Below are positions 1-64,000 of a DNA stretch of 64,000 nt, piece by piece. How positions within the stretch are numbered: the first letter of the stretch is position 1; every line of letters begins with the position of its first letter. A program made the translations under genes and the position numbers. The notes under the pieces are model-generated. The model made no database searches. It had not been told where the DNA came from and was given only the letters and a program-made list of their open reading frames with translations. Source of the stretch: Polytrichum commune (taxonomy: Eukaryota; Streptophyta; Polytrichopsida; Polytrichales; Polytrichaceae); contig OX485805.1 in assembly GCA_950295325.1 (NCBI GenBank), positions 44,602,758 through 44,666,757 of the forward strand, in the 5' to 3' direction.

Positions 1-220
1 AATATTCAATGAATTCGGATATGCCTTTGATAATTTCTGGTCCATTCCTCATGGGGTCGGGTATGCAAGGCTTTGGATCTCCATCCGGGAGTAAACATTT
101 CCCATCATTATCTTGACGCCATACGAGTATACCATCATCCGGGCCCCAATTAGGAGATGTGCACAAAAGCTTGAATTGCATTGCCGGGAGACCATCATCT
201 CTTATATAGAATCGGAAGCT
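1..220 (-). pseudogene. DUF7869-family transposase-like fragment (A-type)
   Basis: The minus strand reads an open frame containing FRFYIRDDGLPAMQ and later LLPDGDPKPC, which line up with FRFYVRDDGVPAMQ and MLPDGEPKPC in the element B protein (around 30260-30400). It is clearly homologous but well diverged, unlike the near-identical B and D copies, so this is the A-type version of the gene. The frame is open to the window edge. On the other side homology stops at about 220, just before the methyltransferase-like exon begins at 234 on the opposite strand. In element B about 7.7 kb (20.4-28.1 kb) separates the corresponding gene parts, so this junction marks a deletion. Confidence 0.7.
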
Positions 221-233
221 GAAGACTACTGCC

Positions 234-1142
234 ATGAGGGACCTGAGCGTACTCGTACCAGAGTACAAAATCTTCCAAGCCAACGGCGACATAAACTGGC
301 CTCAATGGCAATAGTTCAAGTTCGTCTACAACATCAACGGAGCCTCGATGCGCAGTCTGGTCAAGGAGCACGCCTCGGTTTTGAAGTTGAAGGGGAACAA
401 GAGGACGAAGAAAACCGACACGGATCCCCGGGAGGTGGAGCTGTACATAAAAATTTTGGAGAGGAAGAGGAGTGCCACATTCGAAGGAGTGGCAAGGTTT
501 TGTGTGGTGACCTCCGGAGTGGAAAGGGTCACATTTTCCAAGTGGGACAGCACCATCAGCAGGGCCAAGGTGAGGGAGGATCGACGGGGTTGCCCATTTG
601 CCCTGATCGATTTCAGAGGGATCCCGGGTGCGTCGAGGCAGGGGGGGAAAGACATGCCCTTCTACAACCCCTTCATGGCCAAGTTCATGGAGTACAAATC
701 GCCGGCCATGAGGGAGCCTCACGTTTGGCTGTGGATAGTCGAACAGGAGAAGCTGTCGGTTGTCACAGAAATGTATGAGCAGACAATCAAGTTCGAGTAC
801 AACATCTTCCACAGCACGTACGTGCCAGCCAAGACGGAAGGGATCGTGGCCATCAATGAGGCTAGGGGCAACAAACAAGTGGGAGCGGTCAGCCTGATTT
901 TCTTGACGTATAATGCGCTTAGGGATGGGCGACTACCTATCAAGGCAAACAACACGTTCAAGAATATCTACAGCATCCCATATCCCCCTCCCAAGGATCT
1001 GCTACAGGAGACCCTATACACGGTCTTCCCCGCGCTGGAACTCAGGATGGAGTTCTACGTCGCCGTGTTGCAGAGTCTAGTTATAAGTGGAGAGACGGTG
1101 TACAACGTCTACGGAGGCACCAAATTCATGTATGCGGCCATG
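234..1142 (+). pseudogene. Methyltransferase-like exon of element A
   Basis: The translation aligns with the second exon of the element B gene (19112-20441). Shared blocks are LVPE near the start, an IDFRGIPGAS segment matching IDCRNIPGSS, a VWLWIVE strand, the ELRMEFY helix and a C-terminal VYNVYGGTKFMYAAM resembling motif I (FxGSG) of permuted N6/N4 DNA methyltransferases. The exon ends at ATG|GTAAGT, the same donor position as in element B. An in-frame TAG at 312-314 and the loss of roughly the first 120 residues and of the whole ParB exon make it a pseudogene. The following intron (1143-1296) holds two ACGAACG-type palindromes. Confidence 0.65.
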
Positions 1143-1296
1143 GTAAGTTGTCCATACTCGATTTACAAACGCTCGTTCGTAAAATTAATCCCCTTCGCAA
1201 TGTAATGCTTCAAACTCGTTGCACGCCAACTTTACAAGTTTTGATGTTTACGAACGCACGTTCGTATTTTCTGACCTCATTGCTCTTGTGTCACAG

Positions 1297-4200
1297 ATGA
1301 TGGGGCTCGTCGTCAACACATATGTTGACACTGTTGTGAATCCTTTGAGTGGTCCACCACTCTGCGGGATCACTTTTAGTTAGAATGTTAGCATTAAAAG
1401 TTAGAATTGATAGGGAATTTAGGGAAAATTAGTTCATTTAGCATTTAGCCTAGAAGAAGGAAGGTCAAAATGAAACTAAGTAGTGCTAGAAGATAGCAAA
1501 GTAGAAAAAATATGCTAGCTAGTAAAAACAACTAGCTAAGCAAATATTAGTAGATGCTAGCTATTAAGCAAATGTTAGTAAATGCTAGCTAAGCAAGTGT
1601 TAGTTTATTAGTTAGTGTGAGGCACACAAGACTATTGGAGGTGTTTTACGTAAGAAGATAAAATCGGCGTGAAGAATTTTGAAGACAAAAAAGAAAGAGA
1701 GCAAGGGGGATACTTGTCCACTTGCCCCCTTGCCAACTCGATGGCGGAAAAATTAGAAAGATTTCTAAAGGTTTTTTGTCGGAGCCACCTCGGCGAGAGG
1801 GTGGCAACCTCAACCGGGAAAACCCCCGAGCCAAAATTTCGGGAAAGGGTTTGAAAAATAGATCCGGTGGAGGAGGGGTCCAACCCTTTTGTGAGAGGGT
1901 TTAAAAACCCCTCCTTCCACCTTGTAGCACTCTCTCTTTCTCTAGTTTTTGGGCGAAGCCCTGCTTCAATGTAGTTAGGAAAAAATCCTTTAGTATGCAT
2001 TTTCAATGGCCTAAAAGAAAGGCTTGAGAACCTCCTCTACTCTCTCTCCTAGTTAGAATGTGTGTTTATTAACACACCAACAAAATTATTCCTTCTTTTG
2101 TAGAGGTAGGTTGGATGGTAGAGTTTTGAGTAGAGGCATTATAGACCTCATCTGCCAATGCCCTGAAGGCTTAGTTCAAAAGCTAGAACAAGATACTTAT
2201 CATTTTTCTCTTAGAGAGATTTCATATAGCTATCCATAGCCGTTTCCCATTTGTGATTTGGTTGAGATGACAATTAGTTATGGATTTTCAAAGATGGAGT
2301 AGAAAAACTGGGTGGTCTTGTGGGTAGCGGCTGCTGGATCAGACCTGCGAGCCCAATAGGAATTTTAATTCCAAGAAATTATATTTTTCCCAAGTAGAAC
2401 TTTTGTGTAGCTTTCCAAAATGGCTTAGAACATTTGATTTGAGCATGATTTGAATCAGATATGAATTGTGCAAGATGGGACACATAGTTTGAGAACTTTT
2501 GGTTGACTGCTGCATTACAGAGGACCTGCTGGGTTCACTTCGGCTTACCTTTCTAATCACATATTTTTATCAAATACATCTTTTTAATATCTCTCCAGGG
2601 TCATATAGAACGTTTGATTTGACTAAGATTTGAATTAGATATGAATTGTTGAAGGCGAGATACATAGTTTAAGCCTTCTTGATTGACTGCTGTGTTACAA
2701 GGAGTCCGCTGAATTTCTATTAGCTTAACCTGCTGATGTCATAATTTTTCTAGTTAGAGCTTGTTCATAGCTTTCCAATGGTATAAGGAAAGCCTAGATC
2801 CAAGTAGTAAGGAATGTGCTATGAATTTTTGAAGTTAGAAGGTAGATAGGTGGGTTGGAAGGGTCGGTTGAATCGACCTCACACTTCCAACCCTCATAAC
2901 TTTTGCATTTCTTATCCGATTAGAGTGATTTTTAGATCATTGGAAAGATAATTTGGTGCACTAAGTATAAATATTATGCTTAGGATTAAATTACAGGGCA
3001 GAATAACACTTTATATTTTAATTGTTAACTAAGGTACGCTTACTACCACACTAGTTACAAAGAAGGAGGCAAGGTCGACGCTCGGAAAGTGGAGCAAGGA
3101 AGGAGGTAGCGGCTCGGCCTACATCAAGCCCAAATCAACCGAGGAAAATTGAGGTAAATTAACTAACCTTAAGCCTTCCATTTAGGATTGGAGGGAGCAC
3201 GGCTAAGGTACGCATTTCTAAACCCACTCACCTATCTCGTAAGGTCAAGTGGCTTGACCACTTGACCGCCAAGGGAGTACCCAATTCCATTGTTTTCGGG
3301 GCCCTTGGTATGTTTTGTGGTAGTAGCTTCATTTATTAGCAAGTTTCGTGTGTGGTAAGTCGGATTAATCACCGACACGACCACTCTGAATGTTGTTGGT
3401 GGAAAGGTGGGGTTAATGACCCGCGAATCCACTATTATGTTGTTGGCCCCATAGATTGGGAGTAATGGCCCCAATTTATGAAGATTGCGCAACAGGTTGA
3501 ACCTACAGGTCGCCCGTCACCCTGGTCCCATTGAGTTGCATTTCGTGGTCTATCCAGTGTAAACACATTTAACAATCAAAACATACAAAATAAATCGTAA
3601 ACCCTTGTTGGCAAGAGACCCGAGGTAAGGGGTGATGCCTAATATGTTAATGTAGTGAGTTAGGACGTGCAAACAAAAGTAAGTAATTAAGAAGGAATTT
3701 GTGTGAAGGGTGGGACTTAGGCCAAGTTCCCCCGCTTAGAAAACTAAATAGAACTAAATAAAGAAATAGGAAGAATTGAATGGTCCATCAAATTGTCGTT
3801 ATTCCGTTCGTTGAGTTAGGGTGGTATGAGTCACACCCGGTTGGGTGTATCAGAACCATCCCAATTCACAAATTAGGATTGCCTTGGTTTCAAGGCTGGT
3901 GCGTCTGCGCGTAGAATAGGTTGTAGGTTAAGGTTAGAACTAGATATGAAATTGGTTAGTGGAGTTTAAAGCCACACTAGTAAAAAACTAAGCCCTAACC
4001 TCCGGAGGTACTACGACGCATATTTAATCTCCCTTAAAAATCTAACTACTCACGTTATACACCTATCATCCGGGTTCGGCTTGGGCGCCTGCAAATGCAG
4101 GCCACCTTCACCGAAGGGCTTGTGTGATACTTTTAGGCTCCCTCAAAAGGGGGTGGCCCAAAAGTACCACAGCTGTCGACGAAGAAGATTTCCATATCCA

Positions 4201-5529
4201 CCGTGCAAAGGCGTCGATGATGGACCTGAGGGACATCTCTGTCCCGAGGACGGACTTCAATATGCCCGCCGACGAGGGCATACCAATCCACGATTCAGAG
4301 GACGACGAGCCCACCCCCTCCGCCAACCTGGACGCCATCGTCCGGTCCTTCGACATACACCCGCTTCGAATTTTGCCACCAACGACAAATCTTCCCGACC
4401 CTCAAGGGACCCCGGGTGGTTATACCGGTTCGTCAGCGGGCACAACCCAGGATGTCCTCCCCGCGAGAATGTCTTGTGCGGAGGCCTTCGGCATGCCAGA
4501 CAGATGTTCGACGTCACGGTCTCCCAGGCCCTCCGTGGTGCTGAAGATGGAGACCCTCGACCTCCTCGACCAACGCTCGCGTCCATCCTTGGACCACTTC
4601 CGCAATACGAGGAGGAGGATGAAGAAGACTCCCTACGTGGAGTTGCCGCCGGGAGCAATCATCGAGGTCTCCGACGAGGACGAGGGGGACATGGACATCA
4701 TGGCCGAGTTGGGGGTGGACTACGACAAGAACAAGCGGGTGAAGGAGGAGGCGCTGACCGTCGCCAAACTCGAGCAGAAGTTGAAGGAGGAAATGGCGGC
4801 AACCCAAGAGGAGAGCGCCAGGCATTTGGCCAAGATGTAGGGGGAGCTGAGGGCCTCCGTTGTGAAGACCAACGCCATCTTCGAGATGCTCAGGAGCATG
4901 CAGAGCTCCTCTGCGCCGGTCCAGCAGCCTTATCCCTTCCCCCCCGGAGGATACCCCTCACAGCCCCCCTGGCCAAGCATGTACCCAGGAGGACCTTCCC
5001 ACACACCAGCGCCACACCCAACGCCGGCGGGAAGTCCATTGCCCCCAGAGGTGATGGCAACCGCCTCAACCTCCCACGATGCTATCACGGCGGCACTATG
5101 GGAGGATGAAGATTTACGAACGGGCGTTCGTGAATCTTCAGGTCCGGTAGTCCTCACCCCTCCCCCTTCAAGGGTAGGATTGCCCTCAGACACGGACACG
5201 GCCTCTTTCACCATCGTCCCAAGGGTAGTAGATAGGCGGGGCGATGACACTGCGCAACACACTGACATGGTCATTGTGGAGGACACGCAGGGGAGCCCCA
5301 ATGACCCGGCAGGTGTCCAAGGGATGGACATGGAGAGCCCTGACCAGAACGACATCCCTCCGCGCACATGGAGGATGTCCGCATGGAGACACTCGACCTG
5401 GGCGGAGACGACGACGTGGAGCTCATCTAGCAGACCCAGACGTCTCAGGCGGAGCGTCCAGCGGAGGTCATGGAGGCAGAAGCGGCTGCCCCAATGGATA
5501 TTACGAACGCGCATTCGTTAATCAAAGAG
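1297..5529 (+). pseudogene. Linker exon of element A gene, split by a solo LTR
   Basis: The exon starts after TGTCACAG with ATGATGGGGCTC, matching the start of the element B linker exon (MSGLNIYSYIED). That continues the methyltransferase fold from motif I into a motif II-like acidic strand. Coding stops at 1334 where the LTR begins and resumes in the same frame at about 4172 (VDEEDFHIHRAKASMMDL) if the LTR and one copy of its target duplication are ignored. The rest is acidic, with a coiled coil (about 4720-4900) and a Pro-rich tail. In-frame TAG stops at 4838 and about 5414, plus a frameshift before the second, kill it. Both TAGs sit where CAG would be natural, the pattern expected from CHG-methylation decay. 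The donor is GAG|GTAACT at 5529. Confidence 0.6.
1335..4171. mobile_element. Solo LTR, 2.84 kb (copy 1)
   Basis: The element begins TGTGAATCC and ends AAAGTACCACA (TG...CA). It is flanked by ACTGT on the left and GCTGT on the right, an imperfect 5-bp target duplication. The same 2.84-kb sequence recurs at 55866-58704 with only scattered substitutions. It has no gag, pol or internal region, so a solo LTR is the simplest reading; a non-coding LARD-type element is the alternative. It sits inside the linker exon of element A. A short tandem run of TAGCTA/AAGCAA motifs lies at about 1510-1615. Small open frames inside it recur identically in copy 2 but have no recognisable product. Confidence 0.85.
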
Positions 5530-7408
5530 GTAACTCACTAACCCTGCGTTGTGTTCTTGGTGCTTCAACTCCAGCGACATCACGAGGCCCACGCGAGCCT
5601 TTTTCTACGTGATCCCTTAGCCGATCAATTTTGTAGGACACGGCATAGTTTGCCTTAGGAAACTGTGATAGATTATCACGCGAGACAATTGTAAATATTC
5701 AGCAAATTAATATATGAGCATATGATCTCTGCATCGCATCCCCCCAACTTATTGCATTGTGTTGTGTATGTTCATGCGCATCTTTGCACTCTTTGCATAC
5801 CCACCTCACTCACGAATGCTCGTTCGTAAAAGTGTGCGACCCCATGTCCATGTCGCGCACCTCTCCATGAGGAGTGCCCGAAACACCATGGGCACAAGGG
5901 GGACCCCGGAGTGACACCCGGGACTTGTGGCGCCATTGGTGAGAGGGCCCAAGTGATCCTAGTGTGGGTGAGGGCCCCGGGCGTTGGGAACGCCTCCCAC
6001 CCACGGAGACTAGGAGGCACAAGGGTAAGGCCATGAGATATGCGTAGCTCATGGCGTGGTGATTCTAGAATGCTCAAGAACACCTCAATCGGAGGTGTGA
6101 GCTAGGAGTTATGGCCATTTGAGTGGGGTGCTGTCCCGGGACAGCGCCCTGGTACAGCAGTGCCTGGGAGTGATTCCCGGGACTGCCAAGGTTCAAACAG
6201 GCATAACTTCCTCACCACTTGCCCGAATGGGGCAAGTGAGGAGTCCATCGGCATCTACGTGAAGCGTAGATGAGGATGGAGTGGTTGGTTGTTATGATCA
6301 GACATCATACAAGGAAGTTATGATGGTCTGAAGCTGTGGGGGGTTCTAGGCCCAGCGGCTAAGGGAAAATGTCCACTTGGCCCCAACTCTTGGTAGAGAG
6401 ACAAGAGGTTGGTTGATGGTGGGGTAGGGGCCCCGCATAGAGTCCTAGAGGCTTATATGGGTGAGGTGGTGTGGCCTCACCCACCCGAGGCCGAACGGCA
6501 CGGCCTCCATGGGCATTGGCCCATTGTGAGGCCATAGTTGCCTAGTATGGTTCGGGTTGTTGTAGTGTTGCTCCGGCAACACGATGATCAACATAGGATT
6601 GGACTTCCATGGATGGAAGTCCACATCAAAGAAATGGGTTACCGATTAAGGGGTGAGTCCCGAAAGCAAAGTAGGAGGGTTGGTTCCCCTTCTATGAACT
6701 ATGTGGTCCGGGGTAAGAGGAGCTAACCATTAGCATGGCGGTATGCGAAGGGTTAGCGCTCGTAACCTTTGCTAGAAAGGAAAATTGGCAAGATTATTAA
6801 GGGACCTAGCAAGGGTTGCGACAGTCCACCTCCTTCGCGAACGAGCGTTCGTATATGTGCGTGTATCCGCGCTCACACTCAGGGCGGGGGGGCAGTGTGT
6901 TAAAAAGTTAAGGATATAGGTGCGAACAACCACTATTTTATAGGGGGGTATTACTTTCAATTCTTTTCTTTTTTTCACATGCTATCATTATGTAAATTTC
7001 TACTTTGGGTTAATAGAAAAATGGCTTGCATTACTTATAATTCCAAATTATCTATTATTCCATACCCTATAGTACTTTAAAGATGCCCAATGCCATTTTT
7101 GATACCCTATATTACTCTTAAACCCAATTATAAATTTTGCTCCCATGTTTTTAAAATACCCTATCATTTGTTCGCACGTATATTGCTACTCCAACCAATG
7201 ACTACCCCCCCCCCGAGCGCTCGTAAATGATGCGCGCTACCACCCGCGGCCCTCATTCGCGAACGCATGTTCGCAAGTGTACCACTGAGCACATGCTCCT
7301 TGCACTCTTTTCCTCACTTCCTCGTCTTACCATAATGCATTGTCTTTTCCCTTAATGCAATCTTATTTATTGGATCATAGCATTAAACTAGCCAACTTGT
7401 AATCACAG
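5530..7408. other. Large intron of element A gene
   Basis: The stretch lies between the linker donor (5529) and the HAD acceptor (TAATCACAG, 7408). It contains four palindromes. A GC-rich block at about 5830-6830, between two of them, differs in composition from the AT-rich DNA that follows (6880-7190) and may be an old insertion. I see no coding potential. Confidence 0.4.
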
Positions 7409-7999
7409 GACCCCCCGGAGATAGATCGCAACCCCTCGGCGAATGGACCTCAGACCCGCCACAAGTCCTTCCTAGTTCTTGACCTCAACGGGGTGTTGTG
7501 TCACACCCAACACATCCCCAAGGTTCCCACCCGTCCCTTCCGCGACCTCCCGAGCCCATGCCTCGTCCTTGGCCAAGAGGCGTGCGACGAGCTCGTCGAC
7601 GAGAAGGGGTTTCCGTTGCCAAAGTTTGGCGGTCGAGGCGGGGGACAACAGTTCCTCAAGGTCCTCCGGTCCAAGTTGTGGCAAGGTGTCCCCCTGCTCG
7701 AGGGGGTCCCCCACGGACACTGGCCAACGTTGGAGACCACCCTCCTCATCGACGACAACCCAACCAAGAGCGTCCTCAACCCCCCGGGCAACGTCATCTT
7801 CCCCGACACGTGGACCGGCGATAGGAAAGACATTTTTTGGGTCAATAGGCTAGCACCCTATCTTAGAAGGCTTGTGCTCCACCCCGGGAGCATCCCCGAT
7901 TTTGTTAGGTCCATCCCCATCGGCAAGGCCGCGCTTAGTCCTCGCGACAATGTATATAAGAGCATCGTGCAACTCGCGAAATTCAATAAATTGATATGA
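7409..7999 (+). pseudogene. FCP1-like HAD phosphatase exon of element A, internally deleted
   Basis: After the acceptor the frame runs without stops to TGA at 7997-7999. It holds FLVLDLNGVL (HAD motif I, with Asn where a catalytic general acid/base Asp is usual), a later PCLVLGQEACDEL block and LLIDDNPTKSVLNP (the DD motif), and it ends LAKFNKLI. All align with element B (16153-16968). About 60 residues present in B between VPTVPF and PCLVLG are missing, including the YLRPWLRRFL and WSSM segments that carry motif II in FCP1-like proteins. The deletion keeps the frame, but without that segment phosphatase activity is unlikely. The 5' exons of this copy are also broken. Confidence 0.65.
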
Positions 8000-8106
8000 A
8001 TTGCCACCATGTATTTGTTGTTTCCATGTGGTTCATATTTCTAATGCCTTCTCCTTTTTTGGATGTATTTTTGTTGTGTTTGTTGTGTTGTTGTTGTTGC
8101 CGACAG

Positions 8107-9058
8107 TCTGCCCCCCCATGCAACGCCCCTCTACTCGACGGCCCTTCCAGTCCCCACTCGGCCCTTGCCTCCCCCTCCCGCAACGCGACGGACTTTCAAG
8201 TGCCATCCCTCTACCAGTTCTCGGCGGTGGACGTGGCCTCGGCCGTGGATTACTCCTGTGACGTCGGGATCGAAGACGGCGTCGTCAACAGCCCTCCCCC
8301 CAAACTTCACACGTGCGCACGCACGCCCTGTCGCCCTATCGCCCTCTCCCCTCTCCAAGGAGAAACGAACGCTCGTTCGGTTGGCACATTCGTCGCCCTC
8401 GAGGGATGACGGCGTTGCTCGTCGCGGGCCGAGCCGGCGTCTCCGCATGGAAGCCCCCCCGTGCAACGCCTCCCCCACCGTCTCCGCTCCTCCCCCCGCA
8501 AACTCCTCCCAGGTCGTTCGCCCTCCTTGCATTGACCCCCCCGTCAACGTCCCCAAAGCCAAGGTGCATCTTCTTTAGCCCTAACCCCTTTTCCGCCGTG
8601 TCTTTCCTTGTCTCGCATGTGCGTGCCGCGATGTTTACGAGCGCCCATCCCAAACTGCCCTCGTTTCCCCCATTGCATTCCCGCTCTTGTTTTACTCCTA
8701 CTAAAATGGTCTTCTTTCGCAGGTGGCTACTCGCTCGATGGGTGCCCGGCCCTCCTCGACAATGTCCTTGGATAGGCATGCCCTCAAGGTCACGTCGTCC
8801 GAGTCCGATCGTTGTTTGGCCCTCCGGTGAAGCGCAAGACAATCCCTCTCCCAAACGCACTCGTATTCCACTCACAATACAACTTCGTACAATTCGGGAG
8901 CGCGTCCGGATAATATTATATGGAGGAACGACACATATTCCGGGCCCGTCAACAAAAATGGTTACAGCCGTGCGTCGGAGATTTTCAGAGCCATGGAGGC
9001 TGCCAAAAACAAGGACGCGGCCGCGAAAAAAAATAGTGGGACGGACTCCCTAAACTAG
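8107..9058 (+). pseudogene. C-terminal exon pair of element A
   Basis: The first exon (8107-8563, after CCGACAG) encodes a Pro/Ser-rich stretch with VASAVDYS and GVVNSPPP, shared with elements B and C; its donor is AAG|GTGCAT. The second exon (8723-9058, after TTTCGCAG) encodes a tail with NTTSYNSG and SEIFRAMEAAKNK, also shared. A frameshift near 8330 in the first exon and an in-frame TGA at 8828 (CGA to TGA, CpG decay) in the second make it a pseudogene. How these exons join the upstream HAD exon, which has a conserved stop, is unclear. They may be a separate small gene. Confidence 0.55.
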
Positions 9059-9409
9059 AAATAGGTTTAGTGCTATAACATATTAGTGATAACTTTCTAT
9101 TTTATTTCTAGTTCTCCAAGACATTGATGGTATTTCCATTATATTTGTATTTATTCCCATTGAAGTAATTCAATTTCCATTCATTATCCGTATCTTCCCT
9201 TCCATTGAGGTCGATTTCTCATTTCATACGCAAATATTTTCATGTATGCTTGACATTTTCTTTCAATTCGATGCCTTTATGTCTTGTAATTGTTTCCAAA
9301 CCTATACATATGTGAGTTTTAGTTCGTAATTACTGGTCCATATTTGGAAAGTGCGTCCTTAAATAGTCTCAAAATCAACTAAAAGTCTCTAATTAATGAA
9401 TATAGTGTT

Positions 9410-9689
9410 ATGGGCAAAGTTTAAGAGTATGTGTCAGGTAGACCAGCGATTTGCGAAGTATGCAATATATGTGAAGAAAAATGTTTACCAAGATGGAGAT
9501 GTTTTGAATGTAAATGTTGCAGGATTCATTAACAATTCTATTGGAAGAGAGTGTATAAGGAATGTACTTTGGGAATACGTGCCATTGCATACCCCATGGA
9601 ACCCGAAAACTTGGGGGTACATCATAACTATAGCAACACGTGACATTGAAGTGGGAGAGGAACTATTCTCATATAACCCTCTAAATTGA
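9410..9689 (+). pseudogene. SET-domain fragment (C-terminal half)
   Basis: The translation contains VNVAGFINNSIG, like the RFINHSC strand of SET lysine methyltransferases, followed by IITIATRDIEVGEELFSYN, like the conserved IxAxRDIxxGEELxYxY segment, and a stop. The N-terminal half of the domain is missing: the frame begins exactly where element A ends (9409). No post-SET cysteines follow. It may be a gene fragment captured by the CACTA element or a remnant of an interrupted gene. NNS in place of NHS removes a residue usually needed for cofactor binding, so activity is doubtful. Confidence 0.6.
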
Positions 9690-9739
9690 TGGGACGTTTA
9701 TATTGTAGCAAGGAACTCGATAACAATACAAGAAATTGT

Positions 9740-9950
9740 TGTAATACTTCAGTGCTCAATGATTGCTTAGTCTGTTAGTTCACTTTAATCAGTACATGTA
9801 GTCATTGTTTTTGCAAAGATGACTAAATCGTAGTCACTGTTTTTACAGAGATGACTAAATCGTAGTCACTATTTTTGCAAAGATGACTAAATCATAGTCA
9901 CTGTTTTTACAGAGATGACTAAATCGTGATTACCAAATAAATGACTTTTG
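9740..9950. repeat. AGTCA/TGACT repeat tract
   Basis: Four near-direct repeats of about 38 bp (TAGTCACTGTTTTTACAGAG followed by ATGACTAAATCG) are present. The same AGTCA/TGACTA motif is scattered at 11570-11765, 12740-12870, 14515-14690 and 31670-31715, all in the CACTA element. This fits transposase-binding subterminal or internal repeats. Confidence 0.6.
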
Positions 9951-10177
9951 TACATATAGATGAATATTTAGAATAAGGAAATATTGTTTACATGCTCGTA
10001 AGCAATGCAAATAACGTCACCTACCAACACATAATTCGGGGGTTGTTATTCTTTACTGTGGAGTGTGGAATTCTGTACTTAAGTGGGCAAGATTGTCAAA
10101 ACCTACACGAATGCAATGAAGCGCAGGAGGAAATCCCGACAATGCGAACCGAATCCAAGGAATTTGAGGTTACATGA

Positions 10178-12729
10178 ATGATCACAGAGTGCTTTGGCAG
10201 ATACGACAACATCCCTCCCGCTACTAATGATGGAATCGATGAGGATGAAAATGACATTGCTTTGGAAGACGACGACCTCCATGACGTAGACCTTACAAAA
10301 GTCATTGAGGAATCAAATATTCCACTATATGAAGGTTCTCAGACAAAGCTTTTAGTTGCAGTGCTTCTCCTATTCAATTGTTTCACGGTATTTGGAGTTT
10401 CAAACACTTGTGCAGATGAAATCTTGAATGTGATCACCGAACTTCTCCCCAAGGGTAATAAACTGCCAAAATCCCACTAGGAAGGGAAGAAATTCCTACG
10501 CCATTTGGGGCTCTCCTACAACTCCATCCATGCCCGTAGAAACGGGTGTTGTTTATTCGAGGAGAGTTAGCAGATTCATTGACCTGTCCAAAATGTGGGG
10601 AGCTGTGATACACATCAAACAATAATACAAGGGCAGTGAAGATACTAAGGCATTTTTCACTTATACCCCGATTGTTGCGAATGTTTCGATGTGCCTGGAT
10701 TGCAGAGTTAACCAAGAGGCAGACATCAAGAAAATAATTCACAGGTAATATGGAGAGTGTTCCAAACTCAAAAGCTTGGAAACACATCAATGTTGTCTAT
10801 TCAGAATTTGCGTCTGAGGAGAGGAACATACAATTAGGGATGGCCCTAGATGGTGTGAACCATTACTCAAACCAATCATTAAGCCACTCAACCTAGCAAG
10901 TATTATTGTTGAACTACAACCTTCCTCTCTGGTTAATCACGAAACATTTTTTTCTAATGTTGGTTCTTCTAATCCCTGGAAAGAAAGCATCACATCGGAA
11001 AATATAGATGTGTACTTGGCCCCACTTATTGAAGAGTTGCAGCAACTGTGGCATGGTGTGAATGTTGTCGATGTCTCCGATGACAGTGAAAACAAGAATT
11101 TTGTCCTCAAAGCGATTTTGATGTGGTGCATTCACGATTATCCTGCGTATGGTCTTGTCTCTGGGCAAGTGACAAAGGGTTACAGAGGATGTACTGAATG
11201 TGGCCCTAATGTCAGTACTCGTCGATCAGCCGCACTCAGTATGGGCAAAAATGTATATTTGGGACATCGGAGATACTTGAAAAGGAATCACCCGTATCAA
11301 TGACTCCGAAGAGAATTTGATGGCACAAAAGAAAATAGAGCGCCTCCTTGCCCTCTAACTGGTCGAGATATTATGCGCCATGCTAATGTAAGGGAAAAAT
11401 GGCTAAATGCCTCTAACGAGAACAAACATGGGGGGGGGTCAATGATCCAGTGCACCAAACTGAAGTGAAGAGGTTGTCAGCCCTGTACATTCTTCCGTAT
11501 CGGCAGGTTAATAGTCTATCATAGCCATTCTAGACCTTAGACCTTTTTACCTTGTTCTTGTACTATGTGACTACAGAATACTATATGTAATCAATACATT
11601 CCTATCTGCACTGAGTGCATGACTATATGTAATCAACAAATCAGTGCTGCTAGTCACATGTATGTCCTAATATTGACTGAGTAAAATACAATATGACTAG
11701 TTTTAGTCATCAACACCGAATGTACGACTAAATGTAATGACTAGATGTACGACTACATATAGAATGCCGTGGTGAGGGGATTTGTAATTGTTCTAACATG
11801 GATTGTGCACTACTGGCAGTGTCTTATGATCCGCCATGTGTTGGATCCAATGCATTGCAAAAAAAACCTGTGCGAAAACATCATAAAGACAATATGGGGA
11901 TTGAAGGATACATTGAAAGTAAGACTAGACCTTAAGGAGGCGAAGATACGTCCCGAGCTCCACCCAAAACATGGTGGAAATGATACCATCATACTACCAG
12001 TTGTTCCTTATGTGCTGTCAAAGGTGGAGAAACCCAAAGACTCCCAACAATTACGTGGGGCAGTTGTCCAAGAGGATAACCGTTGACGGAGACCTTCGTG
12101 GGCTTAAGTCACATGACTACCACATAATGATGTAGTAGATTCTTCCTTTATGTGTGCGAACACTTCTACCAAAGGATTTTCGGGCAGCAATAATTCGTAT
12201 AAGTAGGGTCTTTGTGCATTTATGTGCAAAGTCTGTGGATCCATCAACAATGAAAGACTTGATGGAAGAAATAGCAGTAACTATGTGTATGTTGGAGAAG
12301 GTCTTCCCACCGTCGTTTTTTGATGTCATGTTACATTTGCCGATTCACTTAGTGCAGCAGTTAGACATTTGTGGTCCGGTCCACACACATTGGATGTACC
12401 TTGTGGAACGGTATCTAAAAACGTTGAAGGGCTACGTACGGCAACGAGCACAATTGGAGGGATTGATGGCAAGAGGGTACATCATGGAGGAGGTGCTGGG
12501 ATTCTGCACCAAGTACATGCAAAATTGTACTATGATAGCACGCCGTGTATGGGATGACAAAGAGGAGCCTAGTATAAATGACGAAGTGTTACAAGGGAAA
12601 GGGAGACGACGCATATTGTCAACGGAACTGCAAGAGTGGATTCATGAGTTCGTGCTTAACAACGCTGAAATACTTCAAGATTACAGAGAGTATGAACCTA
12701 AGCAATATAAATGTTACATAGTAATATAA
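10178..12729 (+). pseudogene. TNP2-type CACTA transposase with DUF4218
   Basis: The N-terminal part has LYEGSQTKLLVAVLLL and LPKSHYEG-like sequence typical of TNP2. The middle (11010-11300) reads WHGVNVVDV and YPAYGLVSGQVTKGYRGC, the Transposase_21 core. At 11840-11890 VLDPMHCKKNLCENI corresponds to the family signature DxMHxxKNVxDNI. From 12117 the DUF4218 module follows (PPSFFDVMLHLPIHL, MYLVERYLKTLKGYV). At least four frameshifts or stops (around 10480, 11300, 11465 and 12090) break it, and AGTCA tracts interrupt it. Transposition would need a functional copy elsewhere. Confidence 0.8.
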
Positions 12730-13206
12730 GATAAATAGAACACTACGTCTAGTCATCATTTTCGATTTTAGGACTAGCTATTAGCACGAGACAGATGAAA
12801 CAGTCAAGAAAGTGAAAAAAACTACTATGTATAATCACAATTCTAAAGAATATGACTAATAGAGCTGTACATGAGGTAGTATTCTAACAGTTTATGAAAA
12901 ATAACGGACTTGAGGTGATGTGTATACTGCAGGCGGTATGCCACTGAAATGAGTCGACGAGAAGAGGCTAGAAAAAAAAGTCCAAACACGTAGCAAGGGA
13001 AGACGCCCAAATTATCCCATTGATATACGATAAGAATCCTTCAATACGTGGTTCCAAAATGTAGTGTCTGAAGACATTGCGAGGGGGAATGATGTCTCTG
13101 AGGATGTACTCGCACTGTTACTGCCTCCTACACGAGAAGCAAAGGGATACAAGGCGATGTACATGCATATGGCAATCATATACGAGTACAAGGAGCAAAA
13201 ACAGAT

Positions 13207-13763
13207 ATGTCCACATGTGACAGTGGAGTAGCTGCTACGTTTCTCCAATCTTGTCGCTCTAGTTCTAGTGACAAGAACATGAGGGTAGTAAATCTGGAGT
13301 ATGTGGGGTGGGTGGACGAAATTATTAGCGTAGACTACGGGAAATTTGAAGTGGTGGTGTTGTATTGCACACGGGCACAACCAAACAAGAGGGGAGCTCA
13401 GGCTACAATAAAATGCGACGAATATGGATTCACATTGTTCAGATTAATTTTGATTGATTGATTCCATATTCAATGGAATCTTTTGCATTTCCTCTTCACG
13501 TACAGCAAGTATTTTTTGTAGATGACGAGGAGAACAATGAATGGAAGATTGTTTTACGACGACAGCCGTGTGGCGCAAGAGTCGAGTCAAGCGATGGCAG
13601 AAGGCATGAGGTCCAGAGTGTGCAGTTAGGTAGAGACGAGGAGCATGCAGGCCTACGGCCTGAATGCACTACCATAGACAGGGAACCAGACACTCTTGAT
13701 TTGAGAGGATGTAGGAGACTTACCACCCAAGATGTAAACCAAGCTTTGGTTGTTGTAAACTAG
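13207..13763 (+). pseudogene. DUF4216 module of the CACTA element
   Basis: Two adjoining frames encode VGWVDEIISVDYGKFEVVVL and then FAFPLHVQQVFFVDDEENNEW. Together these match the DUF4216 pattern (short beta-rich segment, then QVFYVxDxxNxxW) usually found C-terminal to TNP2/DUF4218 in plant CACTA transposons. A frameshift lies near 13458. It ends at 13761-13763. Confidence 0.7.
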
Positions 13764-14514
13764 GATCTAGAGGTGGAACATGACCAACTATCAAACACAC
13801 TATGAAGTGTAGTCATTTATTTCATTGCCAAGATATACAATTGGACTTGCCTTCTAATTAACTTCAACGTCACTGATTGAATAAAGAAGATGCATGTGCA
13901 TTGGCTCAAATTTAAATCCAAAACAAACATCAAAACACATCTAAACCAGTGATTGAGAAAAAATTCAGCATCGACGTGAAACAGGGAAAATTTGAAAAGA
14001 GAAAAAATCGAAAGAAAAAGCTAATAAAAAAGAGGGAGAGGTAGAATAAATGAAAGAGGAAATAATAAATGAGAGGAAGAAACGGAGATACAAAATAAAA
14101 CTATCCTAGTCAAAAAGAAAAAATTAAAAAATCAATGCAAAGTAGATAAACGACAAGTATTTGAACAAGGTGCAAAGAGAATTGCAGTGATTGTAGACAA
14201 TGAGAAGGGTAACCGAAAAAAATTTCCATGACATTTAAATTGAAAAAGAGATAGAAAAATGTTGGAAGAAAAAAAATTATGGAATGAAAAAAATTTAAAA
14301 TAAAACTCACGAAAATTTACGAAAATGAAAAATGAAAATAAAAATAACAATATACAGAAGGATAAAACCTTAAAGGAATAAAATAAATTCACGAGAAGAG
14401 TGTAAACTGAAGGAAGGAAAGAAGAAGTGAAATAATAAATTGAACATAAACAAAGGAAAAAAAGTTGCATTAAAACCATGAATGCCCCATTCTAAAATCC
14501 ACTTAGAATTGGCT
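13764..14514. other. Very A-rich non-coding stretch
   Basis: The plus strand is strongly purine-rich, dominated by GAAAAA/AAATAA (13970-14470). Apparent minus-strand frames (Phe/Leu/Ser only) are composition artefacts. I see no gene. It lies between the DUF4216 module and the right subterminal repeats of the CACTA element. Confidence 0.5.
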
Positions 14515-14690
14515 GCCCAAAACTAGAGTCACCTAACTACTAATTCTAGTCATATGGCTACCCACGAGAAAAATAATCAGGAGAACACGTTCCCTACAGA
14601 GTTCCCATTGAGGTCCCGTGAAAATATGACTAAAATCTTAGTCATGTGATGACTTTAATCATTTATAGTCACCAAAGTGATTACTAATGA
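14515..14690. repeat. CACTA subterminal AGTCA repeats, left of element B
   Basis: Repeated AGTCA/TGACT motifs (GAGTCACC, CTAGTCATATGG, TAGTCATGTGATGACT, TAGTCACC) occur here and resume at 31670 past element B. The last four bases, ATGA (14687-14690), are the left copy of element B's target duplication. Confidence 0.7.
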
Positions 14691-14853
14691 AACACTATAT
14701 TCGTTAAATTGAGACTTTTTGGGCATTTTGAGACATTCACAGAAATAAGAACAAGGATAAATGGAACACATATTGGAGAAAGTTGTAAGATGCGAACACT
14801 TTGAAGCGGGTGTTTAGAACAAGAACCCCGTTAATAACTCAATATTTGGGATT

Positions 14854-15064
14854 GTTTAGGGTGGGCAATCCAAACCTTAGGCCAAGTTGAAGGGGAAATC
14901 TTAAAACATTCATATTATCGCACAAAAACTTGTATGAATATGGTTTAGGTAGGGCAATCCAAACCATAGATCATATTGAAGGGGAAATATGTGAACCAAT
15001 ATAATATAACATACAAAATATTCCAAACTCATATTTGTGATGGTTTAGGTAGGGCAATCCAAAC
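14854..15064. repeat. Left subterminal repeats of element B (degenerate palindromes)
   Basis: Three copies of GTTTAGGTAGGGCAATCCAAAC or close variants lie at 14854-14875, 14943-14964 and 15043-15064, each followed by a conserved GAAGGGGAAATC block. They match the internal element B palindrome in its arms (GTTT.GGT....CCAAAC) and differ mostly in the core, so they look like degenerate versions of it. A further copy is in the small element at 24323-24344. Subterminal repeats often bind the transposase. Confidence 0.6.
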
Positions 15065-15231
15065 CTTAGACCATATGGAAGGGGAAATCATGTGACACTT
15101 ATATTATTGCAAAAAAAAAACATACAAAGTGTGGCATGTAAAATGCATAGCATGCTAACACAACACATCCATTGGATAGTGCGACCCAAAATGTTCTTGC
15201 CTATGGCCCAAAACCCTACGCCTACTATGGC

Positions 15232-16033
15232 CTATCTAGCCTCGGAGACTACCTCTTTTTCTTTTGCTTCATTTTCTTTTGCTTTTTTTTCTTTTTTTTC
15301 TTTTTCTTTTGCTACGGCTTCTTTTGCTCGCATTGCTTCAACATTCCTGAAAATCTCCGCCCCGCGACTATAGCCATTCTTGGGGTGACCGCCATCAATA
15401 ACACATTTTGGATTCCGTCGGCCGCCCGAATTATACGACGAAGAATTCGAATACGATGAAGTGGACTGTCTTGCATTTCTGGTCATGGAGTAGAAACGCT
15501 CCAACTCGACGGACGCACTAGCCCGCATAGGTCTACGGGTGGGAGCAACCTGCAACGCGTGAATGCAAGAACACACGTGTTAGTTTAGGGAGGAAGACCC
15601 AAACGTGTCACACGTTCATTTTTTAAGTGCCGGATGATTGTAATGCGCGGTTAACCATGTTTTGGGGGGGGGGGTTCACCTTGTCACCGGGGGCGTTCCC
15701 GTCGGAGTCGGCGAGGAGGGGCAATGCGTCCCGCAAAGGAATAGGAAGGGTGCCACTCTTCGTAGGCCGAGCGTCCATCCGCAGCCGCCGTTGAGGTGTA
15801 CTACTGCCGCCGGGCCGAGAGGGGGACGTCCGGACGCATTTGCGATTTATGCCCTTGAGCGGCGACGGGGACGGAGATCGCCGGAAGATTTGCTTGGGTG
15901 GGGGGCTATCGACGACGCCGGCGTCAAGAGGCTCCTTGGAGTAGTCGATGGTGGATGCGGCATCGTAGACGGTCTCGTAGAAGAAGCTCCCCAAGTTTTA
16001 TTCGCTGACGATCTCAATCGAGGGCTCCAAACG
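15232..16033 (-). CDS. C-terminal exon pair of element B (acidic/Lys-rich tail protein)
   Basis: The first exon (16033-15680) follows TTTTGCCATCAG and ends AAG|GTGAAC. It encodes YDAASTIDYSKE and GVVDSPPPK, conserved with elements A and C. The second exon (15549-15232) follows GCGTTGCAG and encodes a Ser/Tyr-rich segment, GYSRGAEIFRNVEAM, and a long Lys/Glu/Ala helix, probably a charged coiled coil, before its stop. Both exons are phase 0. In the continuous phase-0 frame the first exon has a TAA near its start (about 15998), so either the real start is internal (MGSFF at 15994) or this copy is damaged. It lies about 120 bp downstream of the HAD stop on the same strand. Function is unknown. 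Confidence 0.5.
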
Positions 16034-16152
16034 CTGATGGCAAAATTAAAACAAACAAAACCCAAGGGGAGGGGGGCAGGGGGGGAGCATGAGAAAATCG
16101 ATATACAATTGAGGCATACTATATCACACACAATGGCACACCATGTAGTATC

Positions 16153-16968
16153 TCAAATGAGTTTATTATATTTCGCGTGAGCGTACAACTCTCTGTACAT
16201 ATAGTCCTTCGGATCCATGTATCTTTCGCCTATCGGATTACAACTAAGGAACCGGGGCACGGGTAGTCCGCTCCCCACGAGCGTTTGAATGTACTTAAGT
16301 AGGTCTAACAAAAAGCGGTCTCGGACCTTCTCGACCGTCCACGTGGGGCAAACGATGAAGTTGGAGGTCGGGTTCAAAATGTTTTTGGAAGCGATGTCGT
16401 CCACCATCAACGTGTTGTCACGGGTGGGGCGAACGTCGTAGGGACAGCCGACCATGGTCGGACGCTGGTCCCATACGACTGGCTTCAAGACCTTAAGAAA
16501 TTGGTTTACGGCGGGGTTGTTGGGCTTCTTCACAACCCTGCCCTTGGGGGTGTACAATGTTTTACAAGAATCATGTCCTAGGACCAAGCACGGGGGTTGG
16601 AGTCCCTTGAAGATGAACTCCACGACGGCCTGGATATTCTCGGACTTCATGGAGCTCCAAATGATCACCCACCATTTGGATAGGGCGACCTGTAGGAAGC
16701 GCCGAAGCCACGGGCGGAGGTACACTAGCTTGTTTTTGATGTACGCGGGGGGGGGTCCATCGTAGTTGGCGTCCTCGGGCTTGCAGAAAGGCACCGTTGG
16801 GACCCTCGGACAATGCACGCACTGGACAAGGACCCCGTTGAGGTCTAGCACCAGGAACCGGGTCTTGGGAGGCGAAGGTGGCGAGGGCAAAATCGGGGGG
16901 ACCACCGCGCTGTCCTCCACACTCCTCGGAGAGGATCGGTGGGGAGCCGCGACGCTATGCTCCGAACC
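16153..16968 (-). CDS. Exon 4: FCP1-like HAD phosphatase domain
   Basis: The frame runs 272 codons from the acceptor CGCCGCAG to TGA at 16153. It contains FLVLDLNGVL (HAD motif I), KLVYLRPWLRRFLQ and VIIWSSM (the FCP1/SCP motif II region) and LMVDDIASKNILNP (motif III, DD). It ends YAHAKYNKLI. In FCP1/SCP phosphatases motif I is DxDxT; here the second Asp is Asn and Thr is Val. The same DxNG form occurs in a plant clade of CTD-phosphatase-like HAD proteins. The first Asp (nucleophile) is kept, so binding or weak activity is possible. The conserved stop in all three element copies shows this C-terminus was maintained. Confidence 0.7.
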   Translation of the reverse strand, partial: GSEHSVAAPHRSSPRSVEDSAVVPPILPSPPSPPKTRFLVLDLNGVLVQCVHCPRVPTVPFCKPEDANYDGPPPAYIKNKLVYLRPWLRRFLQVALSKWWVIIWSSMKSENIQAVVEFIFKGLQPPCLVLGHDSCKTLYTPKGRVVKKPNNPAVNQFLKVLKPVVWDQRPTMVGCPYDVRPTRDNTLMVDDIASKNILNPTSNFIVCPTWTVEKVRDRFLLDLLKYIQTLVGSGLPVPRFLSCNPIGERYMDPKDYMYRELYAHAKYNKLI

Positions 16969-19900
16969 CTGCGGCGACGAGCGAGAGAAGGCGGCGAGGA
17001 CTATGTTATGCTATGTCCATCTCAAGCAGAACGGAAATTTTGTGCAAACACAAGAAGAATTGGACCATTGGTGGCAACAAAAACATACAAGGGAACAACA
17101 TACATTGGGACACGGATGCAAACATATGGGCGCCAAAAATAATAATTTTATTTTTACAAATCTCTATGTACAATTTGATTCGGGGGGGGGGGGGGGGGGG
17201 CGCGGTGAACGAGGGCATTCACACTATCCTAATTCTACATCTACAAAATTGGTTGCGCGCCGCCAAGGTCGAGCGTAGTCGAATGCAGGTGAGACGAAGG
17301 GGATCGCGGGGGGGCACGTTGGGGGGAGGGGGAGCAAGTGTAGACCAGGGGGGGCAGGGGGTGTGCATTTCCTCCTAGCATGGGGGACACGACCACGCCA
17401 ACAAGACAATGACCCAGGAAGTTTGGGTCGGTCGACCCAAACTGGGAGGGCTCAGTGTATTACCTCGCCCTGGTCATGTCTCGACGATGTGGAAGCCTCC
17501 ACCGTCCCCGCTGCCCCGCCTCTCTCGCCACCGCCTTCTCCGACGACGTCAGGAACCTTCTCCTGCAAACGATCGGCATCAGGCCCTTGTCCTAAACCAA
17601 TCTCCGCATGTGCATCATGCATGGGTTCATCGATTTGGTTAGGAGTAGAGGTATCACCAGGCCCTTGCAGGCCTTCAACATCTAGCATGGCCGTGTCTAG
17701 TTGACACCCATGTTGGTCAAGGGAGGACTGCGCTGCAACGGGGTTTGGGTCGCCCGACCCAAACTGTCCTGCATCTGGAGAGGGCCCTTCGGACACTACA
17801 GTGGATGGTGGGTTTGGGTCGGTCGACCCAAACATCCTGGGGTCGTCCGATTGGTGGGGTGGCGCCATGACTATGGGGGGCCGAAGTGGTGGAGGGCCCA
17901 AAGGGGAGGAGGCTCCAGAGACGCGCCAGATGTTGGAGTCATCCACTTGCTGGACCGGCGCGTACGGAACTTGGTGGGGCTGCATCAAGTGCTGGAAGCT
18001 GAAAGACGATTGCGGCACAGGCTGCTGAGGGATGCTCTGCGGATGGAAGCCGGGGGGCAAGTGCGGGAAGGAGCTGGAAGGAGCCACCACCAAACCTTGC
18101 GCCCACATTCCTTGTATCACTTGTGATATCAAGTCGGCGTGAGACGGAGGTTGGGCCATCGCCCTTTGACGCTCCTGCTCCAACAGGAGAGCCCTCAGCT
18201 CTGCGACCTCGTTCCGCATTGAGGGTTCTTCTGCGGCAGCCTTCTGCAGGCGGACTCGCTGCTCCTTGTCCCTCCTCATCTTCTCGTTCGCCTCCTCCAC
18301 AGTCAGGACCTCGGGCTTCACCCTAACCATGCCAGCGAACGCTGTCGGGGACGGGGGATCTGATCTTAGCCGTTTGGCGAGCTCAATGTCATCGTCGTCC
18401 TCACTACTTATGGCAATGGTCTCCTCCACGGAGTAGTCGCCATACAGCTTCTTCCCCTTTAACTTCCTCCTCTCCTTGAACGTCGCGGTGGCGTCCCTGG
18501 AGTACATGTCCCGTGCATCGTCCACAGTCAGGACGGGCACGAGCTTACTCTGCGGGGTTGCCGCCCGCATCGCCTTCTTCCGTTGAGGGGCTTCGGATTC
18601 TTGCGTGAAGCCCGTTGCCCCTTCCTCGACGTCGCCTTCTTCTCCGCCTCCTCGTGTTCCTCTTCTTCCTCCTCCTCCTCCTCAACCTCGCCACCTTCTG
18701 TGCGGGACGGATTGCCCGGATGCAACCCGACCAGAGGTTCGGGAACTTGGGTCGTGGCCCTCATGGCCATTTCCTCCGGGTTGATGCGCCTCACCCTATC
18801 AAGAGGGTTTTCGCCACCCTGAACAACCTCGTCGACGTAGCTACCCGGGATCCAATCGAGGATGTCCATCTTCTTCGCCAGCGATTTCTGCACCCTGTAA
18901 AATGGCAGATCGCCATCCTCTATGTAGGAGTATATATTCAGCCCCGACATCTACACAATCCAAGTTATAGGGAAATTAGAATTTGTCGAGGCAATCACAT
19001 AAACAAGACTAAATACAATGTGTAGTTTGGGTCGGTCGACCCAAACCTGCAAAGAGCCTAGTTTGGGTCGGTCGACCCAAACCTGCTTACGAGCTATAGA
19101 AAGTCACTTACCATAGCAGCATAGACAGGTTTTGAGCCTCCGAAGACGTTGAAGATGCAGTCCCCTCTCCTCGTCAGCGTCCTCATCATTCTCATGTAAA
19201 ATTCCATCCGCAGCTCATCTGCAGGATAGTTCGCGTATTTAGCCTCGTCGTAGAGGCACTTGTTCGCACCCAACCCTTCTGGAACTTGGAAGAGTTTGTC
19301 CATCCGGGATATAGGGTGGTTTGGCACCTTCAGCAACTTCGCTTTGTACACGAAGTACAAACACAAGACGTTGACGAACTTGGTCTTCTTGTCCTTCAAC
19401 GTCGTGTAAGCCCCCTCCGCCGGTGCGGCGATGTAGTGAGACTTGGACACTGCATACTCCGGCTGCAGTTTCCGGACAAGCTCGTACACCTGCTCCGCCC
19501 TTCTATCCTCGACTATCCAAAGCCAGATATCTACCTCCCTGAACTTAGGGCTTGCATAATCGACGAACTTAGTTAAGAAGGGGTCGTAGAAAAGGGTGCT
19601 CATCGTGCCCTCAAATGAGCTTCCAGGAATATTTCTACAATCAATCATCCCAAAAGGAAAGCGGTCCTTTGCTTTCGTCCTTATCGCCATTCTGGCGTCT
19701 TGACCTGGCCAGCCCTGAATTTTCAAAGGCTCGAAGGTGACAAGGTTGAAGTAGGCGTCCCCTTCAAACTGGACAATCTTCTTCTCCTTGATGAAGTTCG
19801 AGAACGCACGCGCTGTGTGATCCGGAAGCGCCCGGTTCTTCCCACCTTTCACCATCTTGGCCCGCAAGAAGTCGTCCCCCGCTTCCCTTATTAGAGCCGC

Positions 19901-22035
19901 CATGGAGGCACTGGTGAACTTATATTCATCTTTGAATGCTCTCCAGTTAGCCCCATGAACCTCGCCGTCTACGACAATATTCCTCTCTGGCACCAATTTA
20001 TGCAGCTCCTGCACGATAGTCGTCTTCTTTTTCCTGTTATCCGTCCATTCCTTCATGGTGTAGCATGAAGGAACGAAGGATTTGGGCTTTTGGAAGACAA
20101 TCTTCGGGTGCACCCAACACCTCTTCGCCGTGGGTGCCACGTGCAGGATGTGAGATGCCGCCTTCTCCACCTCCGTCTCTGACAGCCCTTGAAGAGTTCT
20201 AAAGAACTCTCTCACGAGAGGCTTCATCTGCTTGAAGCGCGAGGTTTGGCTGAAGAAAATGCCAGTGTCGGGGTCGATCAAATCCCCCGTCTCGTGCTTT
20301 TCAAACACGGTTTTCCACTTCCTCCAAACTGAGTCCGATGCTGTAATCAAGTAAATTACCCTTGAGGTCGCTGTATTTCTTCTGCTTGTGGCTCGAATTA
20401 TCAATGGAGGAGAATTTGTTGATCATTTGGTATTTGAAATTCTGCACGTGAACAAAACAGAACATTTGAATGCGTGTTAGTTAAGTACATGTGATTTCCA
20501 AACCATATCATGACCAACATCTACAACAAGAGTTTGGGTCGGTCGACCCAAACTGAAAAAAAACACAAGACTGCAACAGTTGTTTGGGTCGATCGACCCA
20601 AACTAAAAAAACACAAGACTGCAACAGTTGTTTGGGTCGATCGACCCAAACTAAAAAAAACACAAGACTGCACCAGGAGTTTGGGTCGGTCGACCCAAAC
20701 AATACTCACCTCCCACTTGGGATTCTTGTCCTTCGCATTCTCCCTCTCCTTGGGAGGCCTACCATAGAACTCCCACACCTCCCGCGAGGCCATGATATTC
20801 CTTATCCAGGAAGCTTGGTAGGCCCTCTTCTTGTTTCCCATATTGAAGTACCGGGAGATGTCGCTGAGCTTGGTCTCGTCGTCAGACCACACCACCAGTG
20901 CCTTCCAAACCTTCAGCTTTTCCTTCTGATTGTTGGGATCGTCCCACTCATTCATGAGTTGGATTTTCTTGGATGCCTCCACGCTGTGTTGGCCGTCCAT
21001 CAGCCAAAAATCGCCCTTCTGAATTGTTGGCCACATTTCAGGTGTAGGCATTTTCTTGAGACCCTGTGGCATCACTACAATCGTTTGCCTGTCGTCTTTA
21101 AACTGCTCGCAAACGATCTGCGCGATTATCCAGTCAACGTAGGCGTCCTCCTTTGCCCGGACACACTTCTCCGGTGGCGCTAGATGGCACTGGCTGATGT
21201 TCACGTCGAACTTGAAATCCCTGCCCATGAAAAAACAGTGGGAGCATTTCGTCGTGAAATTGTTCACGATTTTCTGCAGCTCCCCTGCATCCACCTCTTC
21301 GCCGGGCTTCGGCATGCGCAACTCCGGTGAGACTGGCTCGTCAGTCATCACAGATGACTCTCTCGCCCTCTTGGATGGAGTTGTTTGACGGCTCCCAGAA
21401 GGTGTAGGGGTCTCACTATTCGTAGGTGTTTGGGAGGGAGTGGTCCTACGCGAGTCAGCCGGTACTGGAAGCGGCATCCTCACCGATTGAGGTCTTGACG
21501 ACCCTGCTCCTTCCTCTGTGGGAGCTTTCCGCCTCACAGGTTGCTGTGATTTGGTTTTGCTTTGCAGGCCCCTGTTCAGCACGGTTATTGCATGTTTTAG
21601 TTTTGTGAACCGGCTTGAGACCTTGGTATTCGATGTACTCCCATCGATAAATATTGTCTCCGGCTTGATAACTTCCGGTTCGACACAGGACTCTCTTGCA
21701 TAGAGTGCGTCGAAAGGCTCGGAGAACTGGTGCATGAACATATGCGCGTTCTGCACAGCCGAGTTCTCGAGGATGACGTCGGTATAGTCTCCAAGAGACT
21801 GTACCGATGCGACCTCCCATCCCGTAAGAGTCGCCCAGGTGTGTTTCTCCACGGTTCCCACCTTGACAACAAAAATCATTTTGTATGTTGAGGCTTTGAC
21901 TACTTGAATAGACCAAGCGAGGACAAGCCCGTCCTTAGGGGAATAGGAGTCATCCTGCGGGGTTTCGTGCTCCTGCCACAACATGTCCGGCGCAGGCATG
22001 AACCACCTTTCGCCGGGTCTTTTCTTTGGAGCCAT
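16153..22035 (-). CDS. ParB-like / methyltransferase-like / coiled-coil / HAD fusion gene of element B
   Basis: Four exons, 22035-20710, 20441-19112, 18950-17464 and 16968-16153, are bounded by GT-AG introns whose junctions all fall between codons (GAG|AAT, ATG|ATG, GAG|GGT). They read as one gene of about 1,650 codons. Domain order is N-terminal Ser/Pro-rich region, ParB/DGQH-like domain, permuted N6/N4-methyltransferase-like domain crossing the second intron, acidic linker with coiled coil, and FCP1-like HAD domain. Exon 2 carries one extra base (shift near 20350) and exon 3 lacks one base (shift between about 18640 and 18570). As given, the gene is therefore interrupted twice by single-base indels. 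All three introns contain TTTGGGTCG-type palindromes. Separate genes are possible but the phase-0 continuity argues for one. Confidence 0.6.
17464..18950 (-). CDS. Exon 3: motif II strand, acidic linker and coiled coil
   Basis: The first 40 residues (MSGLNIYSYIEDGDLPFYRV...) complete the methyltransferase-like fold. A Glu-rich run and a Lys/Arg cluster follow. After the frame change (between about 18640 and 18570) come IAISSEDDDDIELAKRLR (resembles an acidic SUMO-interaction-like patch), a heptad-rich helix (VEEANEKMRRDKEQRVRLQKA, through LRALLLEQERQRAM) and a long Pro/Gln-rich tail. Two palindromes (17743-17764, 17812-17833) are read in frame as FGSGDPNP and FGSTDPNP, so they are tolerated in the protein. 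The donor is GAG|GTAATA. Confidence 0.45.
19112..20441 (-). CDS. Exon 2: permuted N6/N4-methyltransferase-like domain
   Basis: The order of elements fits a beta-class (circularly permuted) DNA methyltransferase. A motif IV-like strand and loop FPFGMIDCRNIPG lies near 19640; a helix plus strand VDIWLWIVED follows; then a strand FVNVLCLYF, an ELRMEFYMRMM helix, and GDCIFNVFGGSKPVYAAM (19160-19112), which resembles motif I (VLDPFAGSGTTLLAA). The next exon supplies GLNIYSYIED, matching the motif II strand with its acidic end. The catalytic DPPY/NPPY/SPPW of motif IV is replaced by CRNIPG (FRGIPG in element A), so this may be a catalytically altered or dead domain. A one-base insertion shifts the frame near 20350. 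Confidence 0.5.
20710..22035 (-). CDS. Exon 1: ParB/DGQH-like domain
   Basis: The exon encodes 442 residues from an ATG that directly follows a TTCTCTTACAG acceptor-like sequence, so an untranslated first exon may lie upstream. Residues 1-135 are a globular region rich in W, V and F. Residues 140-245 are a Ser/Thr/Pro-rich linker with basic patches. Residues 270-440 resemble a ParB N-terminal (ParB/sulfiredoxin) domain: IVVMPQGLKKM, then GDFWLMDGQHSVEASKKI at 341-358 (compare DGxHRxxA), LKVWKALVVWSDDE, and an RYFNMGNKK segment where ParB proteins have the N of ENLQR. The Arg of the family motif is replaced by SV. The exon ends KNPKWE|GTGAGT. A CTP-switch or nuclease role cannot be judged from this. 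Confidence 0.5.
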
Positions 22036-22061
22036 CTGTAAGAGAATAATGCGCAAAGTTA

Positions 22062-22498
22062 GTTTCGGTCGTTCGACCCAAACATCTACGACATGAATAG
22101 GTTTAGGTGGATTGTGTATTTATATATTTCAGCATCATTTGTAATGATAATAAGAATGTTGTGATTATTGGGTGGATTTGCATTTTATATTGTTTGTGAC
22201 ATGCAGGATTCCTTGATACTTTTCCTTCATGCATTCCTTGATTATTATTTTGGGTTGATGTGAATTTTATATTGATGCAAAAATCATGGATTTCTTTATG
22301 AGTTTATAATTAGAAGACTTAGTTTGGGTCGTTCGACCCAAACATGATGATTTGTGTTATATTTGGGTCGTTCGGCCCAAACATGATGCTTTGTTTTGTG
22401 TTTGGGTCGAGCGACCCAAACAAGGGGCTGTGTTTGGGGCTGTGTTTGGGTCGGTCGACCCAAACAAGAGGCTGTGTTTGGGTCGTCTCCCCAAACAG
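22062..22498. promoter_or_regulatory. Palindrome cluster upstream of the ParB exon
   Basis: Six copies, some imperfect, lie just 5' of the minus-strand gene: 22062 (TTTCGGTCGTTCGACCCAAA), 22322, 22361 (GTTCGGCCC core), 22400 (GAGCGACCC core), 22444 (perfect) and 22477 (GTCTCCCC core). Their arms are conserved and their cores vary. The position fits a regulatory cluster of an autoregulated gene, but there is no direct evidence for promoter function. Confidence 0.55.
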
Positions 22499-22740
22499 TA
22501 TTATTTTAATGTATTTTTTAAACTTGGCATCTAGCATATGCAATGCTTATGCATTGTGTAATATGCTACAAAACCGTGAATATACAAACACATATTGGTT
22601 AAAATAAAACACAATACCTTTCAAAGATGTTGTGCAGACAATTTGGAGTAGAGCAGGTTGTTCTTCCAATAATTCTCAATATCAAACAAACTGTGAGAAA
22701 GTTCAATGAGAAACTTTCAAACAAGTATCAACTCTCTCAA

Positions 22741-23050
22741 ATAGCTCTTGGATCTCTCAACCAACTCCTGAATCTCACACAGAACTACTGAATCTCTCAA
22801 AAGACTTCGAAATGTCTAAACCAACTCCTGAATCTCACACACAACTACTAAACCTCTCAAAAGCCTTCGAAATGTCCAAACCAACTCCTGAATCTCACAC
22901 ACAACTACTAAACCTCTCAAAAGACTTCGAAATGTCTAAACCCACTCCTGAATCCCTCACAAAACTACTGAATCTCTCAAACGACTTCGAAAACTCTCAA
23001 ACAACTCTTGATACTCTTAAAGAACTCTTGAATTTCACAAGCACTCCTAA
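22741..23050. repeat. 60-bp tandem repeat
   Basis: About five units with an exact 60-bp period (CAACTCCTGAATCTCACACA, then ACTACTGAATCTCTCAAAAG and CTTCGAAATGTC). Divergence rises at both edges. The open frame across it (MSKPTPESHTQLLNLSK repeated) reflects a period divisible by three. It lies in the intergenic region of element B. Confidence 0.75.
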
Positions 23051-24164
23051 AACTTCCAGTACAAACACCTGGACCTCCCAAACCGAAGCTTTATCTACTA
23101 CCGAATGTTCTACTAACTTCCTTCAGCACTTTCCAATACTCTTCAACACTCTTTTGCTAACTTCCTTCACTCTCACGCTCTAAAACCTTCCTCCGTATGT
23201 TTCTGTTTCTTTCAAAACTCTTCCTAACTTCTAAGATTGCACAAGGGCTATTCTATTGAAGAGCAAAAGAAAGGAGGGAAAAGAAGATGCAAAAGAAAGC
23301 AATGAACGCGGGAGAACGAAGGGTTAACCTACACCAAGCCTGATTCGCCGCGGCGCTTTGCGAAAGCGGCGCTTCCAAGCGAGGCGCGGAGAGAGAGAGA
23401 GAGAGAAAGAAATGAGAAATGCGACGGTTGGGGTTTTGTTTACCTCGGGCATTGGCCCCCAACCGCATGAATAGGGTGCCCACAGGATTAGGGCACCCAC
23501 GGAAACAGGGTTACAGGGAACCCTAAAACCTAAATCATAACGCTTGACTCTAAACCCTTAGCGGGCCTACCTCTTTAAGAGTACATAGGCTATTTGCCTC
23601 ATAGCATAGGTTGCATTCTACAATATCAACTTTTTGTAAGTTGAAAACCTTTTGAGTTTGTAAGTTCCTCGCCAATTGCCTCAAAACTAAATTTTAGTAG
23701 GCTAAAATCCTTCATATCTTTTAATGTTGTAGGTTTTAAAATCAAAATTTGAGTACTAAGTGGGATCCTTGGCAGGAATTGAACCAGGCTAAGCCTTTCA
23801 CCACGTTTGAAGGCCAAGGATTAACCAAGTCTTTTTTAAAGAGTTGATTATAAGTTTTGAAAGGTTGCTAAAATTCAAATGAGTTTAAGGGTGAAAGTTC
23901 TCACCATGTTCTCATTCAACCTCTACTCTTCCTGCAAGATATAGCCTAAAGATATGTACTTAGGCCAACTAATTTCCCAATTTGAAGAAGGATGAATGGC
24001 TAAAATCCTTTCTTTTAAAAAAAATTTAGGCAAAATTTCCTAAATGTTTTTATCACATAGGTTGATATCCTATGTTTTTAAATTGTCCATAGGCTCTTTG
24101 TCCTACACTTTCAAAATTTTATAGGCTAAGTCACTAATTTTGTAGGCTGCATTTGTTTTAATCG

Positions 24165-24411
24165 GTATATTCGTTAATTTGGGATTTTTTCGGCATTTTG
24201 AGAAAGTTACAAATATAAGAACATGGATAAAATCGCACGTACATTGGAGAATGTTGTAAGATGCAAATACTTTGAAGCGGGTGTTCATATCAAGAACGCA
24301 ATTAAGATCTCATATGAAGATGGTTTAGGTAGGACGACCCAAACATTACACTATGTTGTTGTGGTCCATATATTAATTTGAGAGAAGAGAAAATCTCAAA
24401 TTAGCGAATTT
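24165..24411. mobile_element. Small non-autonomous derivative of the B-type element
   Basis: It begins TATATTCGTTAATTTGGGA and continues with about 170 bp similar to the left end of element B (14700-14870, including CTTTGAAGCGGGTGTT). It ends with CATATATTAATTTGAGAGAAGAGAAAATCTC, like the right end of B (31615-31655). At about 250 bp, with both ends and no genes, it is a MITE-like deletion derivative nested inside a full-length relative. The outermost terminal bases are eroded. Confidence 0.6.
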
Positions 24412-25148
24412 TAGGGTTTAGGTTCTTTTGGACCTTGCTCTAAACCCTTATTAGTTTTTTCAAAAGAACTATGGAGTACCCTAAGGTGCTACATAAAATG
24501 TGTTATTCTACAAAACTAACCATTTATATAGCCAGCGCATTCTTACAACAAAACTTTATGCTAAACTAATACTTATCCCCTACTTACATGACACCATACC
24601 CTAAATTTTCCAAAATCATTGAAGGCATTGGTTTCTCTTTTGTTTGAGCATGTTAGAAAATTTAAACCATATAATTGCGTTATATTTAACAATGTAATCA
24701 TTCACATTTAGTCCTTACCAATGATGCCAACAATTCACACGATATTGAATGAAAAAAAAAAGATTACCCACACCCCCCAACATGTGGAACAATTTAGAAT
24801 AATTGAGTGTGGAGCCTAATAAATGAATACCTTCCCCAACTGCATTTTGCAAGGGTTTTGAAATGCACGATCCTTATTTGAAAATGCGAACATGCTCAAG
24901 TTTTAAGTACATCCCTTAGATCGTGACTTTCACGAATCACATAGTCGCCAATAAATCATGGTTCATGATTTATTTAATATATAGATTGTGATATAAGAGT
25001 AAATGGGATAAGCACAACATCAAATGAAGCCATTCAAGCAATCATGTTGTTATTCCCTGTTCCTTCCATGTATATTAGATGATGGCGCAAGATAAAATAG
25101 ATGTTGTTTGTATATGGGGGCATCAGTGAACCACAACTACATTTGGTG

Positions 25149-25920
25149 TTTAGGGTTTAGGGTTTAGGAGATAGGAGATAGGGTTATAACATATTAATCT
25201 ATCCAATGTCAATGTATAACATTGTCTTACTCGTGAGAAGAGTCTTATAGGAAGGTTATAGTGAAGACGATGTTGATTATGTTAATTTGTTATTCGAGAC
25301 GTTTAAACGCGATATATTGATTGGTCGTGTGTTTATTCAAATAACATGAAATATTGTGGATGTTAATAGGGGCTAGGGGTCCAACTTTGGATGTTTCGCT
25401 CACTTTAGGGAATCACATATTAGTCGCTAATAAACCATCGTTCATGATGTATTTAATATATGGAATGTCATGTAAAAGTAAATCGGAGAAGCACAACATC
25501 ATGTTGTTATTCATTGTTCTCTCCACGTGTATTAGATAATGGAGGAAGATATAACAGATATTGTTTGCATAATATGAAGAAGAGTCTAATCGGAAGGTCA
25601 TAGTAAATACAATCTTGATCATGTTAATATGTTATATGGGACGTTTAAACATGATATCCTAATTGGTTTTGTATTTAGTCAATGCGTATTTCATGTTGTG
25701 GATGTTATAAGGGTTTAGGGTCCAATCTTGGATGTTTTGCTCTCACACATTAGTAAACTTGAAGTGAACTTGAGGATGGATTCAAGTAACATTAAAAGAT
25801 TGAACTAGAAAGGGACATTGGTAGTTAGTATCCCCTTAACAACGTCCACATACGTTCGTCATTGCCACTCTTGCATGCGAGATAATAGAGCAAGGTTCTA
25901 GGGTTTAGGGTTTAGGGGGG
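25149..25920. repeat. Short TTTAGGG telomere-like tracts
   Basis: Three plant-type telomere units occur at 25149-25168 and nearly three at 25899-25920. TTAGGGTTT also recurs in every unit of the palindrome array at 26657-27891. The tracts are too short to be true telomere remnants. Confidence 0.5.
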
Positions 25921-26656
25921 ACAAATAAATAATTCTATTCATCATGACAATGGCCTCAAGCCTTGGAAACTCTCTCATAATTGCAGCCTCCAAATGGCCC
26001 AAACCCCACCTAAATAGGTTTACACTTGAAAGCATTGAATGGAGTTGTGTTTGGGTCTACATATTGGTTAAAATATACCTTGATGATACTTGAAAAAATT
26101 AATGTGGCCGCCACCCTTCCTCCCAATGGCGTATGTCATATCCACACAAAACAAAACAAATAGATTAAATAACATAGACTAAGTCATATGACGGCTGGGG
26201 TATCAGAGGGGCATTGATAGATGCGCATTTTTCTACTATAAACAGAAAACGGGGAATTATGTCAGGAGGTTTGAAATAACCTCTGCAAGAGAAGAAGGCG
26301 GGGAAGGCATCCAATGACTAAGTCTGGGAAGCGGAGGTGGATAGTATAAAGGGGCGCACCCCCCAAAAGTCGGTCCTTTTTTTCTCTTCTCCCGCTGTCG
26401 AATTCGTAGAGAGAACTCTTAGTAGGAGCTGTACTTCAAGGTTCGTGCATGCTGCCATTCATGAGCACTTATCCATAGCATGCAAGTTCATGAGCACCTA
26501 TCCACACCATGCAAGCCCACCGTGAACTTTGCAATGAGCTCAAATTCAACACACCACGCAATATCCGCCCCATTATACGCCGGATTTTGTGGTGTACTTG
26601 GGCGAACCTTCACCTTTACACTAGTGTTGGCGGGTCTTGAGTCTGACCCTATGAGG

Positions 26657-27891
26657 TTTGGGTCGACCGACCCAAACCTGTCCACTAGTGTGTTAGGGTT
26701 TATGTCTGACCCTTGTAAGGTTTGGGTCGGTCGACCCAAACCCCTACCCCAGTGTCTTAGGGTTTTTTTCCTGACCCTTATCAGGTTTGGGTCGACCGAC
26801 CCAAACCACTACATGGTGTGGGTGGATGTACTCTTGTGAGGTTTGGGTCGGTCGACCCAAACCCCTACCCCCAGTGTGTTAGGGTTTTTTCCTGACCCTT
26901 ATCAGGTTTGGGTCGACCGACCCAAACCCCTACGTGGTGTGGGTGGATGTACCCTTGTGAGGTTTGGGTCGGTCGACCCAAACCCCTATTTCAGTGTGTT
27001 AGGGTTTTTTTCTGACCCTTGTCAGGTTTGGGTCGACCGACCCAAACCACTACCTGGTGTGGGTGGATGCACCCTTGTGAGGTTTGGGTCGGTCGACCCA
27101 AACCCCTACCCCCAGTGTGTTAGGGTTTTTTCCTGACCCTTATCAGGTTTGGGTCGACCGACCCAAACCCCTACGTGGTGTGGGTGGATGTACCCTTGTG
27201 AGGTTTGGGTCGGTCGACCCAAACCCCTATTTCAGTGTGTTAGGGTTTTTTTCTGACCCTTGTCAGGTTTGGGTCGACCGACCCAAACCACTACCTGGTG
27301 TGGGTGGATGCACCCTTGTGAGGTTTGGGTCGGTCGACCCAAACCCCTACCCCCAGTGTGTTAGGGTTTTTTCCTGACCCTTATCAGGTTTGGGTCGACC
27401 GACCCAAACCCCTACGTGGTGTGGGTGGATGTACCCTTGTGAGGTTTGGGTCGGTCGACCCAAACCCCTATTTCAGTGTGTTAGGGTTTTTTTCTGACCC
27501 TTGTCAGGTTTGGGTCGACCGACCCAAACCACTACCTGGTGTGGGTGGATGCACCCTTGTGAGGTTTGGGTCGGTCGACCCAAACCCCTACCCGAGTGTG
27601 TTAGGGTTTTTTCCTGACCCTTATCAAGTTTGGGTCGACCGACCCAAACCCCTACCTGGTGTGGGTGGATGTACCCTTGTGAGGTTTGGGTCGGTCGACC
27701 CAAACCCCTACCCCAGTGTGTTAGGGTTTTTTTTTCTGACCCTTGTCAGGTTTGGGTCGACCGACCCAAACCCCTACCTAGTGTGGGTGGATGCACCCTT
27801 GTGAGGTTTGGGTCGGTCGACCCAAACCCCTACCCCAGTGTGTTAGGGGTTCAGTCCGACCTTTATGAGGTTTGGGCCGGTCGACCCAAAC
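26657..27891. repeat. Palindrome array with 241-bp higher-order repeat
   Basis: Twenty-one copies of the 22-bp B-type quasi-palindrome lie at alternating distances of about 57 and 63 bp. Successive copies alternate in orientation: core TCGACCGA, then its complement TCGGTCGA. A four-palindrome block repeats with an exact 241-bp period (26843, 27084, 27325), with almost no change over about 720 bp, so it was amplified recently. Spacers carry TTAGGGTTTTTTCCTGACCCTT and GTGTGGGTGGATG. The array ends about 180 bp before the transposase-like coding start, so it may act as enhancer, silencer or protein-loading site. The long open frames across it are by-products of the repeat. Confidence 0.9.
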
Positions 27892-28067
27892 CCGCACCAA
27901 AATAATTTCTGGAACTTGTTTTGGACTTGCACACAGTGTTGGGAGTTCACATTGTAGTTGTGTTGGAAATGTCTTCATCCTCGGTGTCCCCATTGATCAT
28001 GTTGTCTTGCATTTTTCGATATTTGATTCTTTTGGACCCTTACATTCTTTCCATGTGTGTAGGCGCA

Positions 28068-31000
28068 ATGGAGGGAGTTGGTGGAAGAGGGGATTCCTTC
28101 TCTGACGACATGGGCAACACCCAATCTACGTCTGGGGATGAGCTAGACATTGTTGGGGAGGATAGTTTTGATGACAGTGCAGATGAAGGTGACTTGGGGA
28201 GTCCTTCGCCATCTGCCCCTTCTTGCCCCACTGTGGAATGTGCTGGGCTTTCACGAGCTTCATGGGTGAATTTGGATGTAGTACTTGTTAATGACAGTGG
28301 AGTTGCTATGGCGGAGGGTATTTGTCGTAACACACATCCAGAAGATTGCATTGATGAAAACTCCCTTGGCACCGAGGACGTTGGAGTTGTTATATTGGAA
28401 TCACTCGTACATTCTGAAGTGAATCCAACTCATAGGTTCTCGTTGCGAAGGTGGCCGTTGAGGAATGTGACAATTGATGGGGTTAATTTGCATGAGCACG
28501 AGCGACGACACATCCAAATCCAAGAAGAGCTCCAAGCAAACATTCGGCCACGCAAAGGCCTACGGAAGTACGATACATTGGCACGTCCTACTCCGTCTGC
28601 AAATGAGTGTAAACGTCAAAGGTTGCTTTGTGAGGAGTCCATTAGAGAAGTTGCCACAAAGGATTGTTGTGTACATCGTTGTTGCCAATTGTTCCCAAGG
28701 GATAAATTGAAAGCCATCCGCGAGGAAATGTGGCTTGGAGATTTCCGTCTAAGATCTACCAAAAAGCTTGATGTCCATAGGGCGATACATGTGAACGGAG
28801 CGGGTCGCAAGGTCATCACCCTTGAGAGCATAGACGTGTGTTGTACCGCATGGTACATCATTCACGGTGTGTCGAAAGCGGAATTTTATAGACAAGCCGC
28901 GTATGCCAAGGAAGGCCGCCGGTCCCGTCACCATGGGAATACGGACTTAAAGAAACCAAGGGAAGCAACGAGACAAGCAACCGCCACTCTGGCAACCATC
29001 ATTGTCCCCCTTGCCGATGCAATGCTGCACAAAACACGCACACTCGCAACCGGTGAAAATGTTGTGGAGAAGGTTCTTCCTACAGGCACGAAATGGAAAG
29101 ACATATTGTTGGACGTAAACGCAGTTGGCGAGAAGGTTGGGTTGGACCCTATTTCGTTGTCGAAACTGAGTGCAATAAAAAAATCTCACTTTAGCGAATA
29201 CATCACAAAAAGACGAGGCGACAAATTTGCCCGTTGTTCCAAATGCGAGAAGTTGAAACGCCTTCGAGATGCACACACGATGGGGACAGAGTCCTATGCC
29301 GCACATCAAATGAACTATTTCAAGCATGTGAACATGCAAGAGGCACACCGTAATGATTACTATACAAATAGAGCTTTGTCCATCTCTAGGCCTTTGGAGG
29401 TCCTTACAATCATCCATGACAAAATGGACCATGCCAAAACAGCCTCACCATGTTTTGCAAATCGAATAAAAGCCACGGACGGCCTTTTTAAGCTTCCTGT
29501 ATCGGTTACAGGTGATTTCGATAACAATTGCATTGCATTACCTAAACACAAATTTGTGCTTTAGGTTTGTACTTGGGGCCATAGATGTACACCATGTGAA
29601 TTTTTTGGTGTTATAGTTGAATATTAAACCATTGGGTTGGCTTTACAGGGATGATTGCACATGGACATGGTGATGTCAAGTATGCTCATTATGCTCTTGA
29701 TTTGTATCCAGCGGATTCAAACCACACGATAGGGTCATTTGCAAAGCTTTTACGTGATTTGGAGAAACCGCCGTCCTATTCATCAAGATTGTTATTTGAA
29801 AACTCGGGATCAACACCTCTATATGAAGCGGTCTTGGATGGAAGAGATGTATGCGTGCACTCCTTGCCGGAGCCACCAAGTGAAGATGTGATTGCCAAGA
29901 ATTGCCCCCAACTCTGCGTGTCCAATTGGACAATTGTGCGAAGGACAATAAAAGTAGATATGTTTTTGCATATTGGTCGTTGTTGGTTGCGAAAGGCATT
30001 TTCAAGGAGGTTTTTGTGTCCTTTCTATTAGTAGGCCACACGCACGACGATATCGATGCATCTTTTAGGCGGTGGAGCATGAAGTTGCGCGAGGAGGATT
30101 TTCCGACAATCCCATTGTTGATGAAGTCGTATATGGATTTGGAGAACATTCCCGTCATCCCCCATATGATCGAGGAGGTTCCAGACTTCAAGGCATTTAT
30201 AGAACCGTATATTCGAAGCGGAGCTCACCAATTGATCGGACATACGAAGGCACAACAATTTCGGTTCTACGTGCGTGACGATGGTGTCCCCGCCATGCAA
30301 TACAAGTTGTTGTGCACGTCACAAGACTGGAGCCCGCCGGAGGGTCTCCTTGTATGGCGTGTTGATGGGGAGGGAAGGACGATGTTGCCTGACGGAGAGC
30401 CTAAGCCTTGCAAACCAATACTAATGAAGAATTTGGAGGACATTTGTAAAGGCATATCAGGCTTCATACAATATTGGGAGAGTTTGAGGGTAGCGGATGT
30501 TGGTGGATCGTGTTGGCTTCGTTACGGAAGTTGGATACAATATTGGACACGTGTTCGTGGCGCTTTGGCAAACCTTCATCAAGATACACCCCTTACTTTA
30601 AGGCATGGGTTTTGGCCACAAACATGTGTCAATGTACAAGCTTCGGAGGCTAGTCTTTTGGGAAATGGAGAGGTTCGAGAGGAGTTTGATGTGGACGACC
30701 ATTACGTGGGGCCTGCTAGTAGTCGTCCGCCACCATCTTTCCGCATTGCAGTGGATTGTCATGAAAGTTATATGCTCATTTTGCGTCCTGGAGATGAAAC
30801 ATATGCAAAGCCAGTGTGGGTGGCAAGAGCTTTGTCCAAACCAAATTTTGTAACTTCCAGCCCTCATTTTCGACAAATACAAGTAGAGTACTACCGACCG
30901 ACAGCACGGAATGAAGATGTTGTTCGGCATTATACAGGCTGGGATACAAACCCTAACTTTCGGTGGAAGGTGGATTTTGAGCACGGTCCATCTTGGGTAG

Positions 31001-31134
31001 ATACAGATTCCATATTCATAGCATGGAAACCACGGAAAAATCATAGTGGATCAGTGTCCATCCCTCAAAAGTACATAACTTTTGCAAAAGACAACCTTGC
31101 TCGGATCGCAGAAGAAGCAACCCACGTTGAATGA
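28068..31134 (+). CDS. DUF7869-type putative transposase of element B
   Basis: Exon 1 (28068-29511, ATG after TGTGTAGGCGCA) and exon 2 (29649-31134) join in phase as VSVT-G-MIAHGHGDVKYAHYAL across a GT-AG intron. The N-terminus is acidic; a Cys/His-containing block follows (CCVHRCCQLFPRDKLKAIREEMW, VCCTAWYIIHGVSK). The core has MDHAKT, VQLDNCAKDNK and VSFLLVGHTHDDIDASF, acidic positions that could form an RNase H-like/DDE site. The C-terminus (YMLILRPGDETYAKPVWVARAL, WVDTDSIFIAWKP) looks like a BAH/SH3-type chromatin domain. A one-base deletion near 29903 (AATTG against AATTTG in element D) shifts the frame. The transposase role is inferred from position and motifs. Confidence 0.7.
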
Positions 31135-31738
31135 GAAGTTGGTAGGATTGTGTTAGCATGATTATAGTGTAATATGTAATTCGACGAATATATATTACTC
31201 ATATGTGTGCTCCTCAAACTTGGGGCAAAGTTTGGGTAGAACTTGCGAATGCTATATTGTTTGGGGTTGGATGAATATCCATTTACTATATTTCAATACA
31301 GTTGTGAAGTTCATTTTTTTATTAAGTTTGGGACTAAATTTTCCATTGAAGAAAAATGCATTTATTGCATGTACTTTGTATGTTGCAATGTCTATATTTT
31401 ATTGACCATGCTAATAATAGAAATCCTTTTATATGTTTTTTGGGTGAAACTAGTTTGGAGTGCTCTACCCAAAGTGTTTTTGTTCATGAAGTTGGTGTTG
31501 AGTGCTCTACCATATGTGCTTATGTCCACACCCCATAGATTTGGGATATTAGAACATATAATATATTTGAGATTGTTCGCAATATAGTTTCGGAACACGG
31601 AATGTTGTTTGATCCATATATTAATTTGAGACTAGAGAAAGTCTCAATTTAACGAATATAGTGTTATGACTGCATTCTAACCGATAGTCATATCTGGTCT
31701 ATGGCCCTAGTCATATTTTGATTGTTTTCCTAGTAGTG

Positions 31739-32605
31739 ATTGGTCTTACCTCCAAAGATGGTTTGTCTTTTCAAACTTTTGGTGATAAGTGTGCATTATA
31801 CGGAGATTTTAGCAAGGGACCGAAGGTGATGGAAGGGACACAAAAAAACACTCTATACAAACTATCCATTCAACCTGTCATCCCAGTTACTACTCCCTCC
31901 GACATACCTTCAACATCCTTGACATCTACAACCCTTACAGCAACGAGTTCTTGCGCTGATGAACTTACCCTCTGGCACAATAGGATGGGGCATGTGAAGC
32001 CACATGTAATCACACAAATGAGCAAACACAATAGCCTACAGGATTTTACTATTTCTCTTAGCATTACTTTTCATATCTGCCAAGGATGTGCTCTAAGGAA
32101 ACAACACAAGGCCACATACCCTACTGATCCCCTGAACGAGCGGTCTCAAACACCTGGAGCTCTTCTTCACGCTGATCTATGCGGCAAGATGTCTCATCCA
32201 TCTTTAGGTGGGGCTAACTACTATATTCTCATCAAAGATGACTGCACATCATACAGGTTTGTAGGATTTCTCAAAGCAAAAAGCGATGCCCTAAGGTTTT
32301 TTGTTAAGGTATTACGTTCGGTGGAAAGGATAACAGGAGATCGCGTCAAAACCTTACGTATTGATCGGGGCAGGGAGTACTTACATCGGCAGCTGCAGAA
32401 AGATCAAGGCTATGTTCAGGAAGTCGAGCCACATGACTCCATCCGTAACGTTGAGGATGAGGATGATGATCCAGTTCCCGGGGTGGCAATTGCCGCGGTT
32501 GTGGCAGAAATTTGTCGACCGATCGCTCATGCAGTACCGGATGAGCCCATGAATGGGGAAGAGGTTGATGACCCGATCGAGTACGAGGAGGGCTTTATTC
32601 CTTGA
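31739..32605 (+). pseudogene. Ty1/copia pol fragment (GAG-pre-integrase and integrase N-part)
   Basis: The translation has LWHNRMGHV (pre-integrase H-x-GH), a zinc-binding CQGCALRKQHK, then LLHADLCGKMSHPSLGG and YYILIKDDCTSYRFVGFLKAKSDA, the start of the copia integrase core. It breaks after the RIDRGREYL motif near 32390, where unrelated acidic sequence follows to a stop. No protease, reverse transcriptase or LTR is joined to it here. The CACTA terminus at 31738 abuts it, so the CACTA element inserted into this copia copy. Confidence 0.8.
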
Positions 32606-34340
32606 GGAGATATAAACCTGTCGGATGTACATCACAAGAGCTCCGCCCTCTACGTGCCTTCACCTGTAATTGAAGATTCACCTGAATCGCCTCGGAGTTA
32701 AGTTGAAGCTGTTGTATTGCCATGAACATCTGTGCCATTTCTGTGTCGAGGTTTAATTGACGTCTCCAAAGGTCCTGCATACATAAACGCATGTAAATAC
32801 GTTCAAAACTGGATAGAGATCTACTTTTGGTTCAATTTTTGCAAAGACATCTTCTACCATTAGGAATATCTAGTTTAAGTGATCTCCCACCATCTGCCGT
32901 TCATCTCGCATTAGTGTACAGGCTCATGCAGAACAGTGGAAGTTGATTCTTTTTAAGTGTTCAGTTTTGCAAAACTTGTAGCATGATACATAATAGCTTG
33001 TGCAGCAGCAACTCCATGTTGATTAATATTGTATTCCAAGTCAAGTTAAATGCTTCTGGTATGCTTTTACTCTCTGGAAATGATTGGGAAATGAATGCTA
33101 TAACTAACTTCACAACTGTCTCTCTTACTGTGGGCACCAGTGTATATACCCTAGCGAAAATACATCGAATCACCCTACCAAGCCTCATGATAATGAATTT
33201 GCGTGCGACCAAACCTGTTATCGCATTCCATGTCACCTCCATCATCATCAATGTCTGGGGAATGTCTCCACTCAGTCATTACATCTGCAGCACCAACACT
33301 TCCACATTGATGAAGTGTTGGATTGTAGCTGCATGTGCTTTGGAGGAGAGATCAACAGGTAAGAATATCACTGAGTTTGTGAATTTGACCACTAATTGGG
33401 ATGTAAATTAGATGTTATTTCATAATAGCTAGTGAGTAGTGCACACAGATGACTTATTTTGTGATTACCACCAGAATTGCTTCAAAGTCTTTCAGGAAGC
33501 GAATCAAATTACGTCCTTGATACTAACTACACCACATAATTTATAAAACCTTTCAGGTAAACCAAATTAGATAATATATATAGCACTCTCACAAATGGAG
33601 CTTCTCACCCATCTCACTATTACCTGCATGTACAGCTCCAAGCTAAGAGTACCAATGTTTGTAAGACGTTATGGGGTGAATGACATACGGCTGGGTGGCC
33701 AGACGTCTAGAGTGAATGAGGAATAGAAATTAGCTCTGCACAGGGAGTTTTGAGAAGCTCTAGTCAGAAGGAGTTACAGAAAGATGAATCTCAGAAGCAG
33801 AAACCACATTTAAGTTGACAACGATACAAGATCCTGATCACAATGAGTTCAAATTCATGTAAAGATACCATGGCACAATTAATGCTGGATCCTGAACCCC
33901 AACTGACAGATTTCGGAGCTGTTAGCGCCACGTACTCTGGACTCCAACTGGGCTTACCTACTGAACAGCATGAGACCACGACTCTAGATCAGAACAGAAT
34001 GAAAAATGAGTTTGCCACTCTTACACGAATAATACAATAGAATAACATCATCTACAGTTCTAAATCAAAGCTCATGAAGTTGTATCGGACACAAGAATTA
34101 AGACCATTTAGATTCACATTGATCACCCATACATGATTTGAAGCTCCTCAGAATAGTACAGTGGAGCTTAATCTATTCTGCACAAGTATGCATTTTTATG
34201 GAAATCAACTTGTAGCATATATACAAGCTTGTGCAGTTATTTCGTGTACATTTTGTTGTCTTCAGATTTAAGTTCAATTAATGTTTTTACTTGCATGAGT
34301 GTAAGTGTGCCCATATGTGTGACTCTGATACCCCTCTCAT
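32606..34340. other. No recognised gene
   Basis: AT-rich sequence with only short frames on either strand. Nothing resembles a known domain and no clear repeat was seen. Confidence 0.4.
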
Positions 34341-34342
34341 GA

Positions 34343-34606
34343 TAGAGTTATCCATTAGTTCAACGGGCATTCAACCGGAATTAATTTTGGTCGGGAGTTG
34401 GTTGTTTTGCTTACAAAGAGTTTTCACGTTCGGTAAGGTTTCGGTGCATGTTCGGAGTCAGTGTGGAGGTTGTCCTTTATTCAAACCTCCACACTGACTC
34501 CCAGCAGGCACAGATAACTTCCCGAACATGGAAAGTATTGTATGCAAGACAACCAACTTTCGACCAAAATGCCGGAATATATATTAAAGGATATATAACT
34601 CTAATG
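34343..34606. repeat. 260-bp foldback (long imperfect hairpin)
   Basis: The inner arms GGAGTCAGTGTGGAGGTT (34454-34471) and AACCTCCACACTGACTCC (34484-34501) pair perfectly around 12 nt. Further out, CCGGAATTAATTTTGGTCG with AGTTGGTTG mirrors CAACCAACTTTCGACC with AAAATGCCGG, and GAGTTAT mirrors ATAACTC near the ends. It could be a foldback MITE or a precursor of small RNAs. Confidence 0.7.
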
Positions 34607-35969
34607 TAATTATACTTCAGACTACAGAGCTTTCTATCTTACGTGCACATCATTCAGGATCCCCAGTAGCGCGGATGCACCAGATCATTTCATGTCCTGA
34701 TCCCAACAAGAACAATTAACACGTGCACGCTGATAATCATGTTGTATTGTATTTCCAGCTGCATCTGCTTGGAAGTGACATCACGAAGTAAGATCACTAA
34801 GGAGACGAGTCAACCACTGCAACCCTCGTAAGTAGATGTTGGGAATGGTATGTGGTCGATGAGGTAGCTGTTTCTTTACCTGATGGTTGCAGATGGCCAA
34901 CTAGCTGGAAATTATGATCAGTGAAAGGCTCCCCGGATTGTGTAGATATTGCTACAGGTGCCATTTGACGCTCTGATTGCTGATGTTGTGTAGATGCAGC
35001 AGATGCGGTGCAGCTTCTTATAATCAATCAATCAATCAATTTGCGATGAACCAAGGACGAACTAGCTGTGTCAATGAGGTGTAGCTGGATCGGAGTAGTG
35101 CACTGGAGGTGAGGAATGTTGTGATAATCACCAGAAGTGCGACTATTGCTTAAAACCAGAAGCAGAAAAAGGGACGAACTGTGGTCCAGAGGGACCCCAT
35201 ACTGCTGTACTCACTAGGTAGCAATGTTTTTTAAGTGGCTTCATGACGCCAAATTGCACTCGAAATAGTAAAGAGACTTTGTCACTTTCAAAACATGAAC
35301 ATGAAGAAAAGGTGGTTTGGCATGTTGGTGCCAACTCAACATCGATTGTAGTGTACTCCAACAAATCATCCATTATAGTCTCTCCCTTGTGACCTAACTT
35401 CAATTTTTAGGAAAAGATTGCATCCTATTGTTAGCTTTATATTTGGATGCAACATAAGAAAAGTCAAAATTAATGGCATTTTTCATTTATGCATTGTGCA
35501 ACCAACATGTAAATACTCATGGAACCAACTAAAAACCCCACTAAGTACCTCCCTACTCACTTTCTACCTTCTCTAATTGTACTATGAAAACCCAAACAAG
35601 AGTCAATTATTCAAGTATTGAAAGTTTATGGTTTTCATGCATATGACAATTATGTCGAGAAAACCATTTACCAATTGAAAAGTTGGCTATGAGTTCAATG
35701 AAGAACCTTAAATAATATGATAAACCCATATCCACTTGCTAAACATCACTTTGAAGTGAACCTTGAACACTCCACTTGTGCCCCCACCACCAAAAAGTTC
35801 ATTCAAAAGAAAAAAAGAAATCACTCTAACAATGTCCTTAATTATATTTACAAATATGTCGATATGACTACACCATGTATATATAAATCATGGAAACCTC
35901 AGTGAAGAAATGAAAACAGAGACAATATAGCACTTTCTCAACATTTTGTCACCACGGCTACAAGGTAAG
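34607..35969. other. No recognised gene; AATC microsatellite
   Basis: A short (AATC)n tract lies at about 35026-35040. The remaining sequence has no convincing coding frame. Confidence 0.4.
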
Positions 35970-36360
35970 AGGACACTTGATATTGTATTTAGAGTCATGG
36001 TATTTTGTATCACCGTGGTAACTTTTCTAATGACACTTCTAAGGAATAAGCTTACAAGTATTGTCATACCAGCTTACTTTTAGTTCATCCAATTGCCAAA
36101 TTTTTAAACAAACTTTGGTATATTCTGCATCCTAATATTTTTGAATGACATACTGTCATGGATGACTAAAATTTGGATGAAAATCCACTTAGTAAGTGAT
36201 AGTATTTGTAACATTGTAAATCTACGATGCCCAAAATGTATCTTTTACAAGGCATGACAAATTAAAATGTTAGGTTACATTTAGTGTGGTGACACTACAG
36301 GGGCGGTTTACAATTAGCAGTATTGTGCAAGACAAATAGAAATGGTGAGACTAAATAAAA
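35970..36360. mobile_element. MITE-like copy 1 (TTTAGTGTCAC family)
   Basis: The left part (CACCGTGGTAACTTTTCTAATGACACTTC, then TTTAGTTCATCC) matches 37605-37640 and 46650-46745. The right part (TCTACGATGCCC, CAAGGCATGACAAAT, ATTTAGTG.GGTGACACT, GGTGAGACTAAAT) matches the right part of copy 2. The termini are degraded. Confidence 0.5.
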
Positions 36361-37588
36361 TTACTTATTTACTGTATCTCCTTGTTGTTATTTCCTATCA
36401 GTGTTAGAATATCTGACAGGTGAATCACCTCATATGTCATAGCCCTATCATCACAACCTTCATATACAAAGCCTGAGATGAACAGAATGAGGTTTGCAAT
36501 GACCTAGGTTCCATTAATTACTAGATTCCATTACAACAAATTGGGAATGCATGGCCACATTGTAGTTATAATTTTCAGCAACTGACATCATAATCTCTGT
36601 AGGCATGAAAAGCAAGACTGGGCACACTATTATCCAAATACAATGCCATCTCACCATTTTAAAAAAATTATGATGTTTGTCCAGACTTTATAAGAATTAG
36701 TCAATTTATAAAGTGTGAGCAGAAGCCAAGGCAGCTTCAGATTCAGGAGAAAGCTGTTGAGGACTAAGAGCATTTGGACGTGTCATGTAGAATACAGGAG
36801 AGGACTGCATCATAAAACCTCAAAAAATTATAAACCAGCATTCACTCCACATTACCGTAGTCACATCAATGCATTGAATGATTGCCTACAAAATACAGGG
36901 TTGCAATTTTGATCGTTTGTTTCTATAAGTTATAGCTGTGAGAATTAAAAGGGTGAATTATGATTCGAATTGCTATAAATGGAATTTCATAATTAGTACT
37001 GAGTAGCTTACCTCTGCCCATAATTTCTTCAAGAACCTGCTCTTCCTCCATCCTTGGCTTCTCTTTCTGCAATGGAATTCAAATCCAGTGAAATTTTCAG
37101 CAAGGATGCCCAATCTCGGCAGATTTACGTCCAATTTCTCAACCAATAGTCATTTAATATGTGGTATCAACCTGGATGCTAGTAACTAATCCTGCAAATT
37201 GGTGAAGCAGGATAGCAATGTCATTGTTTTCAGACTTTTACGCAATTTGCATTCAAAAAGTTCTGCCACTCAAAAACAATGGATGCCATCAATGCGGCCA
37301 ACTAAAAATACTTGGGCAGAGTTTACACAAAGGCTTGCCTTTCTGGGATCCTGCCCCTTCTTAAGACATGGTATGATATTTGGACGAACCCATTACGGGT
37401 GGCTTGGAATGCACTATGCAATGTGAATCCTTCTCATGTCTTAAGCCGGAGAAGGCCCTTTGTGTTGGGCTTTCCAAAAATGTTGAGTCTTACCCCTAAC
37501 AGGGCGGGTTGGGCCCTAGGGCCAAGGTGCCACTTGGCGTAAAGCTTTGGGCCATCTTTTTTAATGTAACAGTGCATGCATTGCACTA
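36361..37588. other. No recognised gene
   Basis: AT-rich with scattered short frames. The GC-richer patch at 37430-37540 (GGGTTGGGCCCTAGGGCC) contains a small palindrome but no domain. Confidence 0.35.
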
Positions 37589-37975
37589 CACTAAATATGA
37601 TATTTAGTGTCACTATGGTAACTTTTTGGATGACACTTCTTATGAATAAGTGAACAAATATTGTTGGGGATGATTGAAAATTGGATTCAAAAACACTTGG
37701 TAAGTGACAAGAATTGCAACACTGTAAATCTATAATCCCCAAAAAAATTTACAAGGAATGACAAATAATGGATTTGGGCGACCAACCCATACACTTGTTC
37801 CTTGTTGGATGCTTAAACCCTTGTCTCCAAGGAACCAGTGTACAGGTTGTTTCACCCCAGCCCAAATAATGTTGGGTTCACATTTAGTGTTGGTGACATT
37901 ATACCATAATTTAAAATTAGTATCGAGGAAGACAATTAGAATCGGTGACACTAAATATCATATTTAGTGTAGTAC
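37589..37975. mobile_element. MITE copy 2 with palindromic termini
   Basis: The ends are ACTACACTAAATATGATATT followed by TAGTGTCAC on the left and the complement (GTGACACTAAATATCATATT then TAGTGTAGT) on the right. They form inverted repeats of about 29 bp that are themselves nearly palindromic. No coding capacity. A target duplication is not clear. Related copies lie at 35970-36360 and 46612-46775. Confidence 0.65.
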
Positions 37976-38299
37976 ATGACATATGCCCTAATCAAGGGAG
38001 ATATCACTTTATATCACGACCTCCTTCATAAAGGAATGATGGACTATGTTGTTTATTCCAATTAGTGTGTGCTATTATTCGGACTTATGCAGTGTAATAA
38101 TGTGTTATTCAAGAGTTCGATTGTTACTAACGAAAGTTCAATAGGTTATTTTGACATTAAAGAACATAGATGACTTTACTTGGTAGAATATTACATTCTC
38201 ATTAAATAGTTATAGCACTGCGTAGCTCCAAATATGAGCACGCATTGATTAGGATAATCAGTGTAGTGCTTAACATTTTGAGAAAGCCCCCACTCAAGG

Positions 38300-38534
38300 C
38301 CTTCCCCTGCATACAGACTGGAAGGGAGAGGGAAGAGGAAGATAGGAAGAGTGATAGGCGAAAGAGAAAGGAAATTGAGCAACATCAGCGGTAGGGAGAG
38401 GGAGAGGAGCGAGAGAGACGGGAAGAAAAGAGTGAGAAAGAGAGAAGGAGCCTAGAGTAATCACAAGTGAGAGACAGAGAGGAGCCTAGAGGAATTAGAA
38501 GAGAGAGAGAGAGAGAGAGAGAGAGAAGGAGCCT

Positions 38535-38569
<35 letters not shown>

Positions 38570-38610
38570 GAGAAGGAGCCTAGAGAGAGACAGAGACAGA
38601 GAGAAGGCGA
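38300..38610. repeat. GA-rich low-complexity tract
   Basis: Long purine tract with (GA)n at about 38502-38526, (CAGA)n at about 38543-38570 and a repeated GGAGCCTAGAG phrase. GA-rich tracts of this kind are common in plant 5' leaders, and the next substantial frame starts at 39030. Confidence 0.6.
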
Positions 38611-39029
38611 AATGACAAAACCTACGACAAGCAGTCCATCAGAGCTGAAGAATCAGGGAGAAACAGGGATGAGCCGATAATTCCCTTAGACTTCTCATGT
38701 GAAAATCACTAAGCATGAATGCAGACAGGAGTTGAGTACCTATATGCCGTCCACGCCTGACGTGCTGCGTCGAAGAACCCAGCTAAATTCGATTCAGCAC
38801 TTGCCGAGAGCGAGGAGTGATCAGGGTTTGGTGCCAAGAAACCTGGATTCCGCCTTAAGGGTTAACTAATTACTGCAGAGTCGACATTCTGCTCATGAAA
38901 CACCGGGCTCCTCGAAACTTAGTGTTCTAGTTGAGTGCGTGCAGTCACACACTCGGGCCAGTGGAGTCGATCATCACCACCGGCTGCATATTGAAAAGCT
39001 AGTTTAATTAGCTTGCTGTCAGGGAGTCC

Positions 39030-39368
39030 GTGGCAACGATCGATCGATCACCGAGGGGGTTTGAGACTCGAAACATGAACACACCGGTACAGATGGCTTC
39101 GGAGGAGCCACCTCAGGCCTCTTCTTCCGATTTTCATGGGGCGCGACATAGCCCCAACTCCAACATCTCCGCAGTTGGAGTAAACCCTAACATTGCAATG
39201 GCTTCTGGTCTTCAAGCTCCAGTGCAGGTGATTCATCATCCCGTGGTAGAAGTCCCAGTGGAGCCTCCTGCTGTCCTCTTCGAGCGTGGATTCCTTCCCA
39301 ATTGGGAAGACAGAATGAATCTTAACAACCCCGGCTTCTTGACAATCCATCCCACTGTCACTGAATGA
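39030..39368 (+). CDS. Hypothetical 112-residue protein or exon
   Basis: The frame starts ATGGCGACGATCG-like (ATG at 39030, a second ATG at 39075) and ends TGA at 39366. It is rich in Pro, Val, Asn and Ser, with QVIHHPVVEVPVEPP and ERGFLPNWEDRMNLNNPGFL. It is the longest clean frame between 32.6 and 54.3 kb, has more balanced codon use than its surroundings and lies downstream of a GA-rich tract, as a plant transcript might. I recognise no domain. The frame MNTPVQMASEE from 39075 would be a plausible shorter start. It could be one exon of a larger gene or chance. Confidence 0.35.
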   Translation: MATIDRSPRGFETRNMNTPVQMASEEPPQASSSDFHGARHSPNSNISAVGVNPNIAMASGLQAPVQVIHHPVVEVPVEPPAVLFERGFLPNWEDRMNLNNPGFLTIHPTVTE

Positions 39369-41170
39369 GCGCATGGCTCAAGTACACATCAAGTAGTGCA
39401 TGCAGCAGGTGACATTCAATTCTTTCCCATAGTTGCATGAGTACACATGAATCGGTATCAAGATGACATGTCTGCAGGACATGATGCATACATGATGAAT
39501 TGAAGATTCCAATCAGTTTCTGGACCTTAAGTCGATTCTCGAGGAGTACATGATAATCAAAGACGTCATACTACGCCGTTCCAAGGAAATTACACTGCTA
39601 ATTATGAGGTGCAGGACCCCTGACCTGTCGTCGACATTCACATCATTTCCTAAGCTTTATGAACTAGGGTTCATTCATTCTGGAAGGAATGTAGAGACAG
39701 CAGGTAGGAATATATAGACATAAGTAGAGGTTAGGCTGCATCAAACTGTAACAAACCTCATTACCTGCAGCGAAAGTCTGCGAAGGGATCAAGGTCCTGG
39801 AAGGAGAATGTGATAAATCATGCACGTTGCAGATGATCCAAGAAACATCATGTGATATATGCATCATATTGTTACAATTAGTAAGTAGTTAGTGAAGAAG
39901 CATTAAATGTTCAAGCTAGGTGTAGTCGAGGACTTTCTGGAAGCTTCGCTGGTAGTTACTGTTGAGTAGTTATTAGTTATCATCGCTCTGCACATATTAG
40001 ATCCATTACCAAGGAGCTTAGTTGTTGCTAGGACTCTGTAATGATGTTGTTGTATTGCAATAAAGATAGTGAATAAGAATGGACGCACATCATGTTTATG
40101 CTATGTGAGCTTATCTGGTTCTATCGTTCCAATATATCAAGAACTGCAACATGATCAAATTTCACTCTTTTCCTTTCACAATTAAATTACCCACTGGTTC
40201 AAAGTTCCATTCTAGCTACATAAGTTTAGTGATGGTGTGTGTGATGATTCAGACCTTTCTTACTTGGGTTCTAGTGGTTAAATGCAATTACTTGTACACA
40301 TTTGAAGTTCTGGTGGCAGCTCATGAATCATAAGCATGCTCTTAGTAAATATCACCAAAGATCCTGGGTTTCTAATGTAAACTATGTAACACTTGCATAT
40401 GAATATTGTTCCTTTCTTTTGCCCCGGTTCAGACTACCATTCTAGTGTAAGCAGCTTATTGATGCTTCAATACTTTCTTTCTTGAGTTCTAGTGGTCAGT
40501 TACAAAGTGTTTGCACAGATACAAAGCTCTAGTGATATCTCATAATGTTCGCAGACATCATTAAAGATCTTGGGAGCTGGCGGTTACCCAGTGGTTACAA
40601 GTATTTGCACATGAATAGTGTATCTTTCTTTATTTCAGGTTCAGACCTCCATTCTGGGATAAGTTTGTTGATATAGTGCGTGTGACACTTCAGAACTTTC
40701 TCTCTTGATAAGTAATTCACTCACCTTTCAAAAGAGAAATGGCAGTCTAATTTGTGCCTGTAAATATGGCGAACACATCATCCGTTGTTTGATGTCTTGC
40801 GGAACCGGTGACCAGCTGCTTCTGTTTAAACCAGATGCTGTCACTAGAAGAAATCTCGTCTGTCTTACCATCCGCGTTGACTGCTTGTTTTGCTTGGTTT
40901 TGGTTTTTGATTTTTTTGACAAATGAAATACTCCATTTCATTGCCGATAAACATAGAAGGCCACATGGACCCGAAAGAGAGAGAGGGGCATCTTAGGTGC
41001 ACTCGGTGGAACCACACTGCCCCAAGAAGCTGGTGTTCCTTGCAATCAATTCCGGCATCTGCAAATACTTGCAACATTTAGACTAGATGAACCAATGTAG
41101 GAAAAAGCCCCTGGTTTCAGAATATCCACTGCCACAGAAGCACAAGACCCGACTGTCGCACAAGATCTTT
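39369..41170. other. No recognised gene
   Basis: A loosely repeated phrase (TTCAGAC.T.CTT.CTT, TCTAGTGGT) recurs at 40190-40300, 40430-40520 and 40640-40710, suggesting three diverged direct repeats of about 220 bp. No domain was recognised. Confidence 0.4.
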
Positions 41171-41294
41171 CAGAAGAAGAGCACAACACCTTGCAGAGGA
41201 CCATACAGAAGAAGAGCACAACACCTTACAGAAGACCATACAGAAGAAGAGCACAACACGTTACAGAAGACCAAACAGAAGAAGAGCACAAGCC
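41171..41294. repeat. About 36-bp tandem repeat
   Basis: Four units of CAGAAGAAGAGCACAACACC followed by TTACAGAAGACCATA. A (TA)n tract follows at about 41466-41479. Confidence 0.75.
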
Positions 41295-41499
41295 TTGAGT
41301 AATATCGATAACAGTTCCAGCACCTTAACTTAGGTGTATCGCTTTCATATTAGTCTAAGAATATAATAAACTTGAAATTCATATTGTCCTCTGATACATC
41401 GGAAATGTCACTTTCATATTTACTCTGAAACATCGGCAACTTTGCTTTCATATCCTCTTCTGATATATATATATATATAGACAGCTTGTAGAAACTGTG

Positions 41500-41621
41500 A
41501 TTACTGAACCATTCGCTCTGATATCATGTTAGAAATGGAGAGTGGGAGATCATGGTGAGAAAGGATCTCCACCCAACCTTGAAGTGTCTGTCACAATTCT
41601 CTCTATCTCTATTTCTAACAT
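41500..41621 (-). mobile_element. Copia-type LTR end with primer-binding-site-like sequence
   Basis: On the minus strand the order is ...TTCTAACA (LTR end), then TGATATCAGAGCG, one change from TGGTATCAGAGC, the usual initiator-Met tRNA primer site of plant copia elements. The plus-strand segment 41527-41621 starts TGTTAGAAAT and ends ATTTCTAACA, so a very short 95-bp LTR is possible. No second LTR or internal coding was found nearby. Confidence 0.5.
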
Positions 41622-43830
41622 TCATAAAATCTGGTGATTTCTTTGTGGATCACTGGATTAATACTTCTTTGGATGCTTATTGATGAATTCTTCTACTACC
41701 TTAAATTGTTGGATGTACATTGGGCCGGCGATCATTCAGTTTTTTTAGTAGGTGTTTGTCATGCTCCTGTCATCTTAAAATCATGAATCGTATTAAAACC
41801 TCACAATACGTACTGTGCATCTTCATGTAAACCTCAATATTAAATGCTTATAGAACAGTAATGATATTAAAAATGAAATATGTACACATGTGAACATGAG
41901 CTTCTCTGTTATTATTTTTAGATTATGGAAAATATATGAGTTAAGGGAGTTGCACACAAAGGATTAAACGGAAATGAGTTAGAAGAAGTGGACCCTGAAA
42001 GTGAAGGGGGAGAAAGAAACTGTGAATATTATAATTATGACAATTGGGGAGGAATTAGGCAGCAATTCAGAATGGCCACTTTTTGGTTCAGTGTTTGAAA
42101 TCTAGTCCAATTCAGCTTACCAATAATCAAGGTTGATCAGTGATGATGAACGTGGAGAATTGGTTGCTAGGGACAGCCACTCGATTGAAACAGCAAAAAC
42201 TCTGCGATTCCATATTTCAAATCTTAGGAATCAATCATTTGAGAATATAACTATTAGATAATATTCTCCACTTTCTGAAGGCATAACCAATATTTTGCCC
42301 CAGAAAACCAGTCAACTCTACAAAAGTCTAAGATTTTGACGAGTTGTTCCAAATTCTTCCCTTTGCTGGGCCAGTGGTAAGACATCCCATCCCAAAGATA
42401 TGACAAAACCTTTGCATTAAAACTTACTGCTTTGGCCAACAAAGATGTCACAGATTCAATGCCGTCCAGGATGAGGGACAAAAAGAAGGCAGTCCCTAGC
42501 ACTAGAAGAACTCTTGTCATTTCAATTGTACATCCATTACAACTCCCAACAAAGAAATACAAGAATAAATCAATTTGGTTGTTACTGGTCACATGTCTTC
42601 ATGGGGAGGTCACTGTTGAAAGTTTATTAAACCACATGAGAAAAAATATACGGTACTTTTATTTCAATTAAGAAAAAGTTTACCCAAATTCTGAAATTAC
42701 TCCAGCTTGGATGGAATGACCCATACAAATTATATCTAAAATAAGGCGGGTGAAAAATATAGGCAGTAGTTCATTTTCATTGATAGAATATAGTTTATAA
42801 TATTTAATGGAACTAAGAATTTATGTGAAGTTCAATAAATATCTTTGGATCGGATGAGAAATTGCCTCAATTGACTAAAAGTCATTGAATTTAGATGTTG
42901 GCTATTGATGAACCGCAAATTTATTGAAGGTTGACTTATTTGGTTTCAAGGGAAAGTCTCTTTATCACAAATCTGATATCAAATGATCAATGAGGTTAAA
43001 CCCCCCAACTTTTATTTCCATGATTCTCATGATTTCTATTAACTTACAAATTTGTAGTTTAACATTTTATGATAAGGACAACTTACAAGGGCACTTAGGG
43101 CAAAGCATACATACTAGGGCCTGAGGGGCCACAAGGACGTTGTTTGTCGAAGACTCAAGGAAGAATCGAGAGAGAGATCGGAAGGTGTGAAAGGTTCCAA
43201 CATCATTGAGGGTCGGCAAACATATATTATTGGAAGCATATACTAAGTGATGATTTGGTCTTGTGTGTAAGCTTGGGTGGTCACTAAGAGTTTCAAGATA
43301 GTGTTGCAACCAAGTACCACTCAACTTTATTTGCATGTATTGTTAATGTATTGTTATTTTGTTATCAATTATCAATTTATGTCAAAATTCCAAGATTTTG
43401 ATAAATAATGCAATATAAAAAAAATTATAGTCCATCAAATGAGCTCATGGTGTACATTATATTTACCTATAGGTGTCTTGAAAATACCTCAAAATACCAT
43501 TTTATCTACTAATAGGGTGCCGGTTATTCAAGAAATTTAGATAAATAACCCATCTTTAATTAACCCTCGACTGACATGGTTTACAAAAGTATATATTAGC
43601 TTGTGATCCCCCCAAACATGACTTACAACTACAACCAAAAACCTCCAGGGGGCAACCAAATTTTTTGTTTATATATTTTCTTGCCATGATTAATAATGGA
43701 CAAGACTTTGCATGAGACAGATGCAACATACAAGCTTTCTTCTAGTCTAGTTCCAAGCAACGTAAGTAACCCTTTGCCCAAGTTTCCCTGACACACGGAC
43801 AAGTCCGCTCTAGACCCTCAACCAATGGAC
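41622..43830. other. No recognised gene
   Basis: AT-rich. A minus-strand frame at 42592-42254 is hydrophobic near its middle but matches nothing I recognise and lacks gene context. Confidence 0.35.
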
Positions 43831-43831
43831 A

Positions 43832-44088
43832 ATCATTATATTCGGTAATCGGAGACTTTTTCATGATTTTGAGACTATTTAAGGACGTGGTTTTCAAATA
43901 AAGATTAAGAAAAACAAGAAAATATATTCAATGTGGCTGAATTTAATTGAAATGAAGCAATTTGCATGGGTGATACTAACCAATTTGGCACAATTTCATG
44001 TCACCACAATATAAAATTCAACCAAATATTAAACCATTTGCATTCAATTTAAAACTTTCCAAAGTCTCTAATTAACAAATATAATGAT
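43832..44088. mobile_element. MITE-like derivative of the A-type element
   Basis: The left end ATCATTATATTCGGTAATCG, then GAGACTTTTTCATGATTTTGAGAC and TATTTAAGGACG, follows the element A and C termini. The right end (AAAGTCTCTAATTAACAAAT then ATAATGAT) is its inverted partner. It is about 257 bp with no genes, and ACA flanks both sides. Confidence 0.55.
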
Positions 44089-46611
44089 ACATTCAACGAA
44101 TGATCATCTCCTAGTCCAATTGACATACCATCCAACCAATTCTCAACTGGAACCGATTGAATGTAAACATACACAGTCGTCGCATATCCAACTAGAAGAC
44201 ACATCCAACACTCAACACTGTGCTTTTTTTATCCATATATGAAGTATTTTGTCATCCACAACCTTTGGTGTCTGTCCGTGACCAAACCGGTTATGCCCCA
44301 TAAACAGCTTAATTAATTGATTGTCTCATTGTTCCCGCAAAGCATCATCCACTGTCCTCTTGCCAATTATGTAGGCCTTGCTTATCCAAGACAACTAGAA
44401 TCAATTAACCAGGGTTTTTTTTTCACAAAAATGGAAGAAGAATCCCCTCAAACACAACAAGTAGTCTTACAATCATCCATCAGTTCTTAAGAGCCGATGT
44501 CATATATATATGAGACGCAATGGCCAGCTTGGCTTAGCTCGGCTTGGCTTAGCTCGGCTTGACTTGACTGACTTGTTCTATAGCCATCACCAAGGACACA
44601 TAGAATCATATGATTAGGGAATTAGTGACCATGGGTTAGGATATCTAAATCCAGCCCTCTTGTAGATTCCGAGATCCTTCAATGACAAGAACTGAGTGCT
44701 AATAACACCCCCCACCCCCCAAATCTGATCAAGGTGTAAATGGAGTTTCAGTATTTGTATATCTTATAAGTGGAGTATTTTCCTTTCGAATATGTAAATG
44801 TTTTAACGGTGTCCAAATGAGGCTCTTTCTCAAAGACAACCGACAACAAGAAGTTGAGAAACCCAACCACAAAATAAAACCTTTAATATGCTATGGACCT
44901 CGACCAGACTTGAATAAAGACAAGTCGATCGTCCATTTTCCACCCACCATTTTAAAGTTGAATCCGTGTATTTGCAAGGGGAGTTGGTTTGGCATCTCAA
45001 ACTCAAATTTTAGTCAGCTAGAATTTTTACGGGATCTAAACAGAAAGGAACAGAGAGAAAACTCTAGCTAGAGTCTCGACAGTCAGAATAAGGACCAACA
45101 ACATACTGGGATTTAATATTCAATCCAAACCTCTTTTAAGAAACTTCAAATAAGAGAGTATTAACCAGAACATCTATGCGCAAGCAACATTAATAAAGCT
45201 TGTAATATGTGCACGGAGATTCATACCTTATTAGAACTCGATTTCCTCCTCCCAAGCTTGAAGGTCGAGAAAGATGAGTCTAAGATGGACCAAAATAACA
45301 GGAGTTTCGTCCCATGTATATATATTTATCGAATAACTCAAGTCCTCGGATCAAAGACTTGTGGATGGGTTCAACTCCTCAGCCAAACAGCTGTTTCATT
45401 GTGTGAATCTAATCTGTAGAAGTTGGAGAACATGAAAAACGACCCGAATAACACCCACACACCTTATAAATTGATCTCGCACAACAACACCGCTTACAAA
45501 CAATCATCTGAAGATGGAGTGTCAACACCCATCATGAATACTGGAGCCAGCCAGCCAGCCTGGACTCCGCCGGCAGCGAGCTTGAAGCGCCTATCCTCTA
45601 GAAGGTTCCAAGACATGCTAGTATAGATCCAGGTAATGCCAAAATATATTGAATCTCGATCCCACATATCATCGCCAATCGTGTAAGTCCCCGTTTCTCA
45701 AAGACTCCGGCGATTCAAATCCGCAGCCAGAATTTAAGAGTTGTAACAAAGTTGTTGCTTTGGTTGGAACTGTATAGAATCAAGTCTTGCTGCGACAAAT
45801 TTCAAACGTATATATCATCAACAAAATCCTGTATCTCACGGCACAAACTTCTCTGGTCTAAAGTGCACTAACTTAAATTTACAATCATCTGAATTAGATG
45901 AGATGGGGAAGCTTGCTCCGGCAGCCAATCTCAAAGTATGAGTATGGAGAAGTTATCTTTGTTTCATTCATTTGGCGTTGGCTTGGTTGGCCTTCTGTCT
46001 CAAAAAATAAATAATAAAATAATAAAATGGAGAAGTTAGTTGACAGGCTGATGAGGACTTTTTGGGAACGAGGTTAGGAAGGGATTCTCATCAATCAAGC
46101 TTATGGACTCTATTAGTAATTGATATAAATAAATTATTCCCAAAGAAAGCCACTATTCAGACACCATTGGTCGGTACCTCCGGAACCCCCGGCCGGCTGT
46201 AATAGTGGTGGGCCAGCATCTATTCTTCCCCAACATAGTCCCCAGCAATTTCACGGCACGGATGCAACCAGACCAAAATTTCGGTGTGATGAGTCACTTC
46301 AAGAATGGCCCAAAAATATAAGCCCATGTGAAGTGAAGCCCATTTTTGGGCCAGGATTACCTCCGCGCCGCTGCTTTAGTAAAAACTATGCAGTGGTGCC
46401 GGACTATAATGCGGGAAAGATAGGTACATTTATCATTGTACAGTGTTCGGAACCAGTAGGAAATCCAATAAAAGTGGAAGTGTAGACTTATCGTCGCAGA
46501 TTTTCCTCCGCGACCTCATTGTTATAAGCTTATATCTACGCTTCTACCCCGGGTTTCCCATGAGCACTGTAAGGCGGGCGACTCGCTTGCTCTTTGTAAT
46601 GTTATGTTTGG
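44089..46611. other. No recognised gene
   Basis: Contains a short GGCTTAGCTCGGCTTGGCTT repeat (44528-44565) and CCAGC repeats (45548-45559). Frames at 44817-45071 and 45207-45419 have no domain that I recognise. Confidence 0.35.
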
Positions 46612-46775
46612 TATGTACACTGGATATAATATTTAGTGTTCTATGGCATTTTATGTCACTGCGGTAACTTTTTTAGTGGCACTTTCTATTGAATACGTTT
46701 ACAAATACTGTCATCCTGACGTACTTTCAGTTCATCAAATTATTGAAACCAAAGTTTGGTATACACTCTAAACTC
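46612..46775. mobile_element. MITE-like fragment, copy 3 (TTTAGTGTCAC family)
   Basis: TATAATATTTAGTGTTCTATGG, ATGTCACTGCGGTAAC and TTCAGTTCATCAAATT match copy 1 at 35995-36120. Only the left part is present. Confidence 0.45.
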
Positions 46776-47681
46776 CATAATATCAACTCCTGTAATGTCA
46801 CTTACTCTCTAATATCCCAAAACTCTAGGGAACAGATGTTCTTAGTTCAAATCTCACTCCTTATTGTCACATTTCTCTTCTTTATATCACAGGTTCTGTC
46901 ATTAATGCAAACCATCGTAGAAGTCAACTCACACCCTCGTATTGTACCATGTGTCAATACGTGGAGTGTCCTTTTCTTTTTCTTCTTCTTATGTTACTTA
47001 TTGAATTGTTGGTGCGTGAATGTGTCACATTGCTCAGGAAGGTCAAGTGGGAGGTTGACACGTGAAGATGGATCATGTATTATGATACCGTAAATTTCAC
47101 ACGGTATCATTTGTTCTAAACCCTAGCAAACCCTAATCTTGAACCATGTCTTCTCCTCTCACATGTGTTGGACGTCTCTCGGCAATTCAATCCAACAATG
47201 TGGGAAGCACTTTAAGGAGTTGAATATGAACAAGTGCATGCATTACTCATTGTGAAGGGCACTGGTGACTAATCTCAAATGCAAGCCCTATTAATTTTGC
47301 TTTCTACATGTCCGAGTTGTTTTTAATATGAGATTGAGCATCATGGAGTTGGTGTTGTTGTAGGACACTTCCATCAATTGTTGATGAAGATATAGAAGCT
47401 ATATTTTATGCATTGGACGACAATACTGACTTCAAGGTTCGTTTCTTATACGAATTTTTAATTACTGTAAATATTTTCTCACAAAATAATGAAAATTTTC
47501 ATCAGATGTATGGGGTTTTGTCCATGTTGAGAATTTGATGAGTTGGTTGTCTCCATATCAATTGGGAGGAATTTGTTGACCTTTGTAACGCCATCTCTTT
47601 GAATTTGAATTTGAATTAGTCACTTGAGGTTAATTGGTGCAATCTTAACTGTTGAGAGCATGGAAGTTGGGACTTACCACT
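46776..47681. other. No recognised gene
   Basis: Short imperfect inverted repeat ATGATACCGT...ACGGTATCAT at about 47079-47110. A plus frame to 47093 has no recognisable domain. Confidence 0.35.
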
Positions 47682-47965
47682 TCACACGGGGTCCCAAGTC
47701 CTAAGTCCCATATGGGTCATGAATGCCTACATGTCAACACTTTTTGAAGGTGAGGCTTCGGACTTGTGTTGAGAGTTGGGTCTAGAAAAACGCTAGACCC
47801 AACTCTCAACACAAGTCCGACAAATATTTTTGCATGTAATAATCAAGATCCGACTTTCACGATAATTAACCATATTTGAATGATTTCTTGAAGCTCATTA
47901 GTTGGAACTTTTGCCTCTATATAGGAACTTGCTAACATGAGTGAGAGTTGGGACCCCATGTGAAC
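47682..47965. repeat. Foldback with perfect 28-bp hairpin
   Basis: The arms TCGGACTTGTGTTGAGAGTT+GGGTCTAG (47758-47785) and its exact complement (47793-47820) enclose a 7-nt loop AAAAACG. Outer segments CACACGGGGTCCCAA (about 47685) and TTGGGACCCCATGTG (about 47948) also pair. Perfect pairing implies recent origin or selection. Confidence 0.75.
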
Positions 47966-50131
47966 CAGCCCTAAGGCTTCAAAAATTTGTCCGGGTCCAC
48001 TCTCAAAGAATGCGACTAGTATGCAGAGTCGTGCATTTCCAGCACTCAACCTTATGGTGCCAAACGTCTAGACTTGACTCATACTAAGTCTCTTTCTCTC
48101 TTCTTTATTTCGTTTTGGAGAGAGAAGTGACCTACTATACTATCTATGGTATTTGACTTGTCACATACACTATTTGAGAAGGGTTAAATTGGCTACTTGG
48201 TATGTGGGTATTAAGTAACTTGTTTTTTTATGTTCTCCGAATTCTACTGATCATATTCATGCTAGGAAATGAATTGTGAGAGTCCATGTGTGTTCATAAC
48301 ATTATTCAACCGCATAGTCGTGTTCCATTCTATATATAGAATAGGATATGGGCCTTCACTATCTTACCTTCATGGAAGAAACTTAGAAAATAGAAACAAA
48401 CTAACGCCGGTGCCAATATGAGTGTAGAAATATTGCAAATAGTGTTGATATTTTCAATGGTAGTGTTGTTATGAATAGTATTTTTAGTGGATAATACCAA
48501 GATGAACAATGTTTCTTGTGAATAATACCGGGATGAACAATGAATCTTGTGAGTAGTGTCAGGATTATAAGGGCGAGTTTCCATGTATTAAGCTACTCGC
48601 CCACTAGATTCTAGTGTGAATAAGGACAAACCAACCCAAGTGCAGAGGGAAAATGATGGGGTAGGGTTCATATGTACCAACTCAGAGCTACTCCCATCTT
48701 CTCAAATCTAGGCCCACCTACTACCCTCCTCCTCCTCCTGGTTACCAAGGATTGAGTTCTAGACCAATTTTGGTTTTGTTGAGTCTTCAACTGGTCTTAA
48801 TCCTTTAATGACTTGCATTTGTAGGTTAAATATCCTTTAGTGACACATGGAAGTCTAGCAACCCGTGTCCATGGCCTTCAACATTCTAGCAGACAACCAA
48901 AATGTGGTTGGATGGCGGCTTGTGGTTAACTAAGGTTGACCAAGTCTATTTAACCACTCAGTAGGGTCATGTAATGCCGACATGGATGACATCTATATAT
49001 TTTTAGGCAAAGAAAGTCAAAGTTCATGTGGTGGTGGCTTGTGAATGATTGCCCTCATAAAAGTTTTGATAATTGTCGTAGCCAAGGAGTAGCATTGAGA
49101 TGAGCAGTTATGGGTTGACTATAGATCAACTATGTGTAACCCTCAAAATTTCGCTTCAGAATTTGTAGCAATTTCCATATTCAAGAAAATTCTACAAAAA
49201 AAACACTTCATTGCATTCTCCTTAGAATTTGTTTATTTTCGCAACAAAAATAATTCTCTTCTATTACTCCTCCTAAACATATTCAAACTCTCTTATTTTA
49301 TCGGTTATAGATGCCTCAACCTTACAATGCAAACACCTTCAACCCACTATTATGTGGAATCTGGTGGGCGAGTGGCCTACATAGAAACTCACCCTACCTC
49401 CACCCAAATTTTCAAGTGTCAGCTTGAATGTACGATTAGTAAATAAATATTCATACTTTGTTCCGGGGGCCACATATTATAACTGACATATTCCATGATC
49501 ATGGAACCAACCCACATGGTTGAATTATGTGATGTGAAATCATTCTTTAAATGAATACCCAGGCTCCCCTCCACTATTTTCACTATTCTAAAGCAGTTGA
49601 TATATTTTGAACATGTAGTCCAATATCTTTTAAATACATTTATTGTTGGGTGTCTGTTCTTAGATCTAACCTAACCACAACCCATTCCAATATAGGCACA
49701 TCTAATAAGATGAATAACCCATTAAGGCCCAATGTATCTTAATATGAAAAATAAGGGTCTTTGACCATCCAAGTCCCTATATTCTCCATACCATGTTTCT
49801 CCAAATTTGGCGGATGCCAAGGACCATGCACAGCGAAGACTACACAACCATGGTTGTGGCCAAGGATCGTGTGGACAAATCATCCCTTGAATACAAGTGT
49901 AGTGGAAGTGTAGTGGAAGTCTATTGATGGATCCGCCCATAGAAATTATTGAAGCAACCACAAATATCAAATCTTGAGTATGTTCAAATTTATTAAAATA
50001 GTACAAGTTGCCCCCTTAGGTTTCTTACAAAAGGATTATAATTTATCTAGATAGACCTTATATATCTCTTGTTGGAGGTGGTATTGGCGCCATTCACGAT
50101 TGGGGTACTACTTTTGGGATAAAGGAATTAA
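47966..50131. other. No recognised gene
   Basis: AT-rich sequence with short frames only; no domains or clear repeats seen. Confidence 0.35.
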
Positions 50132-50139
50132 GGACTATG

Positions 50140-50635
50140 CCCGGGTACGCAACTCCCATATTATACACAGGGGGCATCGTACTTAAAACGGCTTAGAGGA
50201 CGGCTTTTGTAAAAATTATATCAAATTATATCAAATTAAAATGATCAAAAAGTTGGGTGAAGACAAAATTAAATAAAATGAGATGAAAAAAAAGTTGGGT
50301 GAAGCCTTCCATTAAAATTATAAGCCACGAATAGTTGCCTCCCATTAAAATTATAATTCATTCACAATGTTAAAATTTTATTAAAAAGTCCAAAAAGTTG
50401 GGTAGTTTGACCTATGGCACCTGTATTAAAAAAAATCATATAATTAGGTTTTTAATGCAATTATATGCTTCAAAATATATTCATTTCCTATATATAATTA
50501 CATTTTTGGATTCCTTGTTAGAAGGGCTACAAGGGTTTCCTACATTAAAACAAATTGTATCACTCAATATTGGACTAAAACGCATTATAAGTGATTATAA
50601 TCAGGACCATATAATACGGGAGTTGCGTACCCGGG
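50140..50635. mobile_element. 496-bp MITE with 8-bp target duplication
   Basis: The termini CCCGGGTACGCAACTCCC (50140) and GGGAGTTGCGTACCCGGG (50635) are perfect inverted repeats and extend imperfectly over about 30 bp. GGACTATG precedes the left end (50132-50139) and follows the right end (50636-50643). An 8-bp duplication points to a hAT-like superfamily. The interior is AT-rich with a repeated AAAAAGTTGGGTGAAG phrase and no gene. Confidence 0.85.
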
Positions 50636-50643
50636 GGACTATG

Positions 50644-53600
50644 TCGCATTGGATCTCGGCATTTATTATGATTTCCTATTATTTGATCAATAAATTTTAA
50701 ATAAATAAGTAGATAAATCATAAGACTTATCAAGAAAAATATCATTTAATATTAAATAATCACCAATAATAGATAGATCCTTTATGAAACGAGTAGATAG
50801 GTCATAAGACTTGCAAAGAGGTCATGTGACTTGTTTGGGCCACATCACTAGCAATTTCATTATTGAAGTGTACATCGGAGGTGAATTATTTCATGTTTTC
50901 CATCCTAATACCTTGGTGTAAGTGTCATGTGTTCATACATATATTTTGTTATGTCCAAATCTAACACTAAATGTTTCTTTTTCATGTAGCCATGTTATTG
51001 TGTATTGTTGGCCATGTTTGGTGTCATATGTAAAGCTGTACAATTGGTATGCAATACATTCATAGTTTTATTGGTACACAATTGAACCATAATTGCGAGG
51101 AAAAAAATCGGGATCATTTCAATTAATTTTTGTTGTCCTTTTCATTCCTTGATCCTAAGGTCAACAATTTTGACAGCACCCATGGATGTCCATTAAGGAA
51201 TCAAAATGGACAAGGAATAGGGACAGCACCCATGGATGTCCCTTGTAAATTAACTTTGTCGGTGTATTCAATATGGAATATTAAATGTAGGTATGATCCA
51301 AAATATGGTTCACAATACAAATCTAAGCACACCAACTATGTAAAGTTATCCAATTTAGTCCTTTAACTGTTAGACACCCAAAAGTAGTACCCCAACCGTG
51401 AATGCCCCCTATTATGTTTGATTGTCTGAGAATTCTTCATTGAACACAATTCTTCACAGAAAATACTTCTTTGCCCAATCAAACTCTGAAAATTTCTTCA
51501 TATCACATTTTCTCTTCAAACCTCCGCACTTCTTGGAAAACCTTGCTAAAACCTAGTCATATCTTTTGCACAAAATTTTCAAATCACAACAGTCTTTTTG
51601 GAGGTGGTATGGGGGTGGTACTTTGTCTAATTTACCAACGACCTTAACATAACATTAAGTAGCAAGCCCAGTTTGACCTTTTCAAAATAGCATCAAATCG
51701 GCATGTGCTGGTTTGATGCTCTTTCAAGAGCAAATGTAGCACTAAGTTTGAGTTTTACTTAGGCTATTTTTAATGTATTTGGGTAGTTACTTTCAATGCT
51801 TAGAATTGATTATATTGGTTTCTAGGACAATAGTAATGCCAAGTGGTGGTAAAGGTTCTAATATAGGCTAAATTACGATCAAAACAAATCCAAATAGCTA
51901 TAGAGCAAATAGGAAAGTTGGTGAGGTCAAAAAGGTAGTTGCACTTTTTAGAAAAGTTTCCTAATATCCGCATTGGAAACCTCTTTGATACCTTTTTGAA
52001 GCTTTTATATTCTCGGGGAGGTGACTATCGGAATTTTAGAAACCATGTGAGATAGAAAAATAAGATCAATATAATTCGTTGAGGGTAAAAATTATAAATT
52101 TGTTAGATCTACCAGAGCATTGAAAATATGTCCCCTACATGATTATATGTAAAATAGGGTGGTGAATAATTCCTTCATTTCAGTAATCAATAAAATAAAA
52201 TAAAGTTATATCCCAAGGGGAACGCACTAGAATCCTATAGGAAACGCGCCATGGGGAACGGAAATTGTCCGATATGACCGTAATTATTTTGTCTGGAGCG
52301 ACTGGTCCGACATGACCAGGTTGAGGACTAAAAATAATACTAGTTATTACTTCATTTTCTTACCTATATTAGTCATAAACCCCAATCATGTTTTCGTGTT
52401 TTCCTTGTAGTGTATGAATATTGAATCTCCCTAAAAGTGTGTAATAGGATCAATACTATAATTATGGCTTTTTATTGAGCTTTCTTGTATTTGAATGTAA
52501 TTTTTTTTGGAAGTAGTATAGTAGATAGTTGTGCAAAATTCGATGTCTTGTCAGAACTTATTGTAATTCTTGTTTTGTTCTATCTGTGTTTACAACTTGT
52601 CTATGTTAGCTTGTATATTTTGTTATCTCCATGTTTATTGGTAACCCTTTAACTAGTACCCAAATGCTATTGGTTGTGTTTTGAATGGTACTTTGAATGG
52701 TTTAGGATTGGTATAACTAATTAAACCCGATTGAATGACAAGATGGATGATATGGAATGTTTGTTGCTCACATAATTGATTTTGCAATGCTATAGTATTC
52801 CGTCCACTATTTGGTACTTGTACGATTTAAAAACAATGTATGGTGCCAAAAATGAGCCTCTCTAAATAATTACAAAATAAATATAGGGTGCTAAAAAAAT
52901 ACGTCAAAATAGCTTTATATCTACAAATAGGGCAAGAAAAAATATTAAGAGGTGCATAAATATCCCCCCATTAAATACTCAACTATCGTACGTGGTTACA
53001 AAACGTAAAGGGGTGTGATCGTCCCGAGTCTATATTTGATTAATTATCCATTCATTCACCCTTGCTTTGCAAGTTTTTCCCTTCTTGTTCAGGTAAAATT
53101 GTGAGTATTCAAAGGGTACCCTCCTAGCATTGCTACTTAATGTTATGAAATATAATGTGAAACCTTCCTCCCTTGGGGGTCCACTCTTCATTGGAACTCT
53201 AAGACCCCTATGTATGCAATGTTTTTAGAGAAAAAAAAAAGCATGTACATACTAATGATCTCCTAGAAAATAGCTTCATGTGTTTATACTAAGGTTTTTA
53301 GTATTGTGATAATGACTTCACTACATACACAAAATATATATCAACATAAAAGGATAGGTCTTATTATGTACACAAACCACTCATTTCCCATTAAGAAAGT
53401 TATTGAAGAAATTTTCATCCATATGATGTAATTCCTACTAATCAAACCCTATAACATACATTTATCAATTGTCAATTTTCTTCCCTAAAATTTAGGATCT
53501 ACTTTTGTACATCCAGATCTTCTTTGTGATTCGCAATATCCTTTTCATTTTTACAAAATCATAAATAAAACACCTACCTTTTGGTGTACATTATGTATGC

Positions 53601-53979
53601 TAATGCCCGAAATAATGCCATTTTTAACACTCACGATAGTTTTGGACATTGTACTATGAAGAGTGGACTCTAGGCCCCTTCCCCACCTAATATCCTACAT
53701 TTAAGTATCAACACCACATAATCTTGTGTAGAACATGAATTCACCACATTTTGGCAATTATTTGAGGTTAAAAAAAATCGATAAAAAATCGATAAAATAT
53801 TATATTTTCCAAAATAATCTGGCATTTATTTGAAATTTTATTTTGTCTCAAACAACTATCTAGCTACAATATAGGGGTTTTTAATAGAGGTTCCTACACA
53901 CATGTGGCTCCAACACTCTAAGAAGAGACTATCCACCCCTCCCCTCCATGCCAAAAATATTCTGAACCGTCCAATTTTC
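50644..53979. other. No recognised gene
   Basis: A direct repeat GACAGCACCCATGGATGTCC occurs at about 51171 and 51222. Otherwise AT-rich, without convincing frames. Confidence 0.4.
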
Positions 53980-54028
53980 AATCCTAGATATTGGAGATTA
54001 CAAAAATCAATCTCCAATATCTAGGATT
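53980..54028. repeat. Perfect 20-bp hairpin
   Basis: AATCCTAGATATTGGAGATT (53980-53999) and its exact complement (54009-54028) enclose a 9-nt loop. The flanks are AT-rich, with a poly-C run at about 54067-54083. Confidence 0.7.
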
Positions 54029-54329
54029 ACTATAGGTTTTGATTTCCTTTCTATAAATAAAAAATTGAGTCGCCCCCCCCCCCCCAAATTCTCAAATTGG
54101 ATGATGGACATGTGAGGTCCAATGCATACCAGATTTGATCGGATGTCACATTAGAGGAGACTTAGGTGCATGCCACACGACCGGCAACGGCAAGGCATAT
54201 GCAGCTGGGATTGGCCGAATCAGAGCCCTCATCACCACACAAGAGGAAACTGCTGGGGCGGCAAAACGACGTGGCAAGGAATCTTGTTGGTCGAAACTAC
54301 CAGGCGATGTGGGCTGGAAGCCCGTGAAA

Positions 54330-54658
54330 TATGGGAGAAGGGTGTCCTGAGCCCACCAGGTCCAGCTCCACCATCCCTCCCCGCGACCCTGTCCACCCTC
54401 TCCGCCCGCCCGACTCCTCCCTCCTCCAGCACCCTGCTCCACCACCCTCCCCGCGCGTCGTCGCTCCCCCTCAACGAGCTTCTGTCGAACTGAAGCCTGC
54501 GCATCGCGATTGCTCACCGCACGCCATCCCCGCCGCCCTCCGCCCACCAGCGCCCTCGCAGCCTCGCACCGATCACTCTCTGCAATTTTTTTTTCCTTGT
54601 TTTTTTCGGAACCCTTCATGTTCTCTAAAATTTTGTTGGTTTCTTGTTTTTGGGTTTC
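54330..54658 (+). promoter_or_regulatory. C-rich leader of the trihelix gene
   Basis: A C/T-rich segment of short simple-sequence blocks precedes the MDSQGPL start codon (54659). Frames on both strands here are open only because of base composition. It is probably a 5' untranslated leader or promoter. Confidence 0.4.
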
Positions 54659-57600
54659 ATGGATTCACAGGGACCTCTGCGAGACGTCGGTGCCACCAAT
54701 CCAAATGACGTCTCCACTACCAATCCTCCCGCTGTGGGCACCAAATTCCGTGTACAAGGAAGTAGCATTCCTCCTGCACCATTCTTTCAAGGTTTTCCAC
54801 ACCATGGCAGTCAAATGCCATTCCTCTTTCCGCACTCCTTCATGCCTCCACTTCTGGGGGTGGGGTTTGCACCTCCCAACCAGGGCGGTCCTAGCGGAAA
54901 CATCAACCTGACGGCGGGCTCTCAGAAGCGTGCTTCGCAAGAATGTGTCACTGACCAATCCAAGTCCACCAAGAAGTGGAGAGTTGCTAAGAAAAAACTG
55001 GAAATCGTCGAATTGGACGACGTGAAGGACGAAGTGGAGGTCCTGAAGAGCAGTGGGCATTGGAAGTATCACTGGGTCATCCAGTTGATTAGCATTTGAG
55101 GAGAGATGCACATCACTTTCTCTGCACCCCCGAAGCAAGGTAATGTTCGTTTTTTTTTTTTTCCTTTTTATTTCAATCCGCATTCTACATCTCCTACACA
55201 CAGCTTCTGCAATGTTTTTTTCTTTCAATCCGCATTCAACATGCCATGCCCTACTCCGCAATAATTTCGAACGATGTCAAAATCTGGTCGCATCCAAATT
55301 GCGTTGCTGAGCTCTGTCAGGTTCGCCTGTATCGCATTCTGTGGCTGTCCTTAGGTGCAGACAACACCTCTTGATGCTGCTGCCGAATTCCACAGAATCC
55401 CTGCAACAGTCGCCGAATTCGGAGGATGGCTACCTCTGCAGCAGGGTACAGAGTTTACCTTTGTGGTCAGCTCCCAAGGAACAAACCTTTGTGGACTCCT
55501 GGCCGGTTTTTTTTGTTGGATTCGGCCACTAATGCAGGATACATGTGCAGTTTGCTGTGGCTGCAACTAATTCACAGCATTTTCTGCTGCACCAACAATT
55601 TTTTTTTCTGGATTTCGGCTTTGCTGTGTCGTGCACTGAATTTCTGTATTGGTTTGTATTAGCTGTGTTTATTTCTTTGCAATGCTTGCCGAGTTCTTTC
55701 CGTATATGTGAACGTGGAATCGGAAGAATTTGCAAGCAACATAAAATGTGCGCAAGTTACTGACTTGTAAATGCATCTTGCAATCCGAGGTGGTGTTCAA
55801 GTGTGGACAACTGGTCGCGGCTACATACAAAATTTGTGTCTATGTGCCCGGATTTCTCGAAGGATTGTGAACCCTTTGAGTGGTCCACCACTCTGCGGGA
55901 TCACTTTTAGTTAGAATGTTAGCATTAAAAGTTAGAATTGATAGGGAATTTAGGAAAAATTAGTTCACTTAGCATTTAGCCTAGAAGAAGGAAGGTCAAA
56001 ATGAAACTAAGTAGTGCTAGAAGATAGCAAAGTAGAAACAATGTGCTAGCTAGTAAAAACAACTAGCTAAGCAAATATTAGTAGATGCTAGTTATTAAGC
56101 AAATGTTAGTAGATGCTAGCTAAGCAAGTGTTAGTTTATTAGTTAGTGTGAGGCACACAAGACTATTGGAGGTGTTTTACGTAAGAAGATAAAATCGGCG
56201 TGAAGAATTTTGAAGACAAAAAAGAAAGAGAGCAAGGGGGATACTTGCCCACTTGCCCCCTTGCCAACTCGATGGCGGAAAAATTAGAAAGATTTCTAAA
56301 GGTTTTTTGTCGGAGCCACCTCGGCGAGAGGGTGGCAACCTCAACCGGGAAAACCCCCGAGCCAAAATTTCGGGAAAGGGTTTGAAAAATGGATCCGGTG
56401 GAGGAGGGGTCCAACCCTTTTGTGAGAGGGTTTAAAAACCCCTCCTTCCACCTTGTAGCTCTTTCTCTTTCTCTAGTTTTTGGGCGAAGCCCTGCTTCAA
56501 TGTAGTTAGGAAAAAATCCTTTAGCATGTATTCTCAATGGTCTAGAAGAAAGGCTTGAGAACCTCCTCTACTCTCTCTCTCCTAGTTAGAATGTGTGTTT
56601 ATTAACACACCAACAAAATTATTCCTTCTTTTGTAGAGGTAGGTTGGATGGTAGAGTTTTGAGTAGAGGCATTATAGACCTCATCTGCCAATGCCCTGAA
56701 GGCTTAGTTCAAAAGCTAGAACAAGATACTTATCATTTTTCTCTTAGAGAGATTTCATATAGCTATCCATAGCCGTTTCCCATTTGTGATTTGGTTGAGA
56801 TGACAATTAGTTATGGATTTTCAAAGATGGAGTAGAAAAACTGGGTGGTCTTGTGGGTAGCGGCTGCTGGATCAGACCTGCGAGCCCAATAGGAATTTTA
56901 ATTCCAAGAAATTATATTTTTCCCAAGTAGAACTTTTGTGTAGCTTTCCAAAATGGCTTAGAACATTTGATTTGAGCATGATTTGAATCAGATATGAATT
57001 GTGCAAGATGGGACACATAGTTTGAGAACTTTTGGTTGACTGCTGCATTACAGAGGACCTGCTGGGTTCACTTCGGCTTACCTTTCTAATCACATATTTT
57101 TATCAAATACATCTTTTTAATATCTCTCCAGGGTCATATAGAACGTTTGATTTGACTAAGATTTGAATTAGATATGAATTGTTGAAGGCGAGATACATAG
57201 TTTAAGCCTTCTTGATTGACTGCTGTGTTACAAGGAGTCCGCTGAATTTCTATTAGCTTAACCTGCTGATGTCATAATTTTTCTAGTTAGAGCTTGTTCA
57301 TAGCTTTCCAATGGTATAAGGAAAGCCTAGATCCAAGTAGTAAGGAATGTGCTATGAATTTTTGAAGTTAGAAGGTAGATAGGTGGGTTGGAAGGGTCGG
57401 TTGAATCGACCTCACACTTCCAACCCTCATAACTTTTGCATTTCTTATCCGATTAGAGTGATTTTTAGATCATTGGAAAGATAATTTGGTGCACTAAGTA
57501 TAAATATTATGCTTAGGATTAAATTACAGGGCAGAATAACACTTTATATTTTAATTGTTAACTAAGGTACGCTTACTACCACACTAGTTACAAAGAAGGA

Positions 57601-58944
57601 GGCAAGGTCGACGCTCGGAAAGTGGAGCAAGGAAGGAGGTAGCGGCTCGGCCTACATCAAGCCCAAATCAACCGAGGAAAATTGAGGTAAATTAACTAAC
57701 CTTAAGCCTTCCATTTAGGATTGGAGGGAGCACGGCTAAGGTACGCATTTCTAAACCCACTCACCTATCTCGTAAGGTCAAGTGGCTTGACCACTTGACC
57801 GCCAAGGGAGTACCCAATTCCATTGTTTTCGGGGCCCTTGGTATGTTTTGTGGTAGTAGCTTCATTTATTAGCAAGTTTCGTGTGTGGTAAGTCGGATTA
57901 ATCACCGACACGACCACTCTGAATGTTGTTGGTGGAAAGGTGGGGTTAATGACCCGCGAATCCACTATTATGTTGTTGGCCCCATAGATTGGGAGTAATG
58001 GCCCCAATTTATGAAGATTGCGCAACAGGTTGAACCTACAGGTCGCCCGTCACCCTGGTCCCATTGAGTTGCATTTCGTGGTCTATCCAGTGTAAACACA
58101 TTTAACAATCAAAACATACAAAATAAATCGTAAACCCTTGTTGGCAAGAGACCCGAGGTAAGGGGTGATGCCTAATATGTTAATGTAGTGAGTTAGGACG
58201 TGCAAACAAAAGTAAGTAATTAAGAAGGAATTTGTGTGAAGGGTGGGACTTAGGCCAAGTTCCCCCGCTTAGAAAACTAAATAGAACTAAATAAAGAAAT
58301 AGGAAGAATTGAATGGTCCATCAAATTGTCGTTATTCCGTTCGTTGAGTTAGGGTGGTATGAGTCACACCCGGTTGGGTGTATCAGAACCATCCCAATTC
58401 ACAAATTAGGATTGCCTTGGTTTCAAGGCTGGTGCGTCTGCGCGTAGAATAGGTTGTAGGTTAAGGTTAGAACTAGATATGAAATTGGTTAGTGGAGTTT
58501 AAAGCCACACTAGTAAAAAACTAAGCCCTAACCTCCGGAGGTACTACGACGCATATTTAATCTCCCTTAAAAATCTAACTACTCACGTTATACACCTATC
58601 ATCCGGGTTCGGCTTGGGCGCCTGCAAATGCAGGCCACCTTCACCGAAGGGCTTGTGTGATACTTTTAGGCTCCCTCGAAAGGGGGTGGCCCAAAAGTAC
58701 CACAAGGATAGCGAGGCCTGTAGTGAAAAATGGAATGCCATCTTCAACGATTACAAGGAGGACAAGGCTATGAACATGAAGTCTGGCTCGCAACGATCGG
58801 AGAAATGCCGTTGGTATCAATTGGTGGACGAGTTCATGTTCGATAGAGCTAAGGTTGTCTCACATGCCCATGCAAGCGCAGTGGATGGAGATGGAGTCAA
58901 GTGCACAACCACATCGGATACTAACACTACAGAGCAGAGGAGTG
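54659..58944 (+). pseudogene. Trihelix/Myb-SANT-like transcription factor, interrupted
   Basis: Exon 1 starts MDSQGPLRDVG (54659). It has a Pro/Phe/His-rich stretch, a basic cluster (KSTKKWRVAKKK) and then GHWKYHWVIQLISI-stop-GEMHITFSAPPKQ before the donor GG|GTAATG near 55140. The trihelix domain resumes near 55790 (CSSVDNWSRLHTKFVSMCPDF) and, once the solo LTR at 55866-58704 is skipped, continues without a break into KDSEACSEKWNAIFNDYK and SEKCRWYQLVDEFMFDRA. The stop at 55097 is TGA where CGA would keep the helix, consistent with CpG decay. Element C then cuts the gene at 58945. It was probably a DNA-binding host or TE-associated protein. Confidence 0.7.
55866..58704. mobile_element. Solo LTR, 2.84 kb (copy 2)
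   Basis: TGTGAACCC...AAAGTACCACA, flanked by a perfect 5-bp duplication AGGAT (55861-55865 and 58705-58709). Nearly identical to copy 1 at 1335-4171. It lies inside the trihelix coding exon, and its removal together with one AGGAT restores the frame. No internal genes. Confidence 0.9.
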
Positions 58945-59346
58945 AACACTATATTCGGTATTTGAAGACTTTTTGTTGATTATGAGACTATATAAGGATG
59001 TACATTTCAAAATTGGACCAGTAATGACGACTAAAAATCCCATATGTATAATGGTATGCTACTATTATTATACATAAAAGCATGGAAGTGAACAAAAATG
59101 TGAGGCATACATGAAAATAGTTGCGTATGAAATGACAACTCGTTATGAATGGAAGGGAAGATGCGAAGAATGAATGGAAGTTGAATGAATTAATTGGGAT
59201 TGAAATACAATTATAATGGAAATACCATCAATGTCTTGAGTAACTTGGAATAGCATAGAAAGTAAGCACTTAAATATGTTCTACACCTAAGCCCATTTAG
59301 GGAGTCCGTCCCACTAGTACGCTTCTAGTCACACTAGTCCGACCCA

Positions 59347-60296
59347 CTATTTTTTTTTGGCGGCCTCCATGGCTCTAAAAATCTCAGGCCCACGACTGTA
59401 TCCTTGTGTGTTGCCTGGACAAGAATATGTGTCGTTCTTGCATGTTTCAGGACGCGCTCCCGAATTGTACGAGGTGGTATTATAAGTAGAATGTGAGGGC
59501 GTTTGCGAAAGGGAACGTCTTGCGCTTCTCCGGAAGGCCAGACAACGATCGGACTCGGAAGATGCGGCCTTGAGGGCGTGCCTATCCAAGGAGGACGTGG
59601 AGGAGGGCCGGGCACCAAGCGAGCGGGTAGCCACTTGCGAAACAACGTCATAGGAAGATAATAATAGGAATGGAGTGGGGAAAATAATGAGGGCAGTTTG
59701 GGATGGGCGCTCGTAAAGAGAACGGGACGCACACGGAAGACAAGGAAAGCAAAAGCGGGAAAGGGGTTTAGGGGTAAGGAGGGCACCTTGGCTTTGGGGA
59801 CGTCCATGCGGAGAACGGTGGGAACGAGGGGGGCGTCGACGGGAGCATCCGGAGTTGATGGAACTATTGCACTGTTGGATGGCGGGGGGGAGTCGAGGCG
59901 TGGAGGGCCCACGATCGCGGAGGACGTTGCGGGGGGAGGAACGGAGTCGGTGGGGGCAAAGTCCATGCGGAGACGCCGGCTCGGCCCGCGACGAGCGACG
60001 GCGTCGTCCCTCGAGGGCGAGAGGTGTCCCAAACGAACGAGCGTCCGTTTCTCCTTGGAGAGGGGGGAGGGCGACAGGGCGTACGCGCGGGGGACAAGTG
60101 CTGGGGGCGGGCTGTTGACGACGCCGTCGTCGATGCCGACGTCGCGGGAGTAATCCACGGCCGAGGCCACGTCGACCGCCAAGAAGTGGTAGAGGGATGG
60201 CATTTGGAAGTCCGTGACGTCGCGGGAAGGGGAGGCAGGGGGCGAGAGGAGACGGGAAGGGCCGTCGACCATAGGGGCGTCGCATATGGGGGCAGA
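59347..60296 (-). pseudogene. C-terminal exon pair of element C
   Basis: Exon 1 (60296-59787, after CCCATAG, donor AAG|GTGCCC) is open for 170 codons and has VASAVDYSRD and GVVNSPPPA. It is the least damaged A-type copy of this exon. Exon 2 (about 59634-59347) reads NTTSYNSGARPE, NTQGYSRGPEIFRAMEAAKKK and stops. Its acceptor has changed from CAGGTGG to CAAGTGG, which shifts or weakens splicing. The A-type palindrome at 60030-60051 lies in exon 1. Function unknown. Confidence 0.55.
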
Positions 60297-60417
60297 CTAT
60301 GGGCAAGAACAAGAACAAGAACAAGAACAACAATCACAACAACAAAAGACATCCAAAAACGAACCTAGTATTAGTAAATGTGAACCACATGATAATAAGC
60401 AAAGACATGGAGGCATT

Positions 60418-60465
60418 TCAAATCAATTTATTGAATTTGGCGAGCCTCATGATGCTCTTATATAC
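60418..60465 (-). pseudogene. HAD exon tail of element C
   Basis: The minus strand reads VYKSIMRLAKFNKLI then TGA, matching the end of the HAD exon in element A (7955-7999). Upstream sequence is displaced by element D. It shows that the HAD stop is conserved in a third copy. Confidence 0.65.
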
Positions 60466-61526
60466 AACACTATATTCGTTAAATTGAGACTTTCTCTAGT
60501 CTCAAATTAATATATGGATCAAACAACATTCCGTGTTCCGAAACTATATTGCGAACAATCTCAAATATATTATATGTTCTAATATCCCAAATCTATTATG
60601 TGTGGACATAAGCATATATGGTAGAGCACTCAACACCAACTTCATCAACAAAAACACTTTGGGTAGAGCACTCCAAACTAGTTTCATCCAATAAACATAT
60701 AAAATGGTTTATATTATTAGCATGGTCAATAAAATATAGACATTGCAACATACAAAGTGCATGCAATAAATGCATTTTTCTTCAATGGACAATTTAGTCC
60801 CAAACTTAATAAAAAAATGAACTTCACATTTGTATTGAAATATAGTAAATGGATATTCATCCAACCCCAAACAATATAGCATTCGCAAGTTCTACCCAAA
60901 CTTTGCCCCAAGTTTGAGGAGCACACATATGAGTAATATATATTCGTCGAATTACATATTACACTATAATCATGCTAACACAATCCTACCAACTTCTCAT
61001 TTAACGTGGGTTGCTTCTTCTGCGATCCGAGCAAGGTTGTCTTTTGCAAAAGTTATGTACTTTTGAGGGATGGACACCGATCCACTATGATTTTTCCGTG
61101 GTTTCCATGCTATGAATATGGAATCTGTATCTACCCAAGATGGACCGTGCTCAGAATCCACCTTCCACCGAAAGTTAGGGTTTGTATCCCAGCCTGTATA
61201 ATGCCGAACAACATCTTCATTCCGTGATGTCGGTCGGTAGTACTCTACTTGTATTTGTCGAAAATGAGGGCTGGAAGTTACAAAATTTGGTTTGGACAAA
61301 GCTCTTGCCACCCACACTGGCTTTGCATATGTCTCATCTCCAGGACGCAAAATGAGCATATAACCTTCATGACAATCCACTGCAATGCGGAAAGATGGTG
61401 GCGGACGACTACTAGCAGGCCCCACGTAATGGTCGTCCACATCAAACTCCTCTCGAACCTCTCCATTTCCCAAAAGACTAGCCTCCGAAGCTTGTACATT
61501 GACACGTGTTTGTGGCCAAAACCCAT

Positions 61527-63264
61527 TGTGAGACCAAATCCACCACCCTTAAGCGTCCTAGTCCGGGTGATGACTTTGAGAATCACATTTATCTATCACA
61601 ACATGGAACCATATGCAAGGTGATTTTCATGTTTAAATGAACATGCATTGTCTCACTCATTGTACTTTATTAATGTTGGCCTCTTGGCTTGTGCTAGAGT
61701 TGGCTTTCTCAAGAGTCCAACCCGCGGCTTTAGCCGCACATGCCCTCAATGATTTTCCCCTTGCATACTTTGACCCAACCTCCTTTGTCTTCCCCTCGCG
61801 GAAGTCCTCCACCTTCTCCATTACTTGTGCACTTGATTTATTTAATAGAGAGGATACAAGCGTTAAAAAACGCTATTTCCCCTAATCAATCCTAAGTGCA
61901 ATTACTTATGAAACCCACACGTGCCTCCACCTAACCTAATGTGGCCAACTACTTATCTATAAACTAATATAGTCTAATATAGTCTATAAACTAATGTAAT
62001 AATATAAACTAATCAGTCTCAGCCGCAGCTAACCAGCTACCCAAAATACAGTCCCGGCCACAGCCATCCAGCTGCCTCCAATGCAATCACAACCACAGCT
62101 AACCAGCTGCCTCCAATGCAATCACAACCACAGCTAACCAGCTGCCTCCTGATACAGTCCCGGCCACAGCTAACCAGCTGCCTCCAATGCAATCACAACC
62201 ACAGCTAACCAGCTGCCTCCAATGCAGTCGCAACCACAGCTAACCAGCTGCCTCCGATGCAGTCGCAGCCGCAGTTAACCAGTTGCCTCTTGATACAGTC
62301 CCGGCCACAGCTAACCAGCTGCCTCCAATGCAATCACAACCACAGCTAACCAGCTGCCTCCAATGCAGTTGCAACCACAGCTAACCAGCTGCCTCCAATG
62401 CAGTCGCAGCCGCAGTTAACCAGTTGCCTCTTGATACAGTCCCGGCCATAGCTAACCAGCTGCCTCCAATGCAATCACAACCACAGCTAACCAGCTGCCT
62501 CCAATGCAGTCGCAACCACAGCTAACCAGCTGCCTCCGATGCAGTCGCAGCCGCAGTTAACCAGTTGCCTCTTGATACAGTCTCCCCTAGCCGCTAATCG
62601 AGCATTTCCCTAAGTCTTTGTTTTCGATCCTTTACTAATGAATTAATCTAACCCACTAATTCCACTAAATAACTACCTAATCCCCACATGTTGTCTCAAG
62701 CTCTAAGAGCTCACTCCACTTGAGAGGAATTGAGAGAGAGAACTTAACTAATTAAATTCACTAAAAACTAATGTCCTACACGCGTAGCTCAAGCTTTTAA
62801 GAGCTTGCTCCCTTGAGAGCGCTTGATGAAGAGAGAGAGAAATGAGAGAAAAAACACCTTAAGTAGCAAAGAGGGGGAGAGGGAGAGAGGGGGAAAGAGG
62901 TGAGGATAGGGTGAGAGGATTGGCACCTCCAATCACAATCCTTTAACCCTCTCCTCCAAAGTAGGGACTAATCCCCATCCACCAAGCTTCCTTCTTCCCA
63001 AACTACCAAGGTGGATCCAAAAGTGGGCATTTAACTCGCGGAGCTCACCTTGCTTCACCTTACCCCCCACTCACCTAATCAAGGCATCCTCTTATTGAAG
63101 TTAAACCTTGAAATTACTACACAACACATTCTAATGCCTAAACTTAAATCCATACCACACTTCACTCTTTTTATGTTTTGTGAATAATCATAGCACATCA
63201 AAGTCACACTAAAATTGGTTTCGAAGACTTAATCACCACATGTGGGCACCATTTTGGGCTCACA
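61527..63264. mobile_element. Solo LTR, 1.74 kb
   Basis: Begins TGTGAGACC, ends GGGCTCACA, and is flanked by a perfect CCCAT duplication (61522-61526, 63265-63269). Unrelated to the 2.84-kb LTR. It contains a long tandem array (62026-62585), GA-rich blocks (62820-62910) and no retroelement genes. Confidence 0.85.
62026..62585. repeat. About 35-bp tandem array inside the solo LTR
   Basis: Some fifteen units of ACAGCTAACCAGCTGCCTCC followed by AATGCAATCACAACC, with variants (GATACAGTCCCGGCC, GATGCAGTCGCAGCC) arranged in a higher-order order that repeats about every 140 bp. AACCAGCTG contains a CAGCTG palindrome in each unit. Confidence 0.8.
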
Positions 63265-64000
63265 CCCATGCCTTAAAGTAAGGGGTGTATCTTGATGAAG
63301 GTTTGCCAAAGCGCCACGAACACGTGTCCAATATTGTATCCAACTTCCGTAACGAAGCCAACACGATCCACCAATATCCGCTACCCTCAAACTCTCCCAA
63401 TATTGTATGAAGCCTAATATGCCTTTACAAATGTCCTCCAAATTCTTCATTAGTATTGGTTTGCAAGGCTTAGGCTCTCCGTCAGGCAACATCGTCCTTC
63501 CTTCCCCATCAACACGCCATACAAGGAGACCCTCCGGCGGGCTCCAGTCTTGTGATGTGCACAACAACTTGTATTGCATGGCGGGGACACCATCGTCACG
63601 CACGTAGAACCGAAATTGTTGTGCCTTCGTATGCCCGATCAATCGGTGAGCTCCGCTTCGAATATACGGTTCTATAAATGCCTTGAAGTCTGGAACCTCC
63701 TCAATCATATGTGGGATGACGGGAATGTTCTCCAAATCCATGTACGACTTCATCAACAATGGGATTGTTGGAAAATCCTCCTCGCGCAACTTCATGCTCC
63801 ACCGCCCAAAGGACGCATCAATATCATCGTGCATGTGGCCTACCAATAGAAAGGACACAAAAACCTCCTTGAAAATGCCTTTCGCAACCAACAACGACCA
63901 ATATGCAAAAACATATCTACTTTTATTGTCCTTCGCACAATTGTCCAATTGGACACGCAGAGTTGGGGGCAAATTCTTGGCAATCACATCTTCACTTGGT

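Follow-up and report, generated by a model that had tools for sequence, protein, structure and literature searches.

Related subfamilies of a large DNA transposon in the moss Polytrichum commune carry palindromes that differ between the subfamilies and recur at shared positions, and with a probability of about two in three these palindromes are dispersed binding sites of a protein encoded by the same transposon, most likely its ParB-like/methyltransferase-like product acting as a dimer. That an element-encoded protein reads the palindromes is highly probable, and the reader is quite probably the ParB-like protein rather than the DUF7869 product. The window, i.e. the whole stretch of 64,000 nucleotides that was analysed, holds elements A, B and C. 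Element B, a DNA transposon with both boundaries defined, carries a DUF7869 gene, an array of palindromes and a ParB-like/methyltransferase-like/FCP1-like gene, and is flanked by the 4-bp direct repeat ATGA (14687-14690 and 31666-31669), its target duplication. DUF7869 is matched by the ORF 29902-31134 only (PF25273, E 5.1e-36), the reading frame of exon 2 is broken once in this copy, near 20360, and homologues of the last ORF/exons also occur in A-I elements. The features, by position in the window, are:

1..9409, plus strand: element A copy (A-I subfamily), decayed, with sites at 1165, 1250 (intron 2), 5116, 5503, 5812, 6837, 7259 and 8365
14691..31665, no strand: element B, a DNA transposon 16,975 bp long with a TIR at each end (28-bp perfect inverted repeat, ATGA on both sides)
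14691..14718, plus strand: terminal inverted repeat on the gene side, AACACTATATTCGTTAAATTGAGACTTT
14854..15064, no strand: three degenerate subterminal palindromes (14854, 14943, 15043), matched towards the opposite end by one at 31453
15235..15994, minus strand: last ORF/exons (limits by eye), whose intron has a degenerate palindrome at 15583
16153..16968, minus strand: FCP1/NIF-phosphatase-like exon (PF03031, E 5.1e-13)
17464..18950, minus strand: exon 3 (limits by eye), with exact palindromes in coding sequence at 17743 and 17812
18951..19111, minus strand: intron 2; palindromes at 19025 and 19061, both exact
19112..20441, minus strand: exon 2, a helical region and a beta-class DNA-methyltransferase-like fold (predicted on the relative P0121)
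20442..20709, minus strand: intron 1; exact palindromes at 20532, 20582, 20630 and 20679
20710..22035, minus strand: exon 1 (ORF1), an N-terminal PH-like region and a predicted ParB-N-like fold
22062..22497, no strand: 5' cluster upstream of ORF1, with exact palindromes at 22322, 22400 and 22444 and degenerate ones at 22062 and 22361
26642..27893, no strand: tandem array of a ~120-bp unit in 10.3 copies, two palindromes per unit
27921..31134, plus strand: DUF7869 gene (ORFs 27921-29564 and 29902-31134), encoding a putative transposase and oriented divergently to the ParB-like gene
31638..31665, minus strand: terminal inverted repeat on the DUF7869 side
58945..60465, minus strand: element C, an A-I-type element reduced to a 3' fragment, with 93% identity to a C1 copy

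The sequence-only reading had claimed more than 30 B palindromes in introns, exons, upstream sequence and an array, and the count bears this out: GTTTGGGTCGNNCGACCCAAAC occurs in 32 exact copies in the window, all within element B (17421 to 27806), spread over introns, a single exon, the 120-bp tandem array and upstream sequence. Twenty of these lie in the array at 26656-27806, and one, at 17421, directly past the exon 3 donor; four more sites have one or two mismatches (22062, 22361, 24323 and, with a single mismatch in the array, 27870). In 20 simulations by first-order Markov models of the window, a palindrome with a spacer of two and arms of seven never occurred more than once, as compared with the 32 copies of B. 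The A palindrome is exact in element A at 1250 and 5116, has one mismatch at 1165, 5503, 5812, 6837 and 8365 and three at 7259, and neither an ORF1 match nor an array was found for this element in the window or in the 10 kb to its left. The comparable placement of this palindrome proposed for A and C goes too far for C, a 3' fragment with a single one-mismatch site at 60033. No exact A palindrome occurs in B, and no exact B palindrome in A or C, within the window.

The same confinement is seen in copies sampled in the same 408-Mb genome (62 B-type stretches, one of which is B itself, five A-I stretches and 20 A-II introns). The B palindrome is present in 62/62 B-type stretches, which are close relatives and not independent, and the A palindrome in 0/62, while ACGAACGNNCGTTCGT, the A-I palindrome, is found in 5/5 A-I stretches and the B palindrome in none of the five. 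A third subfamily, A-II, has ACGGACGNNCGTCCGT in 15 of its 20 sampled introns, none of which holds an exact A-I or B site; the other five contain hybrid or ACGGCCG-type sites instead. Because A-I/A-II hybrid sites occur in 6/20 A-II introns and also in 3/5 A-I segments, the specificity of the subfamilies is not absolute. Across the genome there are 5602 exact A palindromes, against 4 occurrences of a reversed control, and the 100 of these sites that were placed (the first 100, C1:640,647-2,466,125) all lie in five stretches holding parts of these elements. The observation made in the sequence-only reading is borne out in the window, in the sampled copies and at the placed sites. A scan of viral contigs gave no matches to the B palindrome or the ORF1 profile.

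The palindrome positions are common to the lineages although the ORF1 proteins are only ~35% identical, and intron 1 contains the palindrome in 32/32 small windows from other copies, in most of which the site starts ~10 nt past the splice donor. The half-sites differ between lineages symmetrically, yet stay conserved. Relatives carry further palindromes that differ by protein clade, those of the P0141 and P0022 lineages being known from translated tails only, and no close copies of these two were found in the genome that contains the window (best 70% and 73% among the scored matches). As the tag sequence differs between lineages at shared positions, it is suggested that the protein of each lineage recognises its own copies only.

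It is unlikely that the palindromes are transposition sites, with the DUF7869 product or the ParB-like protein serving as transpososome accessory. The TnpA subterminal repeats of CACTA elements offer a parallel, degenerate palindromes lie ~160-370 bp from both ends of B, and a second element with both ends, C1:639070-648560 (CATA on both flanks), is a deletion derivative that keeps these ends and 33 exact A sites, whereas of its gene the searches made found FCP1-exon fragments only. However, no exact palindrome lies less than 2.7 kb from either end of B, and the palindromes occupy introns, an exon and the array, kilobases away from the ends. RNA hairpins in the pre-mRNA, as splicing control or a small-RNA source, are very improbable: the site near the splice donor would fold into a 9-10-bp stem, but 20 of the 32 exact sites in B belong to the upstream array, the central two bases vary, and degenerate sites keep the half-site letters rather than the pairing (e.g. 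7/10 pairs at 14943). Transposon sequences can recruit host factors, as is generally known, yet a host DNA-binding factor as the reader is just as improbable, since the different palindromes at the same places, three in one genome, each subfamily-confined in the sampled copies, and others by protein clade, would need several such factors that track transposon lineages. Least probable of all are neutral tandem repeats hitchhiking with each lineage, for the intron-1 sites and the array are indeed tandem repeats of variable copy number, but individual sites that lie apart from one another, in introns 1 and 2, the late exon and the 3' part, carry the half-site of the lineage, and at eight sites in the well-aligned gene part the half-sites are identical at 110/112 positions, against 85% in general non-coding sequence. 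In the A-I comparison, the alignment of which may be anchored by the palindromes themselves, 4/20 sites are altered in their half-sites, two of them being lost, and the contrast between sites and adjoining flanks overstates half-site conservation because the flanks (56% identical) fall below the general background of 85%. A higher CpG o/e is no more than a hint at a loss of DNA methylation on the own TE, and may reflect just youth or coding content.

The ParB and methyltransferase likeness of the product comes from predicted models, with mean pLDDT of 66 for the ParB-like and 81 for the methyltransferase-like part. The ParB-N-like fold lies in ORF1 (model residues 272-403), and its box, placed by eye, reads DGQHS in 9/10 rows and DGQYS in one, and appears to lack the P-motif arginine. 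At E<=0.001, Foldseek did not match ParB (best hit 7.6e-03), and for the exon 2 region, modelled on P0121, the beta-class methyltransferase-like fold emerged from the 1000 best Foldseek chains through VIA-align only. Searches with sequence profiles of Pfam and PDB gave no ParB or methyltransferase homology, so the likeness is one of folds alone. Motif IV of such methyltransferases is expected as DPPW/DPPY. With DFRxIPG at this place (by eye) and the P-motif arginine apparently absent, the two predicted folds cannot be taken to bind nucleotides or to be catalytically active. A DNA-reading domain was not identified in the protein.

The ParB-like/methyltransferase-like product would bind as a dimer to the two half-sites, with two free bases between them (CGNNCG core). 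It would load in the introns, on the 5' cluster and on the array upstream. Such loading may mark its own element family, which would stay expressible or mobilisable (anti-silencing plus autoregulation), and lineages with an altered half-site would no longer cross-recognise each other. Anti-silencing or expression as the main effect of the candidate sites is a tentative proposal, slightly short of an even chance. The sequence-only reading had compared the system to parS/ParB or VANC, as co-evolution of an element-encoded DNA-binding protein with its own sites, and this interpretation is supported in part. The sites, their confinement in the sampled copies, shared positions, symmetric change and half-site conservation hold, as do the element boundaries and, as models, the two folds; what we infer is which protein reads the sites, that it binds as a dimer, and that it counteracts silencing.

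ParB-methyltransferase accessory genes are already in print for algal transposons, e.g. Sola1-1_Ec32 of Ectocarpus, whose authors suggest that the product binds and modifies its own transposon (PMC12477816). In these large DNA transposons, as in the moss element, another gene lies opposite to that of the transposase, and its product combines a ParB-like domain with a DNA methyltransferase domain of the N4/N6 type; here both domains are found as predicted folds, without an intact catalytic motif IV. Such genes are carried by Sola1 and EnSpm elements of Ectocarpus and red algae. The present element differs from the algal transposons in its DUF7869, AACACTA ends, 4-bp TSD and additional FCP1-like exon, in its lineage-specific palindromes, and in domains whose divergence puts them beyond the reach of sequence searches; the main text of PMC12477816 mentions neither palindromes nor DUF7869. 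These algal genes slightly raised our estimate for a ParB-like reader, within the range of the probable. In Arabidopsis VANDALs, VANC anti-silencing proteins go with short, directional motifs (YAGTATTAY), and the description in PMC5735166 shares with the moss elements a TE-encoded factor (here putative), motifs that are specific to a subfamily and repeated across introns, upstream sequence and further non-coding parts of its TE, arrays in tandem, and different motifs in related lineages. VANDALs are MULEs and VANC has DUF1985/DUF287, which did not appear here among the Pfam families listed at E<=1 for A1 (23 members) and A2 (25 members), whereas the moss elements have palindromic half-sites, ParB- and methyltransferase-like folds, and exonic sites as well. 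A ParB-N-like fold beside a beta-class methyltransferase-like fold, together with palindromic sites, likewise links them to ParB/Noc/KorB and their parS-type sites and to fusions of ParB with methyltransferases in phages (PMC12704722); unlike these, the moss gene belongs to a nuclear transposon, contains introns, appears to lack the P-motif arginine and is similar at the fold level only, and transposons, plants and moss are not mentioned in the main text of that survey. Epigenetic-type enzymes are also carried by fungal DNA transposons (TET/JBP; PMC12730594) and retrotransposons (DNMTs; PMC5890265), but these are other enzyme classes, and the sections of those papers compared here do not mention lineage-specific palindromes.

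Among transposons, VANDALs provide the best-known lineage-specific recognition codes, and in the literature on ParB with transposons, moss, plants, algae, DUF7869 and anti-silencing, no report of a lineage-specific palindromic code was among the matches listed. For the algal genes, own-element binding was proposed and no description of sites was found (PMC12477816), whereas candidate sites are visible here. A single genome contains three or more such codes side by side, with others in relatives, thousands of sites for one code, and hybrid intermediates, and therefore the joint change of a DNA-binding protein and dozens of dispersed sites is directly testable. More broadly, and with somewhat less than an even chance, ParB-methyltransferase accessory proteins of transposons may form a self/non-self system with an evolving code, in which a ParB-like clamp or mark-writer at parS-like palindromes on its own copies would protect or activate its own lineage only, and new lineages would emerge when dozens of dispersed sites change symmetrically and in concert, via hybrid intermediates. 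Such palindromic codes could serve as orthogonal DNA addresses.

CACTA/En-Spm elements have a 3-bp TSD and CACTA at the very end. Membership in this group was not adopted because of the 4-bp TSD and DUF7869; the ends read AACACTATATTCG in both elements of which the two ends were seen, and as to a TNP2-type transposase domain, the scanned ORFs of the DUF7869 gene gave DUF7869 only. By tblastn, A2 and the deletion derivative C1:639070-648560 gave no DUF7869 match, and homologues with 60-66% identity lie at the same place in 2/4 A-I stretches (A1 and A3).

The B palindrome, GTTTGGGTCGNNCGACCCAAAC, occurs at 32 exact sites in the window, every one of them inside element B, a bounded DNA transposon, which bears out the count of more than 30 in the sequence-only reading. 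That reading had also placed the A palindrome in both A and C; this holds for A, a decayed copy of the A-I subfamily, and is overstated for C, a 3' fragment with a single degenerate site. Palindromes of this form (arms of seven bases around two spacer bases) were never repeated in any of 20 simulated sequences. The window occupies C3:44602758-44666757 of a genome of 407.8 Mb in 64 contigs (C1-C7 each 42 to 78 Mb), whose intron-exon genes point to a plant, perhaps a moss. In this genome the exact A palindrome is present 5602 times, versus 4 times for a reversed control, and the 100 places listed of the 5602 all fall in five stretches where genes or ends of the elements lie.

Element B (on C3) and A-I relatives on contig C1 (bare positions are window positions)
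14691-31665: element B; ends form a perfect 28-bp inverted repeat, AACACTATATTCGTTAAATTGAGACTTT, with ATGA flanking both sides
22035 to about 15235, minus strand: multi-exon ParB-like gene of B, exon limits set by eye
26642-27893: tandem array of a 120-bp unit in B, between the DUF7869 gene and the multi-exon gene
27921-31134, plus strand: DUF7869 gene of B (PF25273, E 5.1e-36, second ORF)
About C1:2231388 to about 2246924: A1, from the left end (AACAATATATTCG) to where homology ends; right end not seen
Within C1:2452001-2472000: A2
Within C1:2262001-2292000: A3, carrying nested insertions

From its right end, B thus carries the DUF7869 gene, the 120-bp array and the ParB-like gene, whose exon 2 is broken once in the window copy. 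The layout of the ParB-like gene is the same in the A-I elements on C1. A in the window has neither ORF1, the first exon of this gene, nor an array within reach. Among four A-I stretches searched, the DUF7869 gene lies in the same divergent place in A1 and A3 and has no match in A2 or in a deletion derivative at C1:639070-648560. The latter is the second element with both ends seen (target-site duplication CATA on its two flanks); it has 33 exact A sites (L010, L011), and of the gene only fragments of the FCP1-like exon were found in the searches, as for a non-autonomous copy with its sites kept.

Confinement was followed in sampled copies. A protein search with B ORF1 gave 1163 candidates, of which 95 were scored (92-100% identical), and in each of the 30 loci taken from it (4.3 kb long, one of them B) there are 4-9 exact B palindromes, with the A palindrome absent from all 30. 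In small intron-1 windows of 32 further B copies, picked to span different groups (20 + 12), the B palindrome was found in 32/32 and an exact A-I or A-II palindrome in none, the sampled B copies being close relatives rather than independent draws. For A-II, a search with the protein P0087 gave 1198 candidates, 87 of them scored at 62-67%, with A-II assigned by identity and not by tree. The A-II palindrome, ACGGACGNNCGTCCGT, is present in 15 of 20 intron-2 windows chosen from this search (551-591 bases), and exact sites of the A-I or B kind are absent from all 20. Among the five windows that lack the A-II palindrome, ACGGCCG/CGTCCGT hybrids are the sole sites in four, and the fifth has an ACGGCCG-type site that is nearly perfect. 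Hybrid A-I/A-II sites occur in 6/20 A-II windows and 3/5 A-I segments. Therefore, at least three codes exist side by side in one genome, with hybrids between both A codes, and the claim that neither palindrome is seen in the other subfamily stands for exact A versus B sites in sampled copies.

Because database ORFs extend past exon ends into introns, palindromes can also be recognised in the translated ends of these ORFs (VWVDRPK, FGSIDPN or LGRSTQT for B; YERSFV, LRTxVR or FTNARS for A-I), and these were decoded by back-translation. With many proteins ending too early to score, and P0118 and P0119 excluded (29-31% identical), the B signature was found in 15/39 ORF1 and 13/44 exon-2 proteins of B type and 0/76 of A type, and the A-I signature in 23/76 of A type and 0/83 of B type; LRTxVR is also compatible with other half-sites, and ACGGACG fits 17/76 A-type proteins. 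The two excluded relatives, which are distant, lie on contigs 1.18 Mb and 105 kb long and may belong to a different lineage of plants or algae. A 69-row tree (67 rows selected among the 122 exon-2 proteins, and two genomic loci; quick search, SH-aLRT only) gives support 100 to the A/B split and to A-I. TTCGGTCG lies in one clade of two (99), TTCGGGCG to one clade of three, two of them readable (100), and ACGGACG and ACGGCCG-type half-sites lie in A-II clades (99, 98); a TTGGGCCG-like site is seen in P0141 only. One site of P0112 can be read as half old, half new; in P0115, two sites of the new type stand next to one that can be read as old-type. Both half-sites change together, which fits a symmetric dimer.

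Measured from the ORF1 start, B and A1 share a far-upstream array and a cluster no more than about 440 bp away; intron 1 holds at least two sites in both, intron 2 holds two, and further sites lie in and just past the late exon. Their ORF1 proteins are about 35% identical, so the places were retained while the palindrome sequence changed. Between A1 and A2, 258/280 half-site bases agree, versus 28/40 spacer bases and 601/1080 bases of 27-bp flanks. Two points weaken this contrast: the sites themselves may anchor the alignment, and both the non-coding sequence of the gene part at large (2211/2613, 85%) and the exons (3563/4440, 80%) are better conserved than these flanks. Of 20 sites, 16 keep all 14 half-site bases intact, two have slight changes and two are lost, and the eight from 13096 to 16577 of this comparison give 110/112 for half-sites and 288/432 for flanks. 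Intron-1 palindromes of other copies (L052-L058, L070-L081) often lie about 57 bp apart, 1-6 per window, as a tandem repeat varying between copies.

Of the proposed co-evolution between an element-encoded protein and its own sites, the lineage-specific, symmetric change of half-sites at common places was thus recovered; the reader is probably the ParB-like protein, predicted to bind the candidate sites as a dimer. The arrays, and the placing of sites in introns and in sequence upstream of the protein's gene, match those that PMC5735166 reports for VANC, a protein that when expressed strips DNA methylation from the family encoding it. The palindrome system would work like VANDAL/VANC in kind, yet is not a member, because the domains and transposon type are different and the sites are palindromic. 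The main rival is a role of the palindromes in transposition; the reading we prefer is that the elements recognise their own copies, for the sake of expression or anti-silencing. The CpG observed/expected ratio reaches 0.79 in B and 0.90 in A1, versus 0.49 at 32-54 kb of the window and 0.60 in the 9 kb left of it, a pattern that fits reduced methylation and also youth. The protein class, of ParB-methyltransferase type, is already in print as a transposon accessory (PMC12477816); lineage-specific palindromes tied to such genes were not found among the papers listed in the literature searches (the 2011 and 2025 sources behind that paper lie outside them), and would be the new part.

Near both ends of B, at a distance of about 160-370 bp, there are also degenerate palindromes (14854, 14943, 15043 and 31453), those on the gene side being of GTTTAGGTAG.GG.CAATCCAAAC type, unlike the internal code; they are perhaps a second site class read by the transposase. 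An insertion of about 2.8 kb is shared by A (about 1334-4130) and the vicinity of C (55865-58750), at 98-100% identity in the repeats reported, and a repeat of roughly 974 bp in A (5851-6823) matches copies on C1 at 93-96% identity, of which several lie within one nested A-I element (C1:2262001-2292000).

Further features of the window
12154-12729: DUF4218 ORF (E 1e-38) in the stretch separating A from B, part of a different transposon left as a fragment
31718-32605: gag_pre-integrs/integrase ORF (copia-like), adjoining the right end of B
62014-62582: 35/141-bp tandem repeat, near the DUF7869-side fragment beside C

Follow-up and report, generated by a model that had tools for sequence, protein, structure and literature searches.

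A ParB-methylase-like gene ending in an FCP1-like domain, and lineage-specific palindromes, in large DNA transposons of Polytrichum commune

In this work, we show that a Polytrichum commune gene with plausible ParB-like and methylase-like parts and a C-terminal FCP1-like domain belongs to a large DNA transposon whose lineages carry different 22-bp palindromes. The presence of different palindromes on different branches suggests that these elements recognise and mark themselves, perhaps against silencing. By analogy with VANC of the Arabidopsis VANDAL elements, we give an even chance to the reading that the gene serves self-recognition and anti-silencing, with the palindromes as private DNA tags of the element.

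The window analysed is a stretch of 64,000 nucleotides of contig OX485805.1. The first-pass annotation had ascribed the gene at 16153-22035 to a mobile element, and rightly so: it lies inside a DNA transposon (element B) with inverted ends and a target-site duplication, and has counterparts in several lineages. The element ends, the inclusion of a DUF7869 gene in the element and the palindromes were absent from that annotation. The element is delimited as follows:

14687-14690, no strand: left target-site duplication ATGA, equal to the ATGA at 31666-31669
14691-31665, no strand: element B, whole transposon, 16,975 bp
14691-14718, plus strand: left terminal inverted repeat, starting AACACTATATTCG, complementary to the right repeat at 28 of 28 positions
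31638-31665, minus strand: right terminal inverted repeat, 28 bp
31666-31669, no strand: right target-site duplication ATGA, 4 bp

A second copy of element B was found on the same contig, with 98.99% and 99.59% identity in two large blocks and the target-site duplication ATTA. Among five elements with both ends read, four have 4-bp duplications (ATGA, ATTA, AAGT and CATA), and the fifth, A2, has an imperfect one (AAAT/TAAA). The termini read AACACTA...TAGTGTT, the additional AA/TT being part of the inverted repeat. Although such termini hint at a CACTA/EnSpm identity, we set it aside because of the 4-bp duplication, seen in four of the five elements, and of the DUF7869 gene. CACTA/EnSpm elements have duplications of 3 bp, and Sola1 elements of 4 bp. 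A 4-bp duplication is also described for Sola2 elements (PMC3627910). The DUF7869 gene, which lies on the other strand from the ParB-methylase-like gene, is presumably the transposase gene and was found in all six palindrome lineages; a literature search for DUF7869 returned nothing. A DUF4218 fragment was located at 12139-12729, beyond the limits of element B. The further genes of the element are:

27906-29564, plus strand: presumed transposase gene, first part
29884-31134, plus strand: presumed transposase gene, DUF7869 part (PF25273, E=3.3e-37)
15626-15997, minus strand: X16, conserved reading frame found in the A and B families
15232-15579, minus strand: X15, further conserved reading frame

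The fused gene itself consists of long minus-strand frames, listed in the direction of transcription:

20710-22035, minus strand: exon 1 (E1), N-terminal domain, low-complexity linker and ParB/DGQH-like domain, the last assigned at motif level
about 19097-20441, minus strand: exon 2 (E2), helical part and permuted methylase-like domain, start placed by eye
17452-18950, minus strand: exon 3 region (E3), acidic, low-complexity linker
16153-17010, minus strand: exon 4 (E4), NIF/FCP1-like HAD domain with a D-x-N motif

E1 comprises 442 codons and ends in phase 0 at a GT donor identified by eye. Intron 1 occupies the same position in the distant A subfamily, where it runs from GT to CAG. Four phase-0 exons had been proposed for this gene; the long frames and the phase of E1 agree with this, but the copy in the window is not intact, since the frame of E2 is broken near its start, as comparison with relatives shows, and E3 is split across two frames. 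In the relatives the frames are open, and purifying selection acts on many copies, with dN/dS of 0.05-0.14 for E1 and E2 in the unsaturated pairs computed.

The association of the modules extends beyond one locus, as had been claimed: B, B3, A1, A2, G, D and M all show the succession of ParB-like part, methylase-like part, linker and NIF. Two parts of element A lie in the window itself:

210-1151, plus strand: element A, exon 2 homologue, 34% identity, one stop
7448-7999, plus strand: element A, NIF homologue

Five of the six lineages have the FCP1-like domain fused at the end of the gene. The distant F/H/I/J lineage has a ParB-like frame and, in H, exon 2 gave a weak match (E 0.002-0.005); the 7 kb fetched beyond that frame in the F/H lineage yielded no NIF. 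Searches for E1 and E2 relatives in IMG/VR and in a prokaryote genome collection gave pattern matches, none of them confirmed; a plasmid-type ParB query found no match in IMG/VR, and PADLOC nothing credible.

FCP1/NIF is the sole statistically secure domain of the fused protein. E4 matches Pfam NIF (PF03031) with E=7.6e-13 in B, and the corresponding values are 2.9e-16 in A and 4.5e-11 in D, so that the earlier assignment of an FCP1-like HAD domain holds. Phosphatases of the FCP1/SCP type have the active site DxDx(T/V). All five aligned sequences have D-x-N-G rather than D-x-D, and the DD of motif IV is kept.

The ParB-like and permuted-methylase-like assignments, also part of the proposed set, stay plausible; motifs, strand order and a poor model speak for them, and neither part had a credible match in Pfam, NCBIfam, PHROGs or PDB sequences. 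No match to Pfam ParB_N was obtained for E1 from B, A, G or D, nor for the scanned F-lineage frames, which sets the element proteins apart from bacterial ParB; in G000, PF02195 gave three matches, on contigs C12 and C23. In a profile alignment (hhalign) with phage ParB-methylase fusions, DGQH..A of the ParB-like box lines up with the ParB box, at a probability of 1%, and methylase motif I is likewise in register, but neither alignment is significant; column shuffles scored higher in 1 of 100 cases for ParB and in 2 of 100 for the methylase. The E1 profile matched a transcription-regulator subunit in PDB (E=0.00096, positions 86-213), a match that includes the low-complexity linker and that we take as spurious. 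Structure prediction, the check suggested for both folds, gave poor models (pLDDT 36 for E1 and 35 for E2). The E1 model retrieved ribosomal proteins and others, nothing meaningful, while the best PDB matches of the E2 model are the N6-adenine methylases MTA1, MboIIA and M.BceJIV. Foldseek listed MTA1 at E 4.6e-3 for this model, together with unrelated acetyltransferases, and VIA gave MboIIA a Z of 7.1, below 8, all of the 50 matches it listed being methyltransferases. D-x-R-x-x-P and N-x-x-G-x-x-K are invariant in the six sequences aligned, at the presumed positions of the DPPY/W motif and of motif I. Both DPPY/W and the glycine loop of motif I are thus presumably replaced in E2, the motif positions themselves being inferred.

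The palindromes have a fixed geometry of 22 bp, with two 10-bp arms around NN, and fall into six types; the B type is GTTTGGGTCG-NN-CGACCCAAAC. At up to two mismatches, the window holds 36 sites, all within 17422-27890, against none in 100 shuffles. Exact copies of all six types number 14,631 in the genome (B 9731, A 2909, G 1147, D 644, M 177, F 23), and the reversed control of each type gave none. A chance origin is rejected by the shuffles and the reversed patterns. Within element B the sites are placed as follows:

26642-27893, no strand: tandem array of units of about 120 bp, with about two palindromes each, upstream of the DUF7869 gene
22063-22464, no strand: palindromes upstream of exon 1
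20532-20700, no strand: intron 1, four palindromes, the first centred 21 bp past exon 1
19026-19081, no strand: intron 2, two palindromes
17744-17832, no strand: exon 3 interior, two palindromes
17422-17441, no strand: palindrome directly past exon 3

The stations are alike in B, B3, A2, G, D and M, namely upstream of both genes, in the introns and in the exon-3 region, save that no palindrome was seen in the last of these in G. A site is centred 17-58 bp past exon 1 in B, B3, A2, G and M (the exon end of M being an estimate).

We scored 22 loci or stretches for the six palindrome types at up to two mismatches. No foreign type was found, save the expected one-base neighbours A/G and D/M and one exact A-type site in G. 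The F-lineage locus J showed none of the six types, and dinucleotide shuffles, three per locus, gave no palindromes. Since the palindromes themselves served in part to name the lineages (for A3, together with the ends, they were the sole criterion), this comparison is descriptive and not a blind test. The palindromes of A and G, and likewise those of D and M, differ by one base per arm, and the change runs throughout the element. An M-lineage module fetched at the distance predicted from D contained E1, E2 and NIF; exact palindromes in it were 14 of the M type and none of the D type.

Divergence between lineages was compared by gene part. Between B and B3, the transposase dS is 0.28-0.50, E2 dN is 0.08 (with copy B2 on the B side for E2) and the palindrome is kept. 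The same holds for A1 and A2 (transposase dS 0.25-0.49, E2 dN 0.08), a pair with no E1 value because exon 1 of A1 is broken. Between D and M the palindrome has changed at a transposase dS of 0.35-0.59, with dN of 0.20 for E1 and 0.27 for E2. In this only clean matched pair, the ParB-methylase part is more diverged than the transposase, whose two parts are 87% and 94% identical. A and G, once considered as age-matched transposases differing only in the cassette, were dropped from this comparison, as the synonymous level contradicts it: their transposase dS ranges from 0.97 to saturated, and the greater protein divergence seen here may be no more than an effect of age. In B and B3, E1-E2 is synonymously older than the transposase and the palindrome is unchanged, so that exchange of E1-E2 alone does not dictate a switch.

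If the gene serves self-recognition, a dimer of the ParB-methylase-like part would bind the palindromes of its own family, and the ParB-like domain may allow loading and spreading. The methylase-like domain, with its presumed catalytic motifs replaced, would act as a DNA-binding or altered-chemistry module, and the FCP1-like domain may act at the bound element on RNA polymerase II or chromatin. In sum, the protein would keep its own family expressed and mobile against silencing and leave other loci untouched. The palindrome binder could instead be the X15 or X16 product or the transposase. We also entertain, as a rather doubtful extension, a eukaryotic self-marking resembling ParB/parS: a sliding clamp loaded on the private palindromes would cover the element, the FCP1-like arm would keep RNA polymerase II working, and lineages would split into mutually blind codes through at least one base per arm and a change of the ParB-methylase cassette. 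If true, this would amount to a series of orthogonal protein-DNA pairs in one plant genome.

Other explanations make less of the fused gene. That the transposase, or some other protein of transposition, uses the palindromes as its sites, with the ParB-methylase gene as an unrelated passenger, seems quite unlikely to us. CACTA elements offer a parallel in their sub-terminal TnpA sites, dense arrays lie directly upstream of the DUF7869 gene and that gene occurs in all six lineages; but the sites are interior, in introns and in exon 3 of the ParB-methylase gene, instead of clustering at the ends, and the similar transposases of D and M go with different palindromes. We regard as unlikely an autoregulatory role without any part in anti-silencing, in which the palindromes are operator or enhancer sites and the protein governs how the two divergent genes are transcribed and spliced. 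Both promoters are among the stations, the recurrent site just past exon 1 fits such a role and an FCP1-like domain would suit control of RNA polymerase II, yet simple operators would need neither tandem arrays nor the dozens of sites that an element has, and VANC-type systems of similar layout, as described, do counter silencing (PMC5735166).

The protein might also be an active N6/N4 methylase writing a mark at the palindromes. The structures nearest to the E2 model and the binding and modification of own sequence proposed for algal ParB-methylase transposons (PMC12477816, main text) speak for this, but DxRxxP and NxxGxxK at the presumed catalytic positions in all six sequences make it improbable. 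Hardly believable is an accumulation by chance of small mobile hairpin repeats in these transposons: copy number is high and some sites fall in coding sequence, but each element has one type, with 10-2-10 geometry, similar stations and single-base arm changes that are element-wide.

The first-pass annotation knew of no plant transposon with this set of domains. According to the main text of PMC12477816, Sola1-1_Ec32 of the brown alga Ectocarpus is a 21.5-kb DNA transposon with a ParB-methylase accessory gene of 1104 aa, and green and red algal transposons are cited alongside it as further cases. As described there, it resembles our elements in being a large DNA transposon whose ParB-like and N4/N6-methylase-like gene lies opposite to the transposase strand. 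Since such genes were already published in algal transposons, the fusion is not wholly new. Compared by description, the P. commune elements add the FCP1-like domain, found in five of the six lineages, and palindromes that differ between lineages. The main text of PMC12477816 contains none of the terms palindrom-, FCP1, phosphatase and NIF, and the literature searched, which did not extend to the primary green and red algal papers, offered no precedent for either addition. A search on NIF/FCP1-type domains with DNA transposons found nothing relevant.

In VANDALs, anti-silencing by a sequence-specific protein was shown experimentally, and VANC motifs are described in introns, intergenic regions and tandem repeats, varying between related elements, with the transposase more conserved than the accessory protein (PMC5735166). 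Our elements likewise have motifs of their own in tandem repeats and noncoding sequence, with some sites in exon 3. VANC differs in being a DUF1985/DUF287 protein with a 9-base motif, whereas here the domains are unrelated (no Pfam match to DUF1985/DUF287 in the element proteins), the motif is a 22-bp palindrome and anti-silencing is putative. Palindromic sites in clusters also recall bacterial ParB/parS and phage ParB-methylase fusions (e.g., contig C12, L031). Fungal DNA transposons carry TET/JBP dioxygenases as epigenetic accessory genes (PMC12730594), a different enzyme, with no sequence-specific tag in the abstract of that paper.

Here thousands of copies of long, perfect palindromes, specific to each lineage, accompany a protein of unrelated type, so that discrimination between self and other becomes directly testable. 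The near-neighbour pairs A/G and D/M, one base per arm apart, provide a natural specificity experiment and possibly orthogonal DNA-binding tools. Additionally, the ParB-methylase proteins of algal transposons would gain a candidate kind of target.

The gene at 16153-22035, which the first-pass annotation described as part of a mobile element, travels as a component of one transposon (element B), as indicated by the inverted ends of the element, a 4-bp duplication (ATGA) flanking it on both sides and a second copy with a different flanking duplication (ATTA). The assembly comprises 408 Mb, 406.1 Mb of it in seven large contigs, and the window lies on contig C3. The second copy, also on C3, aligns over the same span, with two large blocks 98.99% and 99.59% identical. 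The claim of mobility is thus borne out. Two more elements of the family are flanked by AAGT and CATA, and one A-type element has no clean duplication (AAAT vs TAAA).

Main features of the window
14691-31665, element B, with 28-bp inverted repeat ends (28/28 positions complementary)
Plus strand of element B, DUF7869-domain gene (E=3.3e-37), presumably the transposase
Minus strand of element B, the previously annotated exons and the conserved frames X16 and X15
12139-12729, outside element B, DUF4218-containing transposase fragment (PF13960, E=1.1e-38)

Inside element B, a short stretch (24166-24420) resembles in sequence the left end of the family followed by its right end, as if a small non-autonomous derivative had landed in a related element. 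Fragments of more elements of the same family occupy 59350-60206 and 60466-64000; among them are X15/X16-like frames (43-45% identical) and, adjoining a family end at 60468, an inverted DUF7869 gene of B type.

The four phase-0 exons proposed earlier hold in part. Intron 1 has GT..CAG borders and phase 0 in element B, with an equal position in the distant A subfamily, but the frames of the window copy are broken: relative to other copies, the frame of exon 2 is disrupted close to its start, and two frames share exon 3. The family is nevertheless not dead, since an in-frame stop is absent, by our count by eye, from 71 of the 95 exon-2 matches scored among 1291 candidates (92-100% identity), and copy A2, of the A subfamily (139 scored of 974 candidates), has all four exons in open frames. 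Values of dN/dS among the unsaturated pairs computed (0.05-0.13 for exon 1, four pairs; 0.05-0.14 for exon 2, six pairs), together with 0.21 and 0.30 for the exon-4 domain, show that these proteins are under constraint and are no relics.

As for the modules themselves, the FCP1-like HAD domain was confirmed as a Pfam NIF domain in exon 4 of B and of the lineages A and D; D-x-N replaces D-x-D in 5/5 aligned sequences, and the DD of motif IV is retained. The ParB-like and methylase-like assignments stand on motif pattern and strand order, whereas neither part was recognized in Pfam, NCBIfam, PHROGs or PDB sequence searches. The C-terminal domain of exon 1 has an invariant GQH (DGQH or NGQH; seven sequences) and a ParB-like pattern. 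In a poor predicted model (pLDDT 35), the strands at the end of exon 2 come in the order of a permuted methylase; the exon-1 model (pLDDT 36) was useless. Profile comparison with phage ParB-methylases matched up the ParB box and motif I at a probability of only about 1-2%, and 1/100 and 2/100 column-shuffled profiles scored above the real one. With the exon-2 model, the top PDB neighbour in Foldseek was MTA1 (E 4.6e-3, probability 0.94), none reaching 0.001 and acetyltransferases being among the matches. VIA-align gave MboIIA (Z 7.1), MTA1 (6.7) and M.BceJIV (6.6) on top, and all 50 rows displayed were methyltransferases, every Z being below 8, a size that, as the tool warns, may reflect merely a common arrangement. 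The presumed places of motifs IV and I are occupied by D-x-R-x-x-P and N-x-x-G-x-x-K, respectively, in 6/6 aligned sequences, namely B (copy B2), B3, A, two G groups and M. Residues so conserved, yet unlike those of a standard methylase, suggest a methylase-like fold put to another use.

Two small contigs also carry ParB genes. At 28600-30300, contig C12 (61 kb) encodes a ParB-methylase fusion of phage type that has DPPY and PFAGSG motifs and a top phage match 37.5% identical; the contig is probably phage or prophage contamination. Contig C23 (20 kb), with a ParB gene of bacterial type at 8600-10300, is probably bacterial contamination.

The elements carry 22-bp palindromes that differ between lineages of the family. 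Searched with the inner 20 bp and up to two mismatches, the window contains 36 B-type sites, all between 17422 and 27890, and 100 shuffles gave 0. A elements have another palindrome in its place. Ten further loci, chosen from a DUF7869 family search (150 scored of 1490 candidates), yielded four new types and one old; one of them, locus J of the F lineage, has no palindrome within its 7.3 kb.

Palindrome types, loci among the ten chosen and exact genome-wide counts
B: GTTTGGGTCG-NN-CGACCCAAAC; element B; 9731 (20-bp form)
A: TTTACGAACG-NN-CGTTCGTAAA; 1 locus; 2909
G: TTTACGGACG; 1 locus; 1147
D: CCCACGGGTG; 3 loci; 644
M: CCCACGGGCG; 1 locus; 177
F: GGGTGAGGCA; 3 loci; 23
Total: 14,631

All types share ten-base arms and a two-base centre, the latter most variable in B and A and almost fixed in D and M. 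Reversed control patterns gave 0 genome-wide for each of the six types, and three shuffles per scored locus gave no sites. Apart from the one-base neighbours A/G and D/M (G carries one exact A site), no foreign type was found within two mismatches in the 22 scored loci or stretches; because the lineages were named partly by their palindromes, this correspondence is descriptive and no blind test.

The positions of the sites are largely conserved although the palindrome sequence differs. B, B3, A2, G and D each have sites ahead of the transposase gene and of exon 1, within intron 1 and a short way past exon 2; the intron-1 site of D is listed inside exon 1, because the frame used overruns the likely donor. 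In M they stand on both sides of exon 1, ahead of NIF and also ahead of the transposase gene. Downstream of exon 1, the nearest site has its centre 17-58 bp away (B, B3, A2, G, M). The exon-3 region or the stretch preceding NIF also holds sites in B, B3, A2, D and M, with none seen in G. The tandem arrays turn over while the palindrome persists, the period being about 120 bp in B and 78 bp in B3. A 9.5-kb derivative about 10 kb from B3 (C1:639070-648561; duplication CATA) carries 31 A-type sites; queried with B-type sequences, it matched only by a NIF fragment, and not for transposase, exon 1 or exon 2. Bearing palindromes, it could be recognizable in trans.

Which protein reads the palindromes can be approached through pairs with similar transposase dS, that is, B-B3 (0.28-0.50), A1-A2 (0.25-0.49) and D-M (0.35-0.59). 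The palindrome was retained in B-B3 and A1-A2, with an exon-2 dN of 0.08 in both (B2 standing for B), and switched in D-M, with a dN of 0.20 in exon 1 and 0.27 in exon 2. The M module was retrieved at the spacing that D had led us to expect; it is 68% (exon 1), 65% (exon 2) and 79% (NIF) identical to D, and its palindromes include 14 exact M-type sites but no exact D-type site. Within the D-M and B-B3 pairs, the synonymous divergence of exons 1-2 far exceeds that of the transposase and NIF, which suggests that the ParB-methylase cassette was exchanged between elements, in B-B3 without a change of palindrome. G groups with 76-88% protein identity share a single palindrome, one group having one perfect variant site. 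The A-G pair (transposase 80-88% identical, cassette 44-55%) is less telling, since its transposase is near saturation. On these sequence comparisons, with one clean pair (D-M), the ParB-methylase part is the likelier reader.

The first-pass annotation knew of no described plant transposon with this set of domains. The core of the finding is of a known kind, as ParB-methylase genes in algal transposons are already in print (PMC12477816), but the main text of that paper contains none of the terms palindrom-, FCP1, phosphatase or NIF. The layout of the palindromes is similar to that of the VANC system, in which a transposon-encoded protein recognizes motifs located in introns and in intergenic tandem repeats; the motifs differ between related elements, and the transposase is more conserved than the binder (PMC5735166, PMC10398659). 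By analogy with this layout, we propose that the ParB-methylase-FCP1-like protein may be a self-recognition protein keeping its own family active, in which the ParB-like domain could permit spreading outward from the palindromes and RNA polymerase II could be the target of the FCP1-like domain.
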